Shown here: piece after piece, positions 1-64,000 of the stretch
How the letters are laid out: each line of letters begins with the position of its first letter
Position numbering within the stretch: the stretch's first letter is position 1
From: Pollutibacter soli
Lineage (GTDB): Bacteria; Bacteroidota; Bacteroidia; Chitinophagales; Chitinophagaceae
NCBI GenBank assembly: GCA_029269725.1
Contig: JARJHS010000001.1
Span: 496,001 to 560,000, forward strand
Reading direction: 5' to 3'
Length of the DNA: 64,000 nt
Position numbers and translations under genes: made by a program
Notes under the pieces: generated by a model
Seen by the model: only the letters and a program-made list of their open reading frames with translations
Database searches by the model: none
Told to the model about the DNA's origin: nothing

Positions 1-1145
1 CCTGGTTCTCCCCATATCACGGGACCTGATGAATATTGAAGCCTGTTTCCTTCCCGATCGGTTGACTTGCCGTTACTTTCCATATTTCCCTGCTGGAAAT
101 AGGCAGAGAACCTGTGCATATACTGGTCGTAAGGTAAAATTGCTTCCGATTGTGCACCAAAGAAATTGGTGTACCATAGTCCCGTCAGAGCCATGTTCAC
201 AGGAATGTTCTCTTTAAAACTGCGGGTCCTGAAATGAACATCCATCGCATGACCACCCTTGAGCAGATCTTCAAAATTTTCGTAACCGATAGTAAGCGCT
301 ATCGACAAGCCGATTGCACTCCAAAGACTGTATCGACCACCAACCCAATCCCAGAATACAAACATATTCGCTTTGTCAATTCCGAATTTTACAACTTCTG
401 TTTCATTGGTTGAAAGCGCTGCAAAATGTTTCGCGATATGTGCTTCATCACCTGCTGACCTCAAAAACCATTGACGTGCGGTTTGCGCATTGGTCATGGT
501 TTCCTGGGTAGTAAATGTTTTAGAGGCGATCAGGAATAAAGTCTCATCCGGTGTTACCAGTTTCAGTGTTTCTGCGATATGTGTACCATCAACATTTGAT
601 ACGAAATGTACGCTGATGCCCTCTTTCCAGTATGGCTTCAAAGCTTCAGTGACCATCACCGGACCAAGATCAGATCCACCGATGCCGATATTTACGATAT
701 ATTTAATCTTCTTCCCCGTATATCCTTTCCATGTACCGGTATGGATGGCAGTACAACAGTCCTGCATCTGTTTAAGCACGGCGCGTATCTCTGGCATTAC
801 GTCTTTTCCCTGGGTGAGTACCGGTTCTCCGCTCATATTTCGGAGTGCAGGATGAAGCACTGCACGTCCTTCCGTTGCGTTGATCAGTTCGCCACCAAAG
901 AACGCATCCATAGCTGCAGGCAACTGACATTGCTGCGCCAGGCGAAAAAGCGATTCTCTTACGCGATCATCAATGAGGTTTTTAGAGAAGTCAGCCAACA
1001 GATCACCGTCAATCAGACTGTATTTTGAAAACCGATCCGGATCTTCTTTGAAAAGTTCACTTATTCTTTTCTGACCGAGTCTTTCGCGATGTCCTTTAAG
1101 TTCCTGCCAGGCGGATGTGGTTGTGGGATTGATCTTTGGAAACAT
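1..1145 (-). CDS. pgi: Glucose-6-phosphate isomerase, C-terminus cut by window edge
   Basis: This cytoplasmic enzyme interconverts glucose 6-phosphate and fructose 6-phosphate in glycolysis and gluconeogenesis. The reading frame is open from an ATG at 1145-1143 to the left edge, giving about 381 codons, so roughly the N-terminal two thirds of a usual ~550-residue protein. Its start reads [16 protein letters not shown]. Family landmarks seen include [10 protein letters not shown] (sugar-phosphate loop), [13 protein letters not shown], and [20 protein letters not shown], the classic PGI signature. It lies 3 nt downstream of the threonine aldolase stop on the same strand, so the two are probably co-transcribed. 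Identity is certain; the C-terminal catalytic part is not visible. Confidence 0.96.
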
Positions 1146-1148
1146 ATG

Positions 1149-2165
1149 TTAAATACTTTCAATAATATTAATGGTTTGCTGAAGCATTGCTGGAATGATG
1201 TCCAGGTGAACAACTAATCTTACTTTCTCCGGTGTGATAGCATAAGCCAGAACATCCTTTCCTTCGAGGAGTTTTACAAGTTCCGGCGCTGTTAAACCAG
1301 GTTTCAATCTGAAAATGATGATATTGGTTTCGACAGGAAGCATTTCCGCGACCATATCTTTTTTTGCAATGGCGGCACCAAGCAAGGCAGCTTGTTCATG
1401 ATCTGTTTTCAGGCGATCCACATGATGATTCAGGGCATACAATCCGGCAGCAGCAAGCATTCCGGCCTGTCGCATCCCTCCACCAAAAACTTTTCTTATC
1501 CTGCGGGCTTTTTTAATGAAGGGCGCTTTGCCCAACAATAGACTTCCGACAGGAGCTCCCAACCCTTTACTCAGACAAATCGATATGCTGTCAAATAATT
1601 TTCCATAGGTTTCCGGCTTTTCATTTTTGGCTACCATAGCGTTGAATAACCGGGCTCCATCCAGGTGGAAAGAAAGTCCTTTAGAACGGCATAGTTCGCC
1701 AATGGCTTCCATCTCTTTCATTTCATAACAGCTACCACCACCGCGATTCGATGTATTTTCAAGAGAAACAAGGCGAGTCACTGGTCGATGGACATCATCT
1801 GGCTGGATGGCAGCAGCCACCTGGTCAGCATTAATCCTTCCCCTGTCGCCATGGATCAATCTCACGGAGCAGCCGGAATTGAATGCTATGCCTCCACCTT
1901 CATACTGATAGATATGAGAGCTTTCATCGCAGATCACTTCATCGCCGGCCTGGGTATGGCATTTGATTGCAATCTGGTTGGTCATGGTACCGCTAGGACA
2001 GAAAACGGCGGCTTCCATCCGGAAAAGGTCAGCAGCAAACCGCTCCAGCTCATTTACGGAAGGATCTTCACCAAAAACATCATCGCCAAGGGGAGCTTTC
2101 TGCATGGCGTGCAGCATTGCGGGGGTAGGGACTGTCACAGTATCGGAACGGAAGTCAATTCGCAT
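1149..2165 (-). CDS. ltaE: Low-specificity L-threonine aldolase
   Basis: A PLP-dependent fold-type I enzyme that cleaves L-threonine or L-allo-threonine to glycine and acetaldehyde. The 338-residue length is normal for the family. Seen: the N-terminal DFRSDTVTVPT motif, GDDVFGEDP, the PLP-binding segment HLDGARLFNA around residue 167, and the Schiff-base lysine at about 200 in LSKGLGAPVGS. The start ATG is followed directly by the conserved MRIDFRSDT motif, so it is well placed. It is the upstream gene of a two-gene unit with pgi, only 3 nt apart. That pairing has no obvious metabolic logic. Confidence 0.93.
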   Translation of the reverse strand: MRIDFRSDTVTVPTPAMLHAMQKAPLGDDVFGEDPSVNELERFAADLFRMEAAVFCPSGTMTNQIAIKCHTQAGDEVICDESSHIYQYEGGGIAFNSGCSVRLIHGDRGRINADQVAAAIQPDDVHRPVTRLVSLENTSNRGGGSCYEMKEMEAIGELCRSKGLSFHLDGARLFNAMVAKNEKPETYGKLFDSISICLSKGLGAPVGSLLLGKAPFIKKARRIRKVFGGGMRQAGMLAAAGLYALNHHVDRLKTDHEQAALLGAAIAKKDMVAEMLPVETNIIIFRLKPGLTAPELVKLLEGKDVLAYAITPEKVRLVVHLDIIPAMLQQTINIIESI

Positions 2166-2450
2166 CCGGCGAAATTAATGTTTGCGAAAAATGTTACGAA
2201 CAATTTCATTTGAAATTTGTCATAACTGCAAAGGTTATCGTAAACACCGGTTTGGCGGATTGTTGAAGAATCTTTGCCTTTTTTTACATCGACGCTATGA
2301 AAAACAGAATTCAGTGTTTACATTTGCTGGCTACACCGGAAGTAAATGAATTATAACATTTCGTTTACACTTTAATCTGCCCGAAAACCGTCTAAAAGAT
2401 CGAGTGAAACGTTTTAGTATCAGAGGATACTTCAATTTTATTTATTTTGT

Positions 2451-3308
2451 ATGAGGCAACTTAAGATAGCAACGCAAATTACGAATCGCGACTCACAGGC
2501 GGTAGAAAAGTATTTGCAGGAAATCTCCAAGATTTCCATGATCACTCCTGAAGAGGAGACGACTCTGGCTCAGCGCATTAAAATGAATGACCAGAAGGCG
2601 TTAGACAAATTGGTGCAGGCGAACTTAAGGTTCGTGGTTTCTGTAGCTAAGCAGTACCAGCACCAGGGGCTTTCTCTTAGCGATCTCATCAACGAGGGTA
2701 ACCTCGGTTTGATTAAAGCAGCCCAGCGTTTCGATGAAACCAAGGGTTTTAAATTCATCTCATACGCCGTTTGGTGGATTCGCCAGTCCATCCTGCAGGC
2801 GTTGGCAGAGCAGGGTAGATTAGTCCGCCTGCCTCAAAACAAAATTGGCACCTATAACAAAGCGAACAAGGCCTATATGGCTTTCGAGCAGGAACACGAA
2901 AGAGAACCTTCAACAGAAGAACTCGCTGAATTGCTCGAAATGAGCGAAACAGAAATCAACAACATCTTTCAGAGCAACACCCGTCACACTTCACTCGATG
3001 CCCCCGTGCATGAAGCAGAAGATGTAGCGATGGGCGATTTACTGCAGGGTGGTGATGATACTGACGACGATGTTATTAAGGATTCACTCCGTGCCGAAAT
3101 CAGAAGGGTCCTAAAATCCCTCAGCCCGCGTGAAGCGGAAATCGTGAACGCATATTTTGGACTGGACGGTGAAAATGGTGTTACCATTGAGCAGATCGGT
3201 CAGAAATATGATCTCACGAAAGAAAGAATCAGGCAGATCAAAGAAAGAGCCATTAAACGACTCCAGAAAGCCAGGTACAGCAATGCTTTGAAAGCATATC
3301 TTGGCTGA
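2451..3308 (+). CDS. rpoD: Housekeeping RNA polymerase sigma factor (RpoD/SigA type)
   Basis: The primary sigma factor directs RNA polymerase to vegetative promoters. At 285 residues it is the short form usual in Bacteroidota, lacking the long region 1.1 and non-conserved insert. Seen in order: region 1.2 (SQAVEKYLQEI), region 2 (DLINEGNLGLIKAAQRFD, then FISYAVWWIRQSILQAL for the -10/-7 contact), region 3 and region 4 with a helix-turn-helix near the end (ERIRQIKERAIKRLQ). MRQLKI at the start is the standard N-terminus in the phylum. The 285-bp region upstream (2166-2450) holds no gene. A strong hairpin terminator follows at 3329-3354. Confidence 0.95.
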   Translation: MRQLKIATQITNRDSQAVEKYLQEISKISMITPEEETTLAQRIKMNDQKALDKLVQANLRFVVSVAKQYQHQGLSLSDLINEGNLGLIKAAQRFDETKGFKFISYAVWWIRQSILQALAEQGRLVRLPQNKIGTYNKANKAYMAFEQEHEREPSTEELAELLEMSETEINNIFQSNTRHTSLDAPVHEAEDVAMGDLLQGGDDTDDDVIKDSLRAEIRRVLKSLSPREAEIVNAYFGLDGENGVTIEQIGQKYDLTKERIRQIKERAIKRLQKARYSNALKAYLG

Positions 3309-3328
3309 TCTCACAGATACATTTTTGG

Positions 3329-3354
3329 CCCCCGCAATGTTGCGGGGGTTTTTT
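3329..3354 (+). terminator. Rho-independent terminator of rpoD
   Basis: CCCCCGC and GCGGGGG arms (the pairing can extend to nine base pairs) are followed at once by six T residues. It lies 20 nt after the rpoD stop, which fixes its role. Confidence 0.88.
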
Positions 3355-3393
3355 ATTTGAACCCGTTTGAGATAACTTTGTTGATCTATCGAT

Positions 3394-4326
3394 ATGAAGC
3401 GCCTGAAGTTTAATCCTCGTAATACTTTTTTCCTGCCTCTATCCCGTATTCCGTATACTGTATTGTGTATTCTCTTTTTCGTTTCCTGCGAAAAAGACAT
3501 CACCATCGATCTGAATGATCCTGAACCCAAAATCGTAGTCGAGGCCAGCATTGAAAATAACCAGCCTCCTTTTGTTGTACTGTCCAACAGTTTGAATTAT
3601 TTCAGCAAGATTAACCCGGAGATACTAGCCGCTTCATTTGTACATAATGCTGAAATTTTTATCAGCGACGGCACCAGGACACATAAGCTCGTTGAAGATT
3701 CTATAGTCGATGTACAGGGCTACACACTTTACTTTTACACAAACAATAGAAATGACCCTTCAACCGCGATCTTTGGACAGTTGGGAGTGAGTTATTCCTT
3801 AGAGATAAATACTGGCGGTGAGGTTTTTAAAGCGAATACCACGATCCCCGACACAACCAAGATTATCGATTCCCTTTGGTGGGAACCCATCCCGGTCATC
3901 GATCCTGAGGATTCCAATAAAACAAAGCTGATGATCAAAGCAACGGATCGTCCTGGTTATGGTGATTATGTCCGCTATTACACCAAGGTGAATTCACAAC
4001 CATTCTTCCCGGGTCTCAATTCGGTGTATGATGACCAGGTGATCGATGGAACCACTTATATTCTGCCGGTTGATCGTGGGATCAATAAGAATGTGGAGCT
4101 GGAAGAAGACGATGTGTTTTTTACCAGGGGAGATACGGTCACAATGAAACTTTCTGCAATTGATAAAGCGGTATATGATTTCTGGCGAACTTCTGAATTC
4201 AGCTATCAGAGTATCGGTAATCCATTCTCAAATCCGGTAAAGATTCTTTCAAATATTTCCAACAATGCATTGGGTTATTTTGGTGGGTATGGATCGCAAT
4301 TCAGGACGATTGTTATCAGTAAATAG
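3394..4326 (+). CDS. DUF4249-like outer-surface lipoprotein
   Basis: A predicted lipoprotein of 310 residues. A hydrophobic stretch (residues about 20-31) ends in VSC at Cys32, a plausible lipobox, followed by EKDITIDLNDPEPKIVV. That sequence, and the next strand with PPFVVLSNSLNYFSKI, match the pattern of the DUF4249 family, which is common in Bacteroidota and often sits beside TonB-dependent receptors. No receptor is adjacent here. The rest is beta-rich. Function is not established for the family. The ATG may be upstream of the true start, because the charged segment before the hydrophobic core is unusually long at about 19 residues. Confidence 0.75.
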   Translation: MKRLKFNPRNTFFLPLSRIPYTVLCILFFVSCEKDITIDLNDPEPKIVVEASIENNQPPFVVLSNSLNYFSKINPEILAASFVHNAEIFISDGTRTHKLVEDSIVDVQGYTLYFYTNNRNDPSTAIFGQLGVSYSLEINTGGEVFKANTTIPDTTKIIDSLWWEPIPVIDPEDSNKTKLMIKATDRPGYGDYVRYYTKVNSQPFFPGLNSVYDDQVIDGTTYILPVDRGINKNVELEEDDVFFTRGDTVTMKLSAIDKAVYDFWRTSEFSYQSIGNPFSNPVKILSNISNNALGYFGGYGSQFRTIVISK

Positions 4327-4425
4327 CCCTGACATTTATGTCGGGGAGCAGTTGGAAGGCAGTCTCACTATTCGCGCGACGCCAATGTTTCTTAAAAAAT
4401 AACATAGATCATCCTGCCGATAGCC

Positions 4426-4488
4426 TCTAAGACTCAAAGACTGTAAGGCAGCTCGAAACAAATCTTAGAGCAATCTTTGAGTCTCAGA
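4426..4488. repeat. Imperfect inverted repeat between convergent genes
   Basis: Arms TCTAAGACTCAAAGACT (4426-4442) and its near-complement at 4472-4488 match at 15 of 17 positions across a 29-nt spacer. It lies between the ends of the DUF4249 gene and glnS and may act as a terminator or mRNA 3'-end stabiliser for the plus-strand gene. It has no T tract. Confidence 0.5.
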
Positions 4489-4499
4489 GACTTCCCGGC

Positions 4500-4529
4500 A
4501 AAAAAGCCCCGCAGCTTACTGCGGGGCTT
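4500..4529 (-). terminator. Rho-independent terminator of glnS
   Basis: A perfect 10-bp stem, AGCCCCGCAG with CTGCGGGGCT around a CTTA loop, is preceded on the plus strand by a run of A. Read on the minus strand this is stem then U tract. It lies about 35 nt past the glnS stop. Confidence 0.88.
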
Positions 4530-4562
4530 GAAAATATCTTTTTGAATCACCGGTCGAAATGT

Positions 4563-6242
4563 CTACTTCTTCGTTTTCGTAACCTCTTTTGCCCAGGCAT
4601 CTTTCAAAGTAACTGTGCGATTAAACACCAGTTTTCCATCTGCGTTTTTGTTGCTGTCCAATGAAAAATATCCTTTGCGGATGAACTGGTAGTGATCGTC
4701 AGGATTTGCAGCAGTCAAGGATGGCTCTACCCAGGCATTGGTGAGAATCTGCAATGAATCCGGATTGATATAATCTTTGAAATCGCCCTCTTCAACACCT
4801 GGATTTTCCACTTTGAACAACCGATCGTAGAGTCTTATCTCTGCCGGTACTGCATGATCGACAGAGATCCAGTGAATGGTTCCTTTCACACTTAATCCTG
4901 AATTATCCTGACCACTTCTTGTCCCTTCGATATAGGTACAGTACACTTCCGTTACTTTTCCGTTTTCATCTTTTTTACTTCCGGTACATTCAACGATGTA
5001 TGCATTTTTCAGACGAACTTTATTTCCCGGTGCAAGTCGAAACCATTTTTTCGCTGCCACTTCCATATAATCCTCAGCTTCGATCCAGAGCTCGCGACTG
5101 AAAGGGATCTCACGAAACCCGCCCTGGTCGGGAGCTTCGGGATTGTTTTCTCCCATCACAATTTCGGACCGGCCTTCGGGGTAGTTGGTGATGATCAGTT
5201 TTATTGGATCCAGTACTGCCATGCGCCTTAACGCGATCTGGTTCAGATCTTCGCGTACACAAAATTCTAGCAATCCAACATCGATAATGTTCTCCCGCCT
5301 CTGAACTCCTATCCGATCACAGAAGTTTCTGATGGCAACAGGACGATACCCACGGCGGCGCATACCTGATAGTGTAGGCATTCGGGGGTCATCCCATCCA
5401 TCAACATAATTTTCATTGACCAGCTGAAGTAATTTGCGTTTACTCATCACCGTATAGGTCATGTTTAATCGGGCAAATTCATACTGGTGAGAAGGGAATA
5501 TTTCGAGTTTTTCAATGTACCAGTTGTATAACGGTCTGTGTACCTCGAATTCAAGTGTACAGATGGAGTGACTGATTTTTTCAATGGAATCCGACTGCCC
5601 GTGCGCAAAATCATACATCGGGTATATGCACCATTTATCACCTGTACGGTGATGATGTGCGTGCCTGATCCTGTACATGATCGGATCACGCATGTGCATA
5701 TTGGGAGATGACATATCGATCTTAGCTCTCAGCACTTTTTCACCGTCCTGGTACTTGCCATTCTTCATTTCTGCAAACAGGCTCAGGTTTTCCTCCACAG
5801 ATCTGTTGCGGAAAGGACTTTCAATTCCGGGAACTGTTGGGCTGCCTTTGGTAGCAGCAATTTCATCTGAACTGGAATCATCTACATAGGCAAGACCTTT
5901 GCGGATCAGTTCAATGGCAAAATCGTAAAGCGTATCAAAATAATCTGAAGCAAATCTTTCTTCCTCCCAGTCGAAGCCGAGCCAATGTAAATCAGCTTTT
6001 ATCGACTCAACATATTCAGCTTCTTCAGTAATGGGATTGGTATCGTCAAACCTGAGATTGGTTTTACCGCCATATTTGTCAGCCAGACCGAAGTTCAGGC
6101 AAATGCTTTTGGCGTGCCCGATATGCAGATAGCCATTGGGCTCCGGGGGGAAACGGGTATGGATGCTAACATGCTTTCCGGCTTTCAGATCCTCTTCTAT
6201 AATCTCTTCAAGAAAATTCAGCGACTTTTCTTCAATCATCAT
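4563..6242 (-). CDS. glnS: Glutaminyl-tRNA synthetase
   Basis: A class I aminoacyl-tRNA synthetase charging tRNA-Gln with glutamine in the cytoplasm. The 559-residue length is normal for bacterial GlnRS. Seen: PPEPNGYLHIGHAKS (HIGH motif) near residue 32, LRFDDTNP, the KMSKS-like VMSKRKLLQLV, and DDPRMPTLSGMRRRGY, which is diagnostic of GlnRS over GluRS. The C-terminal anticodon-binding beta-barrels are intact. Two adjacent methionines start the protein and the second could be used. It is monocistronic with its own terminator. Confidence 0.96.
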   Translation of the reverse strand: MMIEEKSLNFLEEIIEEDLKAGKHVSIHTRFPPEPNGYLHIGHAKSICLNFGLADKYGGKTNLRFDDTNPITEEAEYVESIKADLHWLGFDWEEERFASDYFDTLYDFAIELIRKGLAYVDDSSSDEIAATKGSPTVPGIESPFRNRSVEENLSLFAEMKNGKYQDGEKVLRAKIDMSSPNMHMRDPIMYRIRHAHHHRTGDKWCIYPMYDFAHGQSDSIEKISHSICTLEFEVHRPLYNWYIEKLEIFPSHQYEFARLNMTYTVMSKRKLLQLVNENYVDGWDDPRMPTLSGMRRRGYRPVAIRNFCDRIGVQRRENIIDVGLLEFCVREDLNQIALRRMAVLDPIKLIITNYPEGRSEIVMGENNPEAPDQGGFREIPFSRELWIEAEDYMEVAAKKWFRLAPGNKVRLKNAYIVECTGSKKDENGKVTEVYCTYIEGTRSGQDNSGLSVKGTIHWISVDHAVPAEIRLYDRLFKVENPGVEEGDFKDYINPDSLQILTNAWVEPSLTAANPDDHYQFIRKGYFSLDSNKNADGKLVFNRTVTLKDAWAKEVTKTKK

Positions 6243-6325
6243 TGGTCAGTTGGGCAGCGAATTTACAAAAATTAAGCCTTTCAGACCATAAATTAGCCTG
6301 ATTGACGCGTGCTTTTGCATAGTTT

Positions 6326-7615
6326 TTACACCAGAACGTGCAAACTTTTGCGAATAATTTCAACACTTTCAAGCATCTGATCGCGGGTAATAGTTAAAGG
6401 CGGTGCGAAACGGATTTTGTCGCCATGCGTTGGTTTTGCAAGAAGTCCGTTTTCTTTCAGTTCCAGGCAAAAGCTCCAGGCCGCTTCTTTATCTGCATGG
6501 TCTATAACAATCGCATTCAGCAAACCCATTCCCCTGACCGTAGAAATAGCAGGTGATGCAAGAGCCCTGAGTTCATTTCGAAGAAGTTCGCCCATCGCAG
6601 CGGCATTTTCAACCAGCCCTTCGTTTTTTAAAACCGAAAGAGCCGTAATTGCAATATGGCATGCCAAAGGATTTCCGCCATAGGTTGATCCGTGTTCGCC
6701 TGGTGCGATCAGCATCATGATTTCATTATCAGCAAGGACTGCGCTTACAGGTAATGTTCCACCACTTAATGCTTTTCCAAGTATCAGAATATCCGGACGA
6801 ACATTCTCATGATCACAACAAAGCATTTTACCGGTGCGGCCTAAACCCGTTTGAATTTCATCGCCAATAAATAATACGCGTGCATCGCTGCAATACTGTT
6901 TTGCTTTCTGCAAATACCCTTCATCCGGCACTACAACACCAGCTTCGCCCTGTATCGGTTCAACAAGAAACCCTGCAACATCCTGATCCTGTAAGGCGAT
7001 CTCCAGTGAACGTAAATCGTTATACGGTATGATCTCAAAACCTGGCATAAAAGGACCAAAATCTTTTGTGGAAGAAGGATCGGTACTGAAAGAAATTACC
7101 GTGCTCGTGCGGCCGTGAAAATTATTTGCGCAAACAATGATCTTTGCTTTGTTCTCAGGGATGCCCTTTATTCTATAACCCCACCGCCTCGCAAGTTTGA
7201 GTGCTGTTTCAACGGCTTCAACACCGGTGTTCATCGGTAACACCTTATCATAACCGAAAAACGCTGTGATGAATTTTTCATATTCTCCCAATTGATCATT
7301 GTAAAAAGCCCTCGATGTCAGCGTAAGTTTTGACGCCTGTGAAATTAGAGCTTCAACTATTTCAGGGTGACAATGCCCCTGGTTGACCGCTGAGTAACCA
7401 CTCAGGAAATCGAAATATCTTTTATCATCAACATCATACACAAATACACCACGGCCTTCCTTCAAAACCACAGGAATCGGGTGATAATTATGAGCTCCGT
7501 ATTTTTCTTCCAGCTCAATAAAATATTGTGAGTTTGCCGTAACCGGCATTAACGATTGCATAGTCTGATTTTTAAACTGATTAAAAAGGAAATTCTGGAC
7601 AGCAGGTATCTGCAA
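6326..7615 (-). CDS. rocD: Ornithine aminotransferase (ornithine--oxo-acid transaminase)
   Basis: A PLP class III aminotransferase that converts L-ornithine and 2-oxoglutarate to glutamate-5-semialdehyde and glutamate, linking arginine breakdown to proline and glutamate. Seen: [12 protein letters not shown] and [17 protein letters not shown] near the N-terminus, [31 protein letters not shown], and the PLP lysine in [19 protein letters not shown]. From the first ATG it is 429 residues. Family members usually begin near [11 protein letters not shown], so Met19 (7561) or Met23 (7549) may be the real start. No operon partner is evident. Confidence 0.93.
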
Positions 7616-7734
7616 CCGTTAGTGGTTGAGTAAATCCAGGTTGGATGAAAGAAAGGATGATATTTGCTGCAGAGACTTGATATGATAACGAATTGCTCCG
7701 AAGATACAATTTTCTGGCCAATCAGGAAAAGGTA

Positions 7735-8574
7735 TCAGCCCGGTAAAAGTTCCATAGTCCGGACGGTATAATGGCCAGGGAATTCCGGCAATTTAAAATC
7801 ATGTTCGTTATAGATCCCGAACACCGTAGATCCTGAACCAGATAGTGAGGCATAAAGTGCTCCAGCTGAATAAAGTGTCGATTTGATATCAGCAATCTCC
7901 TTGTAGGCCTCGAATACCGGGGCCTCGAAATCATTTTTGATGATTGATTTCCATTCGGCAAGGGGATAAAGAATGGCTTCTTTCAAGGATTTTTCCGGCT
8001 TTCCGGGTTTAATTCTGCTGAACGCCCATGATGTAGAAACTGATATCGAAGGAAATACAACAACAATATGGTATCCTTTCAAGGAGGGAATATCTATCGG
8101 TTCCAGGATTTCGCCACGTCCTGAACCAAATACCGGCTGATTGATGATAAAGAAAGGGCAATCGCTACCCAGTTGTAACGCATATTCAATCAACTTTTTC
8201 CGGGGGATCTGCAGATCAAATTTTTTATTGATGAGCAGAAGCGTAAATGCTCCGTCTGATGAACCTCCTCCCATGCCGGCGCCCATGGGAATTTGTTTCA
8301 GCAAATGAAATTCAAGCGCGGGAATATGTGAATATTCTTTTTTTAGTATTTGCCAGGCCCGGAAACAAAGATTCTTTTCTTCCGGTCCTTCGATTGAAAG
8401 GCCACTGGTTCCAAATTGAAAATCACCTTTTGAAGGATCAGTTGCTTTGATTAATTCGATCGAATCTCTGAAAGGAATGGGAAGGAAAATGGTTTCAAGA
8501 TCATGAAATCCGTCAGCTCTTCTTCCCGTGATATAAAGACCAAGGTTAATCTTTGCATTGGGAAACAAGACCAT
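7735..8574 (-). CDS. ispE: 4-diphosphocytidyl-2-C-methyl-D-erythritol kinase
   Basis: A GHMP-family kinase that phosphorylates CDP-methylerythritol in the MEP pathway for isoprenoid precursors. The 279-residue protein begins MVLFPNAKINLGLYITGRRADGFHDLETIF, the typical IspE N-terminus. The ATP-binding GHMP motif PMGAGMGGGSSDGAF lies near residues 95-109, and a C-terminal SLSGSGSTVFGIY segment matches the third GHMP motif. It follows the bifunctional-nuclease gene by 7 nt, so the two are probably one transcript. Confidence 0.94.
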   Translation of the reverse strand: MVLFPNAKINLGLYITGRRADGFHDLETIFLPIPFRDSIELIKATDPSKGDFQFGTSGLSIEGPEEKNLCFRAWQILKKEYSHIPALEFHLLKQIPMGAGMGGGSSDGAFTLLLINKKFDLQIPRKKLIEYALQLGSDCPFFIINQPVFGSGRGEILEPIDIPSLKGYHIVVVFPSISVSTSWAFSRIKPGKPEKSLKEAILYPLAEWKSIIKNDFEAPVFEAYKEIADIKSTLYSAGALYASLSGSGSTVFGIYNEHDFKLPEFPGHYTVRTMELLPG

Positions 8575-8581
8575 GCCCGGT

Positions 8582-9175
8582 TTATTTTTTTCTTCTGCTG
8601 TTGATCTCGTCGCGGATGGCTATTGCGCGTATATAATCTTCCTGCTCGAGTACTTCATTCAACAATGTGTTCAGTTCCTCAACAGAAAGATTTTTTAAAT
8701 CATCATGTGCTGTCGTTTCCTCGCTTGTTGTGGATACGACTGCTTTTTTCTTTTTCGTACCGGTATCTTCCATCAGAATTCCAGCGTTTTCAAGAATGTT
8801 TTCGTACGTATAAATGGGACAACCAAAACGCACGGCGAGTGCCAGTGCATCGGACGTACGGGAATCAATTTCTACTGTATCATTTTCATTTGAACAAAGG
8901 AGTTTGGAATAGAAAATGCCCTCCTGGAGATCACAAATGATTACTTCATGAAGTTCAACATTGAAAGCCATCATGAAATTTTTCATAAGATCATGAGTGA
9001 GAGGTCTGCTGGGTTGCATGCGTTCAAGCGCAACAGCAATAGCCTGGGCTTCAAATCCTCCGATAACAATCGGCAAACGGCGTAGTCCATTCACCTCACC
9101 CAACACCACAGCATAGGAATGTGTCTGTGTAATGGAGTGGGAAAGTGCAACAATTTCCAGTTCGATTTTCTTCAT
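8582..9175 (-). CDS. Bifunctional nuclease family protein (DUF151) with C-terminal UVR motif
   Basis: A 197-residue protein. Residues about 1-130 match the BFN/DUF151 domain (IELEIVALSHSITQTHSYAVVLGE, LPIVIGGFEAQAIAVALE, SRTSDALALAVRFGCPIYT). A linker rich in K and T follows. The end (LSVEELNTLLNEVLEQEDYIRAIAIRDEIN) matches the UvrB/UvrC helical motif used for protein contacts. This domain pair is widespread in Bacteroidota. Plant and bacterial BFN proteins have been reported to have RNase and DNase activity, but the cellular role here is unknown. It heads a unit with ispE. Confidence 0.88.
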   Translation of the reverse strand: MKKIELEIVALSHSITQTHSYAVVLGEVNGLRRLPIVIGGFEAQAIAVALERMQPSRPLTHDLMKNFMMAFNVELHEVIICDLQEGIFYSKLLCSNENDTVEIDSRTSDALALAVRFGCPIYTYENILENAGILMEDTGTKKKKAVVSTTSEETTAHDDLKNLSVEELNTLLNEVLEQEDYIRAIAIRDEINSRRKK

Positions 9176-9359
9176 ATAAGTGTACGAAAGTACGTTAAAT
9201 TTCTAAAGAGAAAAATCAATATCCACGCGGTTTGTATTGCAAATTTCCCTCCTGTAACTGCCTGGGGTTCATATTCCTGTTATAATAAAAACAGATCGGG
9301 GATTTAGACTATTTTGTTACGTATTGAGTAGAAATTTATACACTATTATCAGATCTGTT

Positions 9360-10844
9360 ATGCACCGGTTTATCACCCTGATCCCTGTTTTTCTTGTTGT
9401 ACTATCAGCAGCACTTAACGCACATTCTCAGAGTAGCCGACCCAATATCATTCTCATATATGCTGATGACCTTGGATACAATGAAACAGGCGTCTACGGG
9501 CAAACGAAAATCAATACTCCCAATATTGATATAATGGCCGCGGCTGGAGCGAGGTTTACCGATTTTTATACAGGAAGTCCTGTATGTGCCCCCGCCCGAT
9601 GTATAATGTTAACCGGCCGACACTCCGGTCACTCTTATATCCGTGGCAATTATGAACTGGGCGGATTTGAGGACGCACATGAAGGCGGACAGATGCCATT
9701 GGCAGAAGGAACTTTTACGTTGGCCCATCTTCTTAAACAATATGGATATACTACGGGGGCCATCGGAAAGTGGGGGCTGGGAATTTACGGCAGTTCAGGA
9801 TCACCAGATAAAATGGGCTTTGATTATTTTTATGGATACCTGGATCAGAAACAGGCGCACAATCATTATCCTACCCATTTGTGGGAAAATGGAAAATGGG
9901 ATAGTTTGAACAATAGAGAAATTGATGTCCATCGTACTTTGAGTAGTTCAGAAAACCATCCCGATAGTTTCAAAGTTTTTACCGGAAATGATTATGCCCC
10001 GGAGAAAGAAATACTGAAGGCAAAAGATTTTCTAGGGAAAAACAAATCAAAATCTTTTTTTCTATACCTGCCTTTTACTCTACCTCATCTGTCATTGCAG
10101 ATACCTGCTGAAAAACTAAAACAATACCAGGCTTCATTTAAAGACGAACAACCCTATCGTGGACAAAACGGGTATGCTTCCACGTTATACCCTTATTCAA
10201 CCTATGCCGCAATGATCTCTTACCTTGACAGTATGGTTGGGGTTATCTTTGCTTCTCTAAAAGAAAATAGCCTGTTGAACAATACCATTGTCTTATTCAC
10301 GAGCGATAACGCTGCTACATTCAACACAGGAGGTTTCAACCGGGAAATTTTCGGAAGCAATCTTCCTCTTCGTGGTGGTAAGCAGGATTTGTATGAAGGC
10401 GGTATACGGGTGCCAATGATTGCCTGGTGGCCGGGACGGATTTCTCCAGGGAAAATAATTGAATCAACGGCGAGCCAGGTGGACATGCTCTCAACTATTG
10501 CAGACCTGTTAAAAGTAAAAGCAGAGAAATCCGATGGTTTGAGTTTTCTCCCGTTGCTGGTAGGTAAGGTTTCATCACCAAAGGAAAGAAGCTTTTATTT
10601 TGAATTCCCTGAGAAGGGTGGCCAGGTTGCAGTCAGACTGGGTAAATGGAAAGGTGTAAAAAGGAACATGAAAGCAAATCCGGGTACCATTTGGGAGCTG
10701 TACGACTTAAGCAGGGATATTTCTGAAACAACTGATCTTGCCAAAGACCATCCGGAAATCCTGCGACAGTTTGATGCTATTGTAAAAAAAGAGCATCAAC
10801 ATTCCCACATCAAAGAATGGGAATTTGTTGATGCTAAATTCTGA
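9360..10844 (+). CDS. Secreted sulfatase (formylglycine-dependent arylsulfatase family)
   Basis: A type I sulfatase that hydrolyses sulfate esters, probably in the periplasm. With the ATG at 9360 it has 494 residues; an in-frame TTG at 9324 is also possible, but the ATG puts a clean signal peptide (FITLIPVFLVVLSAALNAHS) at the start. Seen: IILIYADDLGYNETGVYG with the metal-binding aspartates, and SPVCAPARCIMLTGRHSG, in which Cys76 of the CxPxR motif is the residue oxidised to formylglycine. No anaerobic or aerobic maturase gene is nearby. It converges on etfA with only 3 nt between stops. The substrate cannot be read from the sequence. Confidence 0.88.
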   Translation: MHRFITLIPVFLVVLSAALNAHSQSSRPNIILIYADDLGYNETGVYGQTKINTPNIDIMAAAGARFTDFYTGSPVCAPARCIMLTGRHSGHSYIRGNYELGGFEDAHEGGQMPLAEGTFTLAHLLKQYGYTTGAIGKWGLGIYGSSGSPDKMGFDYFYGYLDQKQAHNHYPTHLWENGKWDSLNNREIDVHRTLSSSENHPDSFKVFTGNDYAPEKEILKAKDFLGKNKSKSFFLYLPFTLPHLSLQIPAEKLKQYQASFKDEQPYRGQNGYASTLYPYSTYAAMISYLDSMVGVIFASLKENSLLNNTIVLFTSDNAATFNTGGFNREIFGSNLPLRGGKQDLYEGGIRVPMIAWWPGRISPGKIIESTASQVDMLSTIADLLKVKAEKSDGLSFLPLLVGKVSSPKERSFYFEFPEKGGQVAVRLGKWKGVKRNMKANPGTIWELYDLSRDISETTDLAKDHPEILRQFDAIVKKEHQHSHIKEWEFVDAKF

Positions 10845-10847
10845 TGA

Positions 10848-11810
10848 TTATTTTCCTTTTAGCTTTTTTACAGCATCGATCACCTTCGGCATAACTTCAA
10901 AAGCATCACCGACAATACCATAATCGGCCTGTTTGAAGAAAGGCGCTTCAGGATCTTTGTTGATAACAACGATCACTTTACTTCTGTTTACACCAGCCAG
11001 GTGTTGTATTGCTCCGGATATACCAACAGCGATATAGAGATTCGGTGCAATTGCCAACCCGGTCTGACCCACATGTTCGTGATGAGGACGCCAATGCGAA
11101 TCGGCTACCGGCCTGCTGCAGGCCGTTGCAGCACCAAGTAATCCCGCGAGTTCCTCGATCATTCCCCAATTCTCCGGGCCTTTTAATCCACGACCGCCGC
11201 TTACTACTATTTCAGCTTCGCCCAAGGGTACCGATCCACTTACCTTATTCGTAGCCGTTACTTTTACTTTTGGTGCAGGAACGGTGATGTCTAAAGAGGA
11301 TATTTCAGCAGAACCTGATCCCTCTTTTACACTATATGAATTGGGATTAACGGAAATGATTTTTATTGGTGAAAGCAATTGTACAAAAGCAAACGCCTTC
11401 CCTGAGAAAACCGTTTTCTTAACAGTAAAGCCATTGGCTGTATCAGGCAATGCAACAGCTCCGGTAACCAGGCCGGCTTTGAGTCTTGCCGACAAACGTG
11501 GCGCTACTGCTTTACCAGTTGCGTTCCCTGAAAATACAATGGTGTCTGCACCTGTTTTTGAAATTGCATCAGCAATCACAGCAGTGAAAACCTGTGCATC
11601 CAGTTGATTCAGCTGCGGATTTGACACCTGGTACACATTCCTGACGCCATACTTACCGAGTAATGCGAGATCATCTTCAACTGTCCCCAGGATCAATGCA
11701 TCAGCTTCTGTTCCCAGTTGTTTCGCCAGATCTGAGCCATAACTCAGCGCTTCCAGAGAAGATTTTTTTACCTGATTGTCTGCGTGATCGATATATATCA
11801 GAACTGACAT
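10848..11810 (-). CDS. etfA: Electron transfer flavoprotein alpha subunit
   Basis: The FAD-carrying subunit of the ETF heterodimer, which passes electrons from acyl-CoA and other dehydrogenases toward quinone. It has 320 residues. The C-terminal FAD-binding domain is clear: VVSGGRGLKGPENWGMIEELA, then VGQTGLAIAPNLYIAVGISGAIQHLAGV and INKDPEAPFFKQADYGIVGD. It lies 29 nt downstream of etfB on the same strand, the usual order. Confidence 0.96.
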   Translation of the reverse strand: MSVLIYIDHADNQVKKSSLEALSYGSDLAKQLGTEADALILGTVEDDLALLGKYGVRNVYQVSNPQLNQLDAQVFTAVIADAISKTGADTIVFSGNATGKAVAPRLSARLKAGLVTGAVALPDTANGFTVKKTVFSGKAFAFVQLLSPIKIISVNPNSYSVKEGSGSAEISSLDITVPAPKVKVTATNKVSGSVPLGEAEIVVSGGRGLKGPENWGMIEELAGLLGAATACSRPVADSHWRPHHEHVGQTGLAIAPNLYIAVGISGAIQHLAGVNRSKVIVVINKDPEAPFFKQADYGIVGDAFEVMPKVIDAVKKLKGK

Positions 11811-11839
11811 AGCAATAATGGTTTTGTTGAAAAAAGAAA

Positions 11840-12583
11840 TCAGATGGCACGGGCCTCTTCATGTAAGAGTCTTACAAGTTCCTCTGCCTGCTCCGCAGGA
11901 ATCATTTTTACTCCGGCTTTTGCTGGTGGAAGGCCGAAAGAACTGATGCTTGTTAAAGCCTCCACCGCAACCGGTTCAATCACCTTCAATTGTTTTGTTC
12001 GTGCTGCCATAATACCACGCATATTGGGAATTCTTGCTTCCGCCATTCCTTTCTGGCACGCAACCACCAGCGGCAGACTTACTTCAGCAATTTCTTCGCC
12101 GCCTTCAATTTCCCGTGTGACCGTTGCCGTTGTACCGCTCAATTCAAGTTTTGTTGCCAGGGAGATGTAAGGCATGTCCAGTAGCTCTGCCACCATGCCG
12201 CCAATGGAAGAACCATTGTAATCAATAGTTTCTTTTCCGGTTAATATAAGGTCGTACCCTACAGATTTTGCGTGAGTTGCAATCTGTGAAGCAATCGTGA
12301 AACTATCACGGCTATCTGAGTTCACGCGGATGGCTTCATCACCACCAAGTGCAAGTGCTTTGCGGATGACCGGCTCTGCATCTGCTCCACCAACATTGAT
12401 CAGGTGTAAAACGGTGGATGCATCTTTTTCTTTGAGCTCCAGCGCTCTTACCAATGCATACCATTCATCGTAAGGATTGATAATCCATTGTACTCCATCC
12501 GCAGCGAATTTCGTGTTGTTATCAGTGAAGGCTATTTTTGCGGTTGTGTCAGGGGTCTTGCTTATACAAACGAGTATTTTCAT
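11840..12583 (-). CDS. etfB: Electron transfer flavoprotein beta subunit
   Basis: The AMP-binding partner of EtfA. It has 247 residues, starting MKILVCISKTPDTTAKI. Seen: NPYDEWYALVRALELKE, the GGADAEPVIRKALALGGDEAIRV segment and LILTGKETIDYNGSSIGGMVAELLDMPYI, the dinucleotide-binding and partner-contact region of the family. It forms an etfB-etfA operon and is divergent from a small TPR gene across 117 nt. Confidence 0.96.
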   Translation of the reverse strand: MKILVCISKTPDTTAKIAFTDNNTKFAADGVQWIINPYDEWYALVRALELKEKDASTVLHLINVGGADAEPVIRKALALGGDEAIRVNSDSRDSFTIASQIATHAKSVGYDLILTGKETIDYNGSSIGGMVAELLDMPYISLATKLELSGTTATVTREIEGGEEIAEVSLPLVVACQKGMAEARIPNMRGIMAARTKQLKVIEPVAVEALTSISSFGLPPAKAGVKMIPAEQAEELVRLLHEEARAI

Positions 12584-12700
12584 GACAGGCGATTAAGTTG
12601 ATGTCCTTAAACTCATTAAGGTTGTTTATGCAACCAATTTGAATACAAATATAATAGTTGAAGGCAGATTTCCACAATTTGAACTGATTAATTTTCGCTA

Positions 12701-13009
12701 ATGGATCGGATTTCACAACTCAGAAAATTCATAGCTGCTGATCCTCAGGACTATTTCAGCAGGCATGCGCTGGCGATGGAAATGATCAAGTTGGGATCGG
12801 TTAATGAAGCGATCGAAATACTTGATAGTGTAATTGCAGATAATCCGGCGTATATCGGTTCTTATCTTCACCTGGGTCGTTTATATGAAAAAACAGGAAA
12901 CGCGGAAAAAGCGCTTGAGGTCTACGAAAGAGGAATTCACCAGGCAGATTCATTGAAAGATTTTCATGCAAGAGGAGAGTTGCAGACAGCAATTGATCTG
13001 ATAGATTGA
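12701..13009 (+). CDS. Small TPR-repeat protein
   Basis: A 102-residue soluble protein with two to three tetratricopeptide units. Residues about 15-48 (DYFSRHALAMEMIKLGSVNEAIEILDSVI) and 50-84 (PAYIGSYLHLGRLYEKTGNAEKALEVYERGI) show the TPR alternation, with the last helix ending LQTAIDLID. Small TPR proteins like this occur in many Bacteroidota with no assigned role. No signal peptide is present, so it is probably a cytoplasmic protein-interaction module. It does not overlap a neighbour. Confidence 0.8.
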   Translation: MDRISQLRKFIAADPQDYFSRHALAMEMIKLGSVNEAIEILDSVIADNPAYIGSYLHLGRLYEKTGNAEKALEVYERGIHQADSLKDFHARGELQTAIDLID

Positions 13010-13029
13010 AATCAGTAAGTAGTAAGAAG

Positions 13030-13044
13030 CCTGCCTGCCGCAGG
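13030..13044. repeat. Short CCTGC/GCAGG hairpin
   Basis: CCTGC and GCAGG arms flank a 5-nt loop just after the TPR gene. The core resembles the longer palindrome at 40389-40408 (both are built on CTGCC/GGCAG-type sequence), so it may be a reduced copy of the same dispersed hairpin. There is no T tract, so it is not a canonical terminator. Confidence 0.35.
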
Positions 13045-13167
13045 TAAATAGTAAGGAAGCGTTTTTAGTTTATGGTTGAAAGCCGACTCTTGCTGGTATG
13101 AGATTCATCAGGAATTGCAACGGGAGATTCATATATAAACACTGATAAAAAATAAATCAAAATTCTT

Positions 13168-14556
13168 TTGACAGTACAGGAATTTAAAGATGTTGTTCAC
13201 CAAAAAGAACTGTTCACTAAAAATGATCTGTTAATTGTTGCGGTGAGCGGAGGCCTTGATTCAACTGTTTTATGCGATCTGTTGTACCGATCCGGTTTTG
13301 ACTTTTATATAGCGCACTGCAATTTTAAATTGAGAGGGGCAGAGAGTGATCGCGACGAAAATTTCGTAAAGCAACTTGCAGAAAAATACAAGGTTCCGTT
13401 TTTTGTAAAGCAATTCGATACAAATGTGTTTGCTGTATCAAATAAAATTTCTATCCAGCAGGCTGCGCGAAAATTAAGGTATGAGTGGTTCGAGGAAGTA
13501 CGAAAAGAGATTACGGATCAATCCAAAGAGAAGGATGCAGTCGGTAGAAAGAAATCGCCTCCGAATAAAAGATGCTTTATCCTGACAGCTCACCAGCTCG
13601 ATGATGATATTGAAACCATGGTATTTCACTTCTTCCAGGGAAGTGGCATCAGTGGATTGCGCGGTATTCCCCGAAAACGGGATTCTATCATCAGACCATT
13701 AATGGACTTCTCAAGAAAAGAAATTGAGCAGTATGCAAAAGAAAACAGTATAACATGGGTGGAAGATTCTTCTAACTCTTCAACAAAATACACACGTAAT
13801 TTCATCCGGCATGAGTTAATCCCTTTAGCTGGAAAAATCATCACTGGCATTGAACAGAATCTTGCCGCGAATATTCAAAGATTTAAGGAATCGGAAAAAA
13901 TATATCAACAGGCTATCGATCAATACAGAAAAAAATTGCTTTTTAGAAAAGATGAAGAATGGATGATACCTGTGGAAAAACTGCGTTTATCCGATCCGGT
14001 AAGAACTATTTTATTTGAGTTGATATCTCCATTTGGATTCAGTGCTGGTCAGCTCAATGATGCAATCGGATTGATGGATAGTGAAACCGGTCGATGGATT
14101 TCATCAGGGACTCACCGGCTGTTACGCAACAGGAAATGGTTGGTGATTTCTGCATTAAAAGATGAACATTTTCATGACAGGGTCATTGAAGCTGGTGATG
14201 AGCATATTGAATTCAGCGGCGGTATGTTGAATATTTCAAGACTAAAACATATTCATAATTTAGATCAGGATAGCTCCACTGTTTTCGTCGATGAAAAGGA
14301 CATAAAATATCCCCTGATTCTCCGCAAATGGAAAACAGGAGATTATTTTTACCCGCTGGGAATGACAAAAAAGAAAAAGCTTTCACGCTTTTTTATCGAC
14401 CTGAAATTGTCAAAAAATCAAAAAGAAAAAATCCTGGTAATTGAATCGGATAAAAGAATAGTATGGGTTGTTGGTTACCGGATTGATAACCGATTTAAAA
14501 TAACCGGAGGATCTGAATCGATTCTTCAATTCGAATTGCTCAATTCAGGAGAATAA
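13168..14556 (+). CDS. tilS: tRNA(Ile)-lysidine synthetase
   Basis: An N-type ATP pyrophosphatase that attaches lysine to C34 of the CAU-anticodon isoleucine tRNA, switching it to read AUA; it is normally essential. The PP-loop SGGLDS is at residues about 27-32 (VAVSGGLDSTVLCDLLY), followed by IAHCNFKLRGAESDRDE and LTAHQLDDDIETMVFHFFQGSGISGLRGI. The C-terminal TilS domain (PLILRKWKTGDYFYPLGMTKKKKLSRFFID) is present. The only sensible start is a TTG at 13168; an in-frame stop lies at 13153. Its stop converges on the rhomboid gene 10 nt away. Confidence 0.93.
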   Translation: MTVQEFKDVVHQKELFTKNDLLIVAVSGGLDSTVLCDLLYRSGFDFYIAHCNFKLRGAESDRDENFVKQLAEKYKVPFFVKQFDTNVFAVSNKISIQQAARKLRYEWFEEVRKEITDQSKEKDAVGRKKSPPNKRCFILTAHQLDDDIETMVFHFFQGSGISGLRGIPRKRDSIIRPLMDFSRKEIEQYAKENSITWVEDSSNSSTKYTRNFIRHELIPLAGKIITGIEQNLAANIQRFKESEKIYQQAIDQYRKKLLFRKDEEWMIPVEKLRLSDPVRTILFELISPFGFSAGQLNDAIGLMDSETGRWISSGTHRLLRNRKWLVISALKDEHFHDRVIEAGDEHIEFSGGMLNISRLKHIHNLDQDSSTVFVDEKDIKYPLILRKWKTGDYFYPLGMTKKKKLSRFFIDLKLSKNQKEKILVIESDKRIVWVVGYRIDNRFKITGGSESILQFELLNSGE

Positions 14557-14566
14557 GCATTCATTA

Positions 14567-15199
14567 TTAAAACACTTTCTCGAGAAAATCTTTGAAAAGA
14601 TCTTTATGTGCGAACGAGCGTGCAGCGAGCCAGGTGAAAACAATCCCCCAGATGCCCCCCCAGAAGTGTGCATTGTGCCCAACGTTTCCCTGTCCCTTTC
14701 TTGCGAGATAAGCTGAAAGACCAAGAAAAATCAATCCGAATATATATGCGGGGATATCAAAAGGAATAAATAAAAAACGCAGGGTGCTGGTAGGCTCGAT
14801 AATGATGGCAGCGAACACAATTGCCGAAACTGCACCTGAGGCACCAAGGGCCCGGTAACCATACTGATCTTTGTATTTGAAATAATCAGGAATGCATGCG
14901 ACCACAATTCCTGTCAGGTACAGAACGATATAAAGCATTATTGACATTGTGCCGAATAATTTCGGAAACAGGAATTTCTCCAGCGCGGCTCCGAAAGACC
15001 AAAGCGAGATCATGTTAAAGATCAGGTGAACAGTATCAGCATGTAAAAAACCACCAGTGATGAAGCGATAAAACTGGTTACGTTTCTTGATCTGGTAAGG
15101 CCAGAATAACAAGTCATCTTTCAGTTTTTCATTGGAGAAAGCGGGAAATGAAGCGAGACAGGTGATGGCTATGATAGCTATAGTAACTGGTAAATCCAT
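14567..15199 (-). CDS. Rhomboid family intramembrane serine protease
   Basis: A six-helix membrane protease of 210 residues. The catalytic Ser121 lies in the GASG motif (ALGASGAVSAIVFA), and the partner histidine is most likely His178 in GHNAHFWGGIWG. An early FLHADTVHLIFNMISLWSFGAALE segment matches the loop and helix 2 of the family. Substrates are unknown. It follows rlmH by 20 nt and is probably co-transcribed with it. Confidence 0.9.
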   Translation of the reverse strand: MDLPVTIAIIAITCLASFPAFSNEKLKDDLLFWPYQIKKRNQFYRFITGGFLHADTVHLIFNMISLWSFGAALEKFLFPKLFGTMSIMLYIVLYLTGIVVACIPDYFKYKDQYGYRALGASGAVSAIVFAAIIIEPTSTLRFLFIPFDIPAYIFGLIFLGLSAYLARKGQGNVGHNAHFWGGIWGIVFTWLAARSFAHKDLFKDFLEKVF

Positions 15200-15219
15200 T
15201 CTATTACATTTTTTCCGTT

Positions 15220-15693
15220 CTAGGAGTGATGATATTTTTCATTTCGCTGAATCGTACAGGCCCGGTACACCTGTTCCGCTAAAATTAAACGCACGAGCTG
15301 ATGTGGAAATGTTAAAGCAGATAATGACCATTTGTAATCCGCTCTTGCAATTAGAGATTCATGAATACCAAAAGCACCACCGATCAGGAAAATCATTTGC
15401 CTGCAATTTTCGTTTGCGCGTTTCTGTACGAAATCAGCTAGTGTAACCGAATCCATTTGCCTTCCATTCTCATCCAGCGCAACAAGATAATCCTCTTTTG
15501 TAAGCCGGTCAAGCAGGAGCTTTGATTCCTGTTTTTTCAATTCCTCAGATGTCATGGACGCTGCATTTTTCGGTGGCGCAATGATCACCCACTGAAACGG
15601 GTAATACCTGTTGATCCTTTTCGTAAAATCTTCAATTCCCGGGCTCACATAAGCCTCGTTATTTTTACCGATGGTCCAGCACTGAATTTTCAT
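15220..15693 (-). CDS. rlmH: 23S rRNA (pseudouridine1915-N3)-methyltransferase
   Basis: A SPOUT-class methyltransferase that modifies pseudouridine 1915 in helix 69 of 23S rRNA. The 157-residue length is standard. Seen: MKIQCWTIGKNNEAYV at the N-terminus and the C-terminal SAM-binding knot LIGGAFGIHESLIARADYKWSLS followed by LTFPHQLVRLILAEQVYRA and a closing YHHS. It is the first gene of a unit with the rhomboid protease. Confidence 0.95.
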   Translation of the reverse strand: MKIQCWTIGKNNEAYVSPGIEDFTKRINRYYPFQWVIIAPPKNAASMTSEELKKQESKLLLDRLTKEDYLVALDENGRQMDSVTLADFVQKRANENCRQMIFLIGGAFGIHESLIARADYKWSLSALTFPHQLVRLILAEQVYRACTIQRNEKYHHS

Positions 15694-15897
15694 ATCGAAG
15701 CGGAATTTAAGGGTTTAGCTATTGTCAAACCCGTTATTGATAACAATTAATTAATACTGAATTAATCTTCTAACGGGATTTTGATTGAATTTGAACGATT
15801 TCGAACAAAATAATAAGAACTTATCAACATCATCAAAAAAGAGCTATTCTAATTGAGGAATTTGACACAGATTGCAGCGTTGTTTTAATTCGATTTT

Positions 15898-16317
15898 ATG
15901 GAATACGTACATTCAATTCTCACGACAGCAAGCCCGGAACGCATCTGGAATTTGTTTACAGATGTGAAAAACTGGAAGAGCTGGGATGCTTCTGTACAGG
16001 ATGCGGACATCAGCGGAGATTTTGCAACCGATGCCCAGGGTGTGGTAACACCTGGCAAGGGACCGAAGTCAAAATTCAAGATTACGTCCTGCAAGCCCAA
16101 TTTCACTTACACCATGGATACGAAACTTCCATTGGCTCATTTATACATCCGTCGCCTGATCGGGTATCACAACAAGAAAACCATGATCACTAATGAGATC
16201 TGGATGGAAGGCCCACTTGGTTCTTTCTGGTGGAACCTCATCGGCAAAAAATATCTTTCCATGATGCCTAATATCATGGACAGGTTTAAAAAAATTGCTG
16301 AGTCACGGGCTGATTAA
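15898..16317 (+). CDS. SRPBCC-fold protein (polyketide cyclase/dehydrase-like)
   Basis: A 139-residue single-domain protein. The start, MEYVHSILTTASPERIWNLFTDVKNWKSWDASVQ, is the typical beta strand plus helices of the START/Bet v1 (SRPBCC) fold. LIGYHNKKTMITNEIWMEGPLGSFWWNLIGKK is the typical latter half with the long C-terminal helix. Such proteins bind small hydrophobic ligands in a cavity; the ligand is not predictable here. No operon partner is seen. Confidence 0.75.
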   Translation: MEYVHSILTTASPERIWNLFTDVKNWKSWDASVQDADISGDFATDAQGVVTPGKGPKSKFKITSCKPNFTYTMDTKLPLAHLYIRRLIGYHNKKTMITNEIWMEGPLGSFWWNLIGKKYLSMMPNIMDRFKKIAESRAD

Positions 16318-16357
16318 TATTTTCTTCGTTTATTTTCACGCTTCAATTTTTGCTGTG

Positions 16358-16392
16358 TAACTGCAAATCACCTCGTCGTGTATTTGCAGTTA
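16358..16392. repeat. 11-bp inverted repeat upstream of the metalloprotease gene
   Basis: TAACTGCAAAT and ATTTGCAGTTA are perfect arms around a 13-nt loop. It sits 41 nt after the SRPBCC stop and 82 nt before the next start. There is no U tract. It could be a weak terminator or a leader stem. Confidence 0.4.
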
Positions 16393-16473
16393 GTCATTTG
16401 AGAAAACTTTGAGTAAGATCAGAGCTGATTGTCAATTTTCAAAACCAGAACACAGAACATTTAAACTGACTGC

Positions 16474-18903
16474 ATGAAAAAATTTCTGCTGATTTTTTTG
16501 CTTTTCCCGCTATTCACAATTGCACAGCCTCCTGGTTCAATCGATGAGAAGGTTGCAAAAATGAAAAAGTTTCAGGGGTATATTCCCTATTACTGGGACG
16601 AAATTTCGGGAAAAATCTGGATGGAAATCAGCAGACTTGACCAGGAATTTTTATATGTGATGTCTTTGCCTGGTGGATTGGGCTCTAATGATATTGGACT
16701 CGATCGCGGGCTTTTAGGTGGTGGCAGGGTAGTGAAGTTTACGAAAACGGGAAGAAAAATTCTACTCGTTGAGCCCAATTATGGATTTCGTGCCGTAAGT
16801 GGCGATCTGAAAGAGAAAAATGCAGTTGAAAATTCATTCGCAAAATCAACGCTCTGGGGGTTTACAGTAGAAGCAGAAACTTCGGGCAGGTATCTTGTCG
16901 ATGCAACTGATTTCCTGATGCGTGATGCGATGCAGGTGACTAATCGGCTGAGACGCGGACAGCAGGGAAATTACACGCTTGACAAAAGCAGGTCGGTTAT
17001 TTACATAGACGGGTTGAAAAATTTCCCGTTGAATGCGGAACTGGAAGCAGACCTGACCTGGGTAAATGCAGATGGTATCACAGGCAATTATGTGAATGAA
17101 GTTGCGCCATCTTCGGAAGCTATCACGCTCAGAATGCATCATTCTTTTGTGCAATTACCTGACAGTGGGTATAAGCCAAGGTTGTTTGATCCGCGAAGCG
17201 GATTTTATCCTGTCACCTATTTCGACTATAGTACACCGGTACCTGAGCCGATTGTAAAATATCTCGCCTGCAGGCATCGATTGGAAAAGAAAGATCCTTC
17301 AGCAGCAGTAAGTGAAGCTGTAAAACCGATCATTTATTATCTCGATAACGGAACGCCTGAACCGATAAGAACAGCATTATTGAAAGGAGGAAACTGGTGG
17401 AACCAGGCCTTCGAAGCAGCTGGCTACAAGGATGCTTTCCAGGTAAAAATTTTACCAGACACTGCAGACCCTATGGATATCCGTTACAACGTGATCAACT
17501 GGGTGCACAGATCAACAAGAGGATGGAGTTATGGCATGTCTGTTACAGATCCCAGAACGGGAGAAATTATCAAAGGACAGGTTTCACTGGGGTCGTTGCG
17601 TGTCCGACAGGATTACCTGATTGCGCAGGGATTATTGGCACCCTTTGAAACAGGTGTTCCGGCTGATGATAAAATGCTGAAAATGGCTTTGGAAAGATTA
17701 GAACAACTGTCGGCACATGAGATCGGGCATACGCTGGGTATCATGCACAATTATGCTTCAAGTGTTTCCAATCGTGCGAGCGTTATGGATTATCCGCATC
17801 CGTTGGTAAAACTAAATGCAGCTGGTGAAATTGATTTGTCTGATGCGTACGATCATAAAATAGGTGAGTGGGATAAGATGGCCATCACCTGGGGTTACCA
17901 GGATTTCCCGGTTGGTACAAACGAATCGCAGGCATTGAATAAAATTCTTAATGACGGTTCACAGAAAGGGTTACAGTTTATTTCTGACCGTGATTCCCGG
18001 GACCCCGGTGGCCTGCATCCACAGGCGCATCTCTGGGATAATGGAACAGATGCTTCCTCCGAATTGCTCCGTGTGTTGCAAATCAGGGAAAAAGCGTTGG
18101 CAAATTTCGGAGAGAAAAATATCCGTGACGGTTTTCCTTTGTCAATGCTGGAAGATGTACTTGTACCTATTTATTTTTTCCACAGATACCAGGTAGAATC
18201 AGCCGTGAAAGTATTGGGCGGAAGAATGTACGCTTATAAATTGAAAGGTGACGTACAACCATACACGAAAATGGTGAGTAAGGCCGAACAAATGAAGGCA
18301 CTTGACGCTTTGATAAAATGTATCGATCCTTCGGTATTAAAACTTCCTGCTCCTGCAGCAGCGTTGATACCGCCAAGGCCGGCGGGCTACGATTTCGGGA
18401 GAGAACTCTTCAGGAAGCGAACAGGCCTGATGCTGGATCAGTTAAGTCCTGCAGAGTCAGGCGCAGATTTTCCGTTGTCATTTATTTTTCATCCGGCAAG
18501 AATCAATAGGATTGTTCAGCAAGAGACTGAAGGCGGCCCTTCTCTGACGGAAGTACTCAATCGTCTTATTGAGAATACTTGGAAGGCCCCAAGGAAAACC
18601 GGTCTGGAAAAATTGATTCAGCTTCAGACGGAACAGATATTACTGACTTATCTTTTGAATGCAACTGTTGATGATAAACTTGCATTTCCTTCTTCCGCAA
18701 TCGCACAGCAAACTTTGAATAATCTGAAATCCTGGATCAATTCCAGAAAAGCTGCCACCACTGATCCTGTATACGCAGGGCATTTAATACTTGCTCTGGA
18801 AAGAATCAAAGCTCCGGAAAAAGCAAAGCCGACAATTTTTCTTCCGGTTCCTCCGGGTGCACCCATCGGCTGCGACGAAGAAATTTATGGCATCGTGAGA
18901 TAG
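16474..18903 (+). CDS. Secreted zinc-dependent metalloprotease (DUF5117/DUF4953 type)
   Basis: An 809-residue protein with an N-terminal signal peptide (FLLIFLLFPLFTIAQ). Residues about 60-240 match the DUF5117-like N-terminal domain (QEFLYVMSLPGGLGSNDIGLDRG). The zinc site HEIGHTLGIMH is at 415-425, an HExxHxxGxxH metzincin motif followed by NYASSVSNRASVMDYPHP with a Met-turn. The C-terminal part matches the DUF4953-type region of these large Bacteroidota proteases. It is likely periplasmic or surface-exposed. The physiological substrate is unknown. A hairpin follows at 18905-18934. Confidence 0.87.
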   Translation: MKKFLLIFLLFPLFTIAQPPGSIDEKVAKMKKFQGYIPYYWDEISGKIWMEISRLDQEFLYVMSLPGGLGSNDIGLDRGLLGGGRVVKFTKTGRKILLVEPNYGFRAVSGDLKEKNAVENSFAKSTLWGFTVEAETSGRYLVDATDFLMRDAMQVTNRLRRGQQGNYTLDKSRSVIYIDGLKNFPLNAELEADLTWVNADGITGNYVNEVAPSSEAITLRMHHSFVQLPDSGYKPRLFDPRSGFYPVTYFDYSTPVPEPIVKYLACRHRLEKKDPSAAVSEAVKPIIYYLDNGTPEPIRTALLKGGNWWNQAFEAAGYKDAFQVKILPDTADPMDIRYNVINWVHRSTRGWSYGMSVTDPRTGEIIKGQVSLGSLRVRQDYLIAQGLLAPFETGVPADDKMLKMALERLEQLSAHEIGHTLGIMHNYASSVSNRASVMDYPHPLVKLNAAGEIDLSDAYDHKIGEWDKMAITWGYQDFPVGTNESQALNKILNDGSQKGLQFISDRDSRDPGGLHPQAHLWDNGTDASSELLRVLQIREKALANFGEKNIRDGFPLSMLEDVLVPIYFFHRYQVESAVKVLGGRMYAYKLKGDVQPYTKMVSKAEQMKALDALIKCIDPSVLKLPAPAAALIPPRPAGYDFGRELFRKRTGLMLDQLSPAESGADFPLSFIFHPARINRIVQQETEGGPSLTEVLNRLIENTWKAPRKTGLEKLIQLQTEQILLTYLLNATVDDKLAFPSSAIAQQTLNNLKSWINSRKAATTDPVYAGHLILALERIKAPEKAKPTIFLPVPPGAPIGCDEEIYGIVR

Positions 18904-18904
18904 C

Positions 18905-18934
18905 CTGAAACTCGCTCTCCATGAGCGTTTTCAG
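18905..18934 (+). terminator. Possible terminator hairpin after the metalloprotease
   Basis: Arms CTGAAA/TTTCAG and inner CGCTC/GAGCG pair with a small internal bulge, 1 nt after the stop codon. It lacks a long T tract, so it is only a probable 3'-end structure. Confidence 0.45.
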
Positions 18935-19000
18935 CGATCGGAATGTATAATGCTCCGTATTTTTGTAATGCAGAGGTTTTAACGATACCTTAGTTTTTTC

Positions 19001-19021
19001 TATTTTGTAGTACATTTAAAC
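19001..19021 (+). promoter_or_regulatory. GntR-type operator overlapping the regulator's own promoter
   Basis: TATTTTG, close to the Bacteroidota -7 element TAnnTTTG, runs into the palindromic core TGTAGTACA (19006-19014) and then TTTAAAC. The 18-mer TTTGTAGTACATTTAAAC recurs with one change at 52118-52135. It sits 25 nt before the regulator's ATG, as expected for autoregulation. Confidence 0.6.
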
Positions 19022-19045
19022 AAAACATCGGACTACTCAGTCATT

Positions 19046-19738
19046 ATGCAGACGAACGGATTAAGCAACGATCTTGAACGCATCGCACACAAAACAATGG
19101 CGGATATTGTAGAGATCCGTCTGCGTGATTTTCTGAAAAAGAAAGCATTTAAGCCGGGTGATGCATTGCCAAAAGAAATTGAACTCGCCGAGTCGCTCGG
19201 TGTGAGCAGGAACGTTGTACGTGAAGCATTAAGCAGGCTTCGTATGCTGGGAATGATTGAAACAAAACGTAAACGCGGGATGGTTCTGGCCAGTCCCGAC
19301 ATTATGGGTTCCTTCGAGCGCGTCCTTGATCCCATGTTCATCAATGAAAACACACTCCGCGATATTTTTGAACTAAGACTCACCCTGGAAATGGGGCTTG
19401 CCGATTTGCTGTATCTCCGGATGAAAAAAGAAGATGTTGACGAACTGGAAGAAATAGCAAAAAATCAGAAAATTACTGCAGGCCAGCATAGTTTCAGGAT
19501 TAAGAATGAAATCGCATTTCACGGAAAGTTATACACAATGACGGGAAATGACACCCTGCAGCGTTTTCAGAATATGTTACTGCCGATTTTCGGTTACCTG
19601 GTATCGTTAGAAAAAGTTCCTATCATAGGAAAGGTTTCTCACCTTGATCTTGTCAATATACTTCGCAAAGGCGGTAAAGAAGATTTCCGCCAGGGAATGT
19701 TTTTGCATCTGGAGCATCATTTTAAGAAATTGAAGTAG
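19046..19738 (+). CDS. FadR-subfamily GntR transcriptional regulator
   Basis: A 230-residue repressor-type protein. The N-terminal winged helix-turn-helix spans about residues 20-85 (KPGDALPKEIELAESLGVSRNVVREALSRLRMLGMIETKRKRGMVL). The helical C-terminal FCD-like ligand-binding domain starts with LRDIFELRLTLEMGLADLLYLRM. FCD regulators usually sense organic or sugar acids. It is the only regulator in the window and sits at the head of the sugar-acid island. Sequence palindromes before its own gene, the sulfatase, susC and the gene at 52149 are the proposed operators. The ligand is unknown; a pathway keto-acid is a reasonable guess. Confidence 0.92.
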   Translation: MQTNGLSNDLERIAHKTMADIVEIRLRDFLKKKAFKPGDALPKEIELAESLGVSRNVVREALSRLRMLGMIETKRKRGMVLASPDIMGSFERVLDPMFINENTLRDIFELRLTLEMGLADLLYLRMKKEDVDELEEIAKNQKITAGQHSFRIKNEIAFHGKLYTMTGNDTLQRFQNMLLPIFGYLVSLEKVPIIGKVSHLDLVNILRKGGKEDFRQGMFLHLEHHFKKLK

Positions 19739-19752
19739 AGAGGCATCAGTAG

Positions 19753-19769
19753 GGAGGCGGGAGAATTAG
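19753..19769 (+). repeat. Purine-rich GGAGGC-type repeat after regulator stop
   Basis: GGAGGCGGGAGAATTAG, 14 nt after the stop, matches the reverse complement of 20124-20140 at 16 of 17 positions. A related copy lies at 36683-36702. Confidence 0.55.
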
Positions 19770-19833
19770 TCAGCAGGGAAAAGCTTCAGAAATAGAATCA
19801 ACTCGAATTTAAATAGTTTATGCAAATTCCTTA

Positions 19834-19895
19834 GACATCAGATGTCAGGTTTTTTAAAATTGTATACACGCCATGCATGGTGTCAAAACAATTTT
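19834..19895. repeat. Two palindromes in a gene-free gap
   Basis: GACATC-A-GATGTC (19834-19846) is followed by a larger structure in which AAAATTGT (19856-19863) pairs with ACAATTTT (19888-19895) around an inner near-palindrome ACACGCCATGCATGGTGT. The gap 19739-20140 between two convergent genes holds no gene. These look like 3'-end or dispersed-repeat structures; operator function is unlikely because no promoter is needed here. Confidence 0.45.
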
Positions 19896-19979
19896 ACGAA
19901 GGAACAAATACAAATTTCAGAATCGTTCAGTTGCTATTGAACAAATAAAAAGGTGAAAAATCAATCGATACCTGCATTG

Positions 19980-20020
19980 AAATTTGTAGAGACAAGGCAT
20001 GTCTGTCTCTACAAATTTTT
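19980..20020. terminator. 15-bp stem with T tract between convergent genes
   Basis: AAATTTGTAGAGACA (19980-19994) and its exact reverse complement (20004-20018) flank a 9-nt loop and are followed by further T. It can serve as terminator for the regulator gene. The GTAGAGACA arm sequence resembles dispersed palindromes known in several phyla, which is recollection only. Confidence 0.6.
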
Positions 20021-20128
20021 GGATTAAAAATTGGCTAAGAAATTCATTTTTTTTTACGTTCAATTTACCTATTGCCAAATCAAATAAAAGAATTGAGTCT
20101 AAGGCTTTACTATCTGCTAGTTTCTAAT

Positions 20129-20148
20129 TCTCCTGCCTCCTTACTCCT
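20129..20148 (-). repeat. 20-nt repeat overlapping the sulfatase stop codon
   Basis: On the minus strand AGGAGTAAGGAGGCAGGAGA includes the TAA stop of the sulfatase. The identical 20-mer occurs on the plus strand at 36683-36702, just after the stop of the third PhyH gene. Confidence 0.65.
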
Positions 20149-21670
20149 TTCTCCTGCCTTTCCTCACATACTCTTCAAACCTCTCAGTAAATTTCCACTC
20201 AAACTCCTTATTTTTCTGATATCCATGATTGGGGTACTTCACTTTCACCGCTTCCATTTCATCAATATATGCTTTCAGCAATTTAGGATCAGCGAGCGGA
20301 TCACGGGTTTCTTTCTGCCATTGCTGAAGTGCTTTTTTTAATTCACGAAGCACCTGTTGCATTTCCGGTTTTTCGGCCAGATCATTCCATTCAGCCGGGT
20401 CGTTATCAAGATCATACAATTCATATTCAGGAGGGAAATGCCAGCGATAATAAGCGCGACGAACGGAATCGGGTGCTGAACGCAATTCAGGTTCTTCCGT
20501 ACCTCCATAAAAATGTTCGTTGAAATGACGTGCATATAAAAAGTATTTCGGGTTTTCTACACCCGGACGAAGATTGTGAATGAGTTTGTAACGGTGATTT
20601 CGAATCCCGCGGGTAGGGTAGAAGAATATTGAAGTACCACCGTCACATTCAGTTGCAAGGTATTTCCTCACCAATGGATCCGGTACATCTTCGAGTATAG
20701 GTCGCAGTGAGTGACCAGCAATTTTTTCTGTTACCGGTTTTGAAGCAAAATCCATAATCGTCGGAAGAAGATCAACAACAGAAACGAGGTCATTATTTAC
20801 GCTGTTTCTATTCTTTACCAATGGACCTCCCATAATCAGGGGGATCTTCATCCCACCTTCATAATTTGACTCCTTCCCCCTGGAGAACTGTGCCCCATGA
20901 TCACCGAGATAAATGATCAGAGTGTTGGAGCTTTTCCCTGCAGAATCAATTGCTTTAAACAATCGTCCACACAATTCGTCCATTCGCTCCATGCTGTTGT
21001 AATAATCCGCTGTATAGTTCAGCAGCCGATCGCTTTTTGTTCCGACAAATGATAATGTTGTTTTCAGATCCTTCCCATCGATAGGTTTTGCTGGCATTCC
21101 TTCAGCCTGCCGAACCAAAGGATAATGTGCATCAGGAAAATTCACCATCAGAAAGAATGGAGAATCTGAAGCATTCATGAATTTTTGCGACTGGCGTATA
21201 TATTCCATCATATTCTTCCTGGCAAAATTTGCATTGTCGATCGCATGGAAATCAAATGGAATTTCAGATTCCGGATTAACATGAATTTTCCCAATGATCC
21301 CGGTGCGGTAACCTGCATTCTGTAAAAACACAGGCAGGGTTTTTATACCGGGATACATATGATACTTATGTGTCGCCAAACCTGTCTGACCATTCTGATG
21401 CGGATACAAACCGGTGAATATCGAACTGCGTGAAGGGCTGCAGAGCGAATAGGTAGTGTATGCATTGGTGAATCGTACACCTTCCTGCGCCAGTTTATCG
21501 AGGAAGGGAGTTTGCAATACTTTTTCGCCATAACAGGAAAGTTCAGGACCGTTGTCCTCCGAAACAATTAATATAATATTCGGCCTGGATGATTGAGCAG
21601 AAACAGAAACAGTAAGCAGAAACAGAAAAATAACAGGCAGTATATGGCGATGTACAGATAGGAATCTCAT
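20141..21670 (-). CDS. Secreted sulfatase, N-sulfoglucosamine sulfohydrolase-like
   Basis: A type I sulfatase. I chose Met at 21670 because a basic MRFLSVHRH followed by ILPVIFLFLLTVSVSAQ is a clean signal peptide; an ATG at 21691 adds seven residues and would overlap a TAnnTTTG-like element. Seen: PNIILIVSEDNGPELSCYG and YSLCSPSRSSIFTGLYPHQNG, where Cys77 of CxPxR is the formylglycine site. The SEDNGPE start resembles heparan N-sulfatase-like branches, but substrate assignment is tentative. It diverges from susC across a 275-bp region carrying two operator-like palindromes, so it is probably co-regulated with the island. The last codons overlap a dispersed repeat. Confidence 0.88.
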   Translation of the reverse strand: MRFLSVHRHILPVIFLFLLTVSVSAQSSRPNIILIVSEDNGPELSCYGEKVLQTPFLDKLAQEGVRFTNAYTTYSLCSPSRSSIFTGLYPHQNGQTGLATHKYHMYPGIKTLPVFLQNAGYRTGIIGKIHVNPESEIPFDFHAIDNANFARKNMMEYIRQSQKFMNASDSPFFLMVNFPDAHYPLVRQAEGMPAKPIDGKDLKTTLSFVGTKSDRLLNYTADYYNSMERMDELCGRLFKAIDSAGKSSNTLIIYLGDHGAQFSRGKESNYEGGMKIPLIMGGPLVKNRNSVNNDLVSVVDLLPTIMDFASKPVTEKIAGHSLRPILEDVPDPLVRKYLATECDGGTSIFFYPTRGIRNHRYKLIHNLRPGVENPKYFLYARHFNEHFYGGTEEPELRSAPDSVRRAYYRWHFPPEYELYDLDNDPAEWNDLAEKPEMQQVLRELKKALQQWQKETRDPLADPKLLKAYIDEMEAVKVKYPNHGYQKNKEFEWKFTERFEEYVRKGRRKE

Positions 21671-21709
21671 ATTCATCTGATAAGCGCCCAAAAGTATTTA
21701 TAATTCATT

Positions 21710-21724
21710 TTATGTCCTACATAA
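21710..21724 (-). promoter_or_regulatory. Operator-like palindrome before the sulfatase
   Basis: TTATGTCCTACATAA matches 13 of 15 positions of TTATGTAGTACATAA found at 21876-21890 before susC. A minus-strand TACTTTTG (21696-21689), a fit to TAnnTTTG, lies 13 nt further toward the gene. No good -33 element was found. Confidence 0.5.
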
Positions 21725-21844
21725 ATATCTAATTTGATTTTTTGATTCATTATTATTCTGAAAATTTAATCCAATACAACTAATTATTTATCAACGCCTA
21801 AACTGTGATTTGGCACCGGATTAGAAAGGTCTTTTTCAAATTAA

Positions 21845-21875
21845 TTTGGAAAAAGAAAATATTTTTCCATCTTTG
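21845..21875 (+). promoter_or_regulatory. Predicted Bacteroidota-type promoter of susC
   Basis: TTTG (21845-21848) and CATCTTTG (21868-21875, seven of eight to TAnnTTTG) are separated by exactly 19 nt, the preferred Bacteroidota spacing. The last G is the first base of the palindromic operator. Confidence 0.55.
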
Positions 21876-21891
21876 TTATGTAGTACATAAC
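21875..21891 (+). promoter_or_regulatory. 17-bp perfect palindromic operator before susC
   Basis: GTTATGTA-G-TACATAAC has 8-bp perfect arms. It follows directly on the -7 element and so would cover the start of transcription, a repressor position. The TGTA-N-TACA core is shared with the sites at 19006, 21710 (variant) and 52120. Confidence 0.65.
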
Positions 21892-21944
21892 TACAAAAAA
21901 GACGATCGAAAAATTAACCAACGATTCAAAATGCTTTCTTGCTT

Positions 21945-24900
21945 ATGAAAAAGAAATGGTCTTTTTTTTTAAAGCTGCGGATATTACCCCTGATCGCAGC
22001 CTTATTTTATTTTCACTCAATCGCTAATGCACAATCCGTTAAGGTGAGTGGACGTGTTACTGACAGTCTTGGTAACGGCGTCGGCAATGTGAGCGTGAAA
22101 GTAAAAGGTACCAACACAGGTACCACCACTACCAACGACGGTAGTTTCATAATTACTGCCCCGGGCAATGAGTCTGTACTCGTATTTACGAGTGTTGGTT
22201 TTATACCGCATGAAGTGGCTGTCAGCCAGGGAATCTCTACCATCGTGTTGCGTTCCGAAAACCAGACACTAACAGATGTTGTGGTAATCGGATATACAAC
22301 ACAAACCCGTTCTAAGACATCGGCTTCAGTGGCAAAACTCGGAGTCGACGAATTGAAGAACAGGCCAAGTCCGAATCCCGTGCAGGCGATGCAGGGTAAG
22401 CTCGCTGGTGTATCAGTTCCCATTACTTCCGGTCAGCCAGGTGCGGGAGCAACAAATATCATCATCCGCGGTGGTACAAAACTCAATGTTTATGGTAGCG
22501 GTCTTGGAAACAGCGGCGGTAATCCGGTGGGTGGTGCTGACAATACCGGTCCGTTGGTAGTAATCGATGGTGTATTCAGATCCATGGATGATATTAACCC
22601 TGATAATATAGAATCATTCCAGGTAATGAAAGATGCTGCTTCAACGGCAATCTATGGAGCACGCGGTGCGAATGGTGTGATCGTGATCAAAACAAAAGGT
22701 GGCAAGTTCAACCAGAAAATGAACATCACCTTCAATAACAGGACAACCTGGGAAACACAGTTGCGTGATTACGATTATCTCGATGCGGAGCGTTACCTGA
22801 CATTGGCAAGAACAACCGTATTCAATACAAAAGACCCGCTGGATAAAAATAACCTGCTTTACAATGCTGGTTTTTCAGCTGGTACCAGAAGCTTTACAAC
22901 ACCAGGTCAGTACGGCAACTTCGTATACACGACGGCGTTATATGATAACCTCGTGGCAGTAGAAGGCCAGGCGTATGTTGATAAACTTTTAGCAAGTGGC
23001 TGGAGAACTATGGATGATCCGATCAATCCCGGTTCAAGATTGATTTTTGCAGATAATCATTACCAGGAAAAATTATGGGAAACCGGTCTCTCACAGAATA
23101 ACACACTGGCTATCGATGGCGGAAGCGAAATGGCCAATTACAACATTTCTTCTTCTTATACCGATCAGAAAGGTGTTTTCGCAGGTACCCGGTATAAAAG
23201 ATTTGACATCCTTGGAAATTTCGGTTTTAAAGTGGCTAAGAATGCAAGAATTGATGCGATGGTGAATTACCAGAATGTACAACCCAATTATGTTGAAGCA
23301 TTCCAGAACGATCTTACGCGCGGTACGCGTCTTACTCCATTGATCCGCCTGACCCGCGATGATGGCCGTCCTCATCTCGGAGAATTGTATTCGGCCAGAA
23401 ATCGTTTTCACACACTCTATTATGATGATCTGCGTGTGAAAACTGAAAGATTCATAACAAGGCTGGGAGGAGATATCACTATTATTAAAGGTCTGCATTT
23501 CCGTCCTTCATTCTCTTATCTGATGAACGATTACACGTACATGTTTAAAAGAGATGCTACACCGGCAAACGAAATTCAACCTTCAACACAGCGACAGAAA
23601 AACAGCAATGCAGATAATACCCGGCAGTTCATGATCGATCAGATCCTGAGCTACGATTTTCATATCGGCGAGAAAAACAACTTCTCTGCCCTTGCTGGAT
23701 TTAACTATACCATTAACAGGCGGTCCACAACAACAATCGGTTCACAACGTGCTACCAACGATTACGTGTACACGATCAGTGAACCAGCCACTACAGTTTT
23801 GAATGGACAGACAGTTTCCAATGTTACCAACTTTGGAACGACACTTGGCGAAACCCGGTCTGCGAGCTTCTTTGGCCAGGCGAACTACGATTACGATGGT
23901 AAGTATCTCGCGAGTGCTTCGTTGAGAAGAGATGGTTTCTCGAATTTCGCTCCGGAAAATAAATGGGCAATGTTCCCATCGGTTTCCGCTGGTTGGAACA
24001 TCCATCGTGAAGAATGGTTTAATGTGAAGCCGATCAGTATGCTGAAAATTCGTGGTAGCTGGGGTACAGCAGGTTTGAGTGACCTGAGCATCACAGATAC
24101 ATATGGCGGATATGGTGCAGTTGACTATGCGCGTGGAGCAGGCATCCTTCGTACCAACCTTTCAAACCCTGGTTTGATCTGGGAGACAACAGAAACAACA
24201 GATCTCGCTCTTGATGCAGGATTTTTCAAAAACCGGATCACTCTGACTCTCGGCTGGTACAACAAACTTACCAAAGATCGTTTAGCCTCAAAACCATTAC
24301 CATCTGAATCTCCTTTCCCTTCTATAACATACAACAATGGTGTGTTGCAGAATAAAGGTATCGAAATCGAACTCGGCGCAACCGTAATACAAGCGAAAAA
24401 TTTTACCTGGAGAACCAACTTCGTTTTTGCAAAAAACAATCAGAAAGTACTTGAGCTTCCTGACAACGGCCGTCTGAAAAACAGGCAGGGTGGTGATATC
24501 GTTTACGACCCGAAAGCAAAGGCCAATGTTGAAGTTGGAGGAATCGCAGAAGGAGAAAGACCGTATGCATTCTATGTTTACCAGGTACTCGGAGTTTTTG
24601 CAACTGAAGCTGACGCTCAGGCATGGAATGCAAAAACAAAAGATCTCCTGGCATCTCCACAGGGTATTACCAATGGTAAACATGCCGGTGACTTTATTTT
24701 CAACGACGTGAATGGTGATGGTGTGATCGATACAAAGGATCAGGTTTTCATCGGTTACAGAACTCCGAATATCACCGGTGGATGGCAGAATACTTTCACC
24801 TACAAAGGAATTTCGCTTCGCTTTAATATGGATTATGCACTTGGTCACATGATCAGTAATGGTGCGCTGGCACGTTCACTGGGCCAGGGTCGCGCATTTA

Positions 24901-25304
24901 ACGAAGGTGCTCCTGAGCAGGCTGTTGGTCCGGATATCTGGCAGAAAGAAGGCGACCAGGATAAACAATATGCAAGGTTCTCTTTTGCTGATTTCGATTT
25001 CGGACAACGCAATTACATCAGGTTGGGTACACTCGGCAACAACAACTCATATGGTTCTGATGTATCTGCAATGACTGAAAAAGGTGACTTCCTCGCATTC
25101 CGTGAAATCACACTGGCATACGATATCCCTGCAAGAATCATGAAGAAAATCAAATCAACCGGCATGAATGTTTTCGCAAGCATTTTCAATATCGGTTACC
25201 TGACAAAATACACAGGAATCAATCCTGAAACTTATACAGGTTTTGATGCAGTAGGTTATCCAAGGCCAAGACAGTACACGCTCGGAGCAACCATCAGATT
25301 CTAA
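21945..25304 (+). CDS. SusC/RagA-family TonB-linked outer membrane transporter
   Basis: A TonB-dependent beta-barrel that imports oligosaccharides across the outer membrane with its SusD partner. The ATG at 21945 is preceded in frame only by a TTG two codons upstream; a signal sequence runs to SIANAQSVK. Then come a carboxypeptidase-regulatory-like domain (VSGRVTDSLGNGVGNVSVKVKGTNTGTTT), a TonB-box-like LTDVVVIGYTTQ, the plug with IIIRGGTKLN and STAIYGARGANGVIVIKTKGG, and a barrel ending RPRQYTLGATIRF. Total length of about 1119 residues is normal. A five-codon out-of-frame ORF at 21931-21948 overlaps the start by ATGA. It is followed by susD 38 nt downstream. Confidence 0.96.
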   Translation: MKKKWSFFLKLRILPLIAALFYFHSIANAQSVKVSGRVTDSLGNGVGNVSVKVKGTNTGTTTTNDGSFIITAPGNESVLVFTSVGFIPHEVAVSQGISTIVLRSENQTLTDVVVIGYTTQTRSKTSASVAKLGVDELKNRPSPNPVQAMQGKLAGVSVPITSGQPGAGATNIIIRGGTKLNVYGSGLGNSGGNPVGGADNTGPLVVIDGVFRSMDDINPDNIESFQVMKDAASTAIYGARGANGVIVIKTKGGKFNQKMNITFNNRTTWETQLRDYDYLDAERYLTLARTTVFNTKDPLDKNNLLYNAGFSAGTRSFTTPGQYGNFVYTTALYDNLVAVEGQAYVDKLLASGWRTMDDPINPGSRLIFADNHYQEKLWETGLSQNNTLAIDGGSEMANYNISSSYTDQKGVFAGTRYKRFDILGNFGFKVAKNARIDAMVNYQNVQPNYVEAFQNDLTRGTRLTPLIRLTRDDGRPHLGELYSARNRFHTLYYDDLRVKTERFITRLGGDITIIKGLHFRPSFSYLMNDYTYMFKRDATPANEIQPSTQRQKNSNADNTRQFMIDQILSYDFHIGEKNNFSALAGFNYTINRRSTTTIGSQRATNDYVYTISEPATTVLNGQTVSNVTNFGTTLGETRSASFFGQANYDYDGKYLASASLRRDGFSNFAPENKWAMFPSVSAGWNIHREEWFNVKPISMLKIRGSWGTAGLSDLSITDTYGGYGAVDYARGAGILRTNLSNPGLIWETTETTDLALDAGFFKNRITLTLGWYNKLTKDRLASKPLPSESPFPSITYNNGVLQNKGIEIELGATVIQAKNFTWRTNFVFAKNNQKVLELPDNGRLKNRQGGDIVYDPKAKANVEVGGIAEGERPYAFYVYQVLGVFATEADAQAWNAKTKDLLASPQGITNGKHAGDFIFNDVNGDGVIDTKDQVFIGYRTPNITGGWQNTFTYKGISLRFNMDYALGHMISNGALARSLGQGRAFNEGAPEQAVGPDIWQKEGDQDKQYARFSFADFDFGQRNYIRLGTLGNNNSYGSDVSAMTEKGDFLAFREITLAYDIPARIMKKIKSTGMNVFASIFNIGYLTKYTGINPETYTGFDAVGYPRPRQYTLGATIRF

Positions 25305-25342
25305 TTGTAAAACGATTGCAGAACAGAGCCTAAAACAATGTT

Positions 25343-26818
25343 ATGAAAAAATTTATCAGAGATATAGCGATCATTTTATCATCAGCAGTATTCCTGACCA
25401 GCTGTGAAAAGATGCTGACGGTTACACCACAGTCGGCCATAACCGAAGAAAATTACTTTAAGAATGAAGGTGATTTTGAACCTTACGTTACAGGTATCTA
25501 CACTTTCATGCGTGCAATAACCAACAACGTTACTTATGGAATGGAAAGAGGCGAGGAGCTGATCAGTGCCTCCAACGCACGTTTCACTGTTGCCTGGTCG
25601 CAGGAGCTGTCACCAACATCAGGAGCCATAAATTATAATGACCCCTGGTTTCGTGGGATCGGTAACTGTAACCTGTTGCTGGAGAAAATAAAGGACTTTA
25701 CATTTACTACTGATCCTAATTCCAAAACAAGGATCATGGCAGAGGCATATGCATTGCGCGCTTATTTTTACTTTCACCTCACACGCGTGATCGGTGACGC
25801 GCCGCTGATGTTAACAGCTGTTGTAAATGACAACGTACCATTGTTGCCAAGATCACCTGCTACAGATGTGATGAAACAAATCATCAGCGACGTTGATTCT
25901 GCGATACTCCTGGTCAGATCACTACCCAATTTTACACCCAATAGTTATCCTTCAAAATATCGCTTTGCCTATGGTTCAATGCAGGCTTTAAAGGCCGATG
26001 CGAAACTATGGAGTGCTAAAGTATTGGGTGGCGGAGCTGCTGATTTCAATGATGCAATTGCTGCAATTACAGAAGTTGAAACAACAGGCGTCGCTTTAAA
26101 TGCAGATTTCAAGAATGTTGTTGGATTACGTGCCTCTTCAAATCCGGAAGTTATTCTCGCAGCATTTTATAACCGTGATGAAACCAGCAATAACTATGTA
26201 GTGAATGCACTTCCATTCATTAATATCGTTGCAGGTGCTGTTAATATTGATAGCTTACCAACAACTGCAAGCTCCGCGAATGGCCAGGGGGCCTACCAGA
26301 TCAGTCCATTGTCAAGGTCCATCTTTAATGTAAATCCGACCGACAAAAGAATTCCATATACCTGGGTTACTGAACGTACGGCAACTACAACAAAAATTTC
26401 ATGGATCACAAAATATCCGGGTACAAAATATCCTGAAGATCGCGTTCCTGACAACGACCTGATCATTTATCGCCTTGCAGATCTTTACCTGATGAAGGCG
26501 GAGGCTTATGCGGCATTGGGAAATACAACTGATGCAAAAACGTATCTCGATAAGGTGCGGGTACGTGCCGGCATAGGAGAGTACACAGGCTCACTCGATA
26601 AAGCGGCTGTGGAAAGAGAGATTCTTGATGAGCGCGCCCGCGAACTGTTTTTCGAAAACAAGCGCTGGTTCGATCTGGTACGTTTCCACTACGGAGGTAC
26701 AATCAATGTATACAATTATGTACCCAACCTTGCCGGAAAGACGACACCGTTATTCTGGCCGTTGAACACGACCGTGCTGGCAAATAACAAACTTATTGAG
26801 CAGACTGCAGGCTACTAA
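25343..26818 (+). CDS. SusD/RagB-family surface glycan-binding lipoprotein
   Basis: The lid lipoprotein of the SusCD complex, 491 residues. Cys21 (FLTSCEKM) is the lipidation site. Seen: the N-terminal PQSAITEENYFKNEGDFEPYVTGIYTFMR, RAYFYFHLTRVIGDAPLM with the TPR-like helices, and the closing DERARELFFENKRWFDLVRF, a hallmark of the family. Downstream, the stop codon abuts an AACGTTT heptad repeat. The pairing with SusC and the following sialidase and lyase genes suggest a ligand that carries a nonulosonic acid or a related acidic sugar. Confidence 0.95.
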   Translation: MKKFIRDIAIILSSAVFLTSCEKMLTVTPQSAITEENYFKNEGDFEPYVTGIYTFMRAITNNVTYGMERGEELISASNARFTVAWSQELSPTSGAINYNDPWFRGIGNCNLLLEKIKDFTFTTDPNSKTRIMAEAYALRAYFYFHLTRVIGDAPLMLTAVVNDNVPLLPRSPATDVMKQIISDVDSAILLVRSLPNFTPNSYPSKYRFAYGSMQALKADAKLWSAKVLGGGAADFNDAIAAITEVETTGVALNADFKNVVGLRASSNPEVILAAFYNRDETSNNYVVNALPFINIVAGAVNIDSLPTTASSANGQGAYQISPLSRSIFNVNPTDKRIPYTWVTERTATTTKISWITKYPGTKYPEDRVPDNDLIIYRLADLYLMKAEAYAALGNTTDAKTYLDKVRVRAGIGEYTGSLDKAAVEREILDERARELFFENKRWFDLVRFHYGGTINVYNYVPNLAGKTTPLFWPLNTTVLANNKLIEQTAGY

Positions 26819-26843
26819 CGTTGAACGTTTAACGTTTAACGTC
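26819..26843. repeat. AACGTTT heptad repeat abutting the susD stop
   Basis: CGTTGAACGTTTAACGTTTAACGTC starts on the base after the TAA. Its reverse complement shares ACGTTAAACGTTAAA with the repeat at 33707-33770. Related AAAACGT units occur at 60599-60629. Confidence 0.6.
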
Positions 26844-26895
26844 GGTGCCTGACGTGCAGGATAACCACACCTGAATGTAACAAGTATAAATACGG

Positions 26896-28143
26896 ATGTT
26901 GAGAATATCAAATATCAAGTGTTGTGCAATGATGTGCTCATTGTTGATTTTCTGGACCCTTGGTTCCAATGCTCAACAGGCGGCCTTTACAGATACATTA
27001 CTTTTATTTGAGCCTAACCGCGATGGATACTCGATATATCATTGCCCTGCCCTCCTGGTTACAAAGAAAGGTACAATACTCGCTTTTGCAGAAGGCAGGT
27101 ACGGAAAAGGAAAGGATCATGATGAAATGGACCTCGTATACAGGCGAAGTACAAATGGGGGACAATCATGGGAGAATTCGAAAGTTCTCATGCCGTTCAC
27201 CAAGGGCAAACCAACCAGTAATATCACTCCGATCGCTGACAGAAACGGCACTGTTCATTTGATTTATCAGAATAACTATTCAAATGTCTTCTATTTAAAA
27301 TCGATTGACGAAGGAAAAACATGGAGCAAGGCAAAAGATATTACTTATGCATTCGATGCATTTAAAAGTGAGTATAACTGGAAAGTAGTTGCGCCCGGCC
27401 CGGGACATGCCATTCAATTAAGAAAAGGTCGCCTGGTAGTGCCGGCATGGTTATGTATTCCCAACAAAAACATCCCGGGTGGTGATCATCGTCCAAGCTG
27501 TGTAGTAACAGTATATAGCGATGACAACGGGAACACCTGGAAGCGCGGAAGCATCATCGCTAATAACGGTGATATCGCTTCAAATAATTCTGCGGACAGC
27601 ATATTTAATCCGAGCGAATCAGTTCTCATTGAACTGGCTGATGGAAGAGTAATGATCAATATGCGCAATGAAGCGCTGGCTAATCGGAGAGTTGTTGCCA
27701 TTAGTCCGGATGGCGCTACCAACTGGACTAGGCCATATTTTGACAACCATCTTTTCGAACCTGTTTGTCAATCCAGCATGGTCAGATTTTCCGGAAGTAA
27801 TGACGATAAGACCAGGATACTTTTTGCAAACCCGGACAGTCGCAACAATTCAGTGAGTACAAGAAAATCTCAAAAAGTATATCGGCCGAGGGAAAACATT
27901 ACAGTTCGCATGAGCTATGATGAAGGAAATACCTGGCCTGTTTCAAAAGTCCTGCATGAAAAAGGATCGGGTTATTCTGATCTGCAGGTCGATTCAAATG
28001 GAACAATCTACGCCCTGTACGAAATCCGTAATGGAAATGATAATGATTGGGTGTACCGCGTCGTCGTTCGAAGGTTTAACCTGGAATGGATGACGGAAGG
28101 AAAAGATTTTATCTCAAAAAGAAATAGCACCGCTGCTAAGTAA
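26896..28143 (+). CDS. Sialidase-fold (BNR/Asp-box) glycosidase with altered FRIP motif
   Basis: A secreted six-bladed propeller protein of 415 residues with a signal peptide ending near SNAQQ. Four Asp-boxes are seen (STNGGQSW, SIDEGKTW, SDDNGNTW, SYDEGNTW). Where GH33 enzymes have Y/F-R-I-P, this has YHCPALLV, so the first arginine of the carboxylate-binding triad is His49. The likely acid/base Asp74, the INMRN arginine, the RPRENITV arginine and the GYSDLQV tyrosine remain. It probably acts on a sialic-acid-like or uncharged analogue, or has lost activity. It is followed 10 nt later by the lyase gene, so they share a transcript. Confidence 0.85.
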   Translation: MLRISNIKCCAMMCSLLIFWTLGSNAQQAAFTDTLLLFEPNRDGYSIYHCPALLVTKKGTILAFAEGRYGKGKDHDEMDLVYRRSTNGGQSWENSKVLMPFTKGKPTSNITPIADRNGTVHLIYQNNYSNVFYLKSIDEGKTWSKAKDITYAFDAFKSEYNWKVVAPGPGHAIQLRKGRLVVPAWLCIPNKNIPGGDHRPSCVVTVYSDDNGNTWKRGSIIANNGDIASNNSADSIFNPSESVLIELADGRVMINMRNEALANRRVVAISPDGATNWTRPYFDNHLFEPVCQSSMVRFSGSNDDKTRILFANPDSRNNSVSTRKSQKVYRPRENITVRMSYDEGNTWPVSKVLHEKGSGYSDLQVDSNGTIYALYEIRNGNDNDWVYRVVVRRFNLEWMTEGKDFISKRNSTAAK

Positions 28144-28153
28144 ACAAAACTGT

Positions 28154-29080
28154 ATGAAGAAACTTGATGGTTTAATTGCTGCCTGTTTTACACCATTCTT
28201 TGAAGACGGATCGATTAATTATGGTATGATACCAGAACTCGTTGATAAATTATACAACGATGGAGTAACCGGTGTATTCGTATGTGGAAGTAATGGTGAA
28301 GGTCCGAATATGACCACAGAAGAGAGAATGAGAGTGAGTGAGGCTTTTGTAAAGGCATCAGCAAAAAAATTATTGATTGTTGTTCATGTGGGTCACAGCA
28401 GTATTGCGGATGCAAAAATTCTTGCAGCGCACGCTGAAGAGATTGGCGCCGATGCCGTGTCTTCTGTTGCAGCGTTCTATTTTAAACCAATCAACGTTCA
28501 GAATCTGGCAGATTGTATGGCAGAGATTGCCAGTGCAGCGCCGAAACTTCCTTTTTATTATTATCATATTCCACATCTTACCGGCGTAAGTATGGATATG
28601 ATTGAATTTTTAAAGATCGCTGAAACAAAAATTCCCAATTTCGCAGGGATCAAATACACTGCTTCCACAATTCATGAATTCCAGGCATGTCTGAATTACC
28701 AGAAAGGCAGGTTCCAAATTCTTTTCGGATTGGATGAACTGCTGTTACCGGCATTGGTAGTCGGTGGGAAGGCTGCTATCGGAAGTACATACACATTCGC
28801 TGCGCCTGTCTACCTGAAAACGATCGAACTTTTCAATAGCGGAAAAATTGCAGAGGCGCAGGAGAATCATGCATGGATAGTGGAATTCATCAGAATACTT
28901 GTCAAATATCCACCGATCCCCGGACAAAAGGCGATTATGAAAATGCTGGGGTGGGATCTCGGGCCGGCTCGTCTGCCACTGACAACTCTATCCCAACAGG
29001 CATATGAGCAATTTCAGAAAGAATTGAGCGCGATCGGATTTTTTGAAAAAGTACCGCAGGCAAAAAAGGCGCTTGCATGA
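28154..29080 (+). CDS. nanA: N-acetylneuraminate lyase-like aldolase (DHDPS/NAL family)
   Basis: A class I aldolase that would cleave N-acetylneuraminate, or a related nonulosonate, to pyruvate and an N-acetylhexosamine. It has 308 residues. Seen: GLIAACFTPFFEDGSIN, the pyruvate-binding GSNGEG loop at 45-50, Tyr137 in PFYYYHIP and the Schiff-base Lys167 in FAGIKYTAS. The FYYYHIP motif favours NAL over dihydrodipicolinate synthase. It lies between the altered sialidase and the mutarotase-symporter fusion. No ManNAc kinase or ManNAc-6-phosphate epimerase is in the window, so downstream steps are elsewhere or different. Confidence 0.88.
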   Translation: MKKLDGLIAACFTPFFEDGSINYGMIPELVDKLYNDGVTGVFVCGSNGEGPNMTTEERMRVSEAFVKASAKKLLIVVHVGHSSIADAKILAAHAEEIGADAVSSVAAFYFKPINVQNLADCMAEIASAAPKLPFYYYHIPHLTGVSMDMIEFLKIAETKIPNFAGIKYTASTIHEFQACLNYQKGRFQILFGLDELLLPALVVGGKAAIGSTYTFAAPVYLKTIELFNSGKIAEAQENHAWIVEFIRILVKYPPIPGQKAIMKMLGWDLGPARLPLTTLSQQAYEQFQKELSAIGFFEKVPQAKKALA

Positions 29081-29162
29081 CCAATGGGCTGAATATCTAA
29101 TCGAAAAATAATCCGATCTGCCAGAGTGGATGATTTAGATTGTAGGCCACAAAAATTTACGA

Positions 29163-31745
29163 ATGCCCCGTTTGAAATATTTATTCTTTTTATTGATTTG
29201 TTTGCAGAGTATGCGTAACCAGGCACAGGACAAGTTGGACAAAAACTATTTTTCGTGGAGTCAATTGGAACCTGTACCTGATGCCGATGGTTTTGCAGGG
29301 TCTTATGCAGGTGTGAGTAATGGAACTCTTTTGGTAGCTGGCGGTACAAATTTCCCTGGAGGAAAAAGGCCCTGGACAAACGGAACCAAAACATGGTATG
29401 ACTATATCTATGCTTTGGATAAACCCGAAGGAATCTGGAAACTCGTTGGGAAACTTCCAAAACCAATGGGGTATGGTGTTTCACTCAGTTACGACAATGG
29501 GCTTCTTTGTATTGGAGGTGGTGATGCAAAACAAAACTTTGCGGAAGTATACCTGCTTAAATATAACAATGGTAAAATAAGTACAGAAACATTTCCATCC
29601 ATGCCCGGGCCACTGCTTAACGCGTGTGGTGTTGTTGCCGGTGATGTTCTTTATGTACAGGGTGGTATTGCCACTCCAACGGGCTTAACGCAAAATATTT
29701 TCTGGAGTCTGGATCTGAAATCAGGTAAAGAGTGGAATATTCTGGATACAATTCCAGCTGCTTCGAGAATGCTTGCAACTGCGGGTACCGTTGATGGTAA
29801 GGTGTACGTTTTTGGCGGCGTGAAACTGGAAATCACTCCCTCTGATTCGCTTCCACATAGAGAGTACCTGAAAGATGCATGGTGTTATGATAAATTGAAA
29901 GGCTGGAAAAAGCTTGCTGACCTTCCGAATCCGTTGGCAGCTGCTCCATCTCCGGCTTATAATGCTGGTCAATCTCATCTGATTTTATTTGGAGGTGATG
30001 ATGGTGAGAATGCATCGAGGGTTCAGGAATTAAAAGATGGGCATCCGGGTTTCAGAAGTGAGATCCTGGCCTACAATACGATTACAGACACATGGTCGGT
30101 GACGGGCAAAATGCCCGTGGTTAAAAAAGAAGATGCGGAAACGAATCCTCACGGAAGCGTATACGCGCCGGTGACAACACCGTTAACGACATGGAATGGT
30201 AAAGTAGTCATCGCAGGCGGCGAAGCAAGACCAGCAGTAAGAACAAATAAGGTTCTTGTTGCTTTGCCTGAACAACCTAAAGGAAAATTCGGTGGCTTCG
30301 ACTGGCTGGTAATTGCGCTATACTTCTGTGCAGTTGCTGGTATCAGTTACTATGTGTCAAGAAATATGGGTGATACCACCGGTGATTTCTTTCTCGGAGG
30401 ACAAAAAATTCCCTGGTGGGCAGCGGGCCTCAGCATATTTGGTTCAAAACTCAGTGCGCTTACATTCATCGCAATTCCTGCAAAAACATTTGCCACAGAT
30501 TGGGTCTTTATCATGAATAATATCATGATCCTTGTTGTGGCGCCCATTGTAACCTGGTTCTATCTGCCATATTTCAGGAAGCTAAAAATTACGAGCGTAT
30601 ATGAGTATCTGCAAATACGCTTCAATAAAAAGGTAAAGCTGCTCGGCAGCGCGACGTTCGTACTTTTTCAATTGAGTCGCCTTGGTGTTGTGATCTATCT
30701 TCCGGCATTGGTATTAAGTACAGTTACCGGGATCAACATCTTCGCCTGTATTTTATTGACTACATTGATCACCACAGCTTATAGTGTTGCGGGCGGAATA
30801 GAAGCCGTGGTATGGACGGAAGTCATGCAGGTATTTGTTTTACTCGGTGGCGCATTGGCCAGCTTTCTTTTCATTACTTACCACAATGATGGCGGCTTTG
30901 TTGCTCTTGTGAAAGAAGCGAATGCGCATGATAAATTCCGCATAGCGAATATGGGATGGGCGATGTCGCAACCCGTACTCTGGGTAGTGGCCGTCGGCGC
31001 TTTTCTCACAAACCTGGTCACCTATACTTCCGACCAGGTGGTGGTGCAAAGATATCTTACTACGAAGACAGAAAAAGAAGCACGGAAATCAATCTATACA
31101 AATGCATTGGTGGTGATTCCTGCAACACTGATTTTCTTTGGTGTTGGTACAGCACTCTGGGTTTTCTTCAGGCATAATCCAACGGAACTGAACCCGCATG
31201 GTCGCACAGATGATGTGTTTCCCTGGTTTATCTCCCAGGAATTACCAGCGGGACTGTCAGGACTTGTTATCGCTGGTTTATTCGCAGCGACAATGTCAAC
31301 GATCAGTTCCAGCATGAACTCAATTGCGACTGTTGTCACAACTGACTTTTACAAGAACTGGAAAAAAGAAGCAACAGACAAACAATGCCTGCGGTTTGCC
31401 AAATTATTTACGATGGTACTCGGTGTCCTGGGCAGCCTGATCGCATTGTATCTCGTGTATTTGCAGAATGCATCGATCTGGGATCAGTACTTAAAAATCA
31501 TTGGTCTTTTCGGAGGTTGTCTTGCCGGAATGTTTATGGCTGGAATATTTTTCCCGAAAATCAACAGCCGTGGTATCTTACTGGGCTTTTTGTTCAGTAG
31601 TATCGGCTTATACTTTGTTCAGAAATCGGATCAGATCAATTTCTTTTTATATCCTCTTTTCGCAGTATTCGGCTGCGTAATCATCGGGTATATTTTTAGC
31701 TTGATCTTTCCTGACAAACGAACTGCTGAAACAGCAATTGTATAA
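29163..31745 (+). CDS. Kelch mutarotase (NanM-like) fused to sodium:solute symporter
   Basis: An 860-residue fusion. After a signal sequence (YLFFLLICLQS), residues about 30-370 form a kelch propeller of the cyclically permuted mutarotase/N-acetylneuraminate epimerase type (VSNGTLLVAGGTNFPGG, LCIGGGDAKQNF, VYVFGGVKLE, LILFGGDDGE). Residues about 380-855 are a sodium:solute symporter with about 13-14 helices (NMGDTTGDFFLGGQKIPWWAAGLSIFGSKLSALTFIA; GLFAATMSTISSSMNSIATVV). The propeller would face the periplasm and convert the released alpha-anomer before uptake. This architecture is known in Bacteroidota sialic-acid loci. No frameshift is seen at the junction. Confidence 0.9.
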   Translation: MPRLKYLFFLLICLQSMRNQAQDKLDKNYFSWSQLEPVPDADGFAGSYAGVSNGTLLVAGGTNFPGGKRPWTNGTKTWYDYIYALDKPEGIWKLVGKLPKPMGYGVSLSYDNGLLCIGGGDAKQNFAEVYLLKYNNGKISTETFPSMPGPLLNACGVVAGDVLYVQGGIATPTGLTQNIFWSLDLKSGKEWNILDTIPAASRMLATAGTVDGKVYVFGGVKLEITPSDSLPHREYLKDAWCYDKLKGWKKLADLPNPLAAAPSPAYNAGQSHLILFGGDDGENASRVQELKDGHPGFRSEILAYNTITDTWSVTGKMPVVKKEDAETNPHGSVYAPVTTPLTTWNGKVVIAGGEARPAVRTNKVLVALPEQPKGKFGGFDWLVIALYFCAVAGISYYVSRNMGDTTGDFFLGGQKIPWWAAGLSIFGSKLSALTFIAIPAKTFATDWVFIMNNIMILVVAPIVTWFYLPYFRKLKITSVYEYLQIRFNKKVKLLGSATFVLFQLSRLGVVIYLPALVLSTVTGINIFACILLTTLITTAYSVAGGIEAVVWTEVMQVFVLLGGALASFLFITYHNDGGFVALVKEANAHDKFRIANMGWAMSQPVLWVVAVGAFLTNLVTYTSDQVVVQRYLTTKTEKEARKSIYTNALVVIPATLIFFGVGTALWVFFRHNPTELNPHGRTDDVFPWFISQELPAGLSGLVIAGLFAATMSTISSSMNSIATVVTTDFYKNWKKEATDKQCLRFAKLFTMVLGVLGSLIALYLVYLQNASIWDQYLKIIGLFGGCLAGMFMAGIFFPKINSRGILLGFLFSSIGLYFVQKSDQINFFLYPLFAVFGCVIIGYIFSLIFPDKRTAETAIV

Positions 31746-31762
31746 AATTAAAAACGGCAGTT

Positions 31763-32704
31763 ATGTTGATTTACGTAGACACACCATTCAATGAAGAGCA
31801 AAAGGACCAGTTAACTTATGGATCGCCTGAAGATCTTTTTGTTTTCAAAGACGAGATTGAATCAAAAGAAGAACAGCTGGCAACATTGTTAAAGGCGGAT
31901 ATTCTTTTAGGCAATCCGAAACCCGTTGAATGGCTGGAAAAAGCGAATAATCTGAAATGGGTGCAATTGTATTCAACGGGCTTTGAATACTACAGAAATA
32001 TAAAAATCCCTGCTGCGATAACAAATATGCAGGATTATTATTCACAGCCATGTGCTGAAACTGCTGTTGGTGGAATCATGGCGCTGTATAGAGGCATGGA
32101 TAATTTCGGTGTGTTGAAGAAAGAGAAAAAATGGGTGGGATATACTTTGCGTGCACATCTGCAATTGCTGCAGGATAAAAAAGTAGTAATACTGGGATAC
32201 GGAAATATTGGAAAAAGAGTTGCAAAAATTCTGAGTGGTTTTGATTGCGAAATAAAGATCTATGCACGTACTGCACCGGAGGCAACTATCCGTACAACGG
32301 ATGATTTGCTGAAAGAACTGGGTTGGGCTGATATCGTGATCGGATGTTTACCAGGCACTGCAGAAACCAAAGGTTTGTTTACTTCAGAGATGATCCGCGC
32401 CATGAAACAGGGCGCCATATTCAGCAATGTAGGCAGGGGCAACCTGGTAGAAGATGAGCAGGTATTGATCGATGCATTAAATGAAGGGAAGCTGGGCGGA
32501 GCTGTGCTCGATGTTACTGCCGAAGAACCTATTCCCGCAGATCATCCGCTTTGGGATTGCCGAAATACGATTTTGAGTCAGCACTCGGGTGGTGGAAATG
32601 TGAGCGAATATTTTGGTATCGCACAATTTTTTCTTGAAAACCTGGAAAGATTTAAAAAAAATATCCCGCTGAAAAATCCGGTGGATTTCGGGCGGGGCTA
32701 TTAA
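31763..32704 (+). CDS. D-2-hydroxyacid dehydrogenase family protein
   Basis: A 313-residue NAD(P)-dependent oxidoreductase of the D-isomer 2-hydroxyacid family, acting on 2-oxo acids or D-2-hydroxy acids. The Rossmann motif GYGNIGKRVAKIL lies near residues 149-161. The catalytic trio is visible: Arg in SNVGRGNLVEDE, Glu in DVTAEEPIP and His in ILSQHSGGG. It follows the symporter gene by 17 nt. In this context it may reduce or oxidise a keto acid or keto sugar acid from the pathway. A paralogue is at 40580. Confidence 0.88.
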   Translation: MLIYVDTPFNEEQKDQLTYGSPEDLFVFKDEIESKEEQLATLLKADILLGNPKPVEWLEKANNLKWVQLYSTGFEYYRNIKIPAAITNMQDYYSQPCAETAVGGIMALYRGMDNFGVLKKEKKWVGYTLRAHLQLLQDKKVVILGYGNIGKRVAKILSGFDCEIKIYARTAPEATIRTTDDLLKELGWADIVIGCLPGTAETKGLFTSEMIRAMKQGAIFSNVGRGNLVEDEQVLIDALNEGKLGGAVLDVTAEEPIPADHPLWDCRNTILSQHSGGGNVSEYFGIAQFFLENLERFKKNIPLKNPVDFGRGY

Positions 32705-32783
32705 AAATTAAAAGGTATCCGGCTCCTTTCCGGTGAAGCGGGAAGACTGTTTGCACCTATGATTAATGCTGATTTGTTTGTTA

Positions 32784-32829
32784 TTGTCATTCCTGGATGT
32801 TCAAAACACGATACCATTAAGAATGACGA
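32784..32829. repeat. Inverted repeat with GTCATTC/GAATGAC arms
   Basis: ATTGTCATTC and GAATGACGAT pair at 9 of 10 positions across a spacer of about 28 nt. It lies between the dehydrogenase and the first PhyH gene, so it could end the upstream transcript, but there is no T tract. Confidence 0.4.
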
Positions 32830-32871
32830 TATTGCTGCAGTATAACGCATCAATAACAAAAACTTAGAGCC

Positions 32872-33714
32872 ATGACAACAGCCTCAACGACAACAGCCGA
32901 AAAAGCATTCACCGAAGAACTGAATGCACCCTTTACTATAACACCGGAAATGGTTGACTTCTTTTCCGAATATGGCTATATCAAAATCAAAAATGTGCTC
33001 AGCTCGCCATTACTGAAGTTTTATGGTAATGTGATAACGAGTGAAGTGAAAAGATTGAATACGCTGGAAAAACCGATGGAGGAAAGAACAACTTATGAAA
33101 AGGCTTTTCTTCAGATCATGAATATCTGGCGTGAAAATGACACGGTAAAAGATTTTGTATTCTCAAAAAGGCTTGCAAAGATTGCTGCGGACCTGATGCA
33201 GGTAAATGGAGTTCGTCTTTATCATGACCAGGCATTGTACAAAGAACCCTCGGGAGGTATAACCCCCTGGCATGCTGATCAGTTCTACTGGCCGTTGGAC
33301 ACACCAAAAACAATCACTGCATGGATTCCATTCCAGGATACGCCGATGGAAATGGGCCCGCTTGCTTTTGCAGAAAAAAGTCAGTCAGTTGAAATAGGTC
33401 GCGATATAGAAATTTCGGATGAAAGTGAAAACATCCTGCAGGAAGAATTGAGGAAGAGAAATTTCAATATGAATGACACACCATTCGAATTAGGCGAACT
33501 CAGTTATCATGCCGGCTGGTTGTTTCATCGTGCTGGTCCGAATAAATCAACAAAACCGCGGGAGGTAATGACGATGATTTACATGGATAAGGATATACGC
33601 ATAAAAAAGCCATCGAATAGTTACCAGGTCAACGACTGGAACAGTTGGTGTTCAGGATATCCGATTGGAGGCGTACCTGAAGGGCCTTTGAATCCGGTGC
33701 TTTATGAACGTTAA
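32872..33714 (+). CDS. PhyH-family Fe(II)/2-oxoglutarate dioxygenase (first of three)
   Basis: A soluble 280-residue non-heme iron oxygenase of the phytanoyl-CoA dioxygenase family. The iron triad is intact: His134 and Asp136 (TPWHADQFYWPLD) and His219 (WLFHRAGPN), with Arg230 as probable 2-oxoglutarate ligand. The family hydroxylates varied small molecules, not only phytanoyl-CoA. Two more family members lie downstream (34159 and 35891) with low similarity to each other. Its stop codon is inside an AACGTTAAACGTTAAA repeat. The substrate is unknown. Confidence 0.88.
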   Translation: MTTASTTTAEKAFTEELNAPFTITPEMVDFFSEYGYIKIKNVLSSPLLKFYGNVITSEVKRLNTLEKPMEERTTYEKAFLQIMNIWRENDTVKDFVFSKRLAKIAADLMQVNGVRLYHDQALYKEPSGGITPWHADQFYWPLDTPKTITAWIPFQDTPMEMGPLAFAEKSQSVEIGRDIEISDESENILQEELRKRNFNMNDTPFELGELSYHAGWLFHRAGPNKSTKPREVMTMIYMDKDIRIKKPSNSYQVNDWNSWCSGYPIGGVPEGPLNPVLYER

Positions 33715-33770
33715 ACGTTAAATGTAGAACGTAAAACGTAAAACGTAAAAAGTAAAACGTTATACGTTCT
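33707..33770. repeat. AACGTNAAACG-type heptad repeat overlapping a stop codon
   Basis: Units of ACGTTAA and then ACGTAAA repeat through 33707-33770 and include the TAA stop of the first PhyH gene. The same units abut stop codons at 26818 and 60600. Confidence 0.65.
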
Positions 33771-33812
33771 AGGTAAACTTCTGTGAATAGATCGATCAAA
33801 AGCGATGGGCAA

Positions 33813-34120
33813 GAACCGTAGGTTCGATAATATTTTAGAGCCATAGGCTCGATTATATTATAGCCGCGGAATTCATTCCACGGAAAATGAATGTTAATTA
33901 AAATAGATAAAGAGCCGTAGGCTCGGCATATCATAGAGCCGTAGGCTCGATTATTTTTTAGCCGCGGAATTTATTCCGCGGGAAAAATGAATGTCAATTA
34001 ATATAGATAAAGCGCCGTAGTCTCGACGATCTTATAGAGCCGAAGGCTCGATTTTCTTTTAACCGCGGAATTTATTCCTGGGTAAAGCGAATGCTAACCG
34101 ATGCTAAGAGCCAGAGGCTC
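33813..34120. repeat. Tandem array of a ~99-bp two-hairpin element
   Basis: Three units start at 33813, 33912 and 34012 with a partial fourth at 34108. Each carries small hairpins of the form GAGCC-GTA-GGCTC, an AT-rich linker such as GATTATTTTTTAG, and a larger hairpin CCGCGGAAT-TT-ATTCCGCGG, followed by an AT-rich tail with AATGAATGTNAATTA and ATAGATAAA. The 444-bp gap between the first and second PhyH genes (33715-34158) is filled by this array and the heptad repeat and holds no gene. A related copy with different stem sequence lies at 40476. Confidence 0.8.
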
Positions 34121-34158
34121 GATGATTTTTTTCGATATAACATCTTTACAAATAAATC

Positions 34159-34923
34159 ATGTTTTCAGATTTGCAAAAGCAACAACTCGTCAAACAATTC
34201 CGCGAAGATGGTTTTGTGGTGATGAAAGGATTTTTGAACGATGCAGAGCTAAGCGAAGTTCGTGAACACCTGGATAAACTGATCAGTGAAAAAGTGCCGT
34301 CCATGCCGCCGGAAAAAGCTTTCTATGAGGATCACAAAGATAAAACTTCTCTTAAACAGATCCAGGCACTTTATGATGACGATGCCTTGTTTCATTCGAT
34401 GATGTTCGAAAGCAAATTTGAAGAACTCGCATCGATATTATTGGAAGATGCCGTCATTGGAAAAAACATGCAGTATTTCAACAAACCTCCAAAGATTGGC
34501 AAGCCAACACCACCACACCAGGATGGATATTATTTCATGCTCGAACCGAATGAAGCTGTAACGATGTGGCTGGGTCTTGAAAATGTGGACGAAGAAAACG
34601 GATGTGTCAGATATATTAAAGGGTCGAACAATAAAGGTATGCGTCAGCATACGAGAACACAAACACTCGGTTTCTCCCAGGGGATTTCGGATTTCGGCAC
34701 CGATGATGATAAAGCTAATGAAGTCTGGTTCGAAACAAACGCGGGTGATCTTTTGGTGCATCACTCAATGACGATCCATCGTGCAGACGGTAACAATAGT
34801 CAGGATCGTAGCCGCAAAGCCCTTGGCTTTATATACTATGCTGAAAAAGCAAAGGAAGACGCATCAGCAAAAAAGGAATACCAGGAAAAACTCGCAAAAG
34901 AAATCAGGGAAAAAGTAAAGTAA
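34159..34923 (+). CDS. PhyH-family Fe(II)/2-oxoglutarate dioxygenase (second of three)
   Basis: A 254-residue oxygenase. His120 and Asp122 (TPPHQDGYYFML) with His207 (MTIHRADGN) form the iron site, and Arg217 or Arg219 (NSQDRSRKALGF) should bind 2-oxoglutarate. It begins FREDGFVVMKGFLND, a typical PhyH N-terminus. The stop overlaps the next ATG by one base (TAATG), so it is translationally coupled to the NHL propeller gene. This tight link suggests both act on the same metabolite. Confidence 0.9.
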   Translation: MFSDLQKQQLVKQFREDGFVVMKGFLNDAELSEVREHLDKLISEKVPSMPPEKAFYEDHKDKTSLKQIQALYDDDALFHSMMFESKFEELASILLEDAVIGKNMQYFNKPPKIGKPTPPHQDGYYFMLEPNEAVTMWLGLENVDEENGCVRYIKGSNNKGMRQHTRTQTLGFSQGISDFGTDDDKANEVWFETNAGDLLVHHSMTIHRADGNNSQDRSRKALGFIYYAEKAKEDASAKKEYQEKLAKEIREKVK

Positions 34924-35873
34924 TGGAACAAATCATCGGTCATAATTCACATCGATATACAATTGATAAAAACTGGGGTATACAGCATCCTGCAAAATAT
35001 CCTGTGAATGATTGCCACGAAATGGTGATGGATAGTAAAGGGCGTTTGTTCATGCTAACTAACGACACAAGGAATAATATCCTGATCTATGATAAATCAG
35101 GAAAAATAACCGCCAGTTGGGGCACTACATATCCTGGCGCGCATGGTTTATCGATCTGTAACGAAAATGGAACGGAATTCCTGTTCATTACTGATACTGA
35201 CAGACAGCAGGTTTTCAAAACTACGCTGGATGGTGAGGAAGTGATGGTTATGAGTGTACCGAAAGAGATAAAGGAATACACGTCCGGTGAGCAATTCAAA
35301 CCTACTGAAACTGCGGTTGCGCCTGATGGTGATATTTATGTTACTGATGGATACGGTTTGCAGTTTGTCATTCAGTACAATTCAAAAGGTGAATATATCA
35401 GGCATTGGGGAGGTCTGGGTAATGGAGATGAACAGTTTGATTGCGTACATGGTATTGCCATAGACAATCGAAATCCGGATGCTGTATCCCTGATCATTAC
35501 ATCCCGTAACCACAATGCGTTAAAGCATTTTACCCTCGATGGAAAATACCTGTCAACCACAAAACTTCCCGGATCATTTATTTGCCGGCCGGTGGTTCAT
35601 GGCGAAAACATTTACGGCGCTGTTTTCAGATCAGAAATGAATACGTTGAACAACTCAGGATATATTACCATCCTTGATAAAAACAATAAGGTGATTTCAA
35701 CACCGGGTGGTACTGAACCTGTATATACTAACGGTGTGCTTCAATTGCAGAAAAAAGCAGATCACACTTTTCTACATCCGCATGATGTATGCGTAGACGA
35801 TGAAGAAAATATTTATGTACCCCAATGGAATTCGGGCAAAACCTACCCGGTGAAACTTACAAGAATCAAATAA
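34923..35873 (+). CDS. NHL-repeat six-bladed beta-propeller protein
   Basis: A 316-residue protein without a signal peptide, so probably cytoplasmic. NHL-type blades repeat through the sequence (CHEMVMDSKGRLFMLTND, GLSICNENGTEFLFITDTDRQQVFKT, TAVAPDGDIYVTDGYGLQFVIQYN, VHGIAIDNRNPDA, HDVCVDDEENIYVPQWNSG). The fold is shared by SMP-30-like lactonases, peptidylglycine amidating lyases and pure scaffolds. No specific catalytic residues can be assigned by eye. It overlaps the second PhyH gene by 1 nt and is followed 17 nt later by the third, so all are in one operon. Confidence 0.82.
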   Translation: MEQIIGHNSHRYTIDKNWGIQHPAKYPVNDCHEMVMDSKGRLFMLTNDTRNNILIYDKSGKITASWGTTYPGAHGLSICNENGTEFLFITDTDRQQVFKTTLDGEEVMVMSVPKEIKEYTSGEQFKPTETAVAPDGDIYVTDGYGLQFVIQYNSKGEYIRHWGGLGNGDEQFDCVHGIAIDNRNPDAVSLIITSRNHNALKHFTLDGKYLSTTKLPGSFICRPVVHGENIYGAVFRSEMNTLNNSGYITILDKNNKVISTPGGTEPVYTNGVLQLQKKADHTFLHPHDVCVDDEENIYVPQWNSGKTYPVKLTRIK

Positions 35874-35890
35874 TCTAAATCATATTGAAA

Positions 35891-36673
35891 ATGTCACTGC
35901 ACAGAAATTTCTTTAATTATCGTGATCTAACTTCTGAAGAGCTGGCCATCTTCAAGGAGAATGGTTATCTCGTCATTAAGAATATTCTTACTGCTGAAGG
36001 TCTTGATCAAATGCGCAGGGAATGTATGACTGCCTGGAATGCAGAGAAACAGGCATTCGATCCGGCTAAGTCGTGGTTGCAGAATTCTTTGCTTGTAAAT
36101 ATTCATCACCAGGCGCCTGCTGTCCGTGATTATTATTTCGAAGGTCCGTTGGTTGATATGGCTGCACAAATTATCGGGCCGAATATAAAAGGTGCTACAT
36201 CGCAACTCACTTTTAAAATGGCTGGCAATACAAAACCATTTGGGTGGCACCAGGACAATGGTTATGGTGAGCTTGAACCGTACAATGCCCTTACTACTTT
36301 GACTGCCCTCGATGATACTGATCAGGGGAATGGTTGTTTATGGTTGATTCCTGGTAGTCACGCGGGTGGACAGATACGTGTAAATCAGACGGAAGAAGAA
36401 AAACAAAAGAAATCTGAGATCATTGTTGAAGCGGATGACAGTCTCGCAGTTCCAATGGAAATGCGTGCCGGAGATGCACTGATATTTAATTGCTGGATGT
36501 TACACAAATCAGATGGTAATCTTTCGAAAGATCGTGATCGAAGGATTCTGTTCCTGCGTTATGCCGATGCTGATGCTGTGGAAGTATATAATAATCGCAG
36601 ACCCAGGTTGGGCAGATTAGTGAAAGGAGAAACAAGGTTTACTGAGGTGAAGGAGTTTGAAACAAACATTTAG
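35891..36673 (+). CDS. PhyH-family Fe(II)/2-oxoglutarate dioxygenase (third of three)
   Basis: A 260-residue oxygenase from the ATG at 35891; an in-frame TTG two codons upstream is less likely. His120 and Asp122 (FGWHQDNGYGEL) with His205 (MLHKSDGN) form the iron site, and RDRR just after holds the likely 2-oxoglutarate arginine. The central DDTDQGNGCLWLIPGSH matches the family well. It ends one operon segment; a GGAGTAAGGAGGC repeat follows its stop and an 82-nt gap leads to the sialidase. Confidence 0.9.
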   Translation: MSLHRNFFNYRDLTSEELAIFKENGYLVIKNILTAEGLDQMRRECMTAWNAEKQAFDPAKSWLQNSLLVNIHHQAPAVRDYYFEGPLVDMAAQIIGPNIKGATSQLTFKMAGNTKPFGWHQDNGYGELEPYNALTTLTALDDTDQGNGCLWLIPGSHAGGQIRVNQTEEEKQKKSEIIVEADDSLAVPMEMRAGDALIFNCWMLHKSDGNLSKDRDRRILFLRYADADAVEVYNNRRPRLGRLVKGETRFTEVKEFETNI

Positions 36674-36682
36674 ATGGGAGAC

Positions 36683-36702
36683 AGGAGTAAGGAGGCAGGA
36701 GA
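36683..36702 (+). repeat. 20-nt purine-rich repeat after the third PhyH stop
   Basis: AGGAGTAAGGAGGCAGGAGA starts 10 nt after the stop. The exact sequence occurs on the minus strand at 20129-20148, where it overlaps a stop codon. Confidence 0.65.
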
Positions 36703-36755
36703 GAACAGCCGATCGCTGGTAAGGAAAGATTTTTTCATTTTTCAAAAAACATCTG

Positions 36756-37871
36756 ATGATATCTGTAACTAAAAAATTCTTTTTTGTTGTTTCGTTGATG
36801 CTCAGCGTACAATTTCTGAATGCACAAACGCTGAATAGTATTTACAAGGCAGGTGAAGCGGGTTACAATTGTTTTAGAATTCCGGCGATTGTAAAATCTA
36901 CAAAGAATACAATGCTTGCTTTTGCAGAAGCAAGAGTGAAGAATTGCGGTGATGCAGGTGATATCGACATCGTTCTAAAACGATCAATGGACGGAGGCAA
37001 AACCTGGTCCGATATCATCTTGGTCTGGAATGATGCTGAAAATACCTGCGGTAATCCGGCACCTGTGGTGGATGAAAGTACAGGCAACATTGTTCTGGTT
37101 ACTACCTGGAACCTTGGAACGGATCATGAAAGGGACATCATCGCTCAAACGAGCAAGGATAGCCGAAGAGTGTATGTTCTCAATTCTGCCGATGATGGCG
37201 TGACCTGGTCTGCAGCTAAAGAAATCACATCAACTACAAAGAAAGCAGACTGGACCTGGTATGCGACCGGTCCGTGCAACGGTATTCAAATGCGTGAAGG
37301 CCCACATAAAGGCAGACTTGTAATCCCTTGCGATCATATTGAAGCTGCTTCAAAAAAATATTATTCTCATTCTATTCATTCAGATGATGGAGGTGTCAGC
37401 TGGACACTCGGTGGTACCACGCCGATGGATTCTGTAAATGAATGTACAGTAGCAGAATTGCCTGGTGGTAAGCTGATGTTGAACATGCGTAACTATGGGA
37501 AGTTGAAAAAATTCCGCCAGGTAGCCATCAGTGATGATGGTGGGGAGTCCTGGAAAGATCAGCATTGGGATATGCAACTGCCTGAACCCATTTGCCAGGG
37601 TAGTTTGATCTGGTACAACTATCCAGGGAAAAAACCAATGCTCGCTTTTTCGAATCCGGCAAATCAAAAATCAAGATCGAATATGACAGTGAAGCTAAGC
37701 ACCAACAAAGGTAAATCCTGGAAAAAGAAGGTGGAGCTTTACGCCGGTCCATCAGCATATTCAAATCTTGTCGTACTTCCCAATGGTAATCTCGCTTGCT
37801 TTTATGAAGCCGGAGTAGCTAAGCCGTATGAAGGAATTGTTTTCGAAGAAATCGACTTTTCCAGATTGTAA
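36756..37871 (+). CDS. nanH: Exo-alpha-sialidase, GH33
   Basis: A secreted glycosidase that releases terminal sialic acids. It has 371 residues with a signal peptide ending near FLNAQ. All GH33 hallmarks are visible: Arg41 in FRIPA, probable acid/base Asp66 (NCGDAGDIDIV), Glu229 assisting the nucleophile, Arg245 (LNMRN) and Arg307 completing the triad, and Tyr335 (SAYSNLVV) as nucleophile. Asp-boxes SMDGGKTW, SADDGVTW, SDDGGVSW and SDDGGESW are present. It contrasts with the altered paralogues at 26896 and 38934. It is the best evidence that real sialic acids are among the substrates of the island. Confidence 0.93.
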   Translation: MISVTKKFFFVVSLMLSVQFLNAQTLNSIYKAGEAGYNCFRIPAIVKSTKNTMLAFAEARVKNCGDAGDIDIVLKRSMDGGKTWSDIILVWNDAENTCGNPAPVVDESTGNIVLVTTWNLGTDHERDIIAQTSKDSRRVYVLNSADDGVTWSAAKEITSTTKKADWTWYATGPCNGIQMREGPHKGRLVIPCDHIEAASKKYYSHSIHSDDGGVSWTLGGTTPMDSVNECTVAELPGGKLMLNMRNYGKLKKFRQVAISDDGGESWKDQHWDMQLPEPICQGSLIWYNYPGKKPMLAFSNPANQKSRSNMTVKLSTNKGKSWKKKVELYAGPSAYSNLVVLPNGNLACFYEAGVAKPYEGIVFEEIDFSRL

Positions 37872-37979
37872 AAAATAAAAAATAACCCCTGTGTTCTATG
37901 TTCATCCGATGTAGTGCGGAAAAAATTTGAACCACATAGGCACATAGGAAACAAAGTATACGCAAAAATAAACAGGATT

Positions 37980-38912
37980 GTGCTTACAGCTAAAAATCTC
38001 AAAGGAAACTGGGGAACCTTACTGTTACCCATCAACGAAGACAATTCCATCGACTTCGGACGATTGGGAAATGAACTGGATTACATGACCGCAGCAAAGA
38101 TTGATGGCATATACTCCAATGGTACAGCAGGGGAGTTCCACAATCAATCAGAAGCAGAGTTTGATAAGATACAGGAATTGATGGCCGAAAAATGTCGTCG
38201 TGCCGGAATGCCTTTTCAGATTGGTGCGAGCCATCCTTCTCCGTTGATTTCATTGGAAAGATTGCGAAGAGCCAGATCATTGAATCCTTCAGCTTTTCAG
38301 ATCATTCTTCCTGATTGGGTAACACCAAATTCTAAGGAGAGAACTGACTTCATAGCAGGGATGGTTGACGCAGCTGCTGATATTCCACTCGTACTGTATA
38401 ATCCGCCTCACGCAAAACAGGTATTGAATCCATCAGACCTGCAGGAATTATCAAAAACATTTCCGCAATTGATTGGTGTGAAACTAGCAGGTGGAAATGA
38501 AGATTGGTTTAGGCAGATGAAATGGAGCATCGACTCATTTTCCGTGTTTGTACCAGGGCATTTTCTTGCTACAGGTTTTGCAACAGGCGTTGCCGACGGC
38601 GCTTATTCGAATGTAGCGTGTATTAATCCCAAAGCAGCACAGGATTGGTGGAACCAGATGCAAACCGATATCAGGAGCGCTATCAGCTTGCAGGAAAGGA
38701 TACTCGCTTTTTTTGAAGAATGTATCGTGCCATTTAAGAATGCCGGTTTCTCAAATCCGGCGCTCGATAAACTCCTTGCCGCGGTCGGCGGCTGGTCTGA
38801 TATAGGAACAAGATTGCGTTGGCCATATCGCTGGATCCCTCCTGATGTGGTAAAGAAAGTGGCTGACCGCGCTAAATACCATCTACCGGAATTTTTTAAA
38901 GTACAGTTATAA
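37980..38912 (+). CDS. DHDPS-family aldolase/lyase (second in island)
   Basis: A class I aldolase-fold protein. The frame opens at a GTG at 37914, but homology begins at LKGNWGTLLLPINEDNSIDF, so I take the GTG at 37980, which has AGGA a few bases upstream. It is then 310 residues. The signature SNGTAGEFHNQSEAEF replaces the NAL GSNGEG loop. Tyr140 (LVLYNPPHAKQ) and Schiff-base Lys168 (IGVKLAGG) are in place. The loop differs enough from the nanA-like paralogue at 28154 to suggest another substrate, for example a 2-keto-3-deoxy sugar acid made by the nearby enolase-superfamily enzyme. Confidence 0.85.
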   Translation: MLTAKNLKGNWGTLLLPINEDNSIDFGRLGNELDYMTAAKIDGIYSNGTAGEFHNQSEAEFDKIQELMAEKCRRAGMPFQIGASHPSPLISLERLRRARSLNPSAFQIILPDWVTPNSKERTDFIAGMVDAAADIPLVLYNPPHAKQVLNPSDLQELSKTFPQLIGVKLAGGNEDWFRQMKWSIDSFSVFVPGHFLATGFATGVADGAYSNVACINPKAAQDWWNQMQTDIRSAISLQERILAFFEECIVPFKNAGFSNPALDKLLAAVGGWSDIGTRLRWPYRWIPPDVVKKVADRAKYHLPEFFKVQL

Positions 38913-38933
38913 CAAAACTCAACTCACCCCGCC

Positions 38934-40256
38934 ATGAGAAAAAAATTATTACAGGCAATTCTGTTGATGATATGCAGTAATACTGTGGTCGCGCAGGCAA
39001 TCGATACTACCGACCGTATCGCGGATACGATCAATATCCAGGATAAAAATTATTCAACAAAGAAACTTCCGGGCGGTTTGCAGGTGAAAGAAGACATTGG
39101 TATAGCAAGTTTCCCCTGGGTAAATGCGAAACTAATTCACCAGGCGCGTAACCGGATGGGAGGTCTTTACGAGACACGTGCTACGGTAACCCCCAAAGGT
39201 GATTATTTACTGATGTTTCCCGATGGTGGTCACTACGGGCCAGCAAAAGGGAAGAAAGTAAATGACATGCTTTCGATGCGCTCCCGTGACAAAGGAAAAA
39301 CATGGGAGCCGGCAGTCATAGCATTCGATATCGATTACAACCAGCATGGCTTTATACCCTTCATTCCCAAAGGCAGCTCACGAATTTATGCCTTTGGAAC
39401 GCAACCGATTGTTACACTTTATAATCCCGAAAACGGCTTGCAGGAAAATTCGCCTATAGGTTTCCGTTATTCCGATGATGACGGGTTTCATTGGTCCGAA
39501 GTGAGAATAATTCAACCGAAGAACGACTCCGGTTTTCGAGGAATGTCGGTAATGCGCATGACCGAGACCGATAAAGGCACCTGGATACTCGGCTCGCATG
39601 AAGGCGACTGGAGCTACAAGCCTTTGATCACCCGCCAGTATTTACTTCGTTCAACTGACCAGGGAAAAAGCTGGGAATTATTACCCGGCCGAAGACATGG
39701 CGGTTGGCATGCAAAAGGTTTCGGTCGAATGGATGAAGGTCGCCCGCTGGCTTTACAAGGAGATAGCGTATTTCTGATGACGCGTACCCCGGAAGGCCAT
39801 TTCTGGTCAGCATACAGCGGTGATGATGGTAAAACATGGTCGGAACTGAAACCAACACCACTCGTACAACCTGATGCGCCGCCAATGCTGTACAAACTTT
39901 CTGATAACAAAACACTGATCGCTTTTCATCACAATCGGCATCATGACCTGAATTATACAGGCCTGAGCGGCACAAAGAGGGAAATCATGATGGACAGATC
40001 CGAATTGTGGTTTTCGCTTTCTTATGATAATGGACATAGCTGGACGGAGCCGCAATTATTTTTATTGAATGCATTGGCAGAGTCATATCCATCGCATTTC
40101 AGAAATTATCAGTGCAGTTATATCGATGCATTTGTTGACCAGGGGCAGATACACATTTTTATGCCGCATCGCTGGCAGCGTGTCGTGTATTTTACGGTCA
40201 AAGAATCAGATCTGAAAAAATTTCCTACGAAGAAAACGTTGTTGTCGGCTAAATAA
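38934..40256 (+). CDS. BNR/Asp-box sialidase-like propeller, divergent
   Basis: A secreted 440-residue protein (signal peptide ending near VVAQA). Asp-boxes are visible (SRDKGKTW, SDDDGFHW, STDQGKSW, SGDDGKTW, SYDNGHSW). The position of the FRIP motif instead reads YETRATVTPKGDYLLMFPDGG, so the GH33 arginine plus proline motif is missing, and no clear LNMRN segment is found. It is 22 nt after the second aldolase gene. It could be a glycosidase of a newer propeller family, or a carbohydrate-binding protein. Activity on sialic acid should not be assumed. Confidence 0.78.
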   Translation: MRKKLLQAILLMICSNTVVAQAIDTTDRIADTINIQDKNYSTKKLPGGLQVKEDIGIASFPWVNAKLIHQARNRMGGLYETRATVTPKGDYLLMFPDGGHYGPAKGKKVNDMLSMRSRDKGKTWEPAVIAFDIDYNQHGFIPFIPKGSSRIYAFGTQPIVTLYNPENGLQENSPIGFRYSDDDGFHWSEVRIIQPKNDSGFRGMSVMRMTETDKGTWILGSHEGDWSYKPLITRQYLLRSTDQGKSWELLPGRRHGGWHAKGFGRMDEGRPLALQGDSVFLMTRTPEGHFWSAYSGDDGKTWSELKPTPLVQPDAPPMLYKLSDNKTLIAFHHNRHHDLNYTGLSGTKREIMMDRSELWFSLSYDNGHSWTEPQLFLLNALAESYPSHFRNYQCSYIDAFVDQGQIHIFMPHRWQRVVYFTVKESDLKKFPTKKTLLSAK

Positions 40257-40388
40257 ATCTTTTGTTGTCATAACGGTTAGTTTTAGGGGTATTTGGAAGC
40301 TGATCAGGTTGTATCATGTCGCAGATTTCTATCTATCGCATCATGCAGCCTGAGACCTTCCTTCAGGGCTGTACGCAGGAGATGGGAG

Positions 40389-40408
40389 CCAGCCTGCCGG
40401 CAGGCTGG
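40389..40408. repeat. 20-bp perfect GC-rich palindrome
   Basis: CCAGCCTGCCGGCAGGCTGG lies 133 nt after the BNR gene. There is no T tract. The 323-bp gap 40257-40579 holds this palindrome, the two-hairpin element at 40476 and no gene. Confidence 0.6.
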
Positions 40409-40475
40409 GCAGTAGATTCAAAGAGTAGCAGATAATATCAACATTTAGATATGCAGAGCAAACGTATACTATAAA

Positions 40476-40560
40476 GTCCCGTAGGGACGATGATCTTATA
40501 GCCCCGGATTTCAATCCGGGGTTTGAAAAAAACATGTTGAATCCGGATTTCAATCCGGGG
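40476..40560. repeat. Two-hairpin element, variant stems
   Basis: GTCCC-GTA-GGGAC (40476-40488), linker GATGATCTTATAG, then CCCCGGATT-TC-AATCCGGGG (40502-40521), and a second, incomplete copy of the large hairpin at 40542-40560. The layout, GTA loop and linker match the array at 33813-34120 (linker GACGATCTTATAG there), but stem bases differ in paired fashion. It ends 19 nt before the start codon of the next gene. Confidence 0.75.
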
Positions 40561-40579
40561 ATTTGAAAATAAAATTGAA

Positions 40580-41536
40580 ATGTCATTCAAAATTTTAATA
40601 GGGGTTGACGATTTTAACGAAGAACAAATCGACAGAATCCGTCGTTCTGTCAATGTTTTAGGAACAATTGAAATCATTAGTCAGGGGGCGACACCTGTAG
40701 AATATATTTTAGCATTGAAGTCTGCAGATATTTGTATCGGTTGGCCAAAGCCGGAATGGATAAAAAATTCAAGGCTTGGATTTTTACAGATTGGTAGTAG
40801 CGGATGGGATAATTATCAGAATCTTGGTCTGGAAACAAAAGAAAATTTTGCATTGTGTACAGGTAAAGGTTTATATACCATCGGTGTTGCTGAACATGCG
40901 ATTGCAATGATGTTTGCATTGGTTCGTCGAATACCGGTGCATGTACATGATAAAGATCATAAAGAGTTCCGGAGACATTTGCCGTATGCAAGCGAGATTG
41001 AGGGAGCAACTGCATGCATCATCGGAATGGGTGAAATAGGAAAAGCAATACAAAAACGCTGTGAGGGACTTGGAATGAAATCGATTGCTGTTGTCAGGTC
41101 TATAAATAATGCAGACAAGAATTCAGCTACAAGGTATTTTGATTTTGAACGCCTCCATGAAGCGATCACAGATGCTGATCATATTTTTTTGACAATTCCT
41201 GCCAGTCCCGGAAATGCCGGGCATTTCAGTGATGCATTTTTCAGTGCATGCAAATCGTCTGCATACTTTTATAATATTTCCAGAGGATCAAATGTCGATG
41301 AAGAAGCATTGTTGAATGCATTGACAAAAAACAAAATTGCGGGAGCAGGGCTCGATGTTACAAATATTGAGCCTTTACCAAAAGATAGCAGGCTTTGGGA
41401 GCTGGGTGACAATGTACTGATCACCGGACATAGCGCGGGATTAACCAATGGATTTGCAGAAAGATTCTGCCAGCTCACAATCAATAATCTCAACAACTAT
41501 TTCAATAAACAGCCCCTCATCAACAGGGTGATCTAA
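40580..41536 (+). CDS. D-2-hydroxyacid dehydrogenase family protein (second in island)
   Basis: A 318-residue NAD(P)-dependent dehydrogenase. Rossmann motif GMGEIGKAIQ is near residue 152. Catalytic Arg (YNISRGSNVDEE), Glu (DVTNIEPLP) and His (ITGHSAGL) are all present. It resembles the dehydrogenase at 31763 in layout but differs through most of the sequence, so the two probably take different substrates. The enolase-superfamily gene starts 12 nt after its stop, making a two-gene unit. A two-hairpin repeat sits just upstream of its start. Confidence 0.88.
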   Translation: MSFKILIGVDDFNEEQIDRIRRSVNVLGTIEIISQGATPVEYILALKSADICIGWPKPEWIKNSRLGFLQIGSSGWDNYQNLGLETKENFALCTGKGLYTIGVAEHAIAMMFALVRRIPVHVHDKDHKEFRRHLPYASEIEGATACIIGMGEIGKAIQKRCEGLGMKSIAVVRSINNADKNSATRYFDFERLHEAITDADHIFLTIPASPGNAGHFSDAFFSACKSSAYFYNISRGSNVDEEALLNALTKNKIAGAGLDVTNIEPLPKDSRLWELGDNVLITGHSAGLTNGFAERFCQLTINNLNNYFNKQPLINRVI

Positions 41537-41548
41537 ATGATATAACGG

Positions 41549-42676
41549 ATGCGGATAAGCGGAATTACAACAAGAATCGTAAGACAATCGTCAGACCTTT
41601 GGTACGCGCCAAACCCAATACCTCCGGGCTATACACCGTATTTTGATTTTCCGTTGACAACCATTCACACAACGGAAGGTGTTGAAGGTTATACAATGGA
41701 TTATGGACCATTAGGTCAGGGGAGGCCATCTGCTCATGCAGTACATGATATTTATTATCACGACCTGGTGGGAAAAAATCCGCTGCATCATGAAGCCATC
41801 TGGCAGGAGTTCAGGAAAAAACAACGGCATCTTTATAATTTCCGTGAAGCTATCTGGGGAAATCTTGATGTTGCATTATGGGATATCAAAGGGAAAGTTG
41901 CTGGAATGTCGATTGCAACATTACTCGGCAAAGTGCGTGACAAAATTCCGACTTACAGCAGTTGTCCACCACAAACCGTTCTGACTATTGATGATGTTGC
42001 TGAACAGATCCTGAAAAAAATCAACCAGGGATTTCGTGGGGTGAAACTGCAATTGTCTGGCGGTTCAAAAATTGATATTCCAAAACTGAAGAAAGCAAGG
42101 GAAGTTGCTGGCGACGATTTTCCATTAATGCTGGATTCTTCCGCTGTTCTCAGTTTTGAAGACGCCTTAAAAATCGGTTATGCGTTGGATGAATTGAAAT
42201 ACGAATGGTTTGAAGAGCCGTTTCCTGATGCACATATTCTTCAATTGAAAAAATTATCACAGGCCGTTAGAACACCTGTCCTTGCTGCGGAAACGGTTGG
42301 CGTTTTTGAACTACCACACTATATGACCGATGGCGCGATCGATATCATCCGCGGCGATGTACATCACAAAAGTGGAATTACCGGTGTGATGAAGGCGATA
42401 GCCATGTGTGAATTGATGGGTTACGAATTTGAAATTCATACTGCTGCAGCACCTTTACTCGATATTGCCAATCTTCATGTAGGCTGTGCAACACGCCTGA
42501 CGCGTTTTATGGAATCACATCATCCCATGTTCAGGTTTGGTTTAAAAAACAATCCCCTGGAGATTGATGCGGAGGGATACCAGCATTGTCCGACCGGTCC
42601 CGGGCTGGGAGTGGAGATCGACTGGGATTGGATGGATGATCATACAGTGAAAATGATTAAAGATCAGCAGGAATAG
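41549..42676 (+). CDS. Enolase-superfamily (mandelate racemase/muconate lactonizing) sugar-acid enzyme
   Basis: A 375-residue cytoplasmic enzyme that abstracts the proton alpha to a carboxylate; most relatives dehydrate sugar acids. Metal ligands are visible as Asp196 (LMLDSS), Glu222 (YEWFEEPF) and Glu248 (LAAET). Asp270 (IIRGDVHHKSG) and His297 (EIHTAAAP) make the mandelate-racemase-type dyad. The KxK lysine motif reads GVKLQ, so the second lysine is Gln168. That leaves the His/Asp dyad as main base, as in several sugar-acid dehydratases. With the second aldolase it could form a non-phosphorylative dehydratase/aldolase branch. Confidence 0.87.
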   Translation: MRISGITTRIVRQSSDLWYAPNPIPPGYTPYFDFPLTTIHTTEGVEGYTMDYGPLGQGRPSAHAVHDIYYHDLVGKNPLHHEAIWQEFRKKQRHLYNFREAIWGNLDVALWDIKGKVAGMSIATLLGKVRDKIPTYSSCPPQTVLTIDDVAEQILKKINQGFRGVKLQLSGGSKIDIPKLKKAREVAGDDFPLMLDSSAVLSFEDALKIGYALDELKYEWFEEPFPDAHILQLKKLSQAVRTPVLAAETVGVFELPHYMTDGAIDIIRGDVHHKSGITGVMKAIAMCELMGYEFEIHTAAAPLLDIANLHVGCATRLTRFMESHHPMFRFGLKNNPLEIDAEGYQHCPTGPGLGVEIDWDWMDDHTVKMIKDQQE

Positions 42677-42787
42677 CATCCTGATTTTGGTGTGGTCCGG
42701 AAATAAAGTTATTGTTTCTTGCGAGTCCTGGATCTTATTTTTTGCCCGGAATAACTTTCCTGATTTCAGAGGCAAGCTTCAGCTGCC

Positions 42788-43336
42788 TTGAAAAAGATCG
42801 CCGTAATCCCCGTTTTACTAGTTCTCCTCTATTTATTTTCCTTTTCAAAATGCAGAAAGGAAGAACCGGTTCAGCAATTGCCGCCGGAAACAACCTATGG
42901 AGCAATGGCTTTTGGATGTAAGGTAAATGGTGAAATTTTTGTTCCAAGGGATAGTTGGGGAGAGATTGTGTTATATGCACAATATATTTACTTGGACGAT
43001 AATCATGGTAAAGGTTGGTTCCTGAATATTTCCGCTGTTGACAATAAAGCAACGGTTCTGACGTCCATGAGCATCGGAACCGACAGTCTGTGGCTGGATC
43101 AGGATAGCACATATCCATTTAAAATTGAAAAGGGCTTTCCAATTGGCGAATTTCGAAATTATCCTAATGGATCTTTAAATGAATTTATAGTCCGAAATGC
43201 AGATAGCGGACAACTATTTATCACAAAACATGATGTTTCAAGGAGAATTTTAGCTGGTCGATTCTGGTTTGATGCCACCAATGAATATGGTAAAAAAGTG
43301 CAGATCAGAGAAGGCCGGTTCGATGTTGTTTATTAA
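42788..43336 (+). CDS. Small lipoprotein of unknown function
   Basis: A 182-residue predicted lipoprotein. The start is a TTG at 42788 giving MKKIAVIPVLLVLLYLFSFSKC, with Cys22 as lipidation site. The mature part opens with a proline-rich stretch and then YGAMAFGCKVNGEIFVPRDSWG, a pattern common in small Bacteroidota lipoproteins of the DUF6252-like kind, though I cannot confirm the family. It is otherwise beta-rich. It converges on the demethylase-like gene and has no operon partner. Confidence 0.65.
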   Translation: MKKIAVIPVLLVLLYLFSFSKCRKEEPVQQLPPETTYGAMAFGCKVNGEIFVPRDSWGEIVLYAQYIYLDDNHGKGWFLNISAVDNKATVLTSMSIGTDSLWLDQDSTYPFKIEKGFPIGEFRNYPNGSLNEFIVRNADSGQLFITKHDVSRRILAGRFWFDATNEYGKKVQIREGRFDVVY

Positions 43337-43377
43337 ATTGTCTTCCCAAAAATTACCATGGAAGTGAATAAACACCA

Positions 43378-44304
43378 TTATTCCAGAATCCTCCTCTTCA
43401 ATGTATCCTTTTTTCCAACAAGTCCTTTATACACCAACGAATCTTCTGACATTGTTTCTACAGCCATGATCAACTTCTGCTTTTCCAGAACATTAAGTTC
43501 ATCTACGGGATAGAAATAAGTCCTGATCGTAAAAAGAAATGCATTGATCTCCGGGAAGCCGATGAGGTTTTGCTTCTCCGTCCTGATAAAAAGCGGACTG
43601 TGCTGACCTACTTTTCTGCCATGCCATAGGGCTGCTGACATGCCGTGCGGTACAATTGGATGATGATTCAATCTGTCGTCCGTTGAAATCCCCCAGGCAA
43701 ACCTGAAGAACGGCCCCTTCGTTACAACCGACTGTAACATTTTTTGTACATGCGGCCGTTGCTTTTCCATGCCGGGTACGGGTTCGTGAACAGCGTCAAA
43801 CCCGCGACCGATCTTATCTTCAGCCGCCCAGTGATTAGGAGCACAGATGTGCAGTGCAATCATTTTATTTTCATCTCCGGTCAATTGCCATATAGCAAAA
43901 TCTTCCTGGAGCTGAGAGCACAAAGCATCTAAGACACTCACGTATTTATCACCGCGAATTTTATCAGATGATGTATCCCATTGAATAATTTCATTGGTGA
44001 TCAGGTTGTAAATTCCTTTAGAACCCGAATTTTCAAACGCTTCAAACGAATCAGGATTTTCGCTGATCATTTTTGAAAGTATAAATTCAGTAACCGGAGT
44101 CAATGTTTCTTTTGAAACAGGAAAATCAGGATGGTATTTTTTCAGATTTTCCCTTCTGCATACTTCTTTGTTGGTTATATATCTCTTGTAATTGTGATCG
44201 ATATGAAAGAAAATGTTATACGGCGCCTGATCCGTTCTGCTGAAAGGAAATAAACCCGGTGCAACACTGTATTGTCCATTCAGAAAAGGCAGGTATTTCA
44301 TCAA
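43378..44304 (-). CDS. DUF3445-family heme-dependent oxidative N-demethylase-like protein
   Basis: A soluble 308-residue protein matching the DUF3445 family (heme-dependent oxidative N-demethylase alpha-like). Seen: LPFLNGQYSVAPGLFPF at the start, DFAIWQLTGDENKMIALHICAPNHWAAEDKIGRGFDAVHEPVPG in the middle and the later RTEKQNLIGFPEINAFLFTIRTYFYP. In the characterised enzyme this family demethylates a tertiary amine with O2. No beta, gamma or delta subunit gene is nearby. It lies 28 nt downstream of the gamma-glutamyltransferase gene, so the two may share a transcript. Two adjacent methionines make the start ambiguous by one codon. Confidence 0.8.
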   Translation of the reverse strand: MMKYLPFLNGQYSVAPGLFPFSRTDQAPYNIFFHIDHNYKRYITNKEVCRRENLKKYHPDFPVSKETLTPVTEFILSKMISENPDSFEAFENSGSKGIYNLITNEIIQWDTSSDKIRGDKYVSVLDALCSQLQEDFAIWQLTGDENKMIALHICAPNHWAAEDKIGRGFDAVHEPVPGMEKQRPHVQKMLQSVVTKGPFFRFAWGISTDDRLNHHPIVPHGMSAALWHGRKVGQHSPLFIRTEKQNLIGFPEINAFLFTIRTYFYPVDELNVLEKQKLIMAVETMSEDSLVYKGLVGKKDTLKRRILE

Positions 44305-44332
44305 TTTCCGTTTCCATCAACAATGATTTTCG

Positions 44333-46168
44333 TTACCAGCCGATTCCATAGTCTTCACCATGATTACTCGAACCACCCCAGAAACTACCGTGTTTCCAGT
44401 CGAAATAAATAGCATTGATTGGTCCGGAAGTACGGTCTTCAAAAGTCAGTTTGTATCCCATTTTACGGAGTTCTTTCCTGATCCAATCAGGGGTGGCAGA
44501 CTGCAACAATAATGATCCTGGTTTTGGTTTGCGATCGTTACCGCCAAGGGATAACCGAAGCTGGTCGGTGTTGATATTTGGTGCTTCAACAGCTTCCTGT
44601 ACATTCATTCCGAATTCAACCATATTCAGGAAAAACTGCAACAGGTTCTGATCCTGTGTATCTCCGCCCTGAACAGCAAATGACAAATAAGGTTTGCCAT
44701 CTTTCATTGCCATCGTTGGCGTTAATGTAACCCTGGGTTGTTTACCTGGCTCAACGACATTAAAGGGGTTTTCAGATGAATCCAATACAAAACTCTGCAT
44801 ACGCTGGCTCATTCCGATTCCTGTTCTTCCGGCAATAGTAGCCGGCAACCAGCCGCCGCTGGGCGTTATCGACACCACCCAACCTTCTTTATCAGCAGCT
44901 TCAACAGAAGTTGTTCCCAGGCGAAGCTGTTCTCTCCATTCATCACTTAAAGGCGTAACCGAAGCGACACCCCATTTGCTCAGGTAGTTGGAGTATGGAT
45001 TTGTTTTCCCTTCGAAGGGATAAGGATCGCCGGGTCCGGCTTTTTCATCATTGGCTTCCGGATTGATTTGTTTTGCTCTCTCTTTGGCATATTCTTTTGA
45101 TAGCAATCCCTTCATCGGTTCTTCCGGAGAAAATGCCGGATCTCCATAATAAAAATCGCGATCAGCAAAACTGAGTTGCATGGCCTGTGCAACAGTGTTG
45201 ATATACCTCGCACTGTTATAACCCATCGATTTCAGATCAAAATTTTCAAGAATATTCAGCGCCTGCAACATCATCGGCCCCTGTGTCCACTGCGAAAGTT
45301 TGTACACATCAATTCCTTTATAATTTACTTTCAATGGCTCTTCAGTCTTCACTTTCCATTTTGCAAGATCTTCTTCTGTGAACAGACCTCCCTGTTCTCT
45401 AGCGCCTCTAACGATTTCTTTCGCAATATCTCCCTTATAGAAACGATCCATCGCAGCATAAATAGCGTCTTTCCTGCTTTTTCCTTTTTTCAATGCCTGT
45501 TGTTCTGCCTCTACCATTTTAGAAAGCGTTTGTAACAAATCAAGCTGTTTGAAAATCTCACCTGCTTCTGGTGCTTCTCTTTTTTCACCGGGATGTGTAA
45601 GAAAAACTGCTTTTGAATACGGCCATTCTTTGATCCTTGCTTTTCCTCTTTCAATCGCATTTGCTGTCTGCGCTTCAATCGGATATCCTTCTGCCAGCTG
45701 CATTGCAGGCGCAAGGACTTCTTTCAGACTCTTTGTTCCAAACTCAGCAAGCATATAGCAAAGTCCGCCTGGTGTGCCCGGGGTAACGGCTGCCAGTGGT
45801 CCATATTCAGGAGGATAGTTGAGCCCTTTTCCTTTGAAAAATGCTGGAGTCGCACCAGTAGGCGCCACTCCGAGTGCATTAATACCAATAACTTTTCCTG
45901 TCTTCGGATTGTAAATCAGTGCCTGGGTTTCACCTCCCCAACTTAGTACATCCCACATGGTGCAGGTAGCAGCGAGCATCGCACAGGCCGCATCGACTGC
46001 ATTACCTCCCTGGTTAAAAATCGTAGCACCTGCTGTTGCAGCAAGAGGCTTACCGGTGATCGCCATCCAGTGTTTTCCATGCAATACTGGCTTCTGTGTC
46101 GGTTGCGAATGAACAGTGAGCATCGCAGCAGAAAAACAAAACAGGAGAAACAGATTTCTAATCTTCAT
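44333..46168 (-). CDS. ggt: Gamma-glutamyltransferase family protein
   Basis: A secreted N-terminal nucleophile hydrolase, 611 residues, with a signal peptide (LFLLFCFSAAMLTVHS). It would cleave gamma-glutamyl bonds, for example in glutathione, or act on gamma-glutamyl amides. The autoprocessing site is in LGTTSVEAADKEGWVVS, with Thr419 as the likely new N-terminus of the small subunit. The N-terminal half shows GGNAVDAACAMLAATCTMWDVLSWGGE and AAVTPGTPGGLCYML. The C-terminal PSGGWLPATIAGRTGIGMSQRM replaces the usual oxyanion loop sequence, so it may be a non-glutathione relative. It follows the kelch/malectin gene after a strong terminator. Confidence 0.85.
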   Translation of the reverse strand: MKIRNLFLLFCFSAAMLTVHSQPTQKPVLHGKHWMAITGKPLAATAGATIFNQGGNAVDAACAMLAATCTMWDVLSWGGETQALIYNPKTGKVIGINALGVAPTGATPAFFKGKGLNYPPEYGPLAAVTPGTPGGLCYMLAEFGTKSLKEVLAPAMQLAEGYPIEAQTANAIERGKARIKEWPYSKAVFLTHPGEKREAPEAGEIFKQLDLLQTLSKMVEAEQQALKKGKSRKDAIYAAMDRFYKGDIAKEIVRGAREQGGLFTEEDLAKWKVKTEEPLKVNYKGIDVYKLSQWTQGPMMLQALNILENFDLKSMGYNSARYINTVAQAMQLSFADRDFYYGDPAFSPEEPMKGLLSKEYAKERAKQINPEANDEKAGPGDPYPFEGKTNPYSNYLSKWGVASVTPLSDEWREQLRLGTTSVEAADKEGWVVSITPSGGWLPATIAGRTGIGMSQRMQSFVLDSSENPFNVVEPGKQPRVTLTPTMAMKDGKPYLSFAVQGGDTQDQNLLQFFLNMVEFGMNVQEAVEAPNINTDQLRLSLGGNDRKPKPGSLLLQSATPDWIRKELRKMGYKLTFEDRTSGPINAIYFDWKHGSFWGGSSNHGEDYGIGW

Positions 46169-46233
46169 GCAAAGTTCTATTGTAAAAAAGTTGAATAAAT
46201 GCAGTGTGTACTAACTGCAATTTAAAAGAAAAA

Positions 46234-46273
46234 AACTCCCGTTCCTCGTGAAAAATACTGAGAAACGGGAGTT
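46234..46273 (-). terminator. Terminator-like stem between the kelch protein and ggt
   Basis: AACTCCCGTT (46234-46243) pairs perfectly with AACGGGAGTT (46264-46273). A run of A before the left arm becomes a U tract on the minus strand, so it can end transcription of the kelch/malectin gene. Confidence 0.65.
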
Positions 46274-46290
46274 GCAAATGTCGAACTTCG

Positions 46291-46326
46291 CCAGATGTCC
46301 GATACTTGCAAGTATCGGACATCTGG
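46291..46326. repeat. 36-bp perfect palindrome after the kelch gene
   Basis: CCAGATGTCCGATACTTG (46291-46308) is followed directly by its exact reverse complement (46309-46326). It begins 6 nt past the stop codon on the minus strand. It would form an 18-bp stem or cruciform with almost no loop. Confidence 0.8.
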
Positions 46327-46332
46327 GGGTTT

Positions 46333-49185
46333 TCAGAGTTTCATTACTTTTCTGACTATTTTGTCTCTGCCCTGGATGACATGTATATAATAAACTCCTT
46401 TCGGATAATTGTCACCGAGATAAAAATTAGTACCAGGCACTATGCCGGATTTTGACTCAATTACTTTTCCCTGGAAATCCACCACCTGCAGGTTCATTTT
46501 TTCAGAAGTGTTTCCGGTAAGCCGGATATTGAAGTTTGTAATTGCAGGATTAGGCGTAACCTTCATATCAAACCCGCCAGTTTCAGGATTAATCCGGAAT
46601 GATGGATTTTCAACATATCCGTTCACCTGGCTTTGTGTTAAAGATGAAGACATTGTTCTCGCAGAGGAAGCATCATTGATAACAGAAAAATTAATCGTGA
46701 TCGGCGTTTGTGCCACACCGTTAATATAGGTGGTTGATTTGAGCGTATAACTTCCTACGACAATTGTCCAGTTATTATAGTCGCCATTATTATCCCCGAA
46801 TAATGCATACGGAGCCACAGATTCAGAACTGCTGTAGCTCTGTTTTCCACTGAGAACAAACTCAACTTTAGTTATTGATGCGCCACCTGAAGCATTCAAC
46901 CTCACATTTACCGAAGAAGAAGGTATGGATGCAAGATTGATTACTGTCCCGTTATTGAGAGTGAACAGGTCGTTATCCTCTGCTGCATTAACCAATGTAA
47001 GACCTGCGGCAGGTTGAGTGTTTCCTCCATTATCTGGATTCACTGTTACATTAACCACATCAGATGCGCTTTTTGCATTATCATTATCCGTGACGATCAA
47101 ACTGAATGAATAAGTACCTTCTTTTAATTTACTGATCGTTGGAGCTGCAACGGTTTTACTACTGAAAGTAGCAGTACTGGGTCCGCTCACCTGCGTCCAG
47201 GTATAAGCTGATATTGTTCCATCAGCATCGGTACCTGTACCATTTAATACCGTTGAGTTTGCAGGGAGTGTTATTGTTTTGTCAGCACCTGCATTTGCTT
47301 TTGGTGCAGCATTGGAAGGTGTTTCTCCTGTCCCTTCACTCACAATTTCAATTCCTGAAACTTTTGCATTATCCTTTACCGATGTAAACTGAATATTCAA
47401 AGTACCATCTGTTACTGTGATACCAGGGAATTCTTTTACGATCATTGTATTTTGCCCACCCTCGGCAAAAATATCATAGTTGGACAATGTCCCTTTACCG
47501 TTTTCTATATTCACATTGAACAATCGGTTATCAGCTGAAGTGAAGAATATTTCAGCAAAATGTAGTTTTACCGTGTATGAACCGGAAGATACCGGTATCG
47601 CATAACTGAAATTTCCATAACGCTCCGTTTGATATACCGCATCGCTGTTCGTTCCATTTATGGCACTTCCTGTCGAATAGCCAGATCCGCCACTGAAATT
47701 TCTGTCAGCAACCCAGGCCTGGCTTCCATAAGTAACCGCATTTCCACCGCTATTGATGTACAGGCTGAAAGCCGGTGCCGATCCCGGATCGGTGACAGTC
47801 GCAGTAAATGCATCCTGCACATATGCACCTGCAGCGTCAGTGGCGCGGATGGTAATGGTTGAACTACCCACCGCATTGGGAACATATCGGACTGTTACTG
47901 TTGTTCCGGAAACCGAAACTCCGGATACCACTGCGGTATTCGTATTTCCGGTAACGCTGTATGTCAGATTGGAAGCCCCTCCATCATCATTAAAAACTCC
48001 GGATAGCGGCACCATACTTGATACCGTATTTTTTGTTACAGAAACATTCGCTATTTCATTGCTGATATAAGGACTTTGATTTCCGGTTTCAGCAACGGTA
48101 TATACTTCCTGTGTATTTACTTCATTTCCATTCACCATCCCATTGACGATATAAATTTTTCCATTATAAGCAACACCACCGGGTCCATTTCTGCCCTGCA
48201 ACGTGTTGGCCAGAGAGCGCCATGCGCCGGTATTGGGATTGAAAACCTGTACTTCTCTGTGGTATCCGTTCGTTCCGCTTTCACCACAAATAACATAGAG
48301 TTCGTTATTGAGAGCAACAGTGGCAGTACCGGCACGGGTTGTAGGAATATTTGATGAAGATGGGAGAGTGGTCCAGCTTTGGCTTGCAAAATTATATACG
48401 TCCACAGTCGGCTCTGTTGGTTCGTAAGTACTGGTTGGATAGTTAGATCTTCTGCCTGCGGCAACATACATTTTACCGTTGATTACCTGGGCCTGAAAAT
48501 GGTCACGTGCATGCGGCGCATCTCCCAATGTTGTCCATGCATTTGTTGCAGGATTAAATTCATCGAGATAACTAACCCAACCACTCATGTGGCCAACTTT
48601 GGCACCTCCTACGATATATATTTTGTTATTATAAGCAACTGCACCTGCAGCACCGCGTCTTCTTGCTGAAGGAATCTGGTTGGCAAGTACAGACCAGCTG
48701 TTAGAAGAGATATCATATATGTAAATATCACCTACAGGTGTTTCATCCGGAAATCCACCCGTAAAAGCGCAAATGACATATATCTTTCCATTGTAGTATA
48801 CACCCTGGAAATGGTGAATTTCCCTGTTGTTTGGAAAGTTGGCTTTCTGTGTCCATTTATTTGTTGCGGGATCATACATATAGGTGCCTGGATTTCCTCG
48901 GCCACCTAAAAGGAAAAATTTACCATTTGCCTCGACATAACTGCATTCATGTCTTGCGGTCGGATTACTACCGTCAGAAGTATATACATATTCCCAGTTT
49001 CCGATTGCAGCCTTCATTCTGCTGCTAAACCCGAAGTATAGGCTATATGGGTCAACATGATTTTTTGATGAAGCTGCTGAAGGAATAAGATAGATCAGGA
49101 AAAATACAAAAGAGAGTAAAATTGAATCATAGTTTATTACCTGGCGTTGGATCCGGACGCTACCGGATACGGTTAAACGGTTCAT
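46333..49185 (-). CDS. Large secreted kelch/malectin/PKD protein with type IX sorting domain
   Basis: A 950-residue surface protein. In order: a signal-like hydrophobic segment at 22-38; a kelch propeller at about 50-365 (YVEANGKFFLLGGRGNPG, YNNKIYIVGGAKVG, INGKMYVAAGRR); an Ig/cadherin-like domain to about 470; a malectin-like domain at about 475-620 (YINSGGNAVTYGSQAWVADRNFSGG, YTVKLHFAEIFF); a PKD domain at about 625-720 (PKANAGADKTITLPANSTVLNGTGTDADG); another beta-sandwich; and a T9SS C-terminal domain (KVTPNPAITNFNIRL ending DKIVRKVMKL). It probably binds glycans at the cell surface. There is no visible catalytic domain. Confidence 0.87.
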   Translation of the reverse strand: MNRLTVSGSVRIQRQVINYDSILLSFVFFLIYLIPSAASSKNHVDPYSLYFGFSSRMKAAIGNWEYVYTSDGSNPTARHECSYVEANGKFFLLGGRGNPGTYMYDPATNKWTQKANFPNNREIHHFQGVYYNGKIYVICAFTGGFPDETPVGDIYIYDISSNSWSVLANQIPSARRRGAAGAVAYNNKIYIVGGAKVGHMSGWVSYLDEFNPATNAWTTLGDAPHARDHFQAQVINGKMYVAAGRRSNYPTSTYEPTEPTVDVYNFASQSWTTLPSSSNIPTTRAGTATVALNNELYVICGESGTNGYHREVQVFNPNTGAWRSLANTLQGRNGPGGVAYNGKIYIVNGMVNGNEVNTQEVYTVAETGNQSPYISNEIANVSVTKNTVSSMVPLSGVFNDDGGASNLTYSVTGNTNTAVVSGVSVSGTTVTVRYVPNAVGSSTITIRATDAAGAYVQDAFTATVTDPGSAPAFSLYINSGGNAVTYGSQAWVADRNFSGGSGYSTGSAINGTNSDAVYQTERYGNFSYAIPVSSGSYTVKLHFAEIFFTSADNRLFNVNIENGKGTLSNYDIFAEGGQNTMIVKEFPGITVTDGTLNIQFTSVKDNAKVSGIEIVSEGTGETPSNAAPKANAGADKTITLPANSTVLNGTGTDADGTISAYTWTQVSGPSTATFSSKTVAAPTISKLKEGTYSFSLIVTDNDNAKSASDVVNVTVNPDNGGNTQPAAGLTLVNAAEDNDLFTLNNGTVINLASIPSSSVNVRLNASGGASITKVEFVLSGKQSYSSSESVAPYALFGDNNGDYNNWTIVVGSYTLKSTTYINGVAQTPITINFSVINDASSARTMSSSLTQSQVNGYVENPSFRINPETGGFDMKVTPNPAITNFNIRLTGNTSEKMNLQVVDFQGKVIESKSGIVPGTNFYLGDNYPKGVYYIHVIQGRDKIVRKVMKL

Positions 49186-50085
49186 GAATATTGATTTATT
49201 AGAAGTGAATGTTTGCTGGTCAACAGATATGTTTCAATGGCTACGGATTCACACATCACCAATATGCATTGTGTATGTGTTTGCAATTATCAAACCTCAC
49301 GACAGAAAGAATTACCCGAATGCATCTGAAACCCATTTTTATTTACGTTTTCATTTCTATCATTCAAGTCACATACTTGATTGTGAATGATTTTCGATTT
49401 GAGTTTATAGTGTTTTCAAAGACATTGAAATATATATTCCTGGTAAAAATGAAATAAAAAAAATGTGGAATTTCATCTCAGGTTGTAGACTCCAGTATAC
49501 TCAAACTGATTATTTAAAAAACTATATTCGCCTGTACGATACCGTTAGTTAAATATGCGTGACAATTAGCATCCGAATGATATTCGGACATAGAGCAGTT
49601 TTCACCAGCAAATGACCGGAACCGCGATAATATCAATTAAATTTCTCTAAGGAATGGAAACGGGGAAAAACATCAGCCTGAAACAGATGATGGAGAGGTT
49701 TGCACTGGAACTGCTGAATGCACAGCATACCGGGTTTACCAGGTTAGCGGGATAGTCAATCATTAAAAAAGCAGTTCAGCAGAACTGTGGTTAATTCGCA
49801 AATTGACTTTCCATTTCATCAGTTACGCATAAACCATACCAACTTTGGCTGACTATTATTTTTCTGAGTCGTAATAAAATTCTTTACTAAAAAAATCCTG
49901 GCTGACAACCTTCAGGAAATGAATAACCAGAGCGGATGGTCTGAACTTATCAGTAGTATTGTCCACCAATATCCACATTTTTCAGAGTTTAAACGGGACC
50001 GACTAACTCGCGTCCATCATTACAGTCTTCTCTTGCCGATGTGCCTTATTTAAAAAATTAGATAGCTTCAGCAAAAATCTTTCCG
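49186..50085. other. 900-bp interval without a convincing gene
   Basis: Only short reading frames are seen. Two look slightly better than chance: 49654-49755 (33 codons, AAGGA just before ATG, product starts METGKNISLKQMMERFALELL) and 49919-50053 (44 codons, starts MNNQSGWSELISSIVHQYPHF). They are in different frames and neither matches a family I recognise. A small CAGTTC/GAACTG hairpin lies just after the first. The interval may hold decayed coding sequence plus the divergent upstream regions of the flanking genes. Confidence 0.4.
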
Positions 50086-51342
50086 GTGAAATATATTTTT
50101 TTCTTCTTCGGTTGCTGCATGACTTTCCTGCTTTTTGCCTGTGTTTCTGATGTGAAAAAACCAGGTGGAGATGTGATTAATCGTCAGCAGGGAACATATG
50201 GATACGATAAGAATTTTCTCATCCAGCGCGGGAAAAAACTGGTGGAGCTTTCTTCTGGTGATGGAGAATCACGTGTGTTGATTTCTCCCGAATACCAGGG
50301 ACGGGTATTCACAAGTACTGCAACAGGTGATACAGGTTTGAGTTTTGGCTGGCTGAATTATAAACTTTTGGAAAGCGCCGGAAAAAGTAATCAATTTAAC
50401 CCCGTGGGAGGTGAAGAACGTTTCTGGATGGGGCCCGAAGGTGGACAATATTCGATCTATTTCAAAAACAATGACTCGTTTATTTTTCGCAATTGGCGGG
50501 TGCCATCGTTCATTGATATTGATCCATACGAAGTTCTGTCAAAAGATAGCTTTTCTGTTACCGTATTTAAGCATGCGGAATTTAAGAATTACTCCGGAGA
50601 AAATTTCAGCATCGACATAACGCGGAAGGTTCAGCTACTGGAGACAAAAGATATCAATAGGTTGTTACATTCAGATATTTCTTCGGATGTAAAATCGGTT
50701 GCCTACACAACAGTAAACACTATTGCAAATGTTGGTAGAAACGATTGGGGGAGCGATAGAGGGTTGCTGTCAGTGTGGCTTCTCGGGATGTTTACTCCTT
50801 CACCGGAAACTTTTGTAATGATTCCGTTCCGATCCGGCGCGGGGTCCAGGGCTTCGATTACTGATGACTATTTTGGCAGCATTCCTGGTAATCGGCTGTT
50901 CGTCTCAGATAGTTCGTTGGTTTTTTTATGTGATGGAAAATTCAGATCGAAAATTGGTGTGAGTCCGGTCGTTGCAAAAAATATCGCTGCCGCATTTGAT
51001 TTTAAAAATTTAGTATTGACAGTCGTTATACCCGAAGTGAATCATGACGCGCCTTATGTAAATAGTAAATGGGAAATGCAGAAGGAGCCTTACAGCGGAG
51101 ATGCGGTTAATGCATACAATGATGGTCCGCTGGGCGATGGTTCACAAATGGGACCATTCTTCGAGATCGAATCTTCTTCTCCAGCACTAAATCTGAAACA
51201 AAATCAGTCAGCATCTTATACGCAGACTACATGTCATTTCCAGGGAAACTATGAAAGTCTTCGACAATTATCCATCAAATTGACCGGAATCGATCCGGGT
51301 TCAATACAATCGGATCCGCGATTTCGATCATCTGCGCAATAG
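50086..51342 (+). CDS. DUF6786-like lipoprotein
   Basis: A 418-residue predicted lipoprotein with a GTG start (MKYIFFFFGCCMTFLLFACV; Cys19 in the lipobox LFAC). The mature protein is beta-rich, with VLISPEYQGRVFTSTATGDTGLSFGWLNYKLLE and GGEERFWMGPEGGQYSIYF, the pattern of DUF6786, which has a galactose-mutarotase-like fold. That fold hints at carbohydrate binding but no catalytic residues are assignable. Its last 15 nt overlap the 3' end of the convergent MobA-like gene. Confidence 0.72.
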   Translation: MKYIFFFFGCCMTFLLFACVSDVKKPGGDVINRQQGTYGYDKNFLIQRGKKLVELSSGDGESRVLISPEYQGRVFTSTATGDTGLSFGWLNYKLLESAGKSNQFNPVGGEERFWMGPEGGQYSIYFKNNDSFIFRNWRVPSFIDIDPYEVLSKDSFSVTVFKHAEFKNYSGENFSIDITRKVQLLETKDINRLLHSDISSDVKSVAYTTVNTIANVGRNDWGSDRGLLSVWLLGMFTPSPETFVMIPFRSGAGSRASITDDYFGSIPGNRLFVSDSSLVFLCDGKFRSKIGVSPVVAKNIAAAFDFKNLVLTVVIPEVNHDAPYVNSKWEMQKEPYSGDAVNAYNDGPLGDGSQMGPFFEIESSSPALNLKQNQSASYTQTTCHFQGNYESLRQLSIKLTGIDPGSIQSDPRFRSSAQ

Positions 51343-51963
51343 ACCAGGAGATGTAGTGGTACCGGAATTTTTGGGAGGAATAAACATTGAAAAACTGTTG
51401 CTTAAAGGTTCATTTCTATTGAATGAATGAATTGAAATGTCTGAGGGCAGGATAAATTTTATCGCATCGATTTTTTCAAGAAACTCCGATGCAGAAAAAA
51501 TTCCGTCTGCAATACTTTTTTCAACATCATATTTTGATTCCGGCGGATAATAGGCGATCAATGGTTGAAATGAAACTTTTACTGGATCGAATATTGCAAT
51601 TGGTTTGGATGGATCAATAGCAGCATAAAAATCTCCCAGCTCTTTCCTTGTCAGATCAGGGAAGCACGTACCTGTTACGAGCAATCCGGACCCCGGATTT
51701 TGTTTGAAAAATTCATTTACCACCGGAAGGTATTCCAACGTATTTTCTTTTTTCACAACAATACTTGGGTAATAGGAAAAGATCCTGTTCTTCTGAATTT
51801 TGTCGCAAACAATAAAAACCTTTTCGCAAATTTCACTGAGGAGATCGAATACAAAATACAACTGTGGCTTACCGTGATGCCTGAGCCAGGCGGCATCTTC
51901 TGAAAACGGCTCGTTGGATACTCCCGTTAATACCAGGCCGAATGTTCTTGCTTTTTCTGTCAT
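51328..51963 (-). CDS. MobA-like nucleotidyltransferase with degenerate active site
   Basis: A 211-residue protein of the MobA/NTP-transferase fold (molybdenum cofactor guanylyltransferase-like). The family N-terminus LAGGxSxRMGxDK is replaced by LVLTGVSNEPFSEDAAWLRHHGKPQLYFVFDLL. The downstream HGKPQ and the strand KVFIVCD match well, but the GG, Arg and catalytic Lys are lost. It may be a pseudoenzyme or have another role. No molybdenum cofactor gene is nearby. It converges on and overlaps the DUF6786-like gene by 15 nt. Confidence 0.62.
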   Translation of the reverse strand: MTEKARTFGLVLTGVSNEPFSEDAAWLRHHGKPQLYFVFDLLSEICEKVFIVCDKIQKNRIFSYYPSIVVKKENTLEYLPVVNEFFKQNPGSGLLVTGTCFPDLTRKELGDFYAAIDPSKPIAIFDPVKVSFQPLIAYYPPESKYDVEKSIADGIFSASEFLEKIDAIKFILPSDISIHSFNRNEPLSNSFSMFIPPKNSGTTTSPGLLRR

Positions 51964-52089
51964 TTAGGTTTGGGTTGAATTCACAGATCGCAATCGGCTC
52001 TGGTAATTTACAAAATCTTTCAGTTCAGGAAATAAAAAACAGCAAAAATCAGACTTAGGCTGATGAAAACTAATAGCAAACAAATCATC

Positions 52090-52135
52090 TTTGAATGGGC
52101 CTGCTGAGGTTCAATACTTTGTAATACATTTAAAC
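52090..52135 (+). promoter_or_regulatory. Promoter with GntR-type operator before the esterase/lactonase fusion
   Basis: TTTG (52090-52093), a 21-nt spacer and TACTTTG (52115-52121) resemble a Bacteroidota promoter. The 18-mer TTTGTAATACATTTAAAC (52118-52135) differs at one base from the one before the regulator gene 33 kb away. It lies 13 nt before the ATG. Confidence 0.6.
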
Positions 52136-52148
52136 TCCATAGAAAAAT

Positions 52149-53903
52149 ATGCCAATGAGAAAAGTATTCTGCGTTCTGTTTTGTTTCCGTGTCCTTCTAT
52201 CATCAGCACAAACCAAAACCGAAACTTACCCGGAAGATCCGGCATCGGTAGTGCATGCTGATGTACCGAAAGGAGAGGTGTTGAAATTCACATTTGATTC
52301 CTCAAAGTTTTTCCCCGGGACTACCCGGGAATATTGGGTATATATCCCGGCACAATACAAAGCAGATCAACCTGCATGCGTGTACGTAAACCAGGACGGC
52401 ATTCAATGGAATGCGCCTGTCGTCATGGACAACCTTATTCACAGGAAGGAAATGCCGGTTACTATTGGCGTTTTTGTGATGCATGGAAAGGTTAAGGCAG
52501 TAAACGGAACTGCATTAGATCGTTTCAACAGAAGCTATGAATATGATGGGTTGGGTGATAACTATGCGCGTTTTCTTCTTGAAGAATTACTTCCGGAAGT
52601 GGAAAAGAAAAAGGCTACAGACGGCAGGGCAATACGCCTTTCAAAAAACGGCAATGATCGGGCGATTGGCGGATCCAGCAGTGGTGCTGTCTGCGCCTTT
52701 ACGGCCGCCTGGGAGCGTCCGGATGCGTTCTCGAGAGTGTTTAGCGCTATTGGTACCTATGTTGGATTGCGCGGAGCAGATCGGTATCCCACACTTATCA
52801 GGAAAACAGAACCGAAACCTATTCGTGTTTTTTTACAGGATGGAACAAACGATTTAAATATATACGCCGGGGATTGGTGGAAGGCAAATGAAATGATGGA
52901 AAGAGCACTTGTATTTGCAGGTTATGAAGTCAATCATGTTTGGGGAGAGGGCGCCCATAACGGTGCACATGGAAAAGCGGTTTTCCCGGATGCGATGCGT
53001 TGGTTATGGAAAGACTGGCCAAGGCCGGTTCAGAAAGGAAAATCACAAAATGCTTTTCTGCAACAGGTTATTTTAGAAAATGAAGGCTGGGAGCTGGTAG
53101 GCGAGGGATACGGTTTCACAGAAGGAACAATCGCAGATAAGAATGGTGTTTTTTTCTTCCAGGATATACCCGCATCAAAAACCTATAAAGTGATTGAAAA
53201 TGGGCAACCGGTTGTAATCAATTCAGCTTCGGACAAATCCAGCGGAACTGCATTTGCACCTGATGGTTCACGCGTAGAAACAGCAGGAGGTACAAAACAA
53301 GTCATCAGGTATACAACAGACGGCAAACGGGTGATCGTTTCCGATAGTCTTTCCGGAAATGATATTGCAATTGCTGTGAATGGTAATATGTACATCACTT
53401 CACCGGATGGTATTCAGAATCCCGGGAGGTTATTTCTGATAAAACCTGGTGGTACTAAAATCGAAGTTGATAAAGGATTGAGATTTCCAAACGGACTCAC
53501 ACTTTCGCCGGATCAGACTCAATTATATGTCACAGAATCAGCTTCACACTGGGTTTGGGTATACAGCATCCTTCCGGATGGAACGCTTGCAAACAAGCAG
53601 AAGTATGGTTGGTTACATGTAGCAGATGCAGATGAAAATGCATGGTCTGATGGACTTAAATGCGATACTGCCGGACGGGTATGGGTTACTACACGAACAG
53701 GAGTACAGATTATGGACCAGACCGGAAGAGTTAATGCGATTCTGCCATTTCCATGGAAGACGCCGTCCAATCTTTGCTTCGGAGGAAAGGACAGGAATAT
53801 CCTGTATGTTACCTGTGTTGATAAAGTTTATCGTCGCAAATTCAACACTAAAGGAAGTGATCTGTTTTCCAATCCTACCAAACCACAGCCGCCGCGATTA
53901 TAA
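52149..53903 (+). CDS. Carbohydrate-esterase/SMP-30 lactonase fusion
   Basis: A secreted 584-residue two-domain protein. The signal peptide ends near LLSSAQ. Residues about 30-295 form an esterase of the enterochelin-esterase/CE1 type, with nucleophile Ser in GGSSSGAVCAF and His in GEGAHNGAHG. Residues about 300-575 are an SMP-30/gluconolactonase propeller (GYGFTEGTIADKNGVFFFQD, RFPNGLTLSPDQTQLYVTES, NAWSDGLKCDTAGRVWV), with metal-binding Glu, Asn and Asp positions visible. It could remove acyl groups from a sugar and open a lactone. A promoter/operator shared with the GntR gene links it to the island. Confidence 0.85.
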   Translation: MPMRKVFCVLFCFRVLLSSAQTKTETYPEDPASVVHADVPKGEVLKFTFDSSKFFPGTTREYWVYIPAQYKADQPACVYVNQDGIQWNAPVVMDNLIHRKEMPVTIGVFVMHGKVKAVNGTALDRFNRSYEYDGLGDNYARFLLEELLPEVEKKKATDGRAIRLSKNGNDRAIGGSSSGAVCAFTAAWERPDAFSRVFSAIGTYVGLRGADRYPTLIRKTEPKPIRVFLQDGTNDLNIYAGDWWKANEMMERALVFAGYEVNHVWGEGAHNGAHGKAVFPDAMRWLWKDWPRPVQKGKSQNAFLQQVILENEGWELVGEGYGFTEGTIADKNGVFFFQDIPASKTYKVIENGQPVVINSASDKSSGTAFAPDGSRVETAGGTKQVIRYTTDGKRVIVSDSLSGNDIAIAVNGNMYITSPDGIQNPGRLFLIKPGGTKIEVDKGLRFPNGLTLSPDQTQLYVTESASHWVWVYSILPDGTLANKQKYGWLHVADADENAWSDGLKCDTAGRVWVTTRTGVQIMDQTGRVNAILPFPWKTPSNLCFGGKDRNILYVTCVDKVYRRKFNTKGSDLFSNPTKPQPPRL

Positions 53904-53911
53904 CCTGTCAG

Positions 53912-55069
53912 ATGACCAGAAACGGAAATGAATATGATGTGATTATTATTGGTGCAGGTTCTATGGGAACATCCGCCTGTTATCAACTTGCAAAAAGAGG
54001 AATTCGCGTCCTCGGCCTTGAACAATTCGATCGCGTTCACGAATTCGGTTCGCATACCGGTCAGAGCAGGATCATCAGGAAAGCATACTACGAACATGCT
54101 GATTATGTTCCGCTGCTCAGGCGATCCTATGAGCTATGGAAAGAACTGGAACTAGCTACCAGGACAAAACTCTATTATAAAACTGGCATCCTGTATTTTG
54201 GGGATCAGGATGACCCTGTGTTGAAAGGTGTCAAATATGCCGCAGACTCTTACGATGTCGTCATTGATACCAATCCACTGACCGAAACAAAAGGATTTGA
54301 TCACATAGGAAATATTCCTCCAGGAATGCATTCTATCTTCGAACCTGATGCTGGATTTGTATTGCCGGAAGAAACGATCCGGCAATATTCAAAATCTGCG
54401 CAGGAATATGGCGCAGTTATACGTTACCGTGAGCCTGTCGTATCCTGGTCTGAAGGAAATTCAGGATTTGAAGTCAAAACAAATTCGCAAACTTTTTCCT
54501 GCCAGAAGCTTGTATTCACGGCAGGAAGTTGGACGTCAAAACTGATTCGGAAATACATCCCCGACTTAAAGGTTACAGAACAATTGCTTACCTGGTTCTT
54601 CCCGCAGGATCAGCAAACCTTTGATATCAGTAGAATGCCTTGCTGGTTTATCAGTGATAAAAAATTCGGATTATTATATGGCTTTCCCGGTTTTACTGAT
54701 CAGCAGGGCAATTTTTCGGGCGTTAAAATGGCAAGACACCTCCCCGGTGAAATTGTTGATCCCGATAAAAGATCGTTTACAACAAATCATGCCGAAATGG
54801 AATTGATCAGACAATTCGTTTCAGCTTATTTCCCAAAACTCAGAGACGCGGTTGTTCACACAAAAAACTGCCTGTACACAAATAGTCCCGACGAAAATTT
54901 TATAATCGATTTTCTACCTGAAGCAAATAATAATATCCTTATCGCTTGCGGTTTTAGTGGACATGGATTCAAATTTGTTCCGGTGATCGGAGAAATCATA
55001 GCAGATATGATAGAAAAAAAGTCAACCGATTTGCCGGTTGACTTTTTAAGTTTAAAACGATTTGTTTAA
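53912..55069 (+). CDS. solA: FAD-dependent N-methyl amino acid oxidase (sarcosine oxidase/SolA type)
   Basis: A 385-residue flavoprotein of the monomeric sarcosine oxidase/N-methyltryptophan oxidase family, oxidising an N-methyl group to formaldehyde with H2O2 release. The dinucleotide motif IIIGAGSMGTSACYQLA is near residue 10. SHTGQSRIIRKAYYEH and FGFPGFTDQQGNFSGVKMARH are family segments. KNCLYTNSPDENFIIDF carries the cysteine that links covalently to FAD. It starts 8 nt after the esterase/lactonase stop and so is probably in the same transcript. Its last codons form a perfect hairpin. The substrate is not assignable. Confidence 0.88.
   Translation: MTRNGNEYDVIIIGAGSMGTSACYQLAKRGIRVLGLEQFDRVHEFGSHTGQSRIIRKAYYEHADYVPLLRRSYELWKELELATRTKLYYKTGILYFGDQDDPVLKGVKYAADSYDVVIDTNPLTETKGFDHIGNIPPGMHSIFEPDAGFVLPEETIRQYSKSAQEYGAVIRYREPVVSWSEGNSGFEVKTNSQTFSCQKLVFTAGSWTSKLIRKYIPDLKVTEQLLTWFFPQDQQTFDISRMPCWFISDKKFGLLYGFPGFTDQQGNFSGVKMARHLPGEIVDPDKRSFTTNHAEMELIRQFVSAYFPKLRDAVVHTKNCLYTNSPDENFIIDFLPEANNNILIACGFSGHGFKFVPVIGEIIADMIEKKSTDLPVDFLSLKRFV
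55016..55047. terminator. Bidirectional terminator inside the solA 3' end
   Basis: AAAAAGTCAACCG (55016-55028) and CGGTTGACTTTTT (55035-55047) are perfect 13-bp arms around ATTTGC. The hairpin lies within the coding sequence, ending 22 nt before the solA stop, and 32 nt past the stop of the convergent metalloprotease gene. Confidence 0.8.
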
Positions 55070-55078
55070 GCGTTAAAA

Positions 55079-57214
55079 CTACTCTTTCAATATTTTTCTT
55101 ACTTCTACTTTATCTGTGAACACAGCCCTCACAAAATATATTCCCCTGACCATTCCGGCAGTCTGGAACTGATAGTAAACACCCGGATTGGCACCTACAT
55201 TTATTTCAGCCATTTTCTGACCGGTAGAATTAAAAAGTTGTATTGCCTTCAGTGTCGCAGGAACAGGATAGAATTGTATTGTCACCCGATCCCTGACAGG
55301 ATTCGGAGTTACCAAAAATCCTTTTGCTTTCAGATTTGGATTGATGTTAACTTTCCTCAGATTAATATCGTCCAGGTACACATTGTTTTCGTATCCTGTG
55401 GTATTCCTGAATGCCACAAGAATATTTCCTTTGTTGATATAGTTTTGCAGACTTACAGAATCTTTCCGCCATTCATTGGACCTTGGTACATAAGCAATGG
55501 TCGTCGGGGTGGTTCTGGTAACCAGGCTTTCACCCCATTTTTTATATACGCTGGTATAAGTTTTACCGCAATCGGTACTGATCAATACTTCCAAGGTATC
55601 CCAATTGTTATTCTGGGTATTTAATGGTGAAAAAGCAGCAGCAGCAACCCAAAAACTCAGGAACGCGGAATCCATTGGCGGAAGCGAAAATTCCGGCAGT
55701 CGCAAATCATCCGTACTTGGGAAAAGTTCATAATCAAAGTTGTTTATAAACATACTCGCCGTTCCGGTCTTTCCATAACCACTTTTTCTCTGCCAGGTGA
55801 TCAAACCATCAGGATTTACAACATCCCATCCAGGAGGCAGTGCTTCATAAGTTTCAAAACTTTCACTGATTTCAGTCACTGGTGGATAATATTGGAAACT
55901 TCCTCCTAAAGTGTCATTCACTTTATTCTGGTCGTCAGTATTGTTCGGGTTTGAAGTATAAATCAGGAAATCATGTTTACCTGCAGTAGCTGTAATATTG
56001 TTCATTGTTACTACTGTTTCTGCAGTTCTCGCGAGGGAGCCTGTCCAGGTGTAGACTACCGGCGCCTGGCCATCGATCTGGAAATTGATCTTCACGCTTG
56101 TTAAAGTCTGATTTCCCCTGTTCTTAAGTACCACCACTGGTGCGAAAGTTTCAGAACAAATTCTTTGCTCAGGACTGATAAGCGAAGTCAGCCAGGCATC
56201 AACATCATAAATTACCGGAGGCGAACAAGCATCTGATAATGATAAGCTTGACCTGTATTGATTAAAAACCTGGTGCATGCGGGATACCTGGTCTGAAGTG
56301 AACATCATCAGGCATCGGTCATAGCTGTAGTCCATAAAGTTCTGGTACATGATACCATTGCCCGGACCAGAACAACTGTCTGTCACTTTACCGGTTTTGC
56401 AACCTTCTGTAGCGTCGGCCTGGTTCGGTGTATCATCGATATAATCAGTTCCGGTACATTCACCATCGTCATCTCCCCAGATATGATAGATTCCGAAATA
56501 GTGGCCCATTTCGTGTGTCAGCGTTTTGCCGCGGTTATACTCAGCATAACTTCCATTGGGCAGCGATCTGTAATCAATTACTACGCCCTGAAATTCAGGA
56601 TCTGTCGACTCGGGAAAAGTTCCGAATCCGATAATCCCGTCGGATAAGGCGGTTACCCAGATGTTCAGGTATTTCTCGGTGTTCCAGGCATCCGTACCTC
56701 CCTGGCTGGTTAGTTTCACGCCGTTGTTTACCCCAAATTCCTGTACTGTCGTTGTTACCCGATGGATACCATTGGTTTCTTCACCACGGGGATCTTTCTG
56801 AGCAAGGCAAAACTGGAAATCTGTACTTCCTTTTAAAGGGGAAAACCAGGATGGAATATTTGCTGCACTTCCATTCGTGCCACTGAAGTCTTTATTAAGA
56901 GAATCCAGTTGATGAAGTAGCTGAGCTGTAGTTACCAGATTAGGATTTGGTAACACGACATGAAATACAACGGGAATAGTTATCACGGTATTTACCCTCA
57001 TTTCCCGCAGGCGATTGTTCTTTTCTCTCCTGAGTTTCTCATTCAGTTCTTCACGTTGCCTGATAAAACGTTCCTTCAATGCTGGTGATTGACTGAATTG
57101 CTTTTCCAGGTACGGCATTGTCGCACAATGCTCCGGTGCAACCTTCTTCTTTTGTTGTGCATTTACTACCGAAAAACCCAACAGCAGCAAAAGGAACAAA
57201 AACAATCTTCTCAT
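55079..57214 (-). CDS. Secreted M43 (pappalysin-like) zinc metalloprotease with type IX sorting domain
   Basis: A 711-residue protein. The signal peptide is RRLFLFLLLLLGFSVVNAQ. The M43 catalytic domain covers about residues 80-340, with HEMGHYFGIYH (HExxHxxGxxH) at 234-244 and a downstream QNFMDYSYDRCLMMFT Met-turn. GTDYIDDTPNQ and the disulfide-rich loop are typical. A choice-of-anchor/beta-sandwich region follows (about 340-630). The end matches a T9SS C-terminal domain (VTPNPVRDRVTIQFY to VRKILKE). It is probably exported through the type IX system. It does not share an operon with a neighbour. Confidence 0.9.
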   Translation of the reverse strand: MRRLFLFLLLLLGFSVVNAQQKKKVAPEHCATMPYLEKQFSQSPALKERFIRQREELNEKLRREKNNRLREMRVNTVITIPVVFHVVLPNPNLVTTAQLLHQLDSLNKDFSGTNGSAANIPSWFSPLKGSTDFQFCLAQKDPRGEETNGIHRVTTTVQEFGVNNGVKLTSQGGTDAWNTEKYLNIWVTALSDGIIGFGTFPESTDPEFQGVVIDYRSLPNGSYAEYNRGKTLTHEMGHYFGIYHIWGDDDGECTGTDYIDDTPNQADATEGCKTGKVTDSCSGPGNGIMYQNFMDYSYDRCLMMFTSDQVSRMHQVFNQYRSSLSLSDACSPPVIYDVDAWLTSLISPEQRICSETFAPVVVLKNRGNQTLTSVKINFQIDGQAPVVYTWTGSLARTAETVVTMNNITATAGKHDFLIYTSNPNNTDDQNKVNDTLGGSFQYYPPVTEISESFETYEALPPGWDVVNPDGLITWQRKSGYGKTGTASMFINNFDYELFPSTDDLRLPEFSLPPMDSAFLSFWVAAAAFSPLNTQNNNWDTLEVLISTDCGKTYTSVYKKWGESLVTRTTPTTIAYVPRSNEWRKDSVSLQNYINKGNILVAFRNTTGYENNVYLDDINLRKVNINPNLKAKGFLVTPNPVRDRVTIQFYPVPATLKAIQLFNSTGQKMAEINVGANPGVYYQFQTAGMVRGIYFVRAVFTDKVEVRKILKE

Positions 57215-57732
57215 GGGTAAATCTTATTATTAGGCTATAATATTACAACAGATTTGTTCAGAACCAGAGAAAACGCATCTTTTTTATATCAAATCTTTGG
57301 TAAGATGTGACGGGATAAATGATATCGCGTAAATCGGTTTCAAGACTATCGATCCCCCTGCAATGCTGCGTCTCCCGGTAAACGATAAATTTTAAAAAGC
57401 TTCAGAATCAAAACCGCAAGGGTGGTTTTGCCAATTTCCACCTGAATTTAATTAACGGCAAATTTTCTATGAAGGTTGTGTGACCGGGAAAAACTGGTAT
57501 CCTGTAATGGCCTTTTACTAGTATTTCCTGTACATTTAACCACACATTGCCTTAAGAAAACCCGCTGTCTGATCTGTACCGTAATCGATTATCTGAAAAG
57601 AAATTAGGAGCTGGAAAAATTCTGATAATATACTTACAACGTTTTTGAATCGGTGTACGTCTTTTGGTCTTTATGTTCGCTTCAAAATTAGAAATAAGCG
57701 TAAACTCTTCTGAGTAGTTAATAATCAAAATT

Positions 57733-58404
57733 ATGCAGGAAAATAAACCAGGAATCGGAGAAGGAATTTTGCGTGGCCTGAAAAAAATAATTTTCACTGG
57801 CAATGAGGCTCCATCTGCATCACCGGAAAAGCCGGTAAATGTTGCTCCCGTACAGGAACAACCGAAAATTGCAGTCAACAACGAAACTGCCGCACCTTCA
57901 AGTGATATGAAACTCCGGGTATACCAGCTTCTGGAGAAAATGAACCGGCCCGGTTGTGATTTCTTTGAAGTGTGGAATGCTTCTGTTGAAATGGGAGGTG
58001 TGAACAGCAATAATATCAAAGCTGCGTATACTTCTCTTCGCTTTGCAGATCCAACTTTGAACCGTGCGAAACTGGAGGAGTCAGGTAATTTTTATATGAC
58101 GGAGTTACGGAAGATTCTGGATGCTGAGACGGCGAAAAGACAGGAAGAAAAAGCAAAGCTTGAAAAAGATAAAGAGCAGTTTAAATCCAATCTGACCATT
58201 GAGATCAACAGGCTCGAACAGGAAATAGCCAGCCTGAAAGAAAAACTGGAAGCAAAGAAATTGGAGCGCCAGAATATCGACGAAAATTTTCAACCGCGTC
58301 TGTCAAACATAGAGGACAAAATCCGTGAAGGCGGTGCTTCTGTAAATATCGTGCTTGCTGAAATGCAGGAAGTGCGACAAATTATTCAACAGGTAATAAA
58401 TTAA
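57733..58404 (+). CDS. Coiled-coil protein of unknown function (first of three-gene set)
   Basis: A 223-residue protein with no signal peptide or membrane helix. The first 30 residues include GEGILRGLKKIIFTG, then a proline/alanine-rich linker, then a globular part at about 55-125 (MKLRVYQLLEKMNRPGCDFFEVWNASVEMGG) and a long charged coiled coil at about 130-220. I do not recognise a family. The next gene begins 4 nt after its stop, so they are co-translated. The 518-bp stretch upstream (57215-57732) holds no gene. Confidence 0.7.
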   Translation: MQENKPGIGEGILRGLKKIIFTGNEAPSASPEKPVNVAPVQEQPKIAVNNETAAPSSDMKLRVYQLLEKMNRPGCDFFEVWNASVEMGGVNSNNIKAAYTSLRFADPTLNRAKLEESGNFYMTELRKILDAETAKRQEEKAKLEKDKEQFKSNLTIEINRLEQEIASLKEKLEAKKLERQNIDENFQPRLSNIEDKIREGGASVNIVLAEMQEVRQIIQQVIN

Positions 58405-58408
58405 ACAT

Positions 58409-59524
58409 ATGAGTCAATCATCCAATGCGCTTACGGTTATTCCGGCAGAATTAAAGAATCAGTTGCCTATTTTCCAGGTGCTCGGAGATAAATTGCCCAC
58501 ACCGGAAAAAGTACAGACAAAAGGAAATCGTACACTGGCTTCCATATTGTACTGGGCTTTGATCATTGGTGGTGCCTGGTGGTTTTTCAAGAACGTGGAT
58601 ACGCTGTTGGCATTTGCACAGAAGTCTGTTCTGTTTGTAACATTCAGTATAATACTGGTGGTGTTATTACTGCTTATGCCGAAGATTGTTGGGGTGTTGC
58701 ATCGACTCGGTAAAATGCTATTGTTTAAAAGCGAAAAAGCAATCGTGAGAAATAATCCGGTTACGGCACTTCAGCTTCTGCTCAACGATGCGAAAGATAC
58801 CCTGAGGCGTGTAAAAGATAAGATTACCCATGTAGATGGCGTCAGGATCGATATGATCCAGAGTGGTACACAGGCACAGAAAACTGCTGAGGAGAAATAT
58901 TCACTGGTGAAAAAACTCGCTGCAGATGCGTCCAGACTGGAAACGCAGGCAGAAGATGCTGCGAAGCAGCAACAGCCGGAGAAATCAAATGACCTGAACC
59001 GCATATCTAAAGAAACCCGTACAAAAGCATTCTTGCTTGGCAAGGAAGGTGAAGCGGAAGAGCACAATGCACGCAGTTATGCACAATATGCAAACCAGTT
59101 TGCGAAAGTGATTGAGGTGTTGAAGGACAATGAAAGTGCTGCCAGGATTTATGTAAGCACCCTGGATAGTTCCATCCGAATTCTGCATAAGAAACTGGAA
59201 GCGACGCAGAAAATGAAGAACGCTACAGAAGGACTTGCAGATGTGTTCAACATAAAAGATGGTTGGGTGTTCCAGGAGGCAATGTCTGCCGCAACACAGG
59301 CGATCAGCCAGAATATTGCTTCGATTCGTTCAAACCTCGAGTTTCTTGACCAGAATAACAACATAACGGTTGGGGGTACCCCTTCCCAGGCTGAACTGGA
59401 TGAGTTTGTGAAAAAAGTAGACCAGAGGAATCTCACCGTATTAAATGTTCCTTTGGTAGGAAGTGCTGGCTATGAGCTGAAACCAGAAGAAAAAATTGAC
59501 AAAGGATTTTCTTTATTGAATTAA
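58409..59524 (+). CDS. Membrane-anchored coiled-coil protein of unknown function (second of three)
   Basis: A 371-residue protein with a helical hairpin in the membrane (helices about 45-63 and 68-92) and a long, mainly helical C-terminal part with many Lys, Glu and Gln. The start of that part (NPVTALQLLLNDAKDTLRRVKDKI) is reminiscent of the coiled coil of PspA/IM30 proteins, but this is by eye only. With both termini inside by topology, the coiled coil would be cytoplasmic. It lies 4 nt after the first gene and 47 nt before the ASKHA-like gene. Confidence 0.68.
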   Translation: MSQSSNALTVIPAELKNQLPIFQVLGDKLPTPEKVQTKGNRTLASILYWALIIGGAWWFFKNVDTLLAFAQKSVLFVTFSIILVVLLLLMPKIVGVLHRLGKMLLFKSEKAIVRNNPVTALQLLLNDAKDTLRRVKDKITHVDGVRIDMIQSGTQAQKTAEEKYSLVKKLAADASRLETQAEDAAKQQQPEKSNDLNRISKETRTKAFLLGKEGEAEEHNARSYAQYANQFAKVIEVLKDNESAARIYVSTLDSSIRILHKKLEATQKMKNATEGLADVFNIKDGWVFQEAMSAATQAISQNIASIRSNLEFLDQNNNITVGGTPSQAELDEFVKKVDQRNLTVLNVPLVGSAGYELKPEEKIDKGFSLLN

Positions 59525-59571
59525 TTCTACGAACTATTTTTAACCGAAACAAAAACTAAAGAAAAATAAAC

Positions 59572-60600
59572 ATGGCATCAACATCCACCTGGAGTCGTTT
59601 GCGTTGGCCTTTTAAAGCAATCCTTATTGCAGCACCGATTATTGCTATTGGCTATTTCGCAATCAATGACGGCTGGTTTATGAACAATGGTCCGATTGAC
59701 CAATCTGTTACTGAACCAGCAAAAACATCAGGCGAAAAAACACCATCAAAATCTGATGAATCATCATCCTCAACAACAAAACCCGAAGAAAGCAGAATTT
59801 TTGCCTTTCAACCGGAGAAGCCAGTAAACGGAGAAATAAAGGGTGTGGTGGAAGTAGGCGCTACTGGGTTTAATTCTTTTGTGATTGAAATGGATAAGGA
59901 AAGACGTTGGGATATTAAATCAAAAGATTTCGGACAGTCGTTGGTCTACGAAGGATTAGCTACCACTGATGATATTCGCGCAGGCTTGAAAAAGTATATC
60001 AGCGGGATGTTCGATAAAGGTGTAAAATCCAGGAACGTGCACTTTGTCATCAGTTCTGGTGCGCAGAAAATTCCGAAAACCGGGATTATCAGCAGCGAGC
60101 TGAAAAAAATGGGATTTGTAGTGAACCTTGTTACACCTGAACAGGAGGGCAAGTTTGCATTGAAAAGCGCACTGCCTTCTACTTATGCAAACAGCGCTTT
60201 TGTTACTGATATTGGTTCAGGAAACACAAAAATTTCCTGGATGAATGGAACTAATATCAGCGCCGTTGAAACCAATGGTGCCAAGTATTATGAAAAGGAA
60301 TTGAGTGATGACCAGGTGTACAACGATGTAAAAGCAAAAGCTTCTGGTATCCCAAAAGGCAACAGGGAAGTGTGTTTTATTATCGGTGGTGTTCCTTTTG
60401 AACTTGCAAAGCAACATCGCCAGGGAGAAGAAAGGTATACAGTACTGAAAGCTCCCGCTGGTTATAAAGCCGAAACACCAAAACAAAAAAGTGGATTAAA
60501 TATCTATAAAGCCATACAGGACGCTACTGGCACCGACACATTTGTGTTTGACTGGGATGCAAATTTCACGATAGGATTTTTGTTGTCATTACCGTACTAA
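59572..60600 (+). CDS. Membrane-anchored ASKHA-fold protein (Ppx/GppA- or actin-like; third of three)
   Basis: A 342-residue protein. One membrane helix at about 14-30 follows a basic N-terminus (SRLRWPFK), then a Ser/Lys/Glu-rich linker to about 75. The rest looks like an acetate-kinase/actin/Hsp70 fold: a first phosphate-type motif GVVEVGATGFNSFVIEM (91-107), a Ppx-like TPEQEGKFALKSAL, a second phosphate motif FVTDIGSGNTKISWM (210-224) and an adenosine-type CFIIGGVP (268-275). By the positive-inside rule the domain would face the periplasm, odd for an ATP-binding fold. The stop abuts a perfect hairpin. Confidence 0.7.
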   Translation: MASTSTWSRLRWPFKAILIAAPIIAIGYFAINDGWFMNNGPIDQSVTEPAKTSGEKTPSKSDESSSSTTKPEESRIFAFQPEKPVNGEIKGVVEVGATGFNSFVIEMDKERRWDIKSKDFGQSLVYEGLATTDDIRAGLKKYISGMFDKGVKSRNVHFVISSGAQKIPKTGIISSELKKMGFVVNLVTPEQEGKFALKSALPSTYANSAFVTDIGSGNTKISWMNGTNISAVETNGAKYYEKELSDDQVYNDVKAKASGIPKGNREVCFIIGGVPFELAKQHRQGEERYTVLKAPAGYKAETPKQKSGLNIYKAIQDATGTDTFVFDWDANFTIGFLLSLPY

Positions 60601-60629
60601 AACGTAAAACGTTCAACGTTTTACGTTTT
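60599..60629. terminator. Bidirectional terminator made of AAAACGT heptads
   Basis: AAAACGTAAAACGTT and AACGTTTTACGTTTT are perfect 15-bp arms around one C. It starts at the stop codon of the plus-strand ASKHA-like gene and lies 5 nt from the end of the minus-strand PAP2 gene. The units are those of the repeats at 26819 and 33707. Confidence 0.75.
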
Positions 60630-60633
60630 ACGA

Positions 60634-61368
60634 TCAGAATTTATAATTCTCGGTCCTTTTTTTACTGTATTTGATTTTATCGAAAACAAAATAAGTAAGC
60701 TTAGTCGACAGAATTCCGAGTCCTGCACCTGCTAAAACCTCGGATAGTAAATGCGCTTTGTTGTAGATCCTTAATACGCCGACTGTAGTGGCGAACAGGT
60801 ATCCACTATAACTCAACCATGGATGAGAATCTTTTAATTCCTGGAACACAATTTCAGCGCCTCTGAATGCATTTGCAGCATGACCCGATGGAAACCATGT
60901 GTCATGCGTATTATATTCTTCAATTCCACCGGAAATCTTTCGCATAACAAAACCAATTACTCCCGTCACGGCAATTGAGCTGGCATCAATAATCAGGTGT
61001 TCATAAAACCTGTTTTTTGTTTTCACCTTGAAGGCGTCCATGATATACAATGACGCGGAGGGAGCCCACATCAGGTAGTCGTCAGCGTGTGTTCTGAAGT
61101 CAGGATGATTTTTCTGAACGTCATCCCAGATTTGTTCGTCAAGATGCTGAATAGCCGGAATTACTGGTTTCAGGCAGCCATACAGTAATAGAGTAGCAGG
61201 TAAAATCACTGCTTTTGGCTTGAAATACCTGCCAGGTTTGCCGGTACTTTCCAGTGGTCTTGTCGTTTTGACGACCGTATCAACCGCCAATGAATCCTGT
61301 GCTGCAATAGGTCCGGAAGAGTAGAAAACAAATGTCAAAAAGATTAAAAACCTGGCGAACTGTCGCAT
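60634..61368 (-). CDS. PAP2-family membrane phosphatase
   Basis: A 244-residue protein with a signal or anchor helix (RFLIFLTFVFYSSGPIAAQ). The PAP2 motifs seen are PSGHAANAF (motif 2, with catalytic His) and RIYNKAHLLSEVLAGAGLG (motif 3, with the His nucleophile; the usual Asp is Glu). Motif 1, KxxxxxxRP, is not clear. It would dephosphorylate a lipid phosphate or pyrophosphate, such as an undecaprenyl or phosphatidyl species. It converges on the three-gene set. Confidence 0.8.
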   Translation of the reverse strand: MRQFARFLIFLTFVFYSSGPIAAQDSLAVDTVVKTTRPLESTGKPGRYFKPKAVILPATLLLYGCLKPVIPAIQHLDEQIWDDVQKNHPDFRTHADDYLMWAPSASLYIMDAFKVKTKNRFYEHLIIDASSIAVTGVIGFVMRKISGGIEEYNTHDTWFPSGHAANAFRGAEIVFQELKDSHPWLSYSGYLFATTVGVLRIYNKAHLLSEVLAGAGLGILSTKLTYFVFDKIKYSKKRTENYKF

Positions 61369-61503
61369 GTTAATGCTTTTTAATAAAAAATGCGTTCCGG
61401 ACTAGAACGCATGAAAGTACGCATCAGGTATATTTCAACCGCAATTTCTACTGAATCTCAGGTAGTTCTGCTTCGAATCTGGCGAAACAGATTCGAATTT
61501 CTG

Positions 61504-62136
61504 TCAGGCAGAAAGCAAGTGTCTGTTCCGATTGCTTTTTTCCAGCCATTGAAGGATATCAAGACCCTGGTTCCAGATTCCGATTCCGGAAGATGCATTG
61601 ATATGTCCCACGTTGCCAATTTTTACTAGCTCAGCCTCCCATATATTAGCCATTTCCGCAGCTCTGGTAATCTCCGCATACGGATCATTTGTGCTCGCCA
61701 CTACAATGGTAGGGAAGGGCAGCGGCAGTTGTGGTAAAGGCGCAAACGACTTCAGTTTTTCGCTGCTGCTGTTTTCAACATCTGCGGGTGCAACAAAAAG
61801 AGCCGCAACAATATTTTCTGCAACGAATTGTTCAGCCCAATGAGCTGCAGTAATACAGCCAAGGCTATGCGCAATTAATATAACATCATCACTTTGACTC
61901 ATCACTGTATCATTCAGGCCTTTTACCCAGGAATGTTTTTCAGGATGTGACCAGTTGTTTTGATTCACTCTCACCATATCCTTTCCGTATAAAATTTCCC
62001 AATGGGTTTGCCAGTGTTCCGGTCCTGAATTATTTATTCCGGGTATGTTGATGTATTTTATGATTAACTGAACTTTTAAAACTCTACTAAAATGATAGAC
62101 AAATATAATTTCAAAAAATGACAAAAAAAATTTCAT
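61504..62136 (-). CDS. RBBP9/YdeN-family alpha/beta hydrolase
   Basis: A serine hydrolase of 210 residues. Family homology begins at INIPGINNSGPEHWQTHWE. The nucleophile is in LIAHSLGCITAAHW, Asp in FAPADVEN or STNDPYAE, and the His in GHINASSGIG, all as in RBBP9-like enzymes. The N-terminal 20 residues (MKFFLSFFEIIFVYHFSR) are hydrophobic and atypical; no alternative ATG, GTG or TTG lies close to the homologous start, so either the extension is real or a rare start is used. It is divergent from the aldo/keto reductase across a palindromic region. Confidence 0.8.
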   Translation of the reverse strand: MKFFLSFFEIIFVYHFSRVLKVQLIIKYINIPGINNSGPEHWQTHWEILYGKDMVRVNQNNWSHPEKHSWVKGLNDTVMSQSDDVILIAHSLGCITAAHWAEQFVAENIVAALFVAPADVENSSSEKLKSFAPLPQLPLPFPTIVVASTNDPYAEITRAAEMANIWEAELVKIGNVGHINASSGIGIWNQGLDILQWLEKSNRNRHLLSA

Positions 62137-62156
62137 ATAAAAAACAAAGTTGTTAA

Positions 62157-62183
62157 AATAGTCTATATTTTTGGTAGACTATT
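62157..62183. promoter_or_regulatory. Inverted repeat in the divergent hydrolase/reductase region
   Basis: AATAGTCTA and TAGACTATT are perfect 9-bp arms around a 9-nt AT-rich spacer, 21 nt upstream of the hydrolase ATG. Further TAGAC-type words lie near it (GATAGACA at 62092-62099). The layout suits an operator for both divergent genes; no regulator gene is adjacent. Confidence 0.45.
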
Positions 62184-62258
62184 AAATCAATGATATCTTT
62201 TCGTCGTTTATGGTAATCATCCAATATTGCCATAACTTGATTGGAAATATTTTACAGC

Positions 62259-63143
62259 ATGGAAAAAATTTATCTGAGTGATGTCGGGCCTAAAGTATCA
62301 CCTGCTATTTATGGATTTTATCGTTGGAAGGATGAAGACATTACAGTCGCGAAAATTGAGAAAATTTTCAACCTCTGCCTGGATTTGGGTATTAATACAT
62401 TTGACCATGCAGATATATACGGAGGGTATCAGTGTGAAGAAGTTTTCGGTAAGGTATTGTCAGCTTCTTCTGTAAAACGTGAAGATGTGGTTCTGTTTAC
62501 TAAATGTGGTTTATTGCTGCCACATCCCTCAAGGCCGGATGTTCGCATTAAATATAATAATGGCACAAAGGAACATGTGATAAACAGTATAGATAATTCT
62601 TTATTGAAACTGAAGACTGACTATATCGATATTTTCCTGTTAAATGGTTTTGATCCCTTATGTCATCTGGAAGAGACTGCTTATGTGTTGAGAAAAATGA
62701 AAGAATCAGGAAAGATCAGAAATATTGGTATCGTGAATTTTTCAGTTTTCCAGCACCAGTTATTGAGCGCCTACCTGGAAATTCCTATTGTTACAAACCA
62801 TATTGAACTGAATCTCCTGAACACATCAGCATTCGATAACGGGCAGATTGATTATATAAAACAGCGGTATATGCGTCCTTTGGCGACTTCGCCCCTTGCG
62901 CAGGGATTCATTGCTGAAAGTTCGGATAAAAGACCTTTACGCGTACGTGGTAAACTTGAAGAACTGGCGAATAAATACAATACACATTTTGAAAGTGTAG
63001 CAATCGCATGGTTGCTTAAAATCGGGGCTTTACCACTTATTGGTTCAACCAATGAAAGCCGCATCAGGCATATTGCTGATGCTTTCGACGTAAAGCTCGA
63101 ACACCAGGAATGGTATGAGCTTTACCAGGCGTCCAAAGAATAA
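62259..63143 (+). CDS. Aldo/keto reductase, YdhF-like, catalytic His replaced
   Basis: A 294-residue NADP(H) oxidoreductase-fold protein from the ATG at 62259 (a TTG at 62241 is possible). It matches the YdhF-like branch (INTFDHADIYGGYQCEEVFGKVL). Tetrad residues Asp49, Tyr54 and Lys82 (LFTKCG) are present. The fourth, usually His in LLHRPDP, reads LLNGFDP, so Asn129 stands in its place. The cofactor-binding SPLAQG and IPLIGSTN-like (LPLIGSTNESRI) segments are seen. Activity may be altered toward double-bond reduction or lost. The next gene starts 6 nt after its stop. Confidence 0.85.
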   Translation: MEKIYLSDVGPKVSPAIYGFYRWKDEDITVAKIEKIFNLCLDLGINTFDHADIYGGYQCEEVFGKVLSASSVKREDVVLFTKCGLLLPHPSRPDVRIKYNNGTKEHVINSIDNSLLKLKTDYIDIFLLNGFDPLCHLEETAYVLRKMKESGKIRNIGIVNFSVFQHQLLSAYLEIPIVTNHIELNLLNTSAFDNGQIDYIKQRYMRPLATSPLAQGFIAESSDKRPLRVRGKLEELANKYNTHFESVAIAWLLKIGALPLIGSTNESRIRHIADAFDVKLEHQEWYELYQASKE

Positions 63144-63149
63144 TTCTAT

Positions 63150-63473
63150 ATGATTTTTAATTACAGCTTCATCCTGACTATTTGTTGTATGATCCTGACA
63201 TATTCAGATATCAACAGGTTCTTACCAGTGACGGTGTATGGTAAAGTGACTGATTCTGTTTCACACCGGAATATTTCCGGAGCACATGTTTTTGTTGTTC
63301 AGGGTGAAGAGGAAACTTTTACAAATTCAACCGGGGAGTTCGTAATTAAAACCTGGCAAAAACTTCCCGTAAAGGTAACCGTGCAACATCACCGGTACAA
63401 TAAAGAAATCCGAAACTATAGTTCAGGCACAAAACAGCTTGAAATAACATTGGTACCTGGCCAACCCAAATAA
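63150..63473 (+). CDS. Carboxypeptidase-regulatory-like domain protein
   Basis: A 107-residue exported protein. A hydrophobic N-terminus (YSFILTICCMILT) is followed by VYGKVTDSVSHRNISGAHVFVVQGEEETFTNSTGEFVIKTWQKLPVKVTV, a complete seven-stranded carboxypeptidase D regulatory-like domain. This is the domain fused to SusC-type receptors, here free-standing. It lies 6 nt after the aldo/keto reductase and 6 nt before the desaturase, so it may belong to one unit. Function is unknown. Confidence 0.78.
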   Translation: MIFNYSFILTICCMILTYSDINRFLPVTVYGKVTDSVSHRNISGAHVFVVQGEEETFTNSTGEFVIKTWQKLPVKVTVQHHRYNKEIRNYSSGTKQLEITLVPGQPK

Positions 63474-63479
63474 CTGGTG

Positions 63480-64000
63480 ATGCACCTGAACTGCCTGGCT
63501 CTCGCTGTATCCATTTTTACCGGCCTGATGGGGCTGGAATATTATGCAGGTCTAAAGAAAAACAAGCAACATCTTTTTTCTTTTGATGAAGCAGTGGCCA
63601 ATGTCAACATCGGGATCGCTGAAAGATTATCTGACCTTTTTACCACCGGATTGTTTTTCTACTTTTTCTCCTGGCTGTATAAGAATTACGCCCTCTTTGA
63701 TTTTAGTCCGGGCTGGATAACCTGGCTTTTCTTATTTATCTCTACAGATTTTGTTTGGTACTGGTATCATCGATTCGGACACCGAATAAATATCTTCTGG
63801 AGTGTGCATGTTGTGCATCATCAAAGCACTGACTTCAATTATACAGTTTCTGCAAGGATAACCGTTTTCCAGGCAGCGGCTCGTTGCCTGTTCTGGTCAG
63901 TACAACCTTTATTAGGATTTCCTCCATTGATGATTACAGTTATGCTAATGATTCATGGTACTTATCCTTTTTTCACACATACGCAATTGATAGGAAAGTT
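63480..64000 (+). CDS. Sterol desaturase/fatty acid hydroxylase family protein, 3' end cut by window
   Basis: A membrane di-iron hydroxylase, starting at an ATG at 63480 and running off the right edge (about 173 codons seen). The N-terminal helices (LNCLALAVSIFTGLMGLEYY) are followed by WYWYHRFGHRINIFW and SVHVVHHQSTDFNYT, which give the HxxxH and HxxHH histidine boxes of the family. The final histidine box is beyond the window. It would hydroxylate or desaturate a lipid such as a carotenoid, alkylglycerol or hopanoid. It may be co-transcribed with the two genes before it. Confidence 0.88.
   Translation, partial: MHLNCLALAVSIFTGLMGLEYYAGLKKNKQHLFSFDEAVANVNIGIAERLSDLFTTGLFFYFFSWLYKNYALFDFSPGWITWLFLFISTDFVWYWYHRFGHRINIFWSVHVVHHQSTDFNYTVSARITVFQAAARCLFWSVQPLLGFPPLMITVMLMIHGTYPFFTHTQLIGK

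Follow-up and report, generated by a model that had tools for sequence, protein, structure and literature searches.

We analysed a 64,000-nt stretch of the Pollutibacter soli contig JARJHS010000001.1 (positions 496,001–560,000 of the forward strand; hereafter the window, in whose coordinates all features are given) and found a gene island that, the evidence suggests, handles an uncommon relative of sialic acid by a so far undescribed route; no description of such a locus was found in the open-access literature. With a confidence little better than even, we read it as a locus for polysaccharide utilisation that targets a nonulosonic acid not cleaved to ManNAc, most simply Kdn, together with a second module formed by an aldolase, M, and a dehydratase. 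The island combines sialidase-fold, SusC/SusD, aldolase, oxygenase and dehydrogenase genes in a genome without a known ManNAc epimerase, its N-acetylneuraminate-lyase-type aldolase (NAL1) belongs to a separate clade, and that clade is linked to M.

ORF calls and family matches located every gene named in the original prediction where it had been placed. The strand-consistent block that it described holds for a plus-strand run at 21939–42676, comprising 15 genes from SusC through the enolase-superfamily gene, but not for the sulfatase, which lies on the minus strand. Genes in the run are spaced by −1 to 167 bp, bar gaps of 444 bp before PhyH2 and 323 bp before 2HADH2, because of which more than one transcript is possible. 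The run opens with a SusC/RagA TonB-dependent transporter (21939–25304; TIGR04056, 692 bits) and a SusD lipoprotein (25343–26818). The predicted mutarotase–symporter fusion (29163–31745) is real, a NanM-type (NANM) kelch domain and an SSF sodium:solute symporter sharing a single 860-residue frame. Family matches identify D-2-hydroxyacid dehydrogenases of family 1 (2HADH1, 31763–32704) and family 2 (2HADH2, 40580–41536), an NHL/6-bladed propeller protein (34923–35873), a sugar-acid-dehydratase-like enolase-superfamily (MR_MLE) enzyme (41549–42676), and three Fe(II)/2OG oxygenases, PhyH1 (32872–33714), PhyH2 (34159–34923) and PhyH3 (35885–36673), all of which keep the triad (HxD...H in PhyH1) that we take to bind the iron in 2OG oxygenases. 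No kinase family was recognised by Pfam in the block.

Three proteins of the run have BNR/Asp-box Pfam matches, and their RIP motifs, the arginine of which we assume to play its usual sialidase role, agree with the earlier count of one canonical sialidase-fold protein and two divergent ones. BNR2 (36756–37871) is GH33-like, with an FRIP motif and matches to bacterial sialidases over residues 32–358 of 371. BNR1 (26896–28143) has lost the first Arg of the motif (YHCP replaces RIP), as has its closest relative in L072 (MHVP). The motif is absent from BNR3 (38934–40256), relatives of which, at 63–70%, occur in L072, L095 and L112.

The Bacteroidetes-type sialic acid operon of Bacteroides fragilis and Tannerella forsythia, described in part in PMC3969230 and PMC10017367, comprises NanOU, the NanL lyase, the AGE-type epimerase NanE-II and RokA. 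The window locus resembles it in having SusC/SusD, a sialidase, a NAL-type lyase, a NanM-type mutarotase and an inner-membrane transporter. The top NCBIfam match of its SusD is NanU, at 170 bits, well short of the NanU cut-off (425). The locus differs in that neither it nor the rest of the window genome yielded an AGE-type ManNAc epimerase, in that the lyase falls in a separate clade, and in that M, PhyH oxygenases, 2HADH and a dehydratase are added and the SSF symporter is fused to the mutarotase. With the Escherichia coli nan pathway, which consists of NanA, NanK and NanE, the locus shares the lyase family and the NanM-type mutarotase, whereas NanE was not found in the window genome. A non-phosphorylative Entner–Doudoroff-type module pairs a sugar-acid dehydratase with a DHDPS-family 2-keto-3-deoxy-acid aldolase. 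The MR_MLE or ILVD_EDD dehydratases near a DHDPS-family aldolase, as predicted from the genes, are reminiscent of it, but the window block has no aldose 1-dehydrogenase recognised by Pfam and sits in a sialidase locus.

Both aldolases that had been assigned to the DHDPS/NAL family are DHDPS-family members. The top PDB matches of NAL1 (28154–29080) are two entries titled N-acetylneuraminate lyase, 5afd (4e-66) and 6h4e (1e-65), and its aligned segments GIKYT, YYYHIP and GLDE contain the residues that presumably serve NAL as Schiff-base Lys, Tyr and Asp-Glu sugar-binding pair. NAL1 lacks the Thr of the GxTGE motif and has Asn at position 47. In a tree of 60 lyase rows it lies within a 31-row clade (support 100/99), all 31 members of which have Asn47, whereas 28 of the 29 lyases outside have Thr. 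M is in the same locus for 29 of the 31 clade rows. Some genomes are represented twice, as their near-identical lyases show (G227/L059, G465/L104 and G480/L075). An AGE gene was found beside 0/31 clade lyases versus 14/29 outside the clade, where beside means within ~11 kb on the same contig, clade stretches span 11–40 kb with several ending a few kb from the lyase on one side, fragmented genomes may hide neighbours, and the AGE of G378 is fragmented and that of G622 ~10 kb away. In a draw of 345 genomes not selected via M, AGE adjoins none of five Asn47 lyases versus 14 of 26 others (p = 0.048), or 15/27 others with the inclusion of G068:C6, a draw match outside the tree with an AGE ~6 kb off.

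Four genomes possess both lyase types at separate loci: in G320, G344 and G350, AGE lies 3–6 kb from the second, Thr-type lyase (~41% identity), and in G352 it is likewise by the Thr lyase, with the Asn47 lyase elsewhere in each case. Thirteen stretches flanking AGE genes in 12 genomes of the clade rows (of which L308, L314 and L315 span only 3–10 kb) contained no M and no Asn47-clade lyase. Four M-linked lyases outside the clade bear Thr (G081, L076, L111 and L125), and the L279 lyase (38% identity, outside the tree) also has Asn. The clade, Asn47 and the two-locus genomes fit a different nonulosonic acid as the putative substrate, short of proof. Residue 47 is expected on the pyruvate side of the active site, so any link between it and the C5 substituent would be tentative. 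Asp50, the specificity residue of the published Sphingobacterium Kdn aldolase, maps only ambiguously onto these lyases, because the motif numbering varies between them (40 genomes from the L077 genus).

M (37914–38912) retains the Schiff-base Lys (K167) and Tyr (Y139), both conserved in ≥98% of 78 rows, has Pro-Gly-His where NAL has the Asp-Glu pair, and shows conserved His-x-Lys and Arg-x-Pro-Tyr motifs. It is weakly similar to the solved KDG aldolase 4uxd (E 1.6e-5), and a model (mean pLDDT 78.8, 8 rows) confirmed the DHDPS/NAL fold and nothing beyond. As a Schiff-base aldolase, M probably gives a second pyruvate. A role as substitute for a ManNAc epimerase was rejected, as L125 pairs M with both a lyase and AGE, and the aldolase active-site residues are kept. 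No relatives of M appeared in a scan of viral contigs.

Of the 87 M loci examined, 54 have no NAL1-type lyase; 33 of these 54 are Rhizobiales by their deposited names, and many of the Rhizobiales loci also encode SBP_bac_5 ABC transporters together with another DHDPS enzyme. In L089 (Microvirga), an MR_MLE gene directly follows M in a transporter neighbourhood, with NAL absent. These loci favour a mixed-substrate island, in which the NAL1 part would serve a sialic-type acid and M, BNR3, 2HADH2 and the enolase-superfamily enzyme would be carried along as a separate module that handles a different 2-keto-3-deoxy or aldonic acid (Kdo-, Dha- or uronate-derived) from the same polymer. We regard this as possible but unlikely: M adjoins three of the five Asn47 lyases in the 345-genome draw, and PhyH3, at E ≤ 1e-40, occurs in only four of 345 genomes of the phylum, all with M and a NAL1-type lyase. 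Counting against our main reading, a dehydratase is present in 6/34 loci with both NAL and M (window included) versus 3/54 M loci without NAL. Counting for it, the MR_MLE dehydratase is near M in the window, L095, L112 and L119; L072 has an ILVD_EDD enzyme and L077 a different MR_MLE there.

The lack of a ManNAc epimerase in the block, pointed out in the original prediction, extends to the whole window genome, which is 99.99% complete (the only one of the 32 M-locus genomes with a completeness figure). No NanE (PF04131) was found in it, a single 20-bit partial match being GGGP synthase, and no ManNAc-type AGE epimerase, the sole AGE-family protein over the cut-off being EpiA, a cellobiose 2-epimerase (340 bits as EpiA versus 92 as AGE). 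AGE or AGE-like proteins are absent from 14/32 M-locus genomes, the window genome included, or from 17/32 if L252–L254, classed here as AGE-like, are counted otherwise. The Pedobacter genomes of L062, L064 and L070 carry the Asn47 locus and lack AGE. Nine of the 32 passed the NanE family cut-off, with partial matches of 26–32 bits, eight of them in 418–542-residue frames; these are probably not NanE. M also occurs with the ManNAc route, because L125 (a Caldilineaceae MAG, Chloroflexota) carries a Thr47 lyase and AGE in the same run as M, which a GFO/IDH oxidoreductase precedes, and in G250 AGE lies ~16 kb from M.

The L125 combination, together with the AGE or AGE-like genes of 18/32 M-locus genomes, the match of SusD to NanU as its closest family and the nearness of the kelch domain to NanM families, argues for a Neu5Ac/Neu5Gc locus in which some unrecognised or unlinked enzyme deals with ManNAc, and M and the oxygenases and dehydrogenases process modified side groups or additional sugars of the glycan. 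A cluster of SASA (the sialate O-acetylesterase family) recurs in 9/87 M loci and points the same way, with matches in 7/28 clade loci and 7/15 epimerase-linked loci, a biased comparison in that clade loci were mostly found via M and the 15 were chosen for a nearby AGE-family match. Such a locus is nonetheless rather doubtful: the window genome and 13 other carriers have no AGE-like gene, AGE was not found beside Asn47-clade lyases and is common by other lyases, and four genomes also keep a separate epimerase-linked Thr lyase.

A complete nan set elsewhere in the genome, combined with extra genes not co-conserved with the SusCD/lyase core, had been named as grounds for abandoning the original prediction; instead, the genome holds no known ManNAc epimerase, and neighbourhood comparison showed the extra genes to be co-conserved with that core in other genomes. 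Two Larkinella genomes (L095 and L112) have a nearly complete gene set, and subsets recur in many genera. Relatives of PhyH2 (51–69%) and PhyH3 (57–82%) occur in nine and ten other M loci, respectively, and those of the NHL protein (60–67%) in L071, L075, L077 and G071. 2HADH1 has relatives in L072 (69%) and L077 (40%), 2HADH2 (50–53%) in L072, L095 and L112, and the enolase-superfamily gene (74–77%) in the Larkinella genomes and L119 (Spirosoma). For PhyH1, the loci examined offered only 25% matches (L075, L077) and no clear orthologue. The sporadic sulfatase, PhyH1 and 2HADH1 might suggest that degradative genes lacking a common substrate have gathered here by chance, an explanation that is contradicted by the conserved core and very improbable.

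For the favoured locus, acting on a nonulosonic acid not cleaved to ManNAc, we infer the substrate, the order of the steps and the roles of M, the dehydratase, the dehydrogenases and the oxygenases as follows. The BNR2 sialidase would liberate the acid, SusC/SusD would carry the glycan or acid over the outer membrane, the NanM domain would equilibrate its anomers, and the fused SSF symporter would bring it in. NAL1 would then yield pyruvate and a hexose; Kdn is the simplest candidate acid, with mannose as the hexose, because mannose needs no ManNAc epimerase. KDN is cleaved by human NPL to yield mannose (PMC13220900), and a Kdn-specific aldolase and a KDNase are known from Sphingobacterium (PMC10017367); the latter system, likened to ours by description rather than sequence, has the same proposed substrate and is also from Bacteroidota. 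M, the sugar-acid dehydratase, 2-hydroxyacid dehydrogenase and PhyH oxygenases may process another acid intermediate or a modification, and an oxidative step is predicted. More speculatively, and improbable in its full detail, environmental Bacteroidota might use a phosphate-free, two-aldolase Kdn-type route: NAL1 would produce pyruvate and mannose, mannose would be oxidised to an aldonate, a dehydratase of the enolase superfamily or of the ILVD/EDD type would form the 2-keto-3-deoxy acid, M would release a second pyruvate and glyceraldehyde, and PhyH enzymes would strip modifications from the imported sugar.

A survey of sialic acid catabolism in metagenomes uses nanE as the pathway marker; outside the human body, sialidase genes outnumbered nanE by an average factor of ~21 (PMC10570557). 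Neither NanE nor an adjacent AGE was found with the Asn47 clade, which surveys using this marker would therefore miss. Should its acid be Kdn or some other relative, the clade could explain part of the sialidase excess over nanE; the residue-47 mark, the M–lyase linkage and the two-locus genomes make this idea directly testable.

The divergently transcribed type I sulfatase (20141–21691, minus strand; CSPSR motif, Pfam Sulfatase 2e-48) appears to be accessory, since its relatives (45–48%) are confined to two other M loci (G208 and G081). It was rejected as a core member, with matches in 4/28 Asn47-clade loci versus 1/15 epimerase-linked loci, sets that carry the selection bias described for SASA. 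One of 80 loci, L094 from a Phycisphaerales-named MAG, combines M with sialidase-fold proteins.

Pfam and NCBIfam scans of the window's open reading frames recovered every gene named in the original prediction and confirmed an island at 21939-42676 with a sulfatase before it. The island lies entirely on the plus strand; the preceding sulfatase, included in the block that the original prediction called strand-consistent, is divergent. The closest solved structures to NAL1, the N-acetylneuraminate-lyase-type aldolase (28154-29080, plus strand), are the N-acetylneuraminate lyases 5afd and 6h4e (E about 1e-65). M (37914-38912, plus strand) is a second aldolase of the DHDPS family. Among the three sialidase-fold proteins, BNR2 resembles bacterial sialidases by sequence match and BNR3 lacks the RIP motif. 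In BNR1 (26896-28143, plus strand) this motif is replaced by YHCP; its first Arg is gone there and in the closest BNR1 relative (MHVP, locus L072), and is retained in the remaining BNR1-type rows compared. Because of this replacement, BNR1 may possibly have a binding role or altered specificity. The HxD...H iron triad is intact in all three Fe(II)/2OG oxygenases (PhyH1, PhyH2 and PhyH3); the oxidative step envisaged for the pathway remains a guess.

The island had also been proposed to serve a non-standard nonulosonic acid without the usual ManNAc enzymes, an idea strengthened by the genome-wide lack of the known epimerases, by the lyase clade to which NAL1 belongs and by genomes holding both types of locus. 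In the source genome (6.1 Mb, completeness reported as 99.99%), the sole PF04131 (NanE) match scored 20 bits and fell on a GGGP synthase. The sole N-acylglucosamine 2-epimerase (AGE) family protein above cut-off is EpiA-like: its cellobiose 2-epimerase (EpiA) score is 340 bits, against 92 for N-acylglucosamine 2-epimerase. Thus, neither known route of ManNAc use was found in this genome. A second acid-sugar cluster of the same genome (L037, G000:C2, 6441-17414) surrounds this cellobiose 2-epimerase and encodes a galactonate-dehydratase-like enzyme, an RraA-like aldolase, a PanS-type transporter, a deacetylase-family amidohydrolase and a DgaE-like PLP ammonia lyase.

NAL1 had matches at E <= 1e-40 in 28 of 345 Bacteroidota genomes; AGE, NanE and M were searched in 27 of these (the source genome was treated separately) and in five M genomes. 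In a tree of 60 lyase rows, 58 of them different, NAL1 falls in a 31-row clade (support 100/99), with M at the same locus in 29 rows and without it in two. All 31 rows carry Asn47 (GxNGEG), whereas the 29 rows outside have Thr (28) or Ser (1). AGE adjoins none of the 31 clade lyases in the stretches examined vs 14 of the 29 others, 13 of these 14 in a different tree group of 18; since the rows are related and were partly picked via M, p = 4e-6 is to be read as descriptive only. Within the 345-genome draw alone (31 rows), AGE adjoins 0 of 5 Asn47 lyases vs 14 of 26 others (p = 0.048), and M adjoins three of those five (window, G480 and G465).

Asn47 is an imperfect mark of the clade. Nine of 26 lyases from 40 genomes of the genus of locus L077 have Asn at 59-71% identity, L077's own included, but the L279 lyase of this genus has Asn at a mere 38%. 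The deposited name of the L077 MAG, Sphingobacterium thalpophilum, is probably wrong: the genus-mates among the genomes searched measure just 1.4-5.4 Mb, and one of them is the uncultured MAG of L056. Four other lyases (L199, L200, L202 and L203), three of them AGE-adjacent, have a GxTGDF motif with Asp where Glu is usual; Asp50 of the published Kdn aldolase might be located in their group instead.

We also compared 13 stretches surrounding AGE genes from 12 clade-row genomes, and none contained M or an Asn47-clade lyase. In G320, G344 and G350 (the genomes of loci L058, L121 and L074; L121 is from Pedobacter panaciterrae), a second lyase, about 41% identical to NAL1, lies 3-6 kb from AGE; its motif has Thr, and there is also a sialidase-type match. 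In G352, too, the two types lie apart: no AGE accompanies the Asn47 lyase, and one does accompany the Thr lyase. Since these four genomes keep both types at separate loci, mere loss of the epimerase from a nan locus does not explain the Asn47 locus. The window's island appears to be a new form of a locus type that is already known.

Kdn fits best as the putative substrate, because it would need no ManNAc epimerase and because a Kdn-specific aldolase and a KDNase are reported from Sphingobacterium in a review (PMC10017367), and human NPL cleaves KDN with release of mannose (PMC13220900). Among 32 M-locus genomes, the source genome included, whose AGE-family matches were classed by similarity and NCBIfam, AGE or one of its close relatives is present in 15, an AGE-like protein in three more, and neither in 14; NanE gave partial PF04131 matches of at most 31.8 bits. 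Cultured carriers that lack AGE include the Pedobacter of L062, L064 and L070. Two loci count against a non-ManNAc reading: M, a Thr47 lyase and AGE are consecutive in L125 (Caldilineaceae MAG), and in G250 some 16 kb separate AGE from M. Neu5Ac, used through an unrecognised ManNAc step, is a possible but less likely substrate. The L125 run (157-13108) also holds GntR and SBP_bac_5-type transporter clusters, a sialidase-fold protein and a GFO/IDH oxidoreductase.

With M as bait, a strong orthologue was found in 8 of 298 genomes of the order, the source genome among them; the other seven show 46-60% identity. We examined 87 loci, comprising the best 80 of 336 genome_contigs relatives and seven regions from the order search. 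A NAL1-type lyase is present in 33, usually accompanied by SusC/SusD, sialidases, a NanM-type mutarotase and an SSF or MFS transporter, and in some by a GntR-FCD regulator or SASA esterase. Larkinella L095 and L112 have nearly the window's gene set: SusC (in which the stretch ends), SusD, BNR1, another BNR protein, NAL1, the mutarotase-symporter fusion NanM-SSF, PhyH2, M, the 2-hydroxyacid dehydrogenase 2HADH2, BNR3 and the enolase-superfamily enzyme (77 and 76%). For the window's own enolase-superfamily protein, the remaining 344 Bacteroidota genomes searched gave no relative at E <= 1e-60. L072 contains SusD, BNR1, NAL1, NanM-SSF, 2HADH1, a second BNR1-type protein, an ILVD_EDD dehydratase, a PhyH3 fragment, M, BNR3 and 2HADH2. 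In L077, a different MR_MLE enzyme overlaps a 2HADH1 relative, with PhyH3 and M next. PhyH3 is rare, occurring in 4 of 345 genomes; each of these also has M and a NAL1-type lyase, although G465 has PhyH3 and M on different contigs.

No such lyase is present in the remaining 54 loci, 33 of which are Rhizobiales by deposited name. Across all 87, clusters of SBP_bac_5 transporters (29), second DHDPS-family proteins (28) and sulfatases (13) recur. M also matched 145 plasmid records at E <= 1e-50, all from Rhizobium, Sinorhizobium, Neorhizobium or Phyllobacterium. Rhizobium johnstonii pRL12 (L245) and a Neorhizobium petrolearium plasmid (L244) carry a gene run with a GntR-FCD regulator, an ABC transporter, M and another DHDPS-family enzyme. 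In Microvirga L089 (9458-12124), 3 bases separate M from the next gene, which encodes an MR_MLE enzyme sharing 51% identity with its L077 counterpart; transporter genes lie upstream of M, and no lyase was found at this locus. A mixed polymer, from which M would take a second acid, is about as likely as the Neu5Ac alternative.

By its fold and by Lys167 and Tyr139, conserved in at least 98% of 78 rows, M is predicted to be an aldolase. NAL and DHDPS structures are about equally close to it (Foldseek). The Asp-Glu pair of the lyases is replaced by Pro-Gly-His, and His143-x-Lys145 and an Arg279-(Trp or Arg)-Pro-Tyr end are conserved. Recurring neighbours are PhyH oxygenases and sugar-acid dehydratases from more than one family (window, L072, L077, L089, L095, L112 and L119). 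The dehydratases occur in a minority of loci, near M in the window and 5 of 33 lyase-bearing loci, and in 3 of 54 lyase-free loci, where two of the three matches are at just 24-27% and one lies almost 20 kb from M. The simplest chemistry would have the dehydratase act first and M second, an order that would parallel non-phosphorylative sugar-acid routes. Downstream of the block and outside it, the minus strand at 43378-49185 encodes a HODM_asu-like haem oxidase subunit, a gamma-glutamyltranspeptidase and a T9SS-sorted kelch/malectin/PKD protein.
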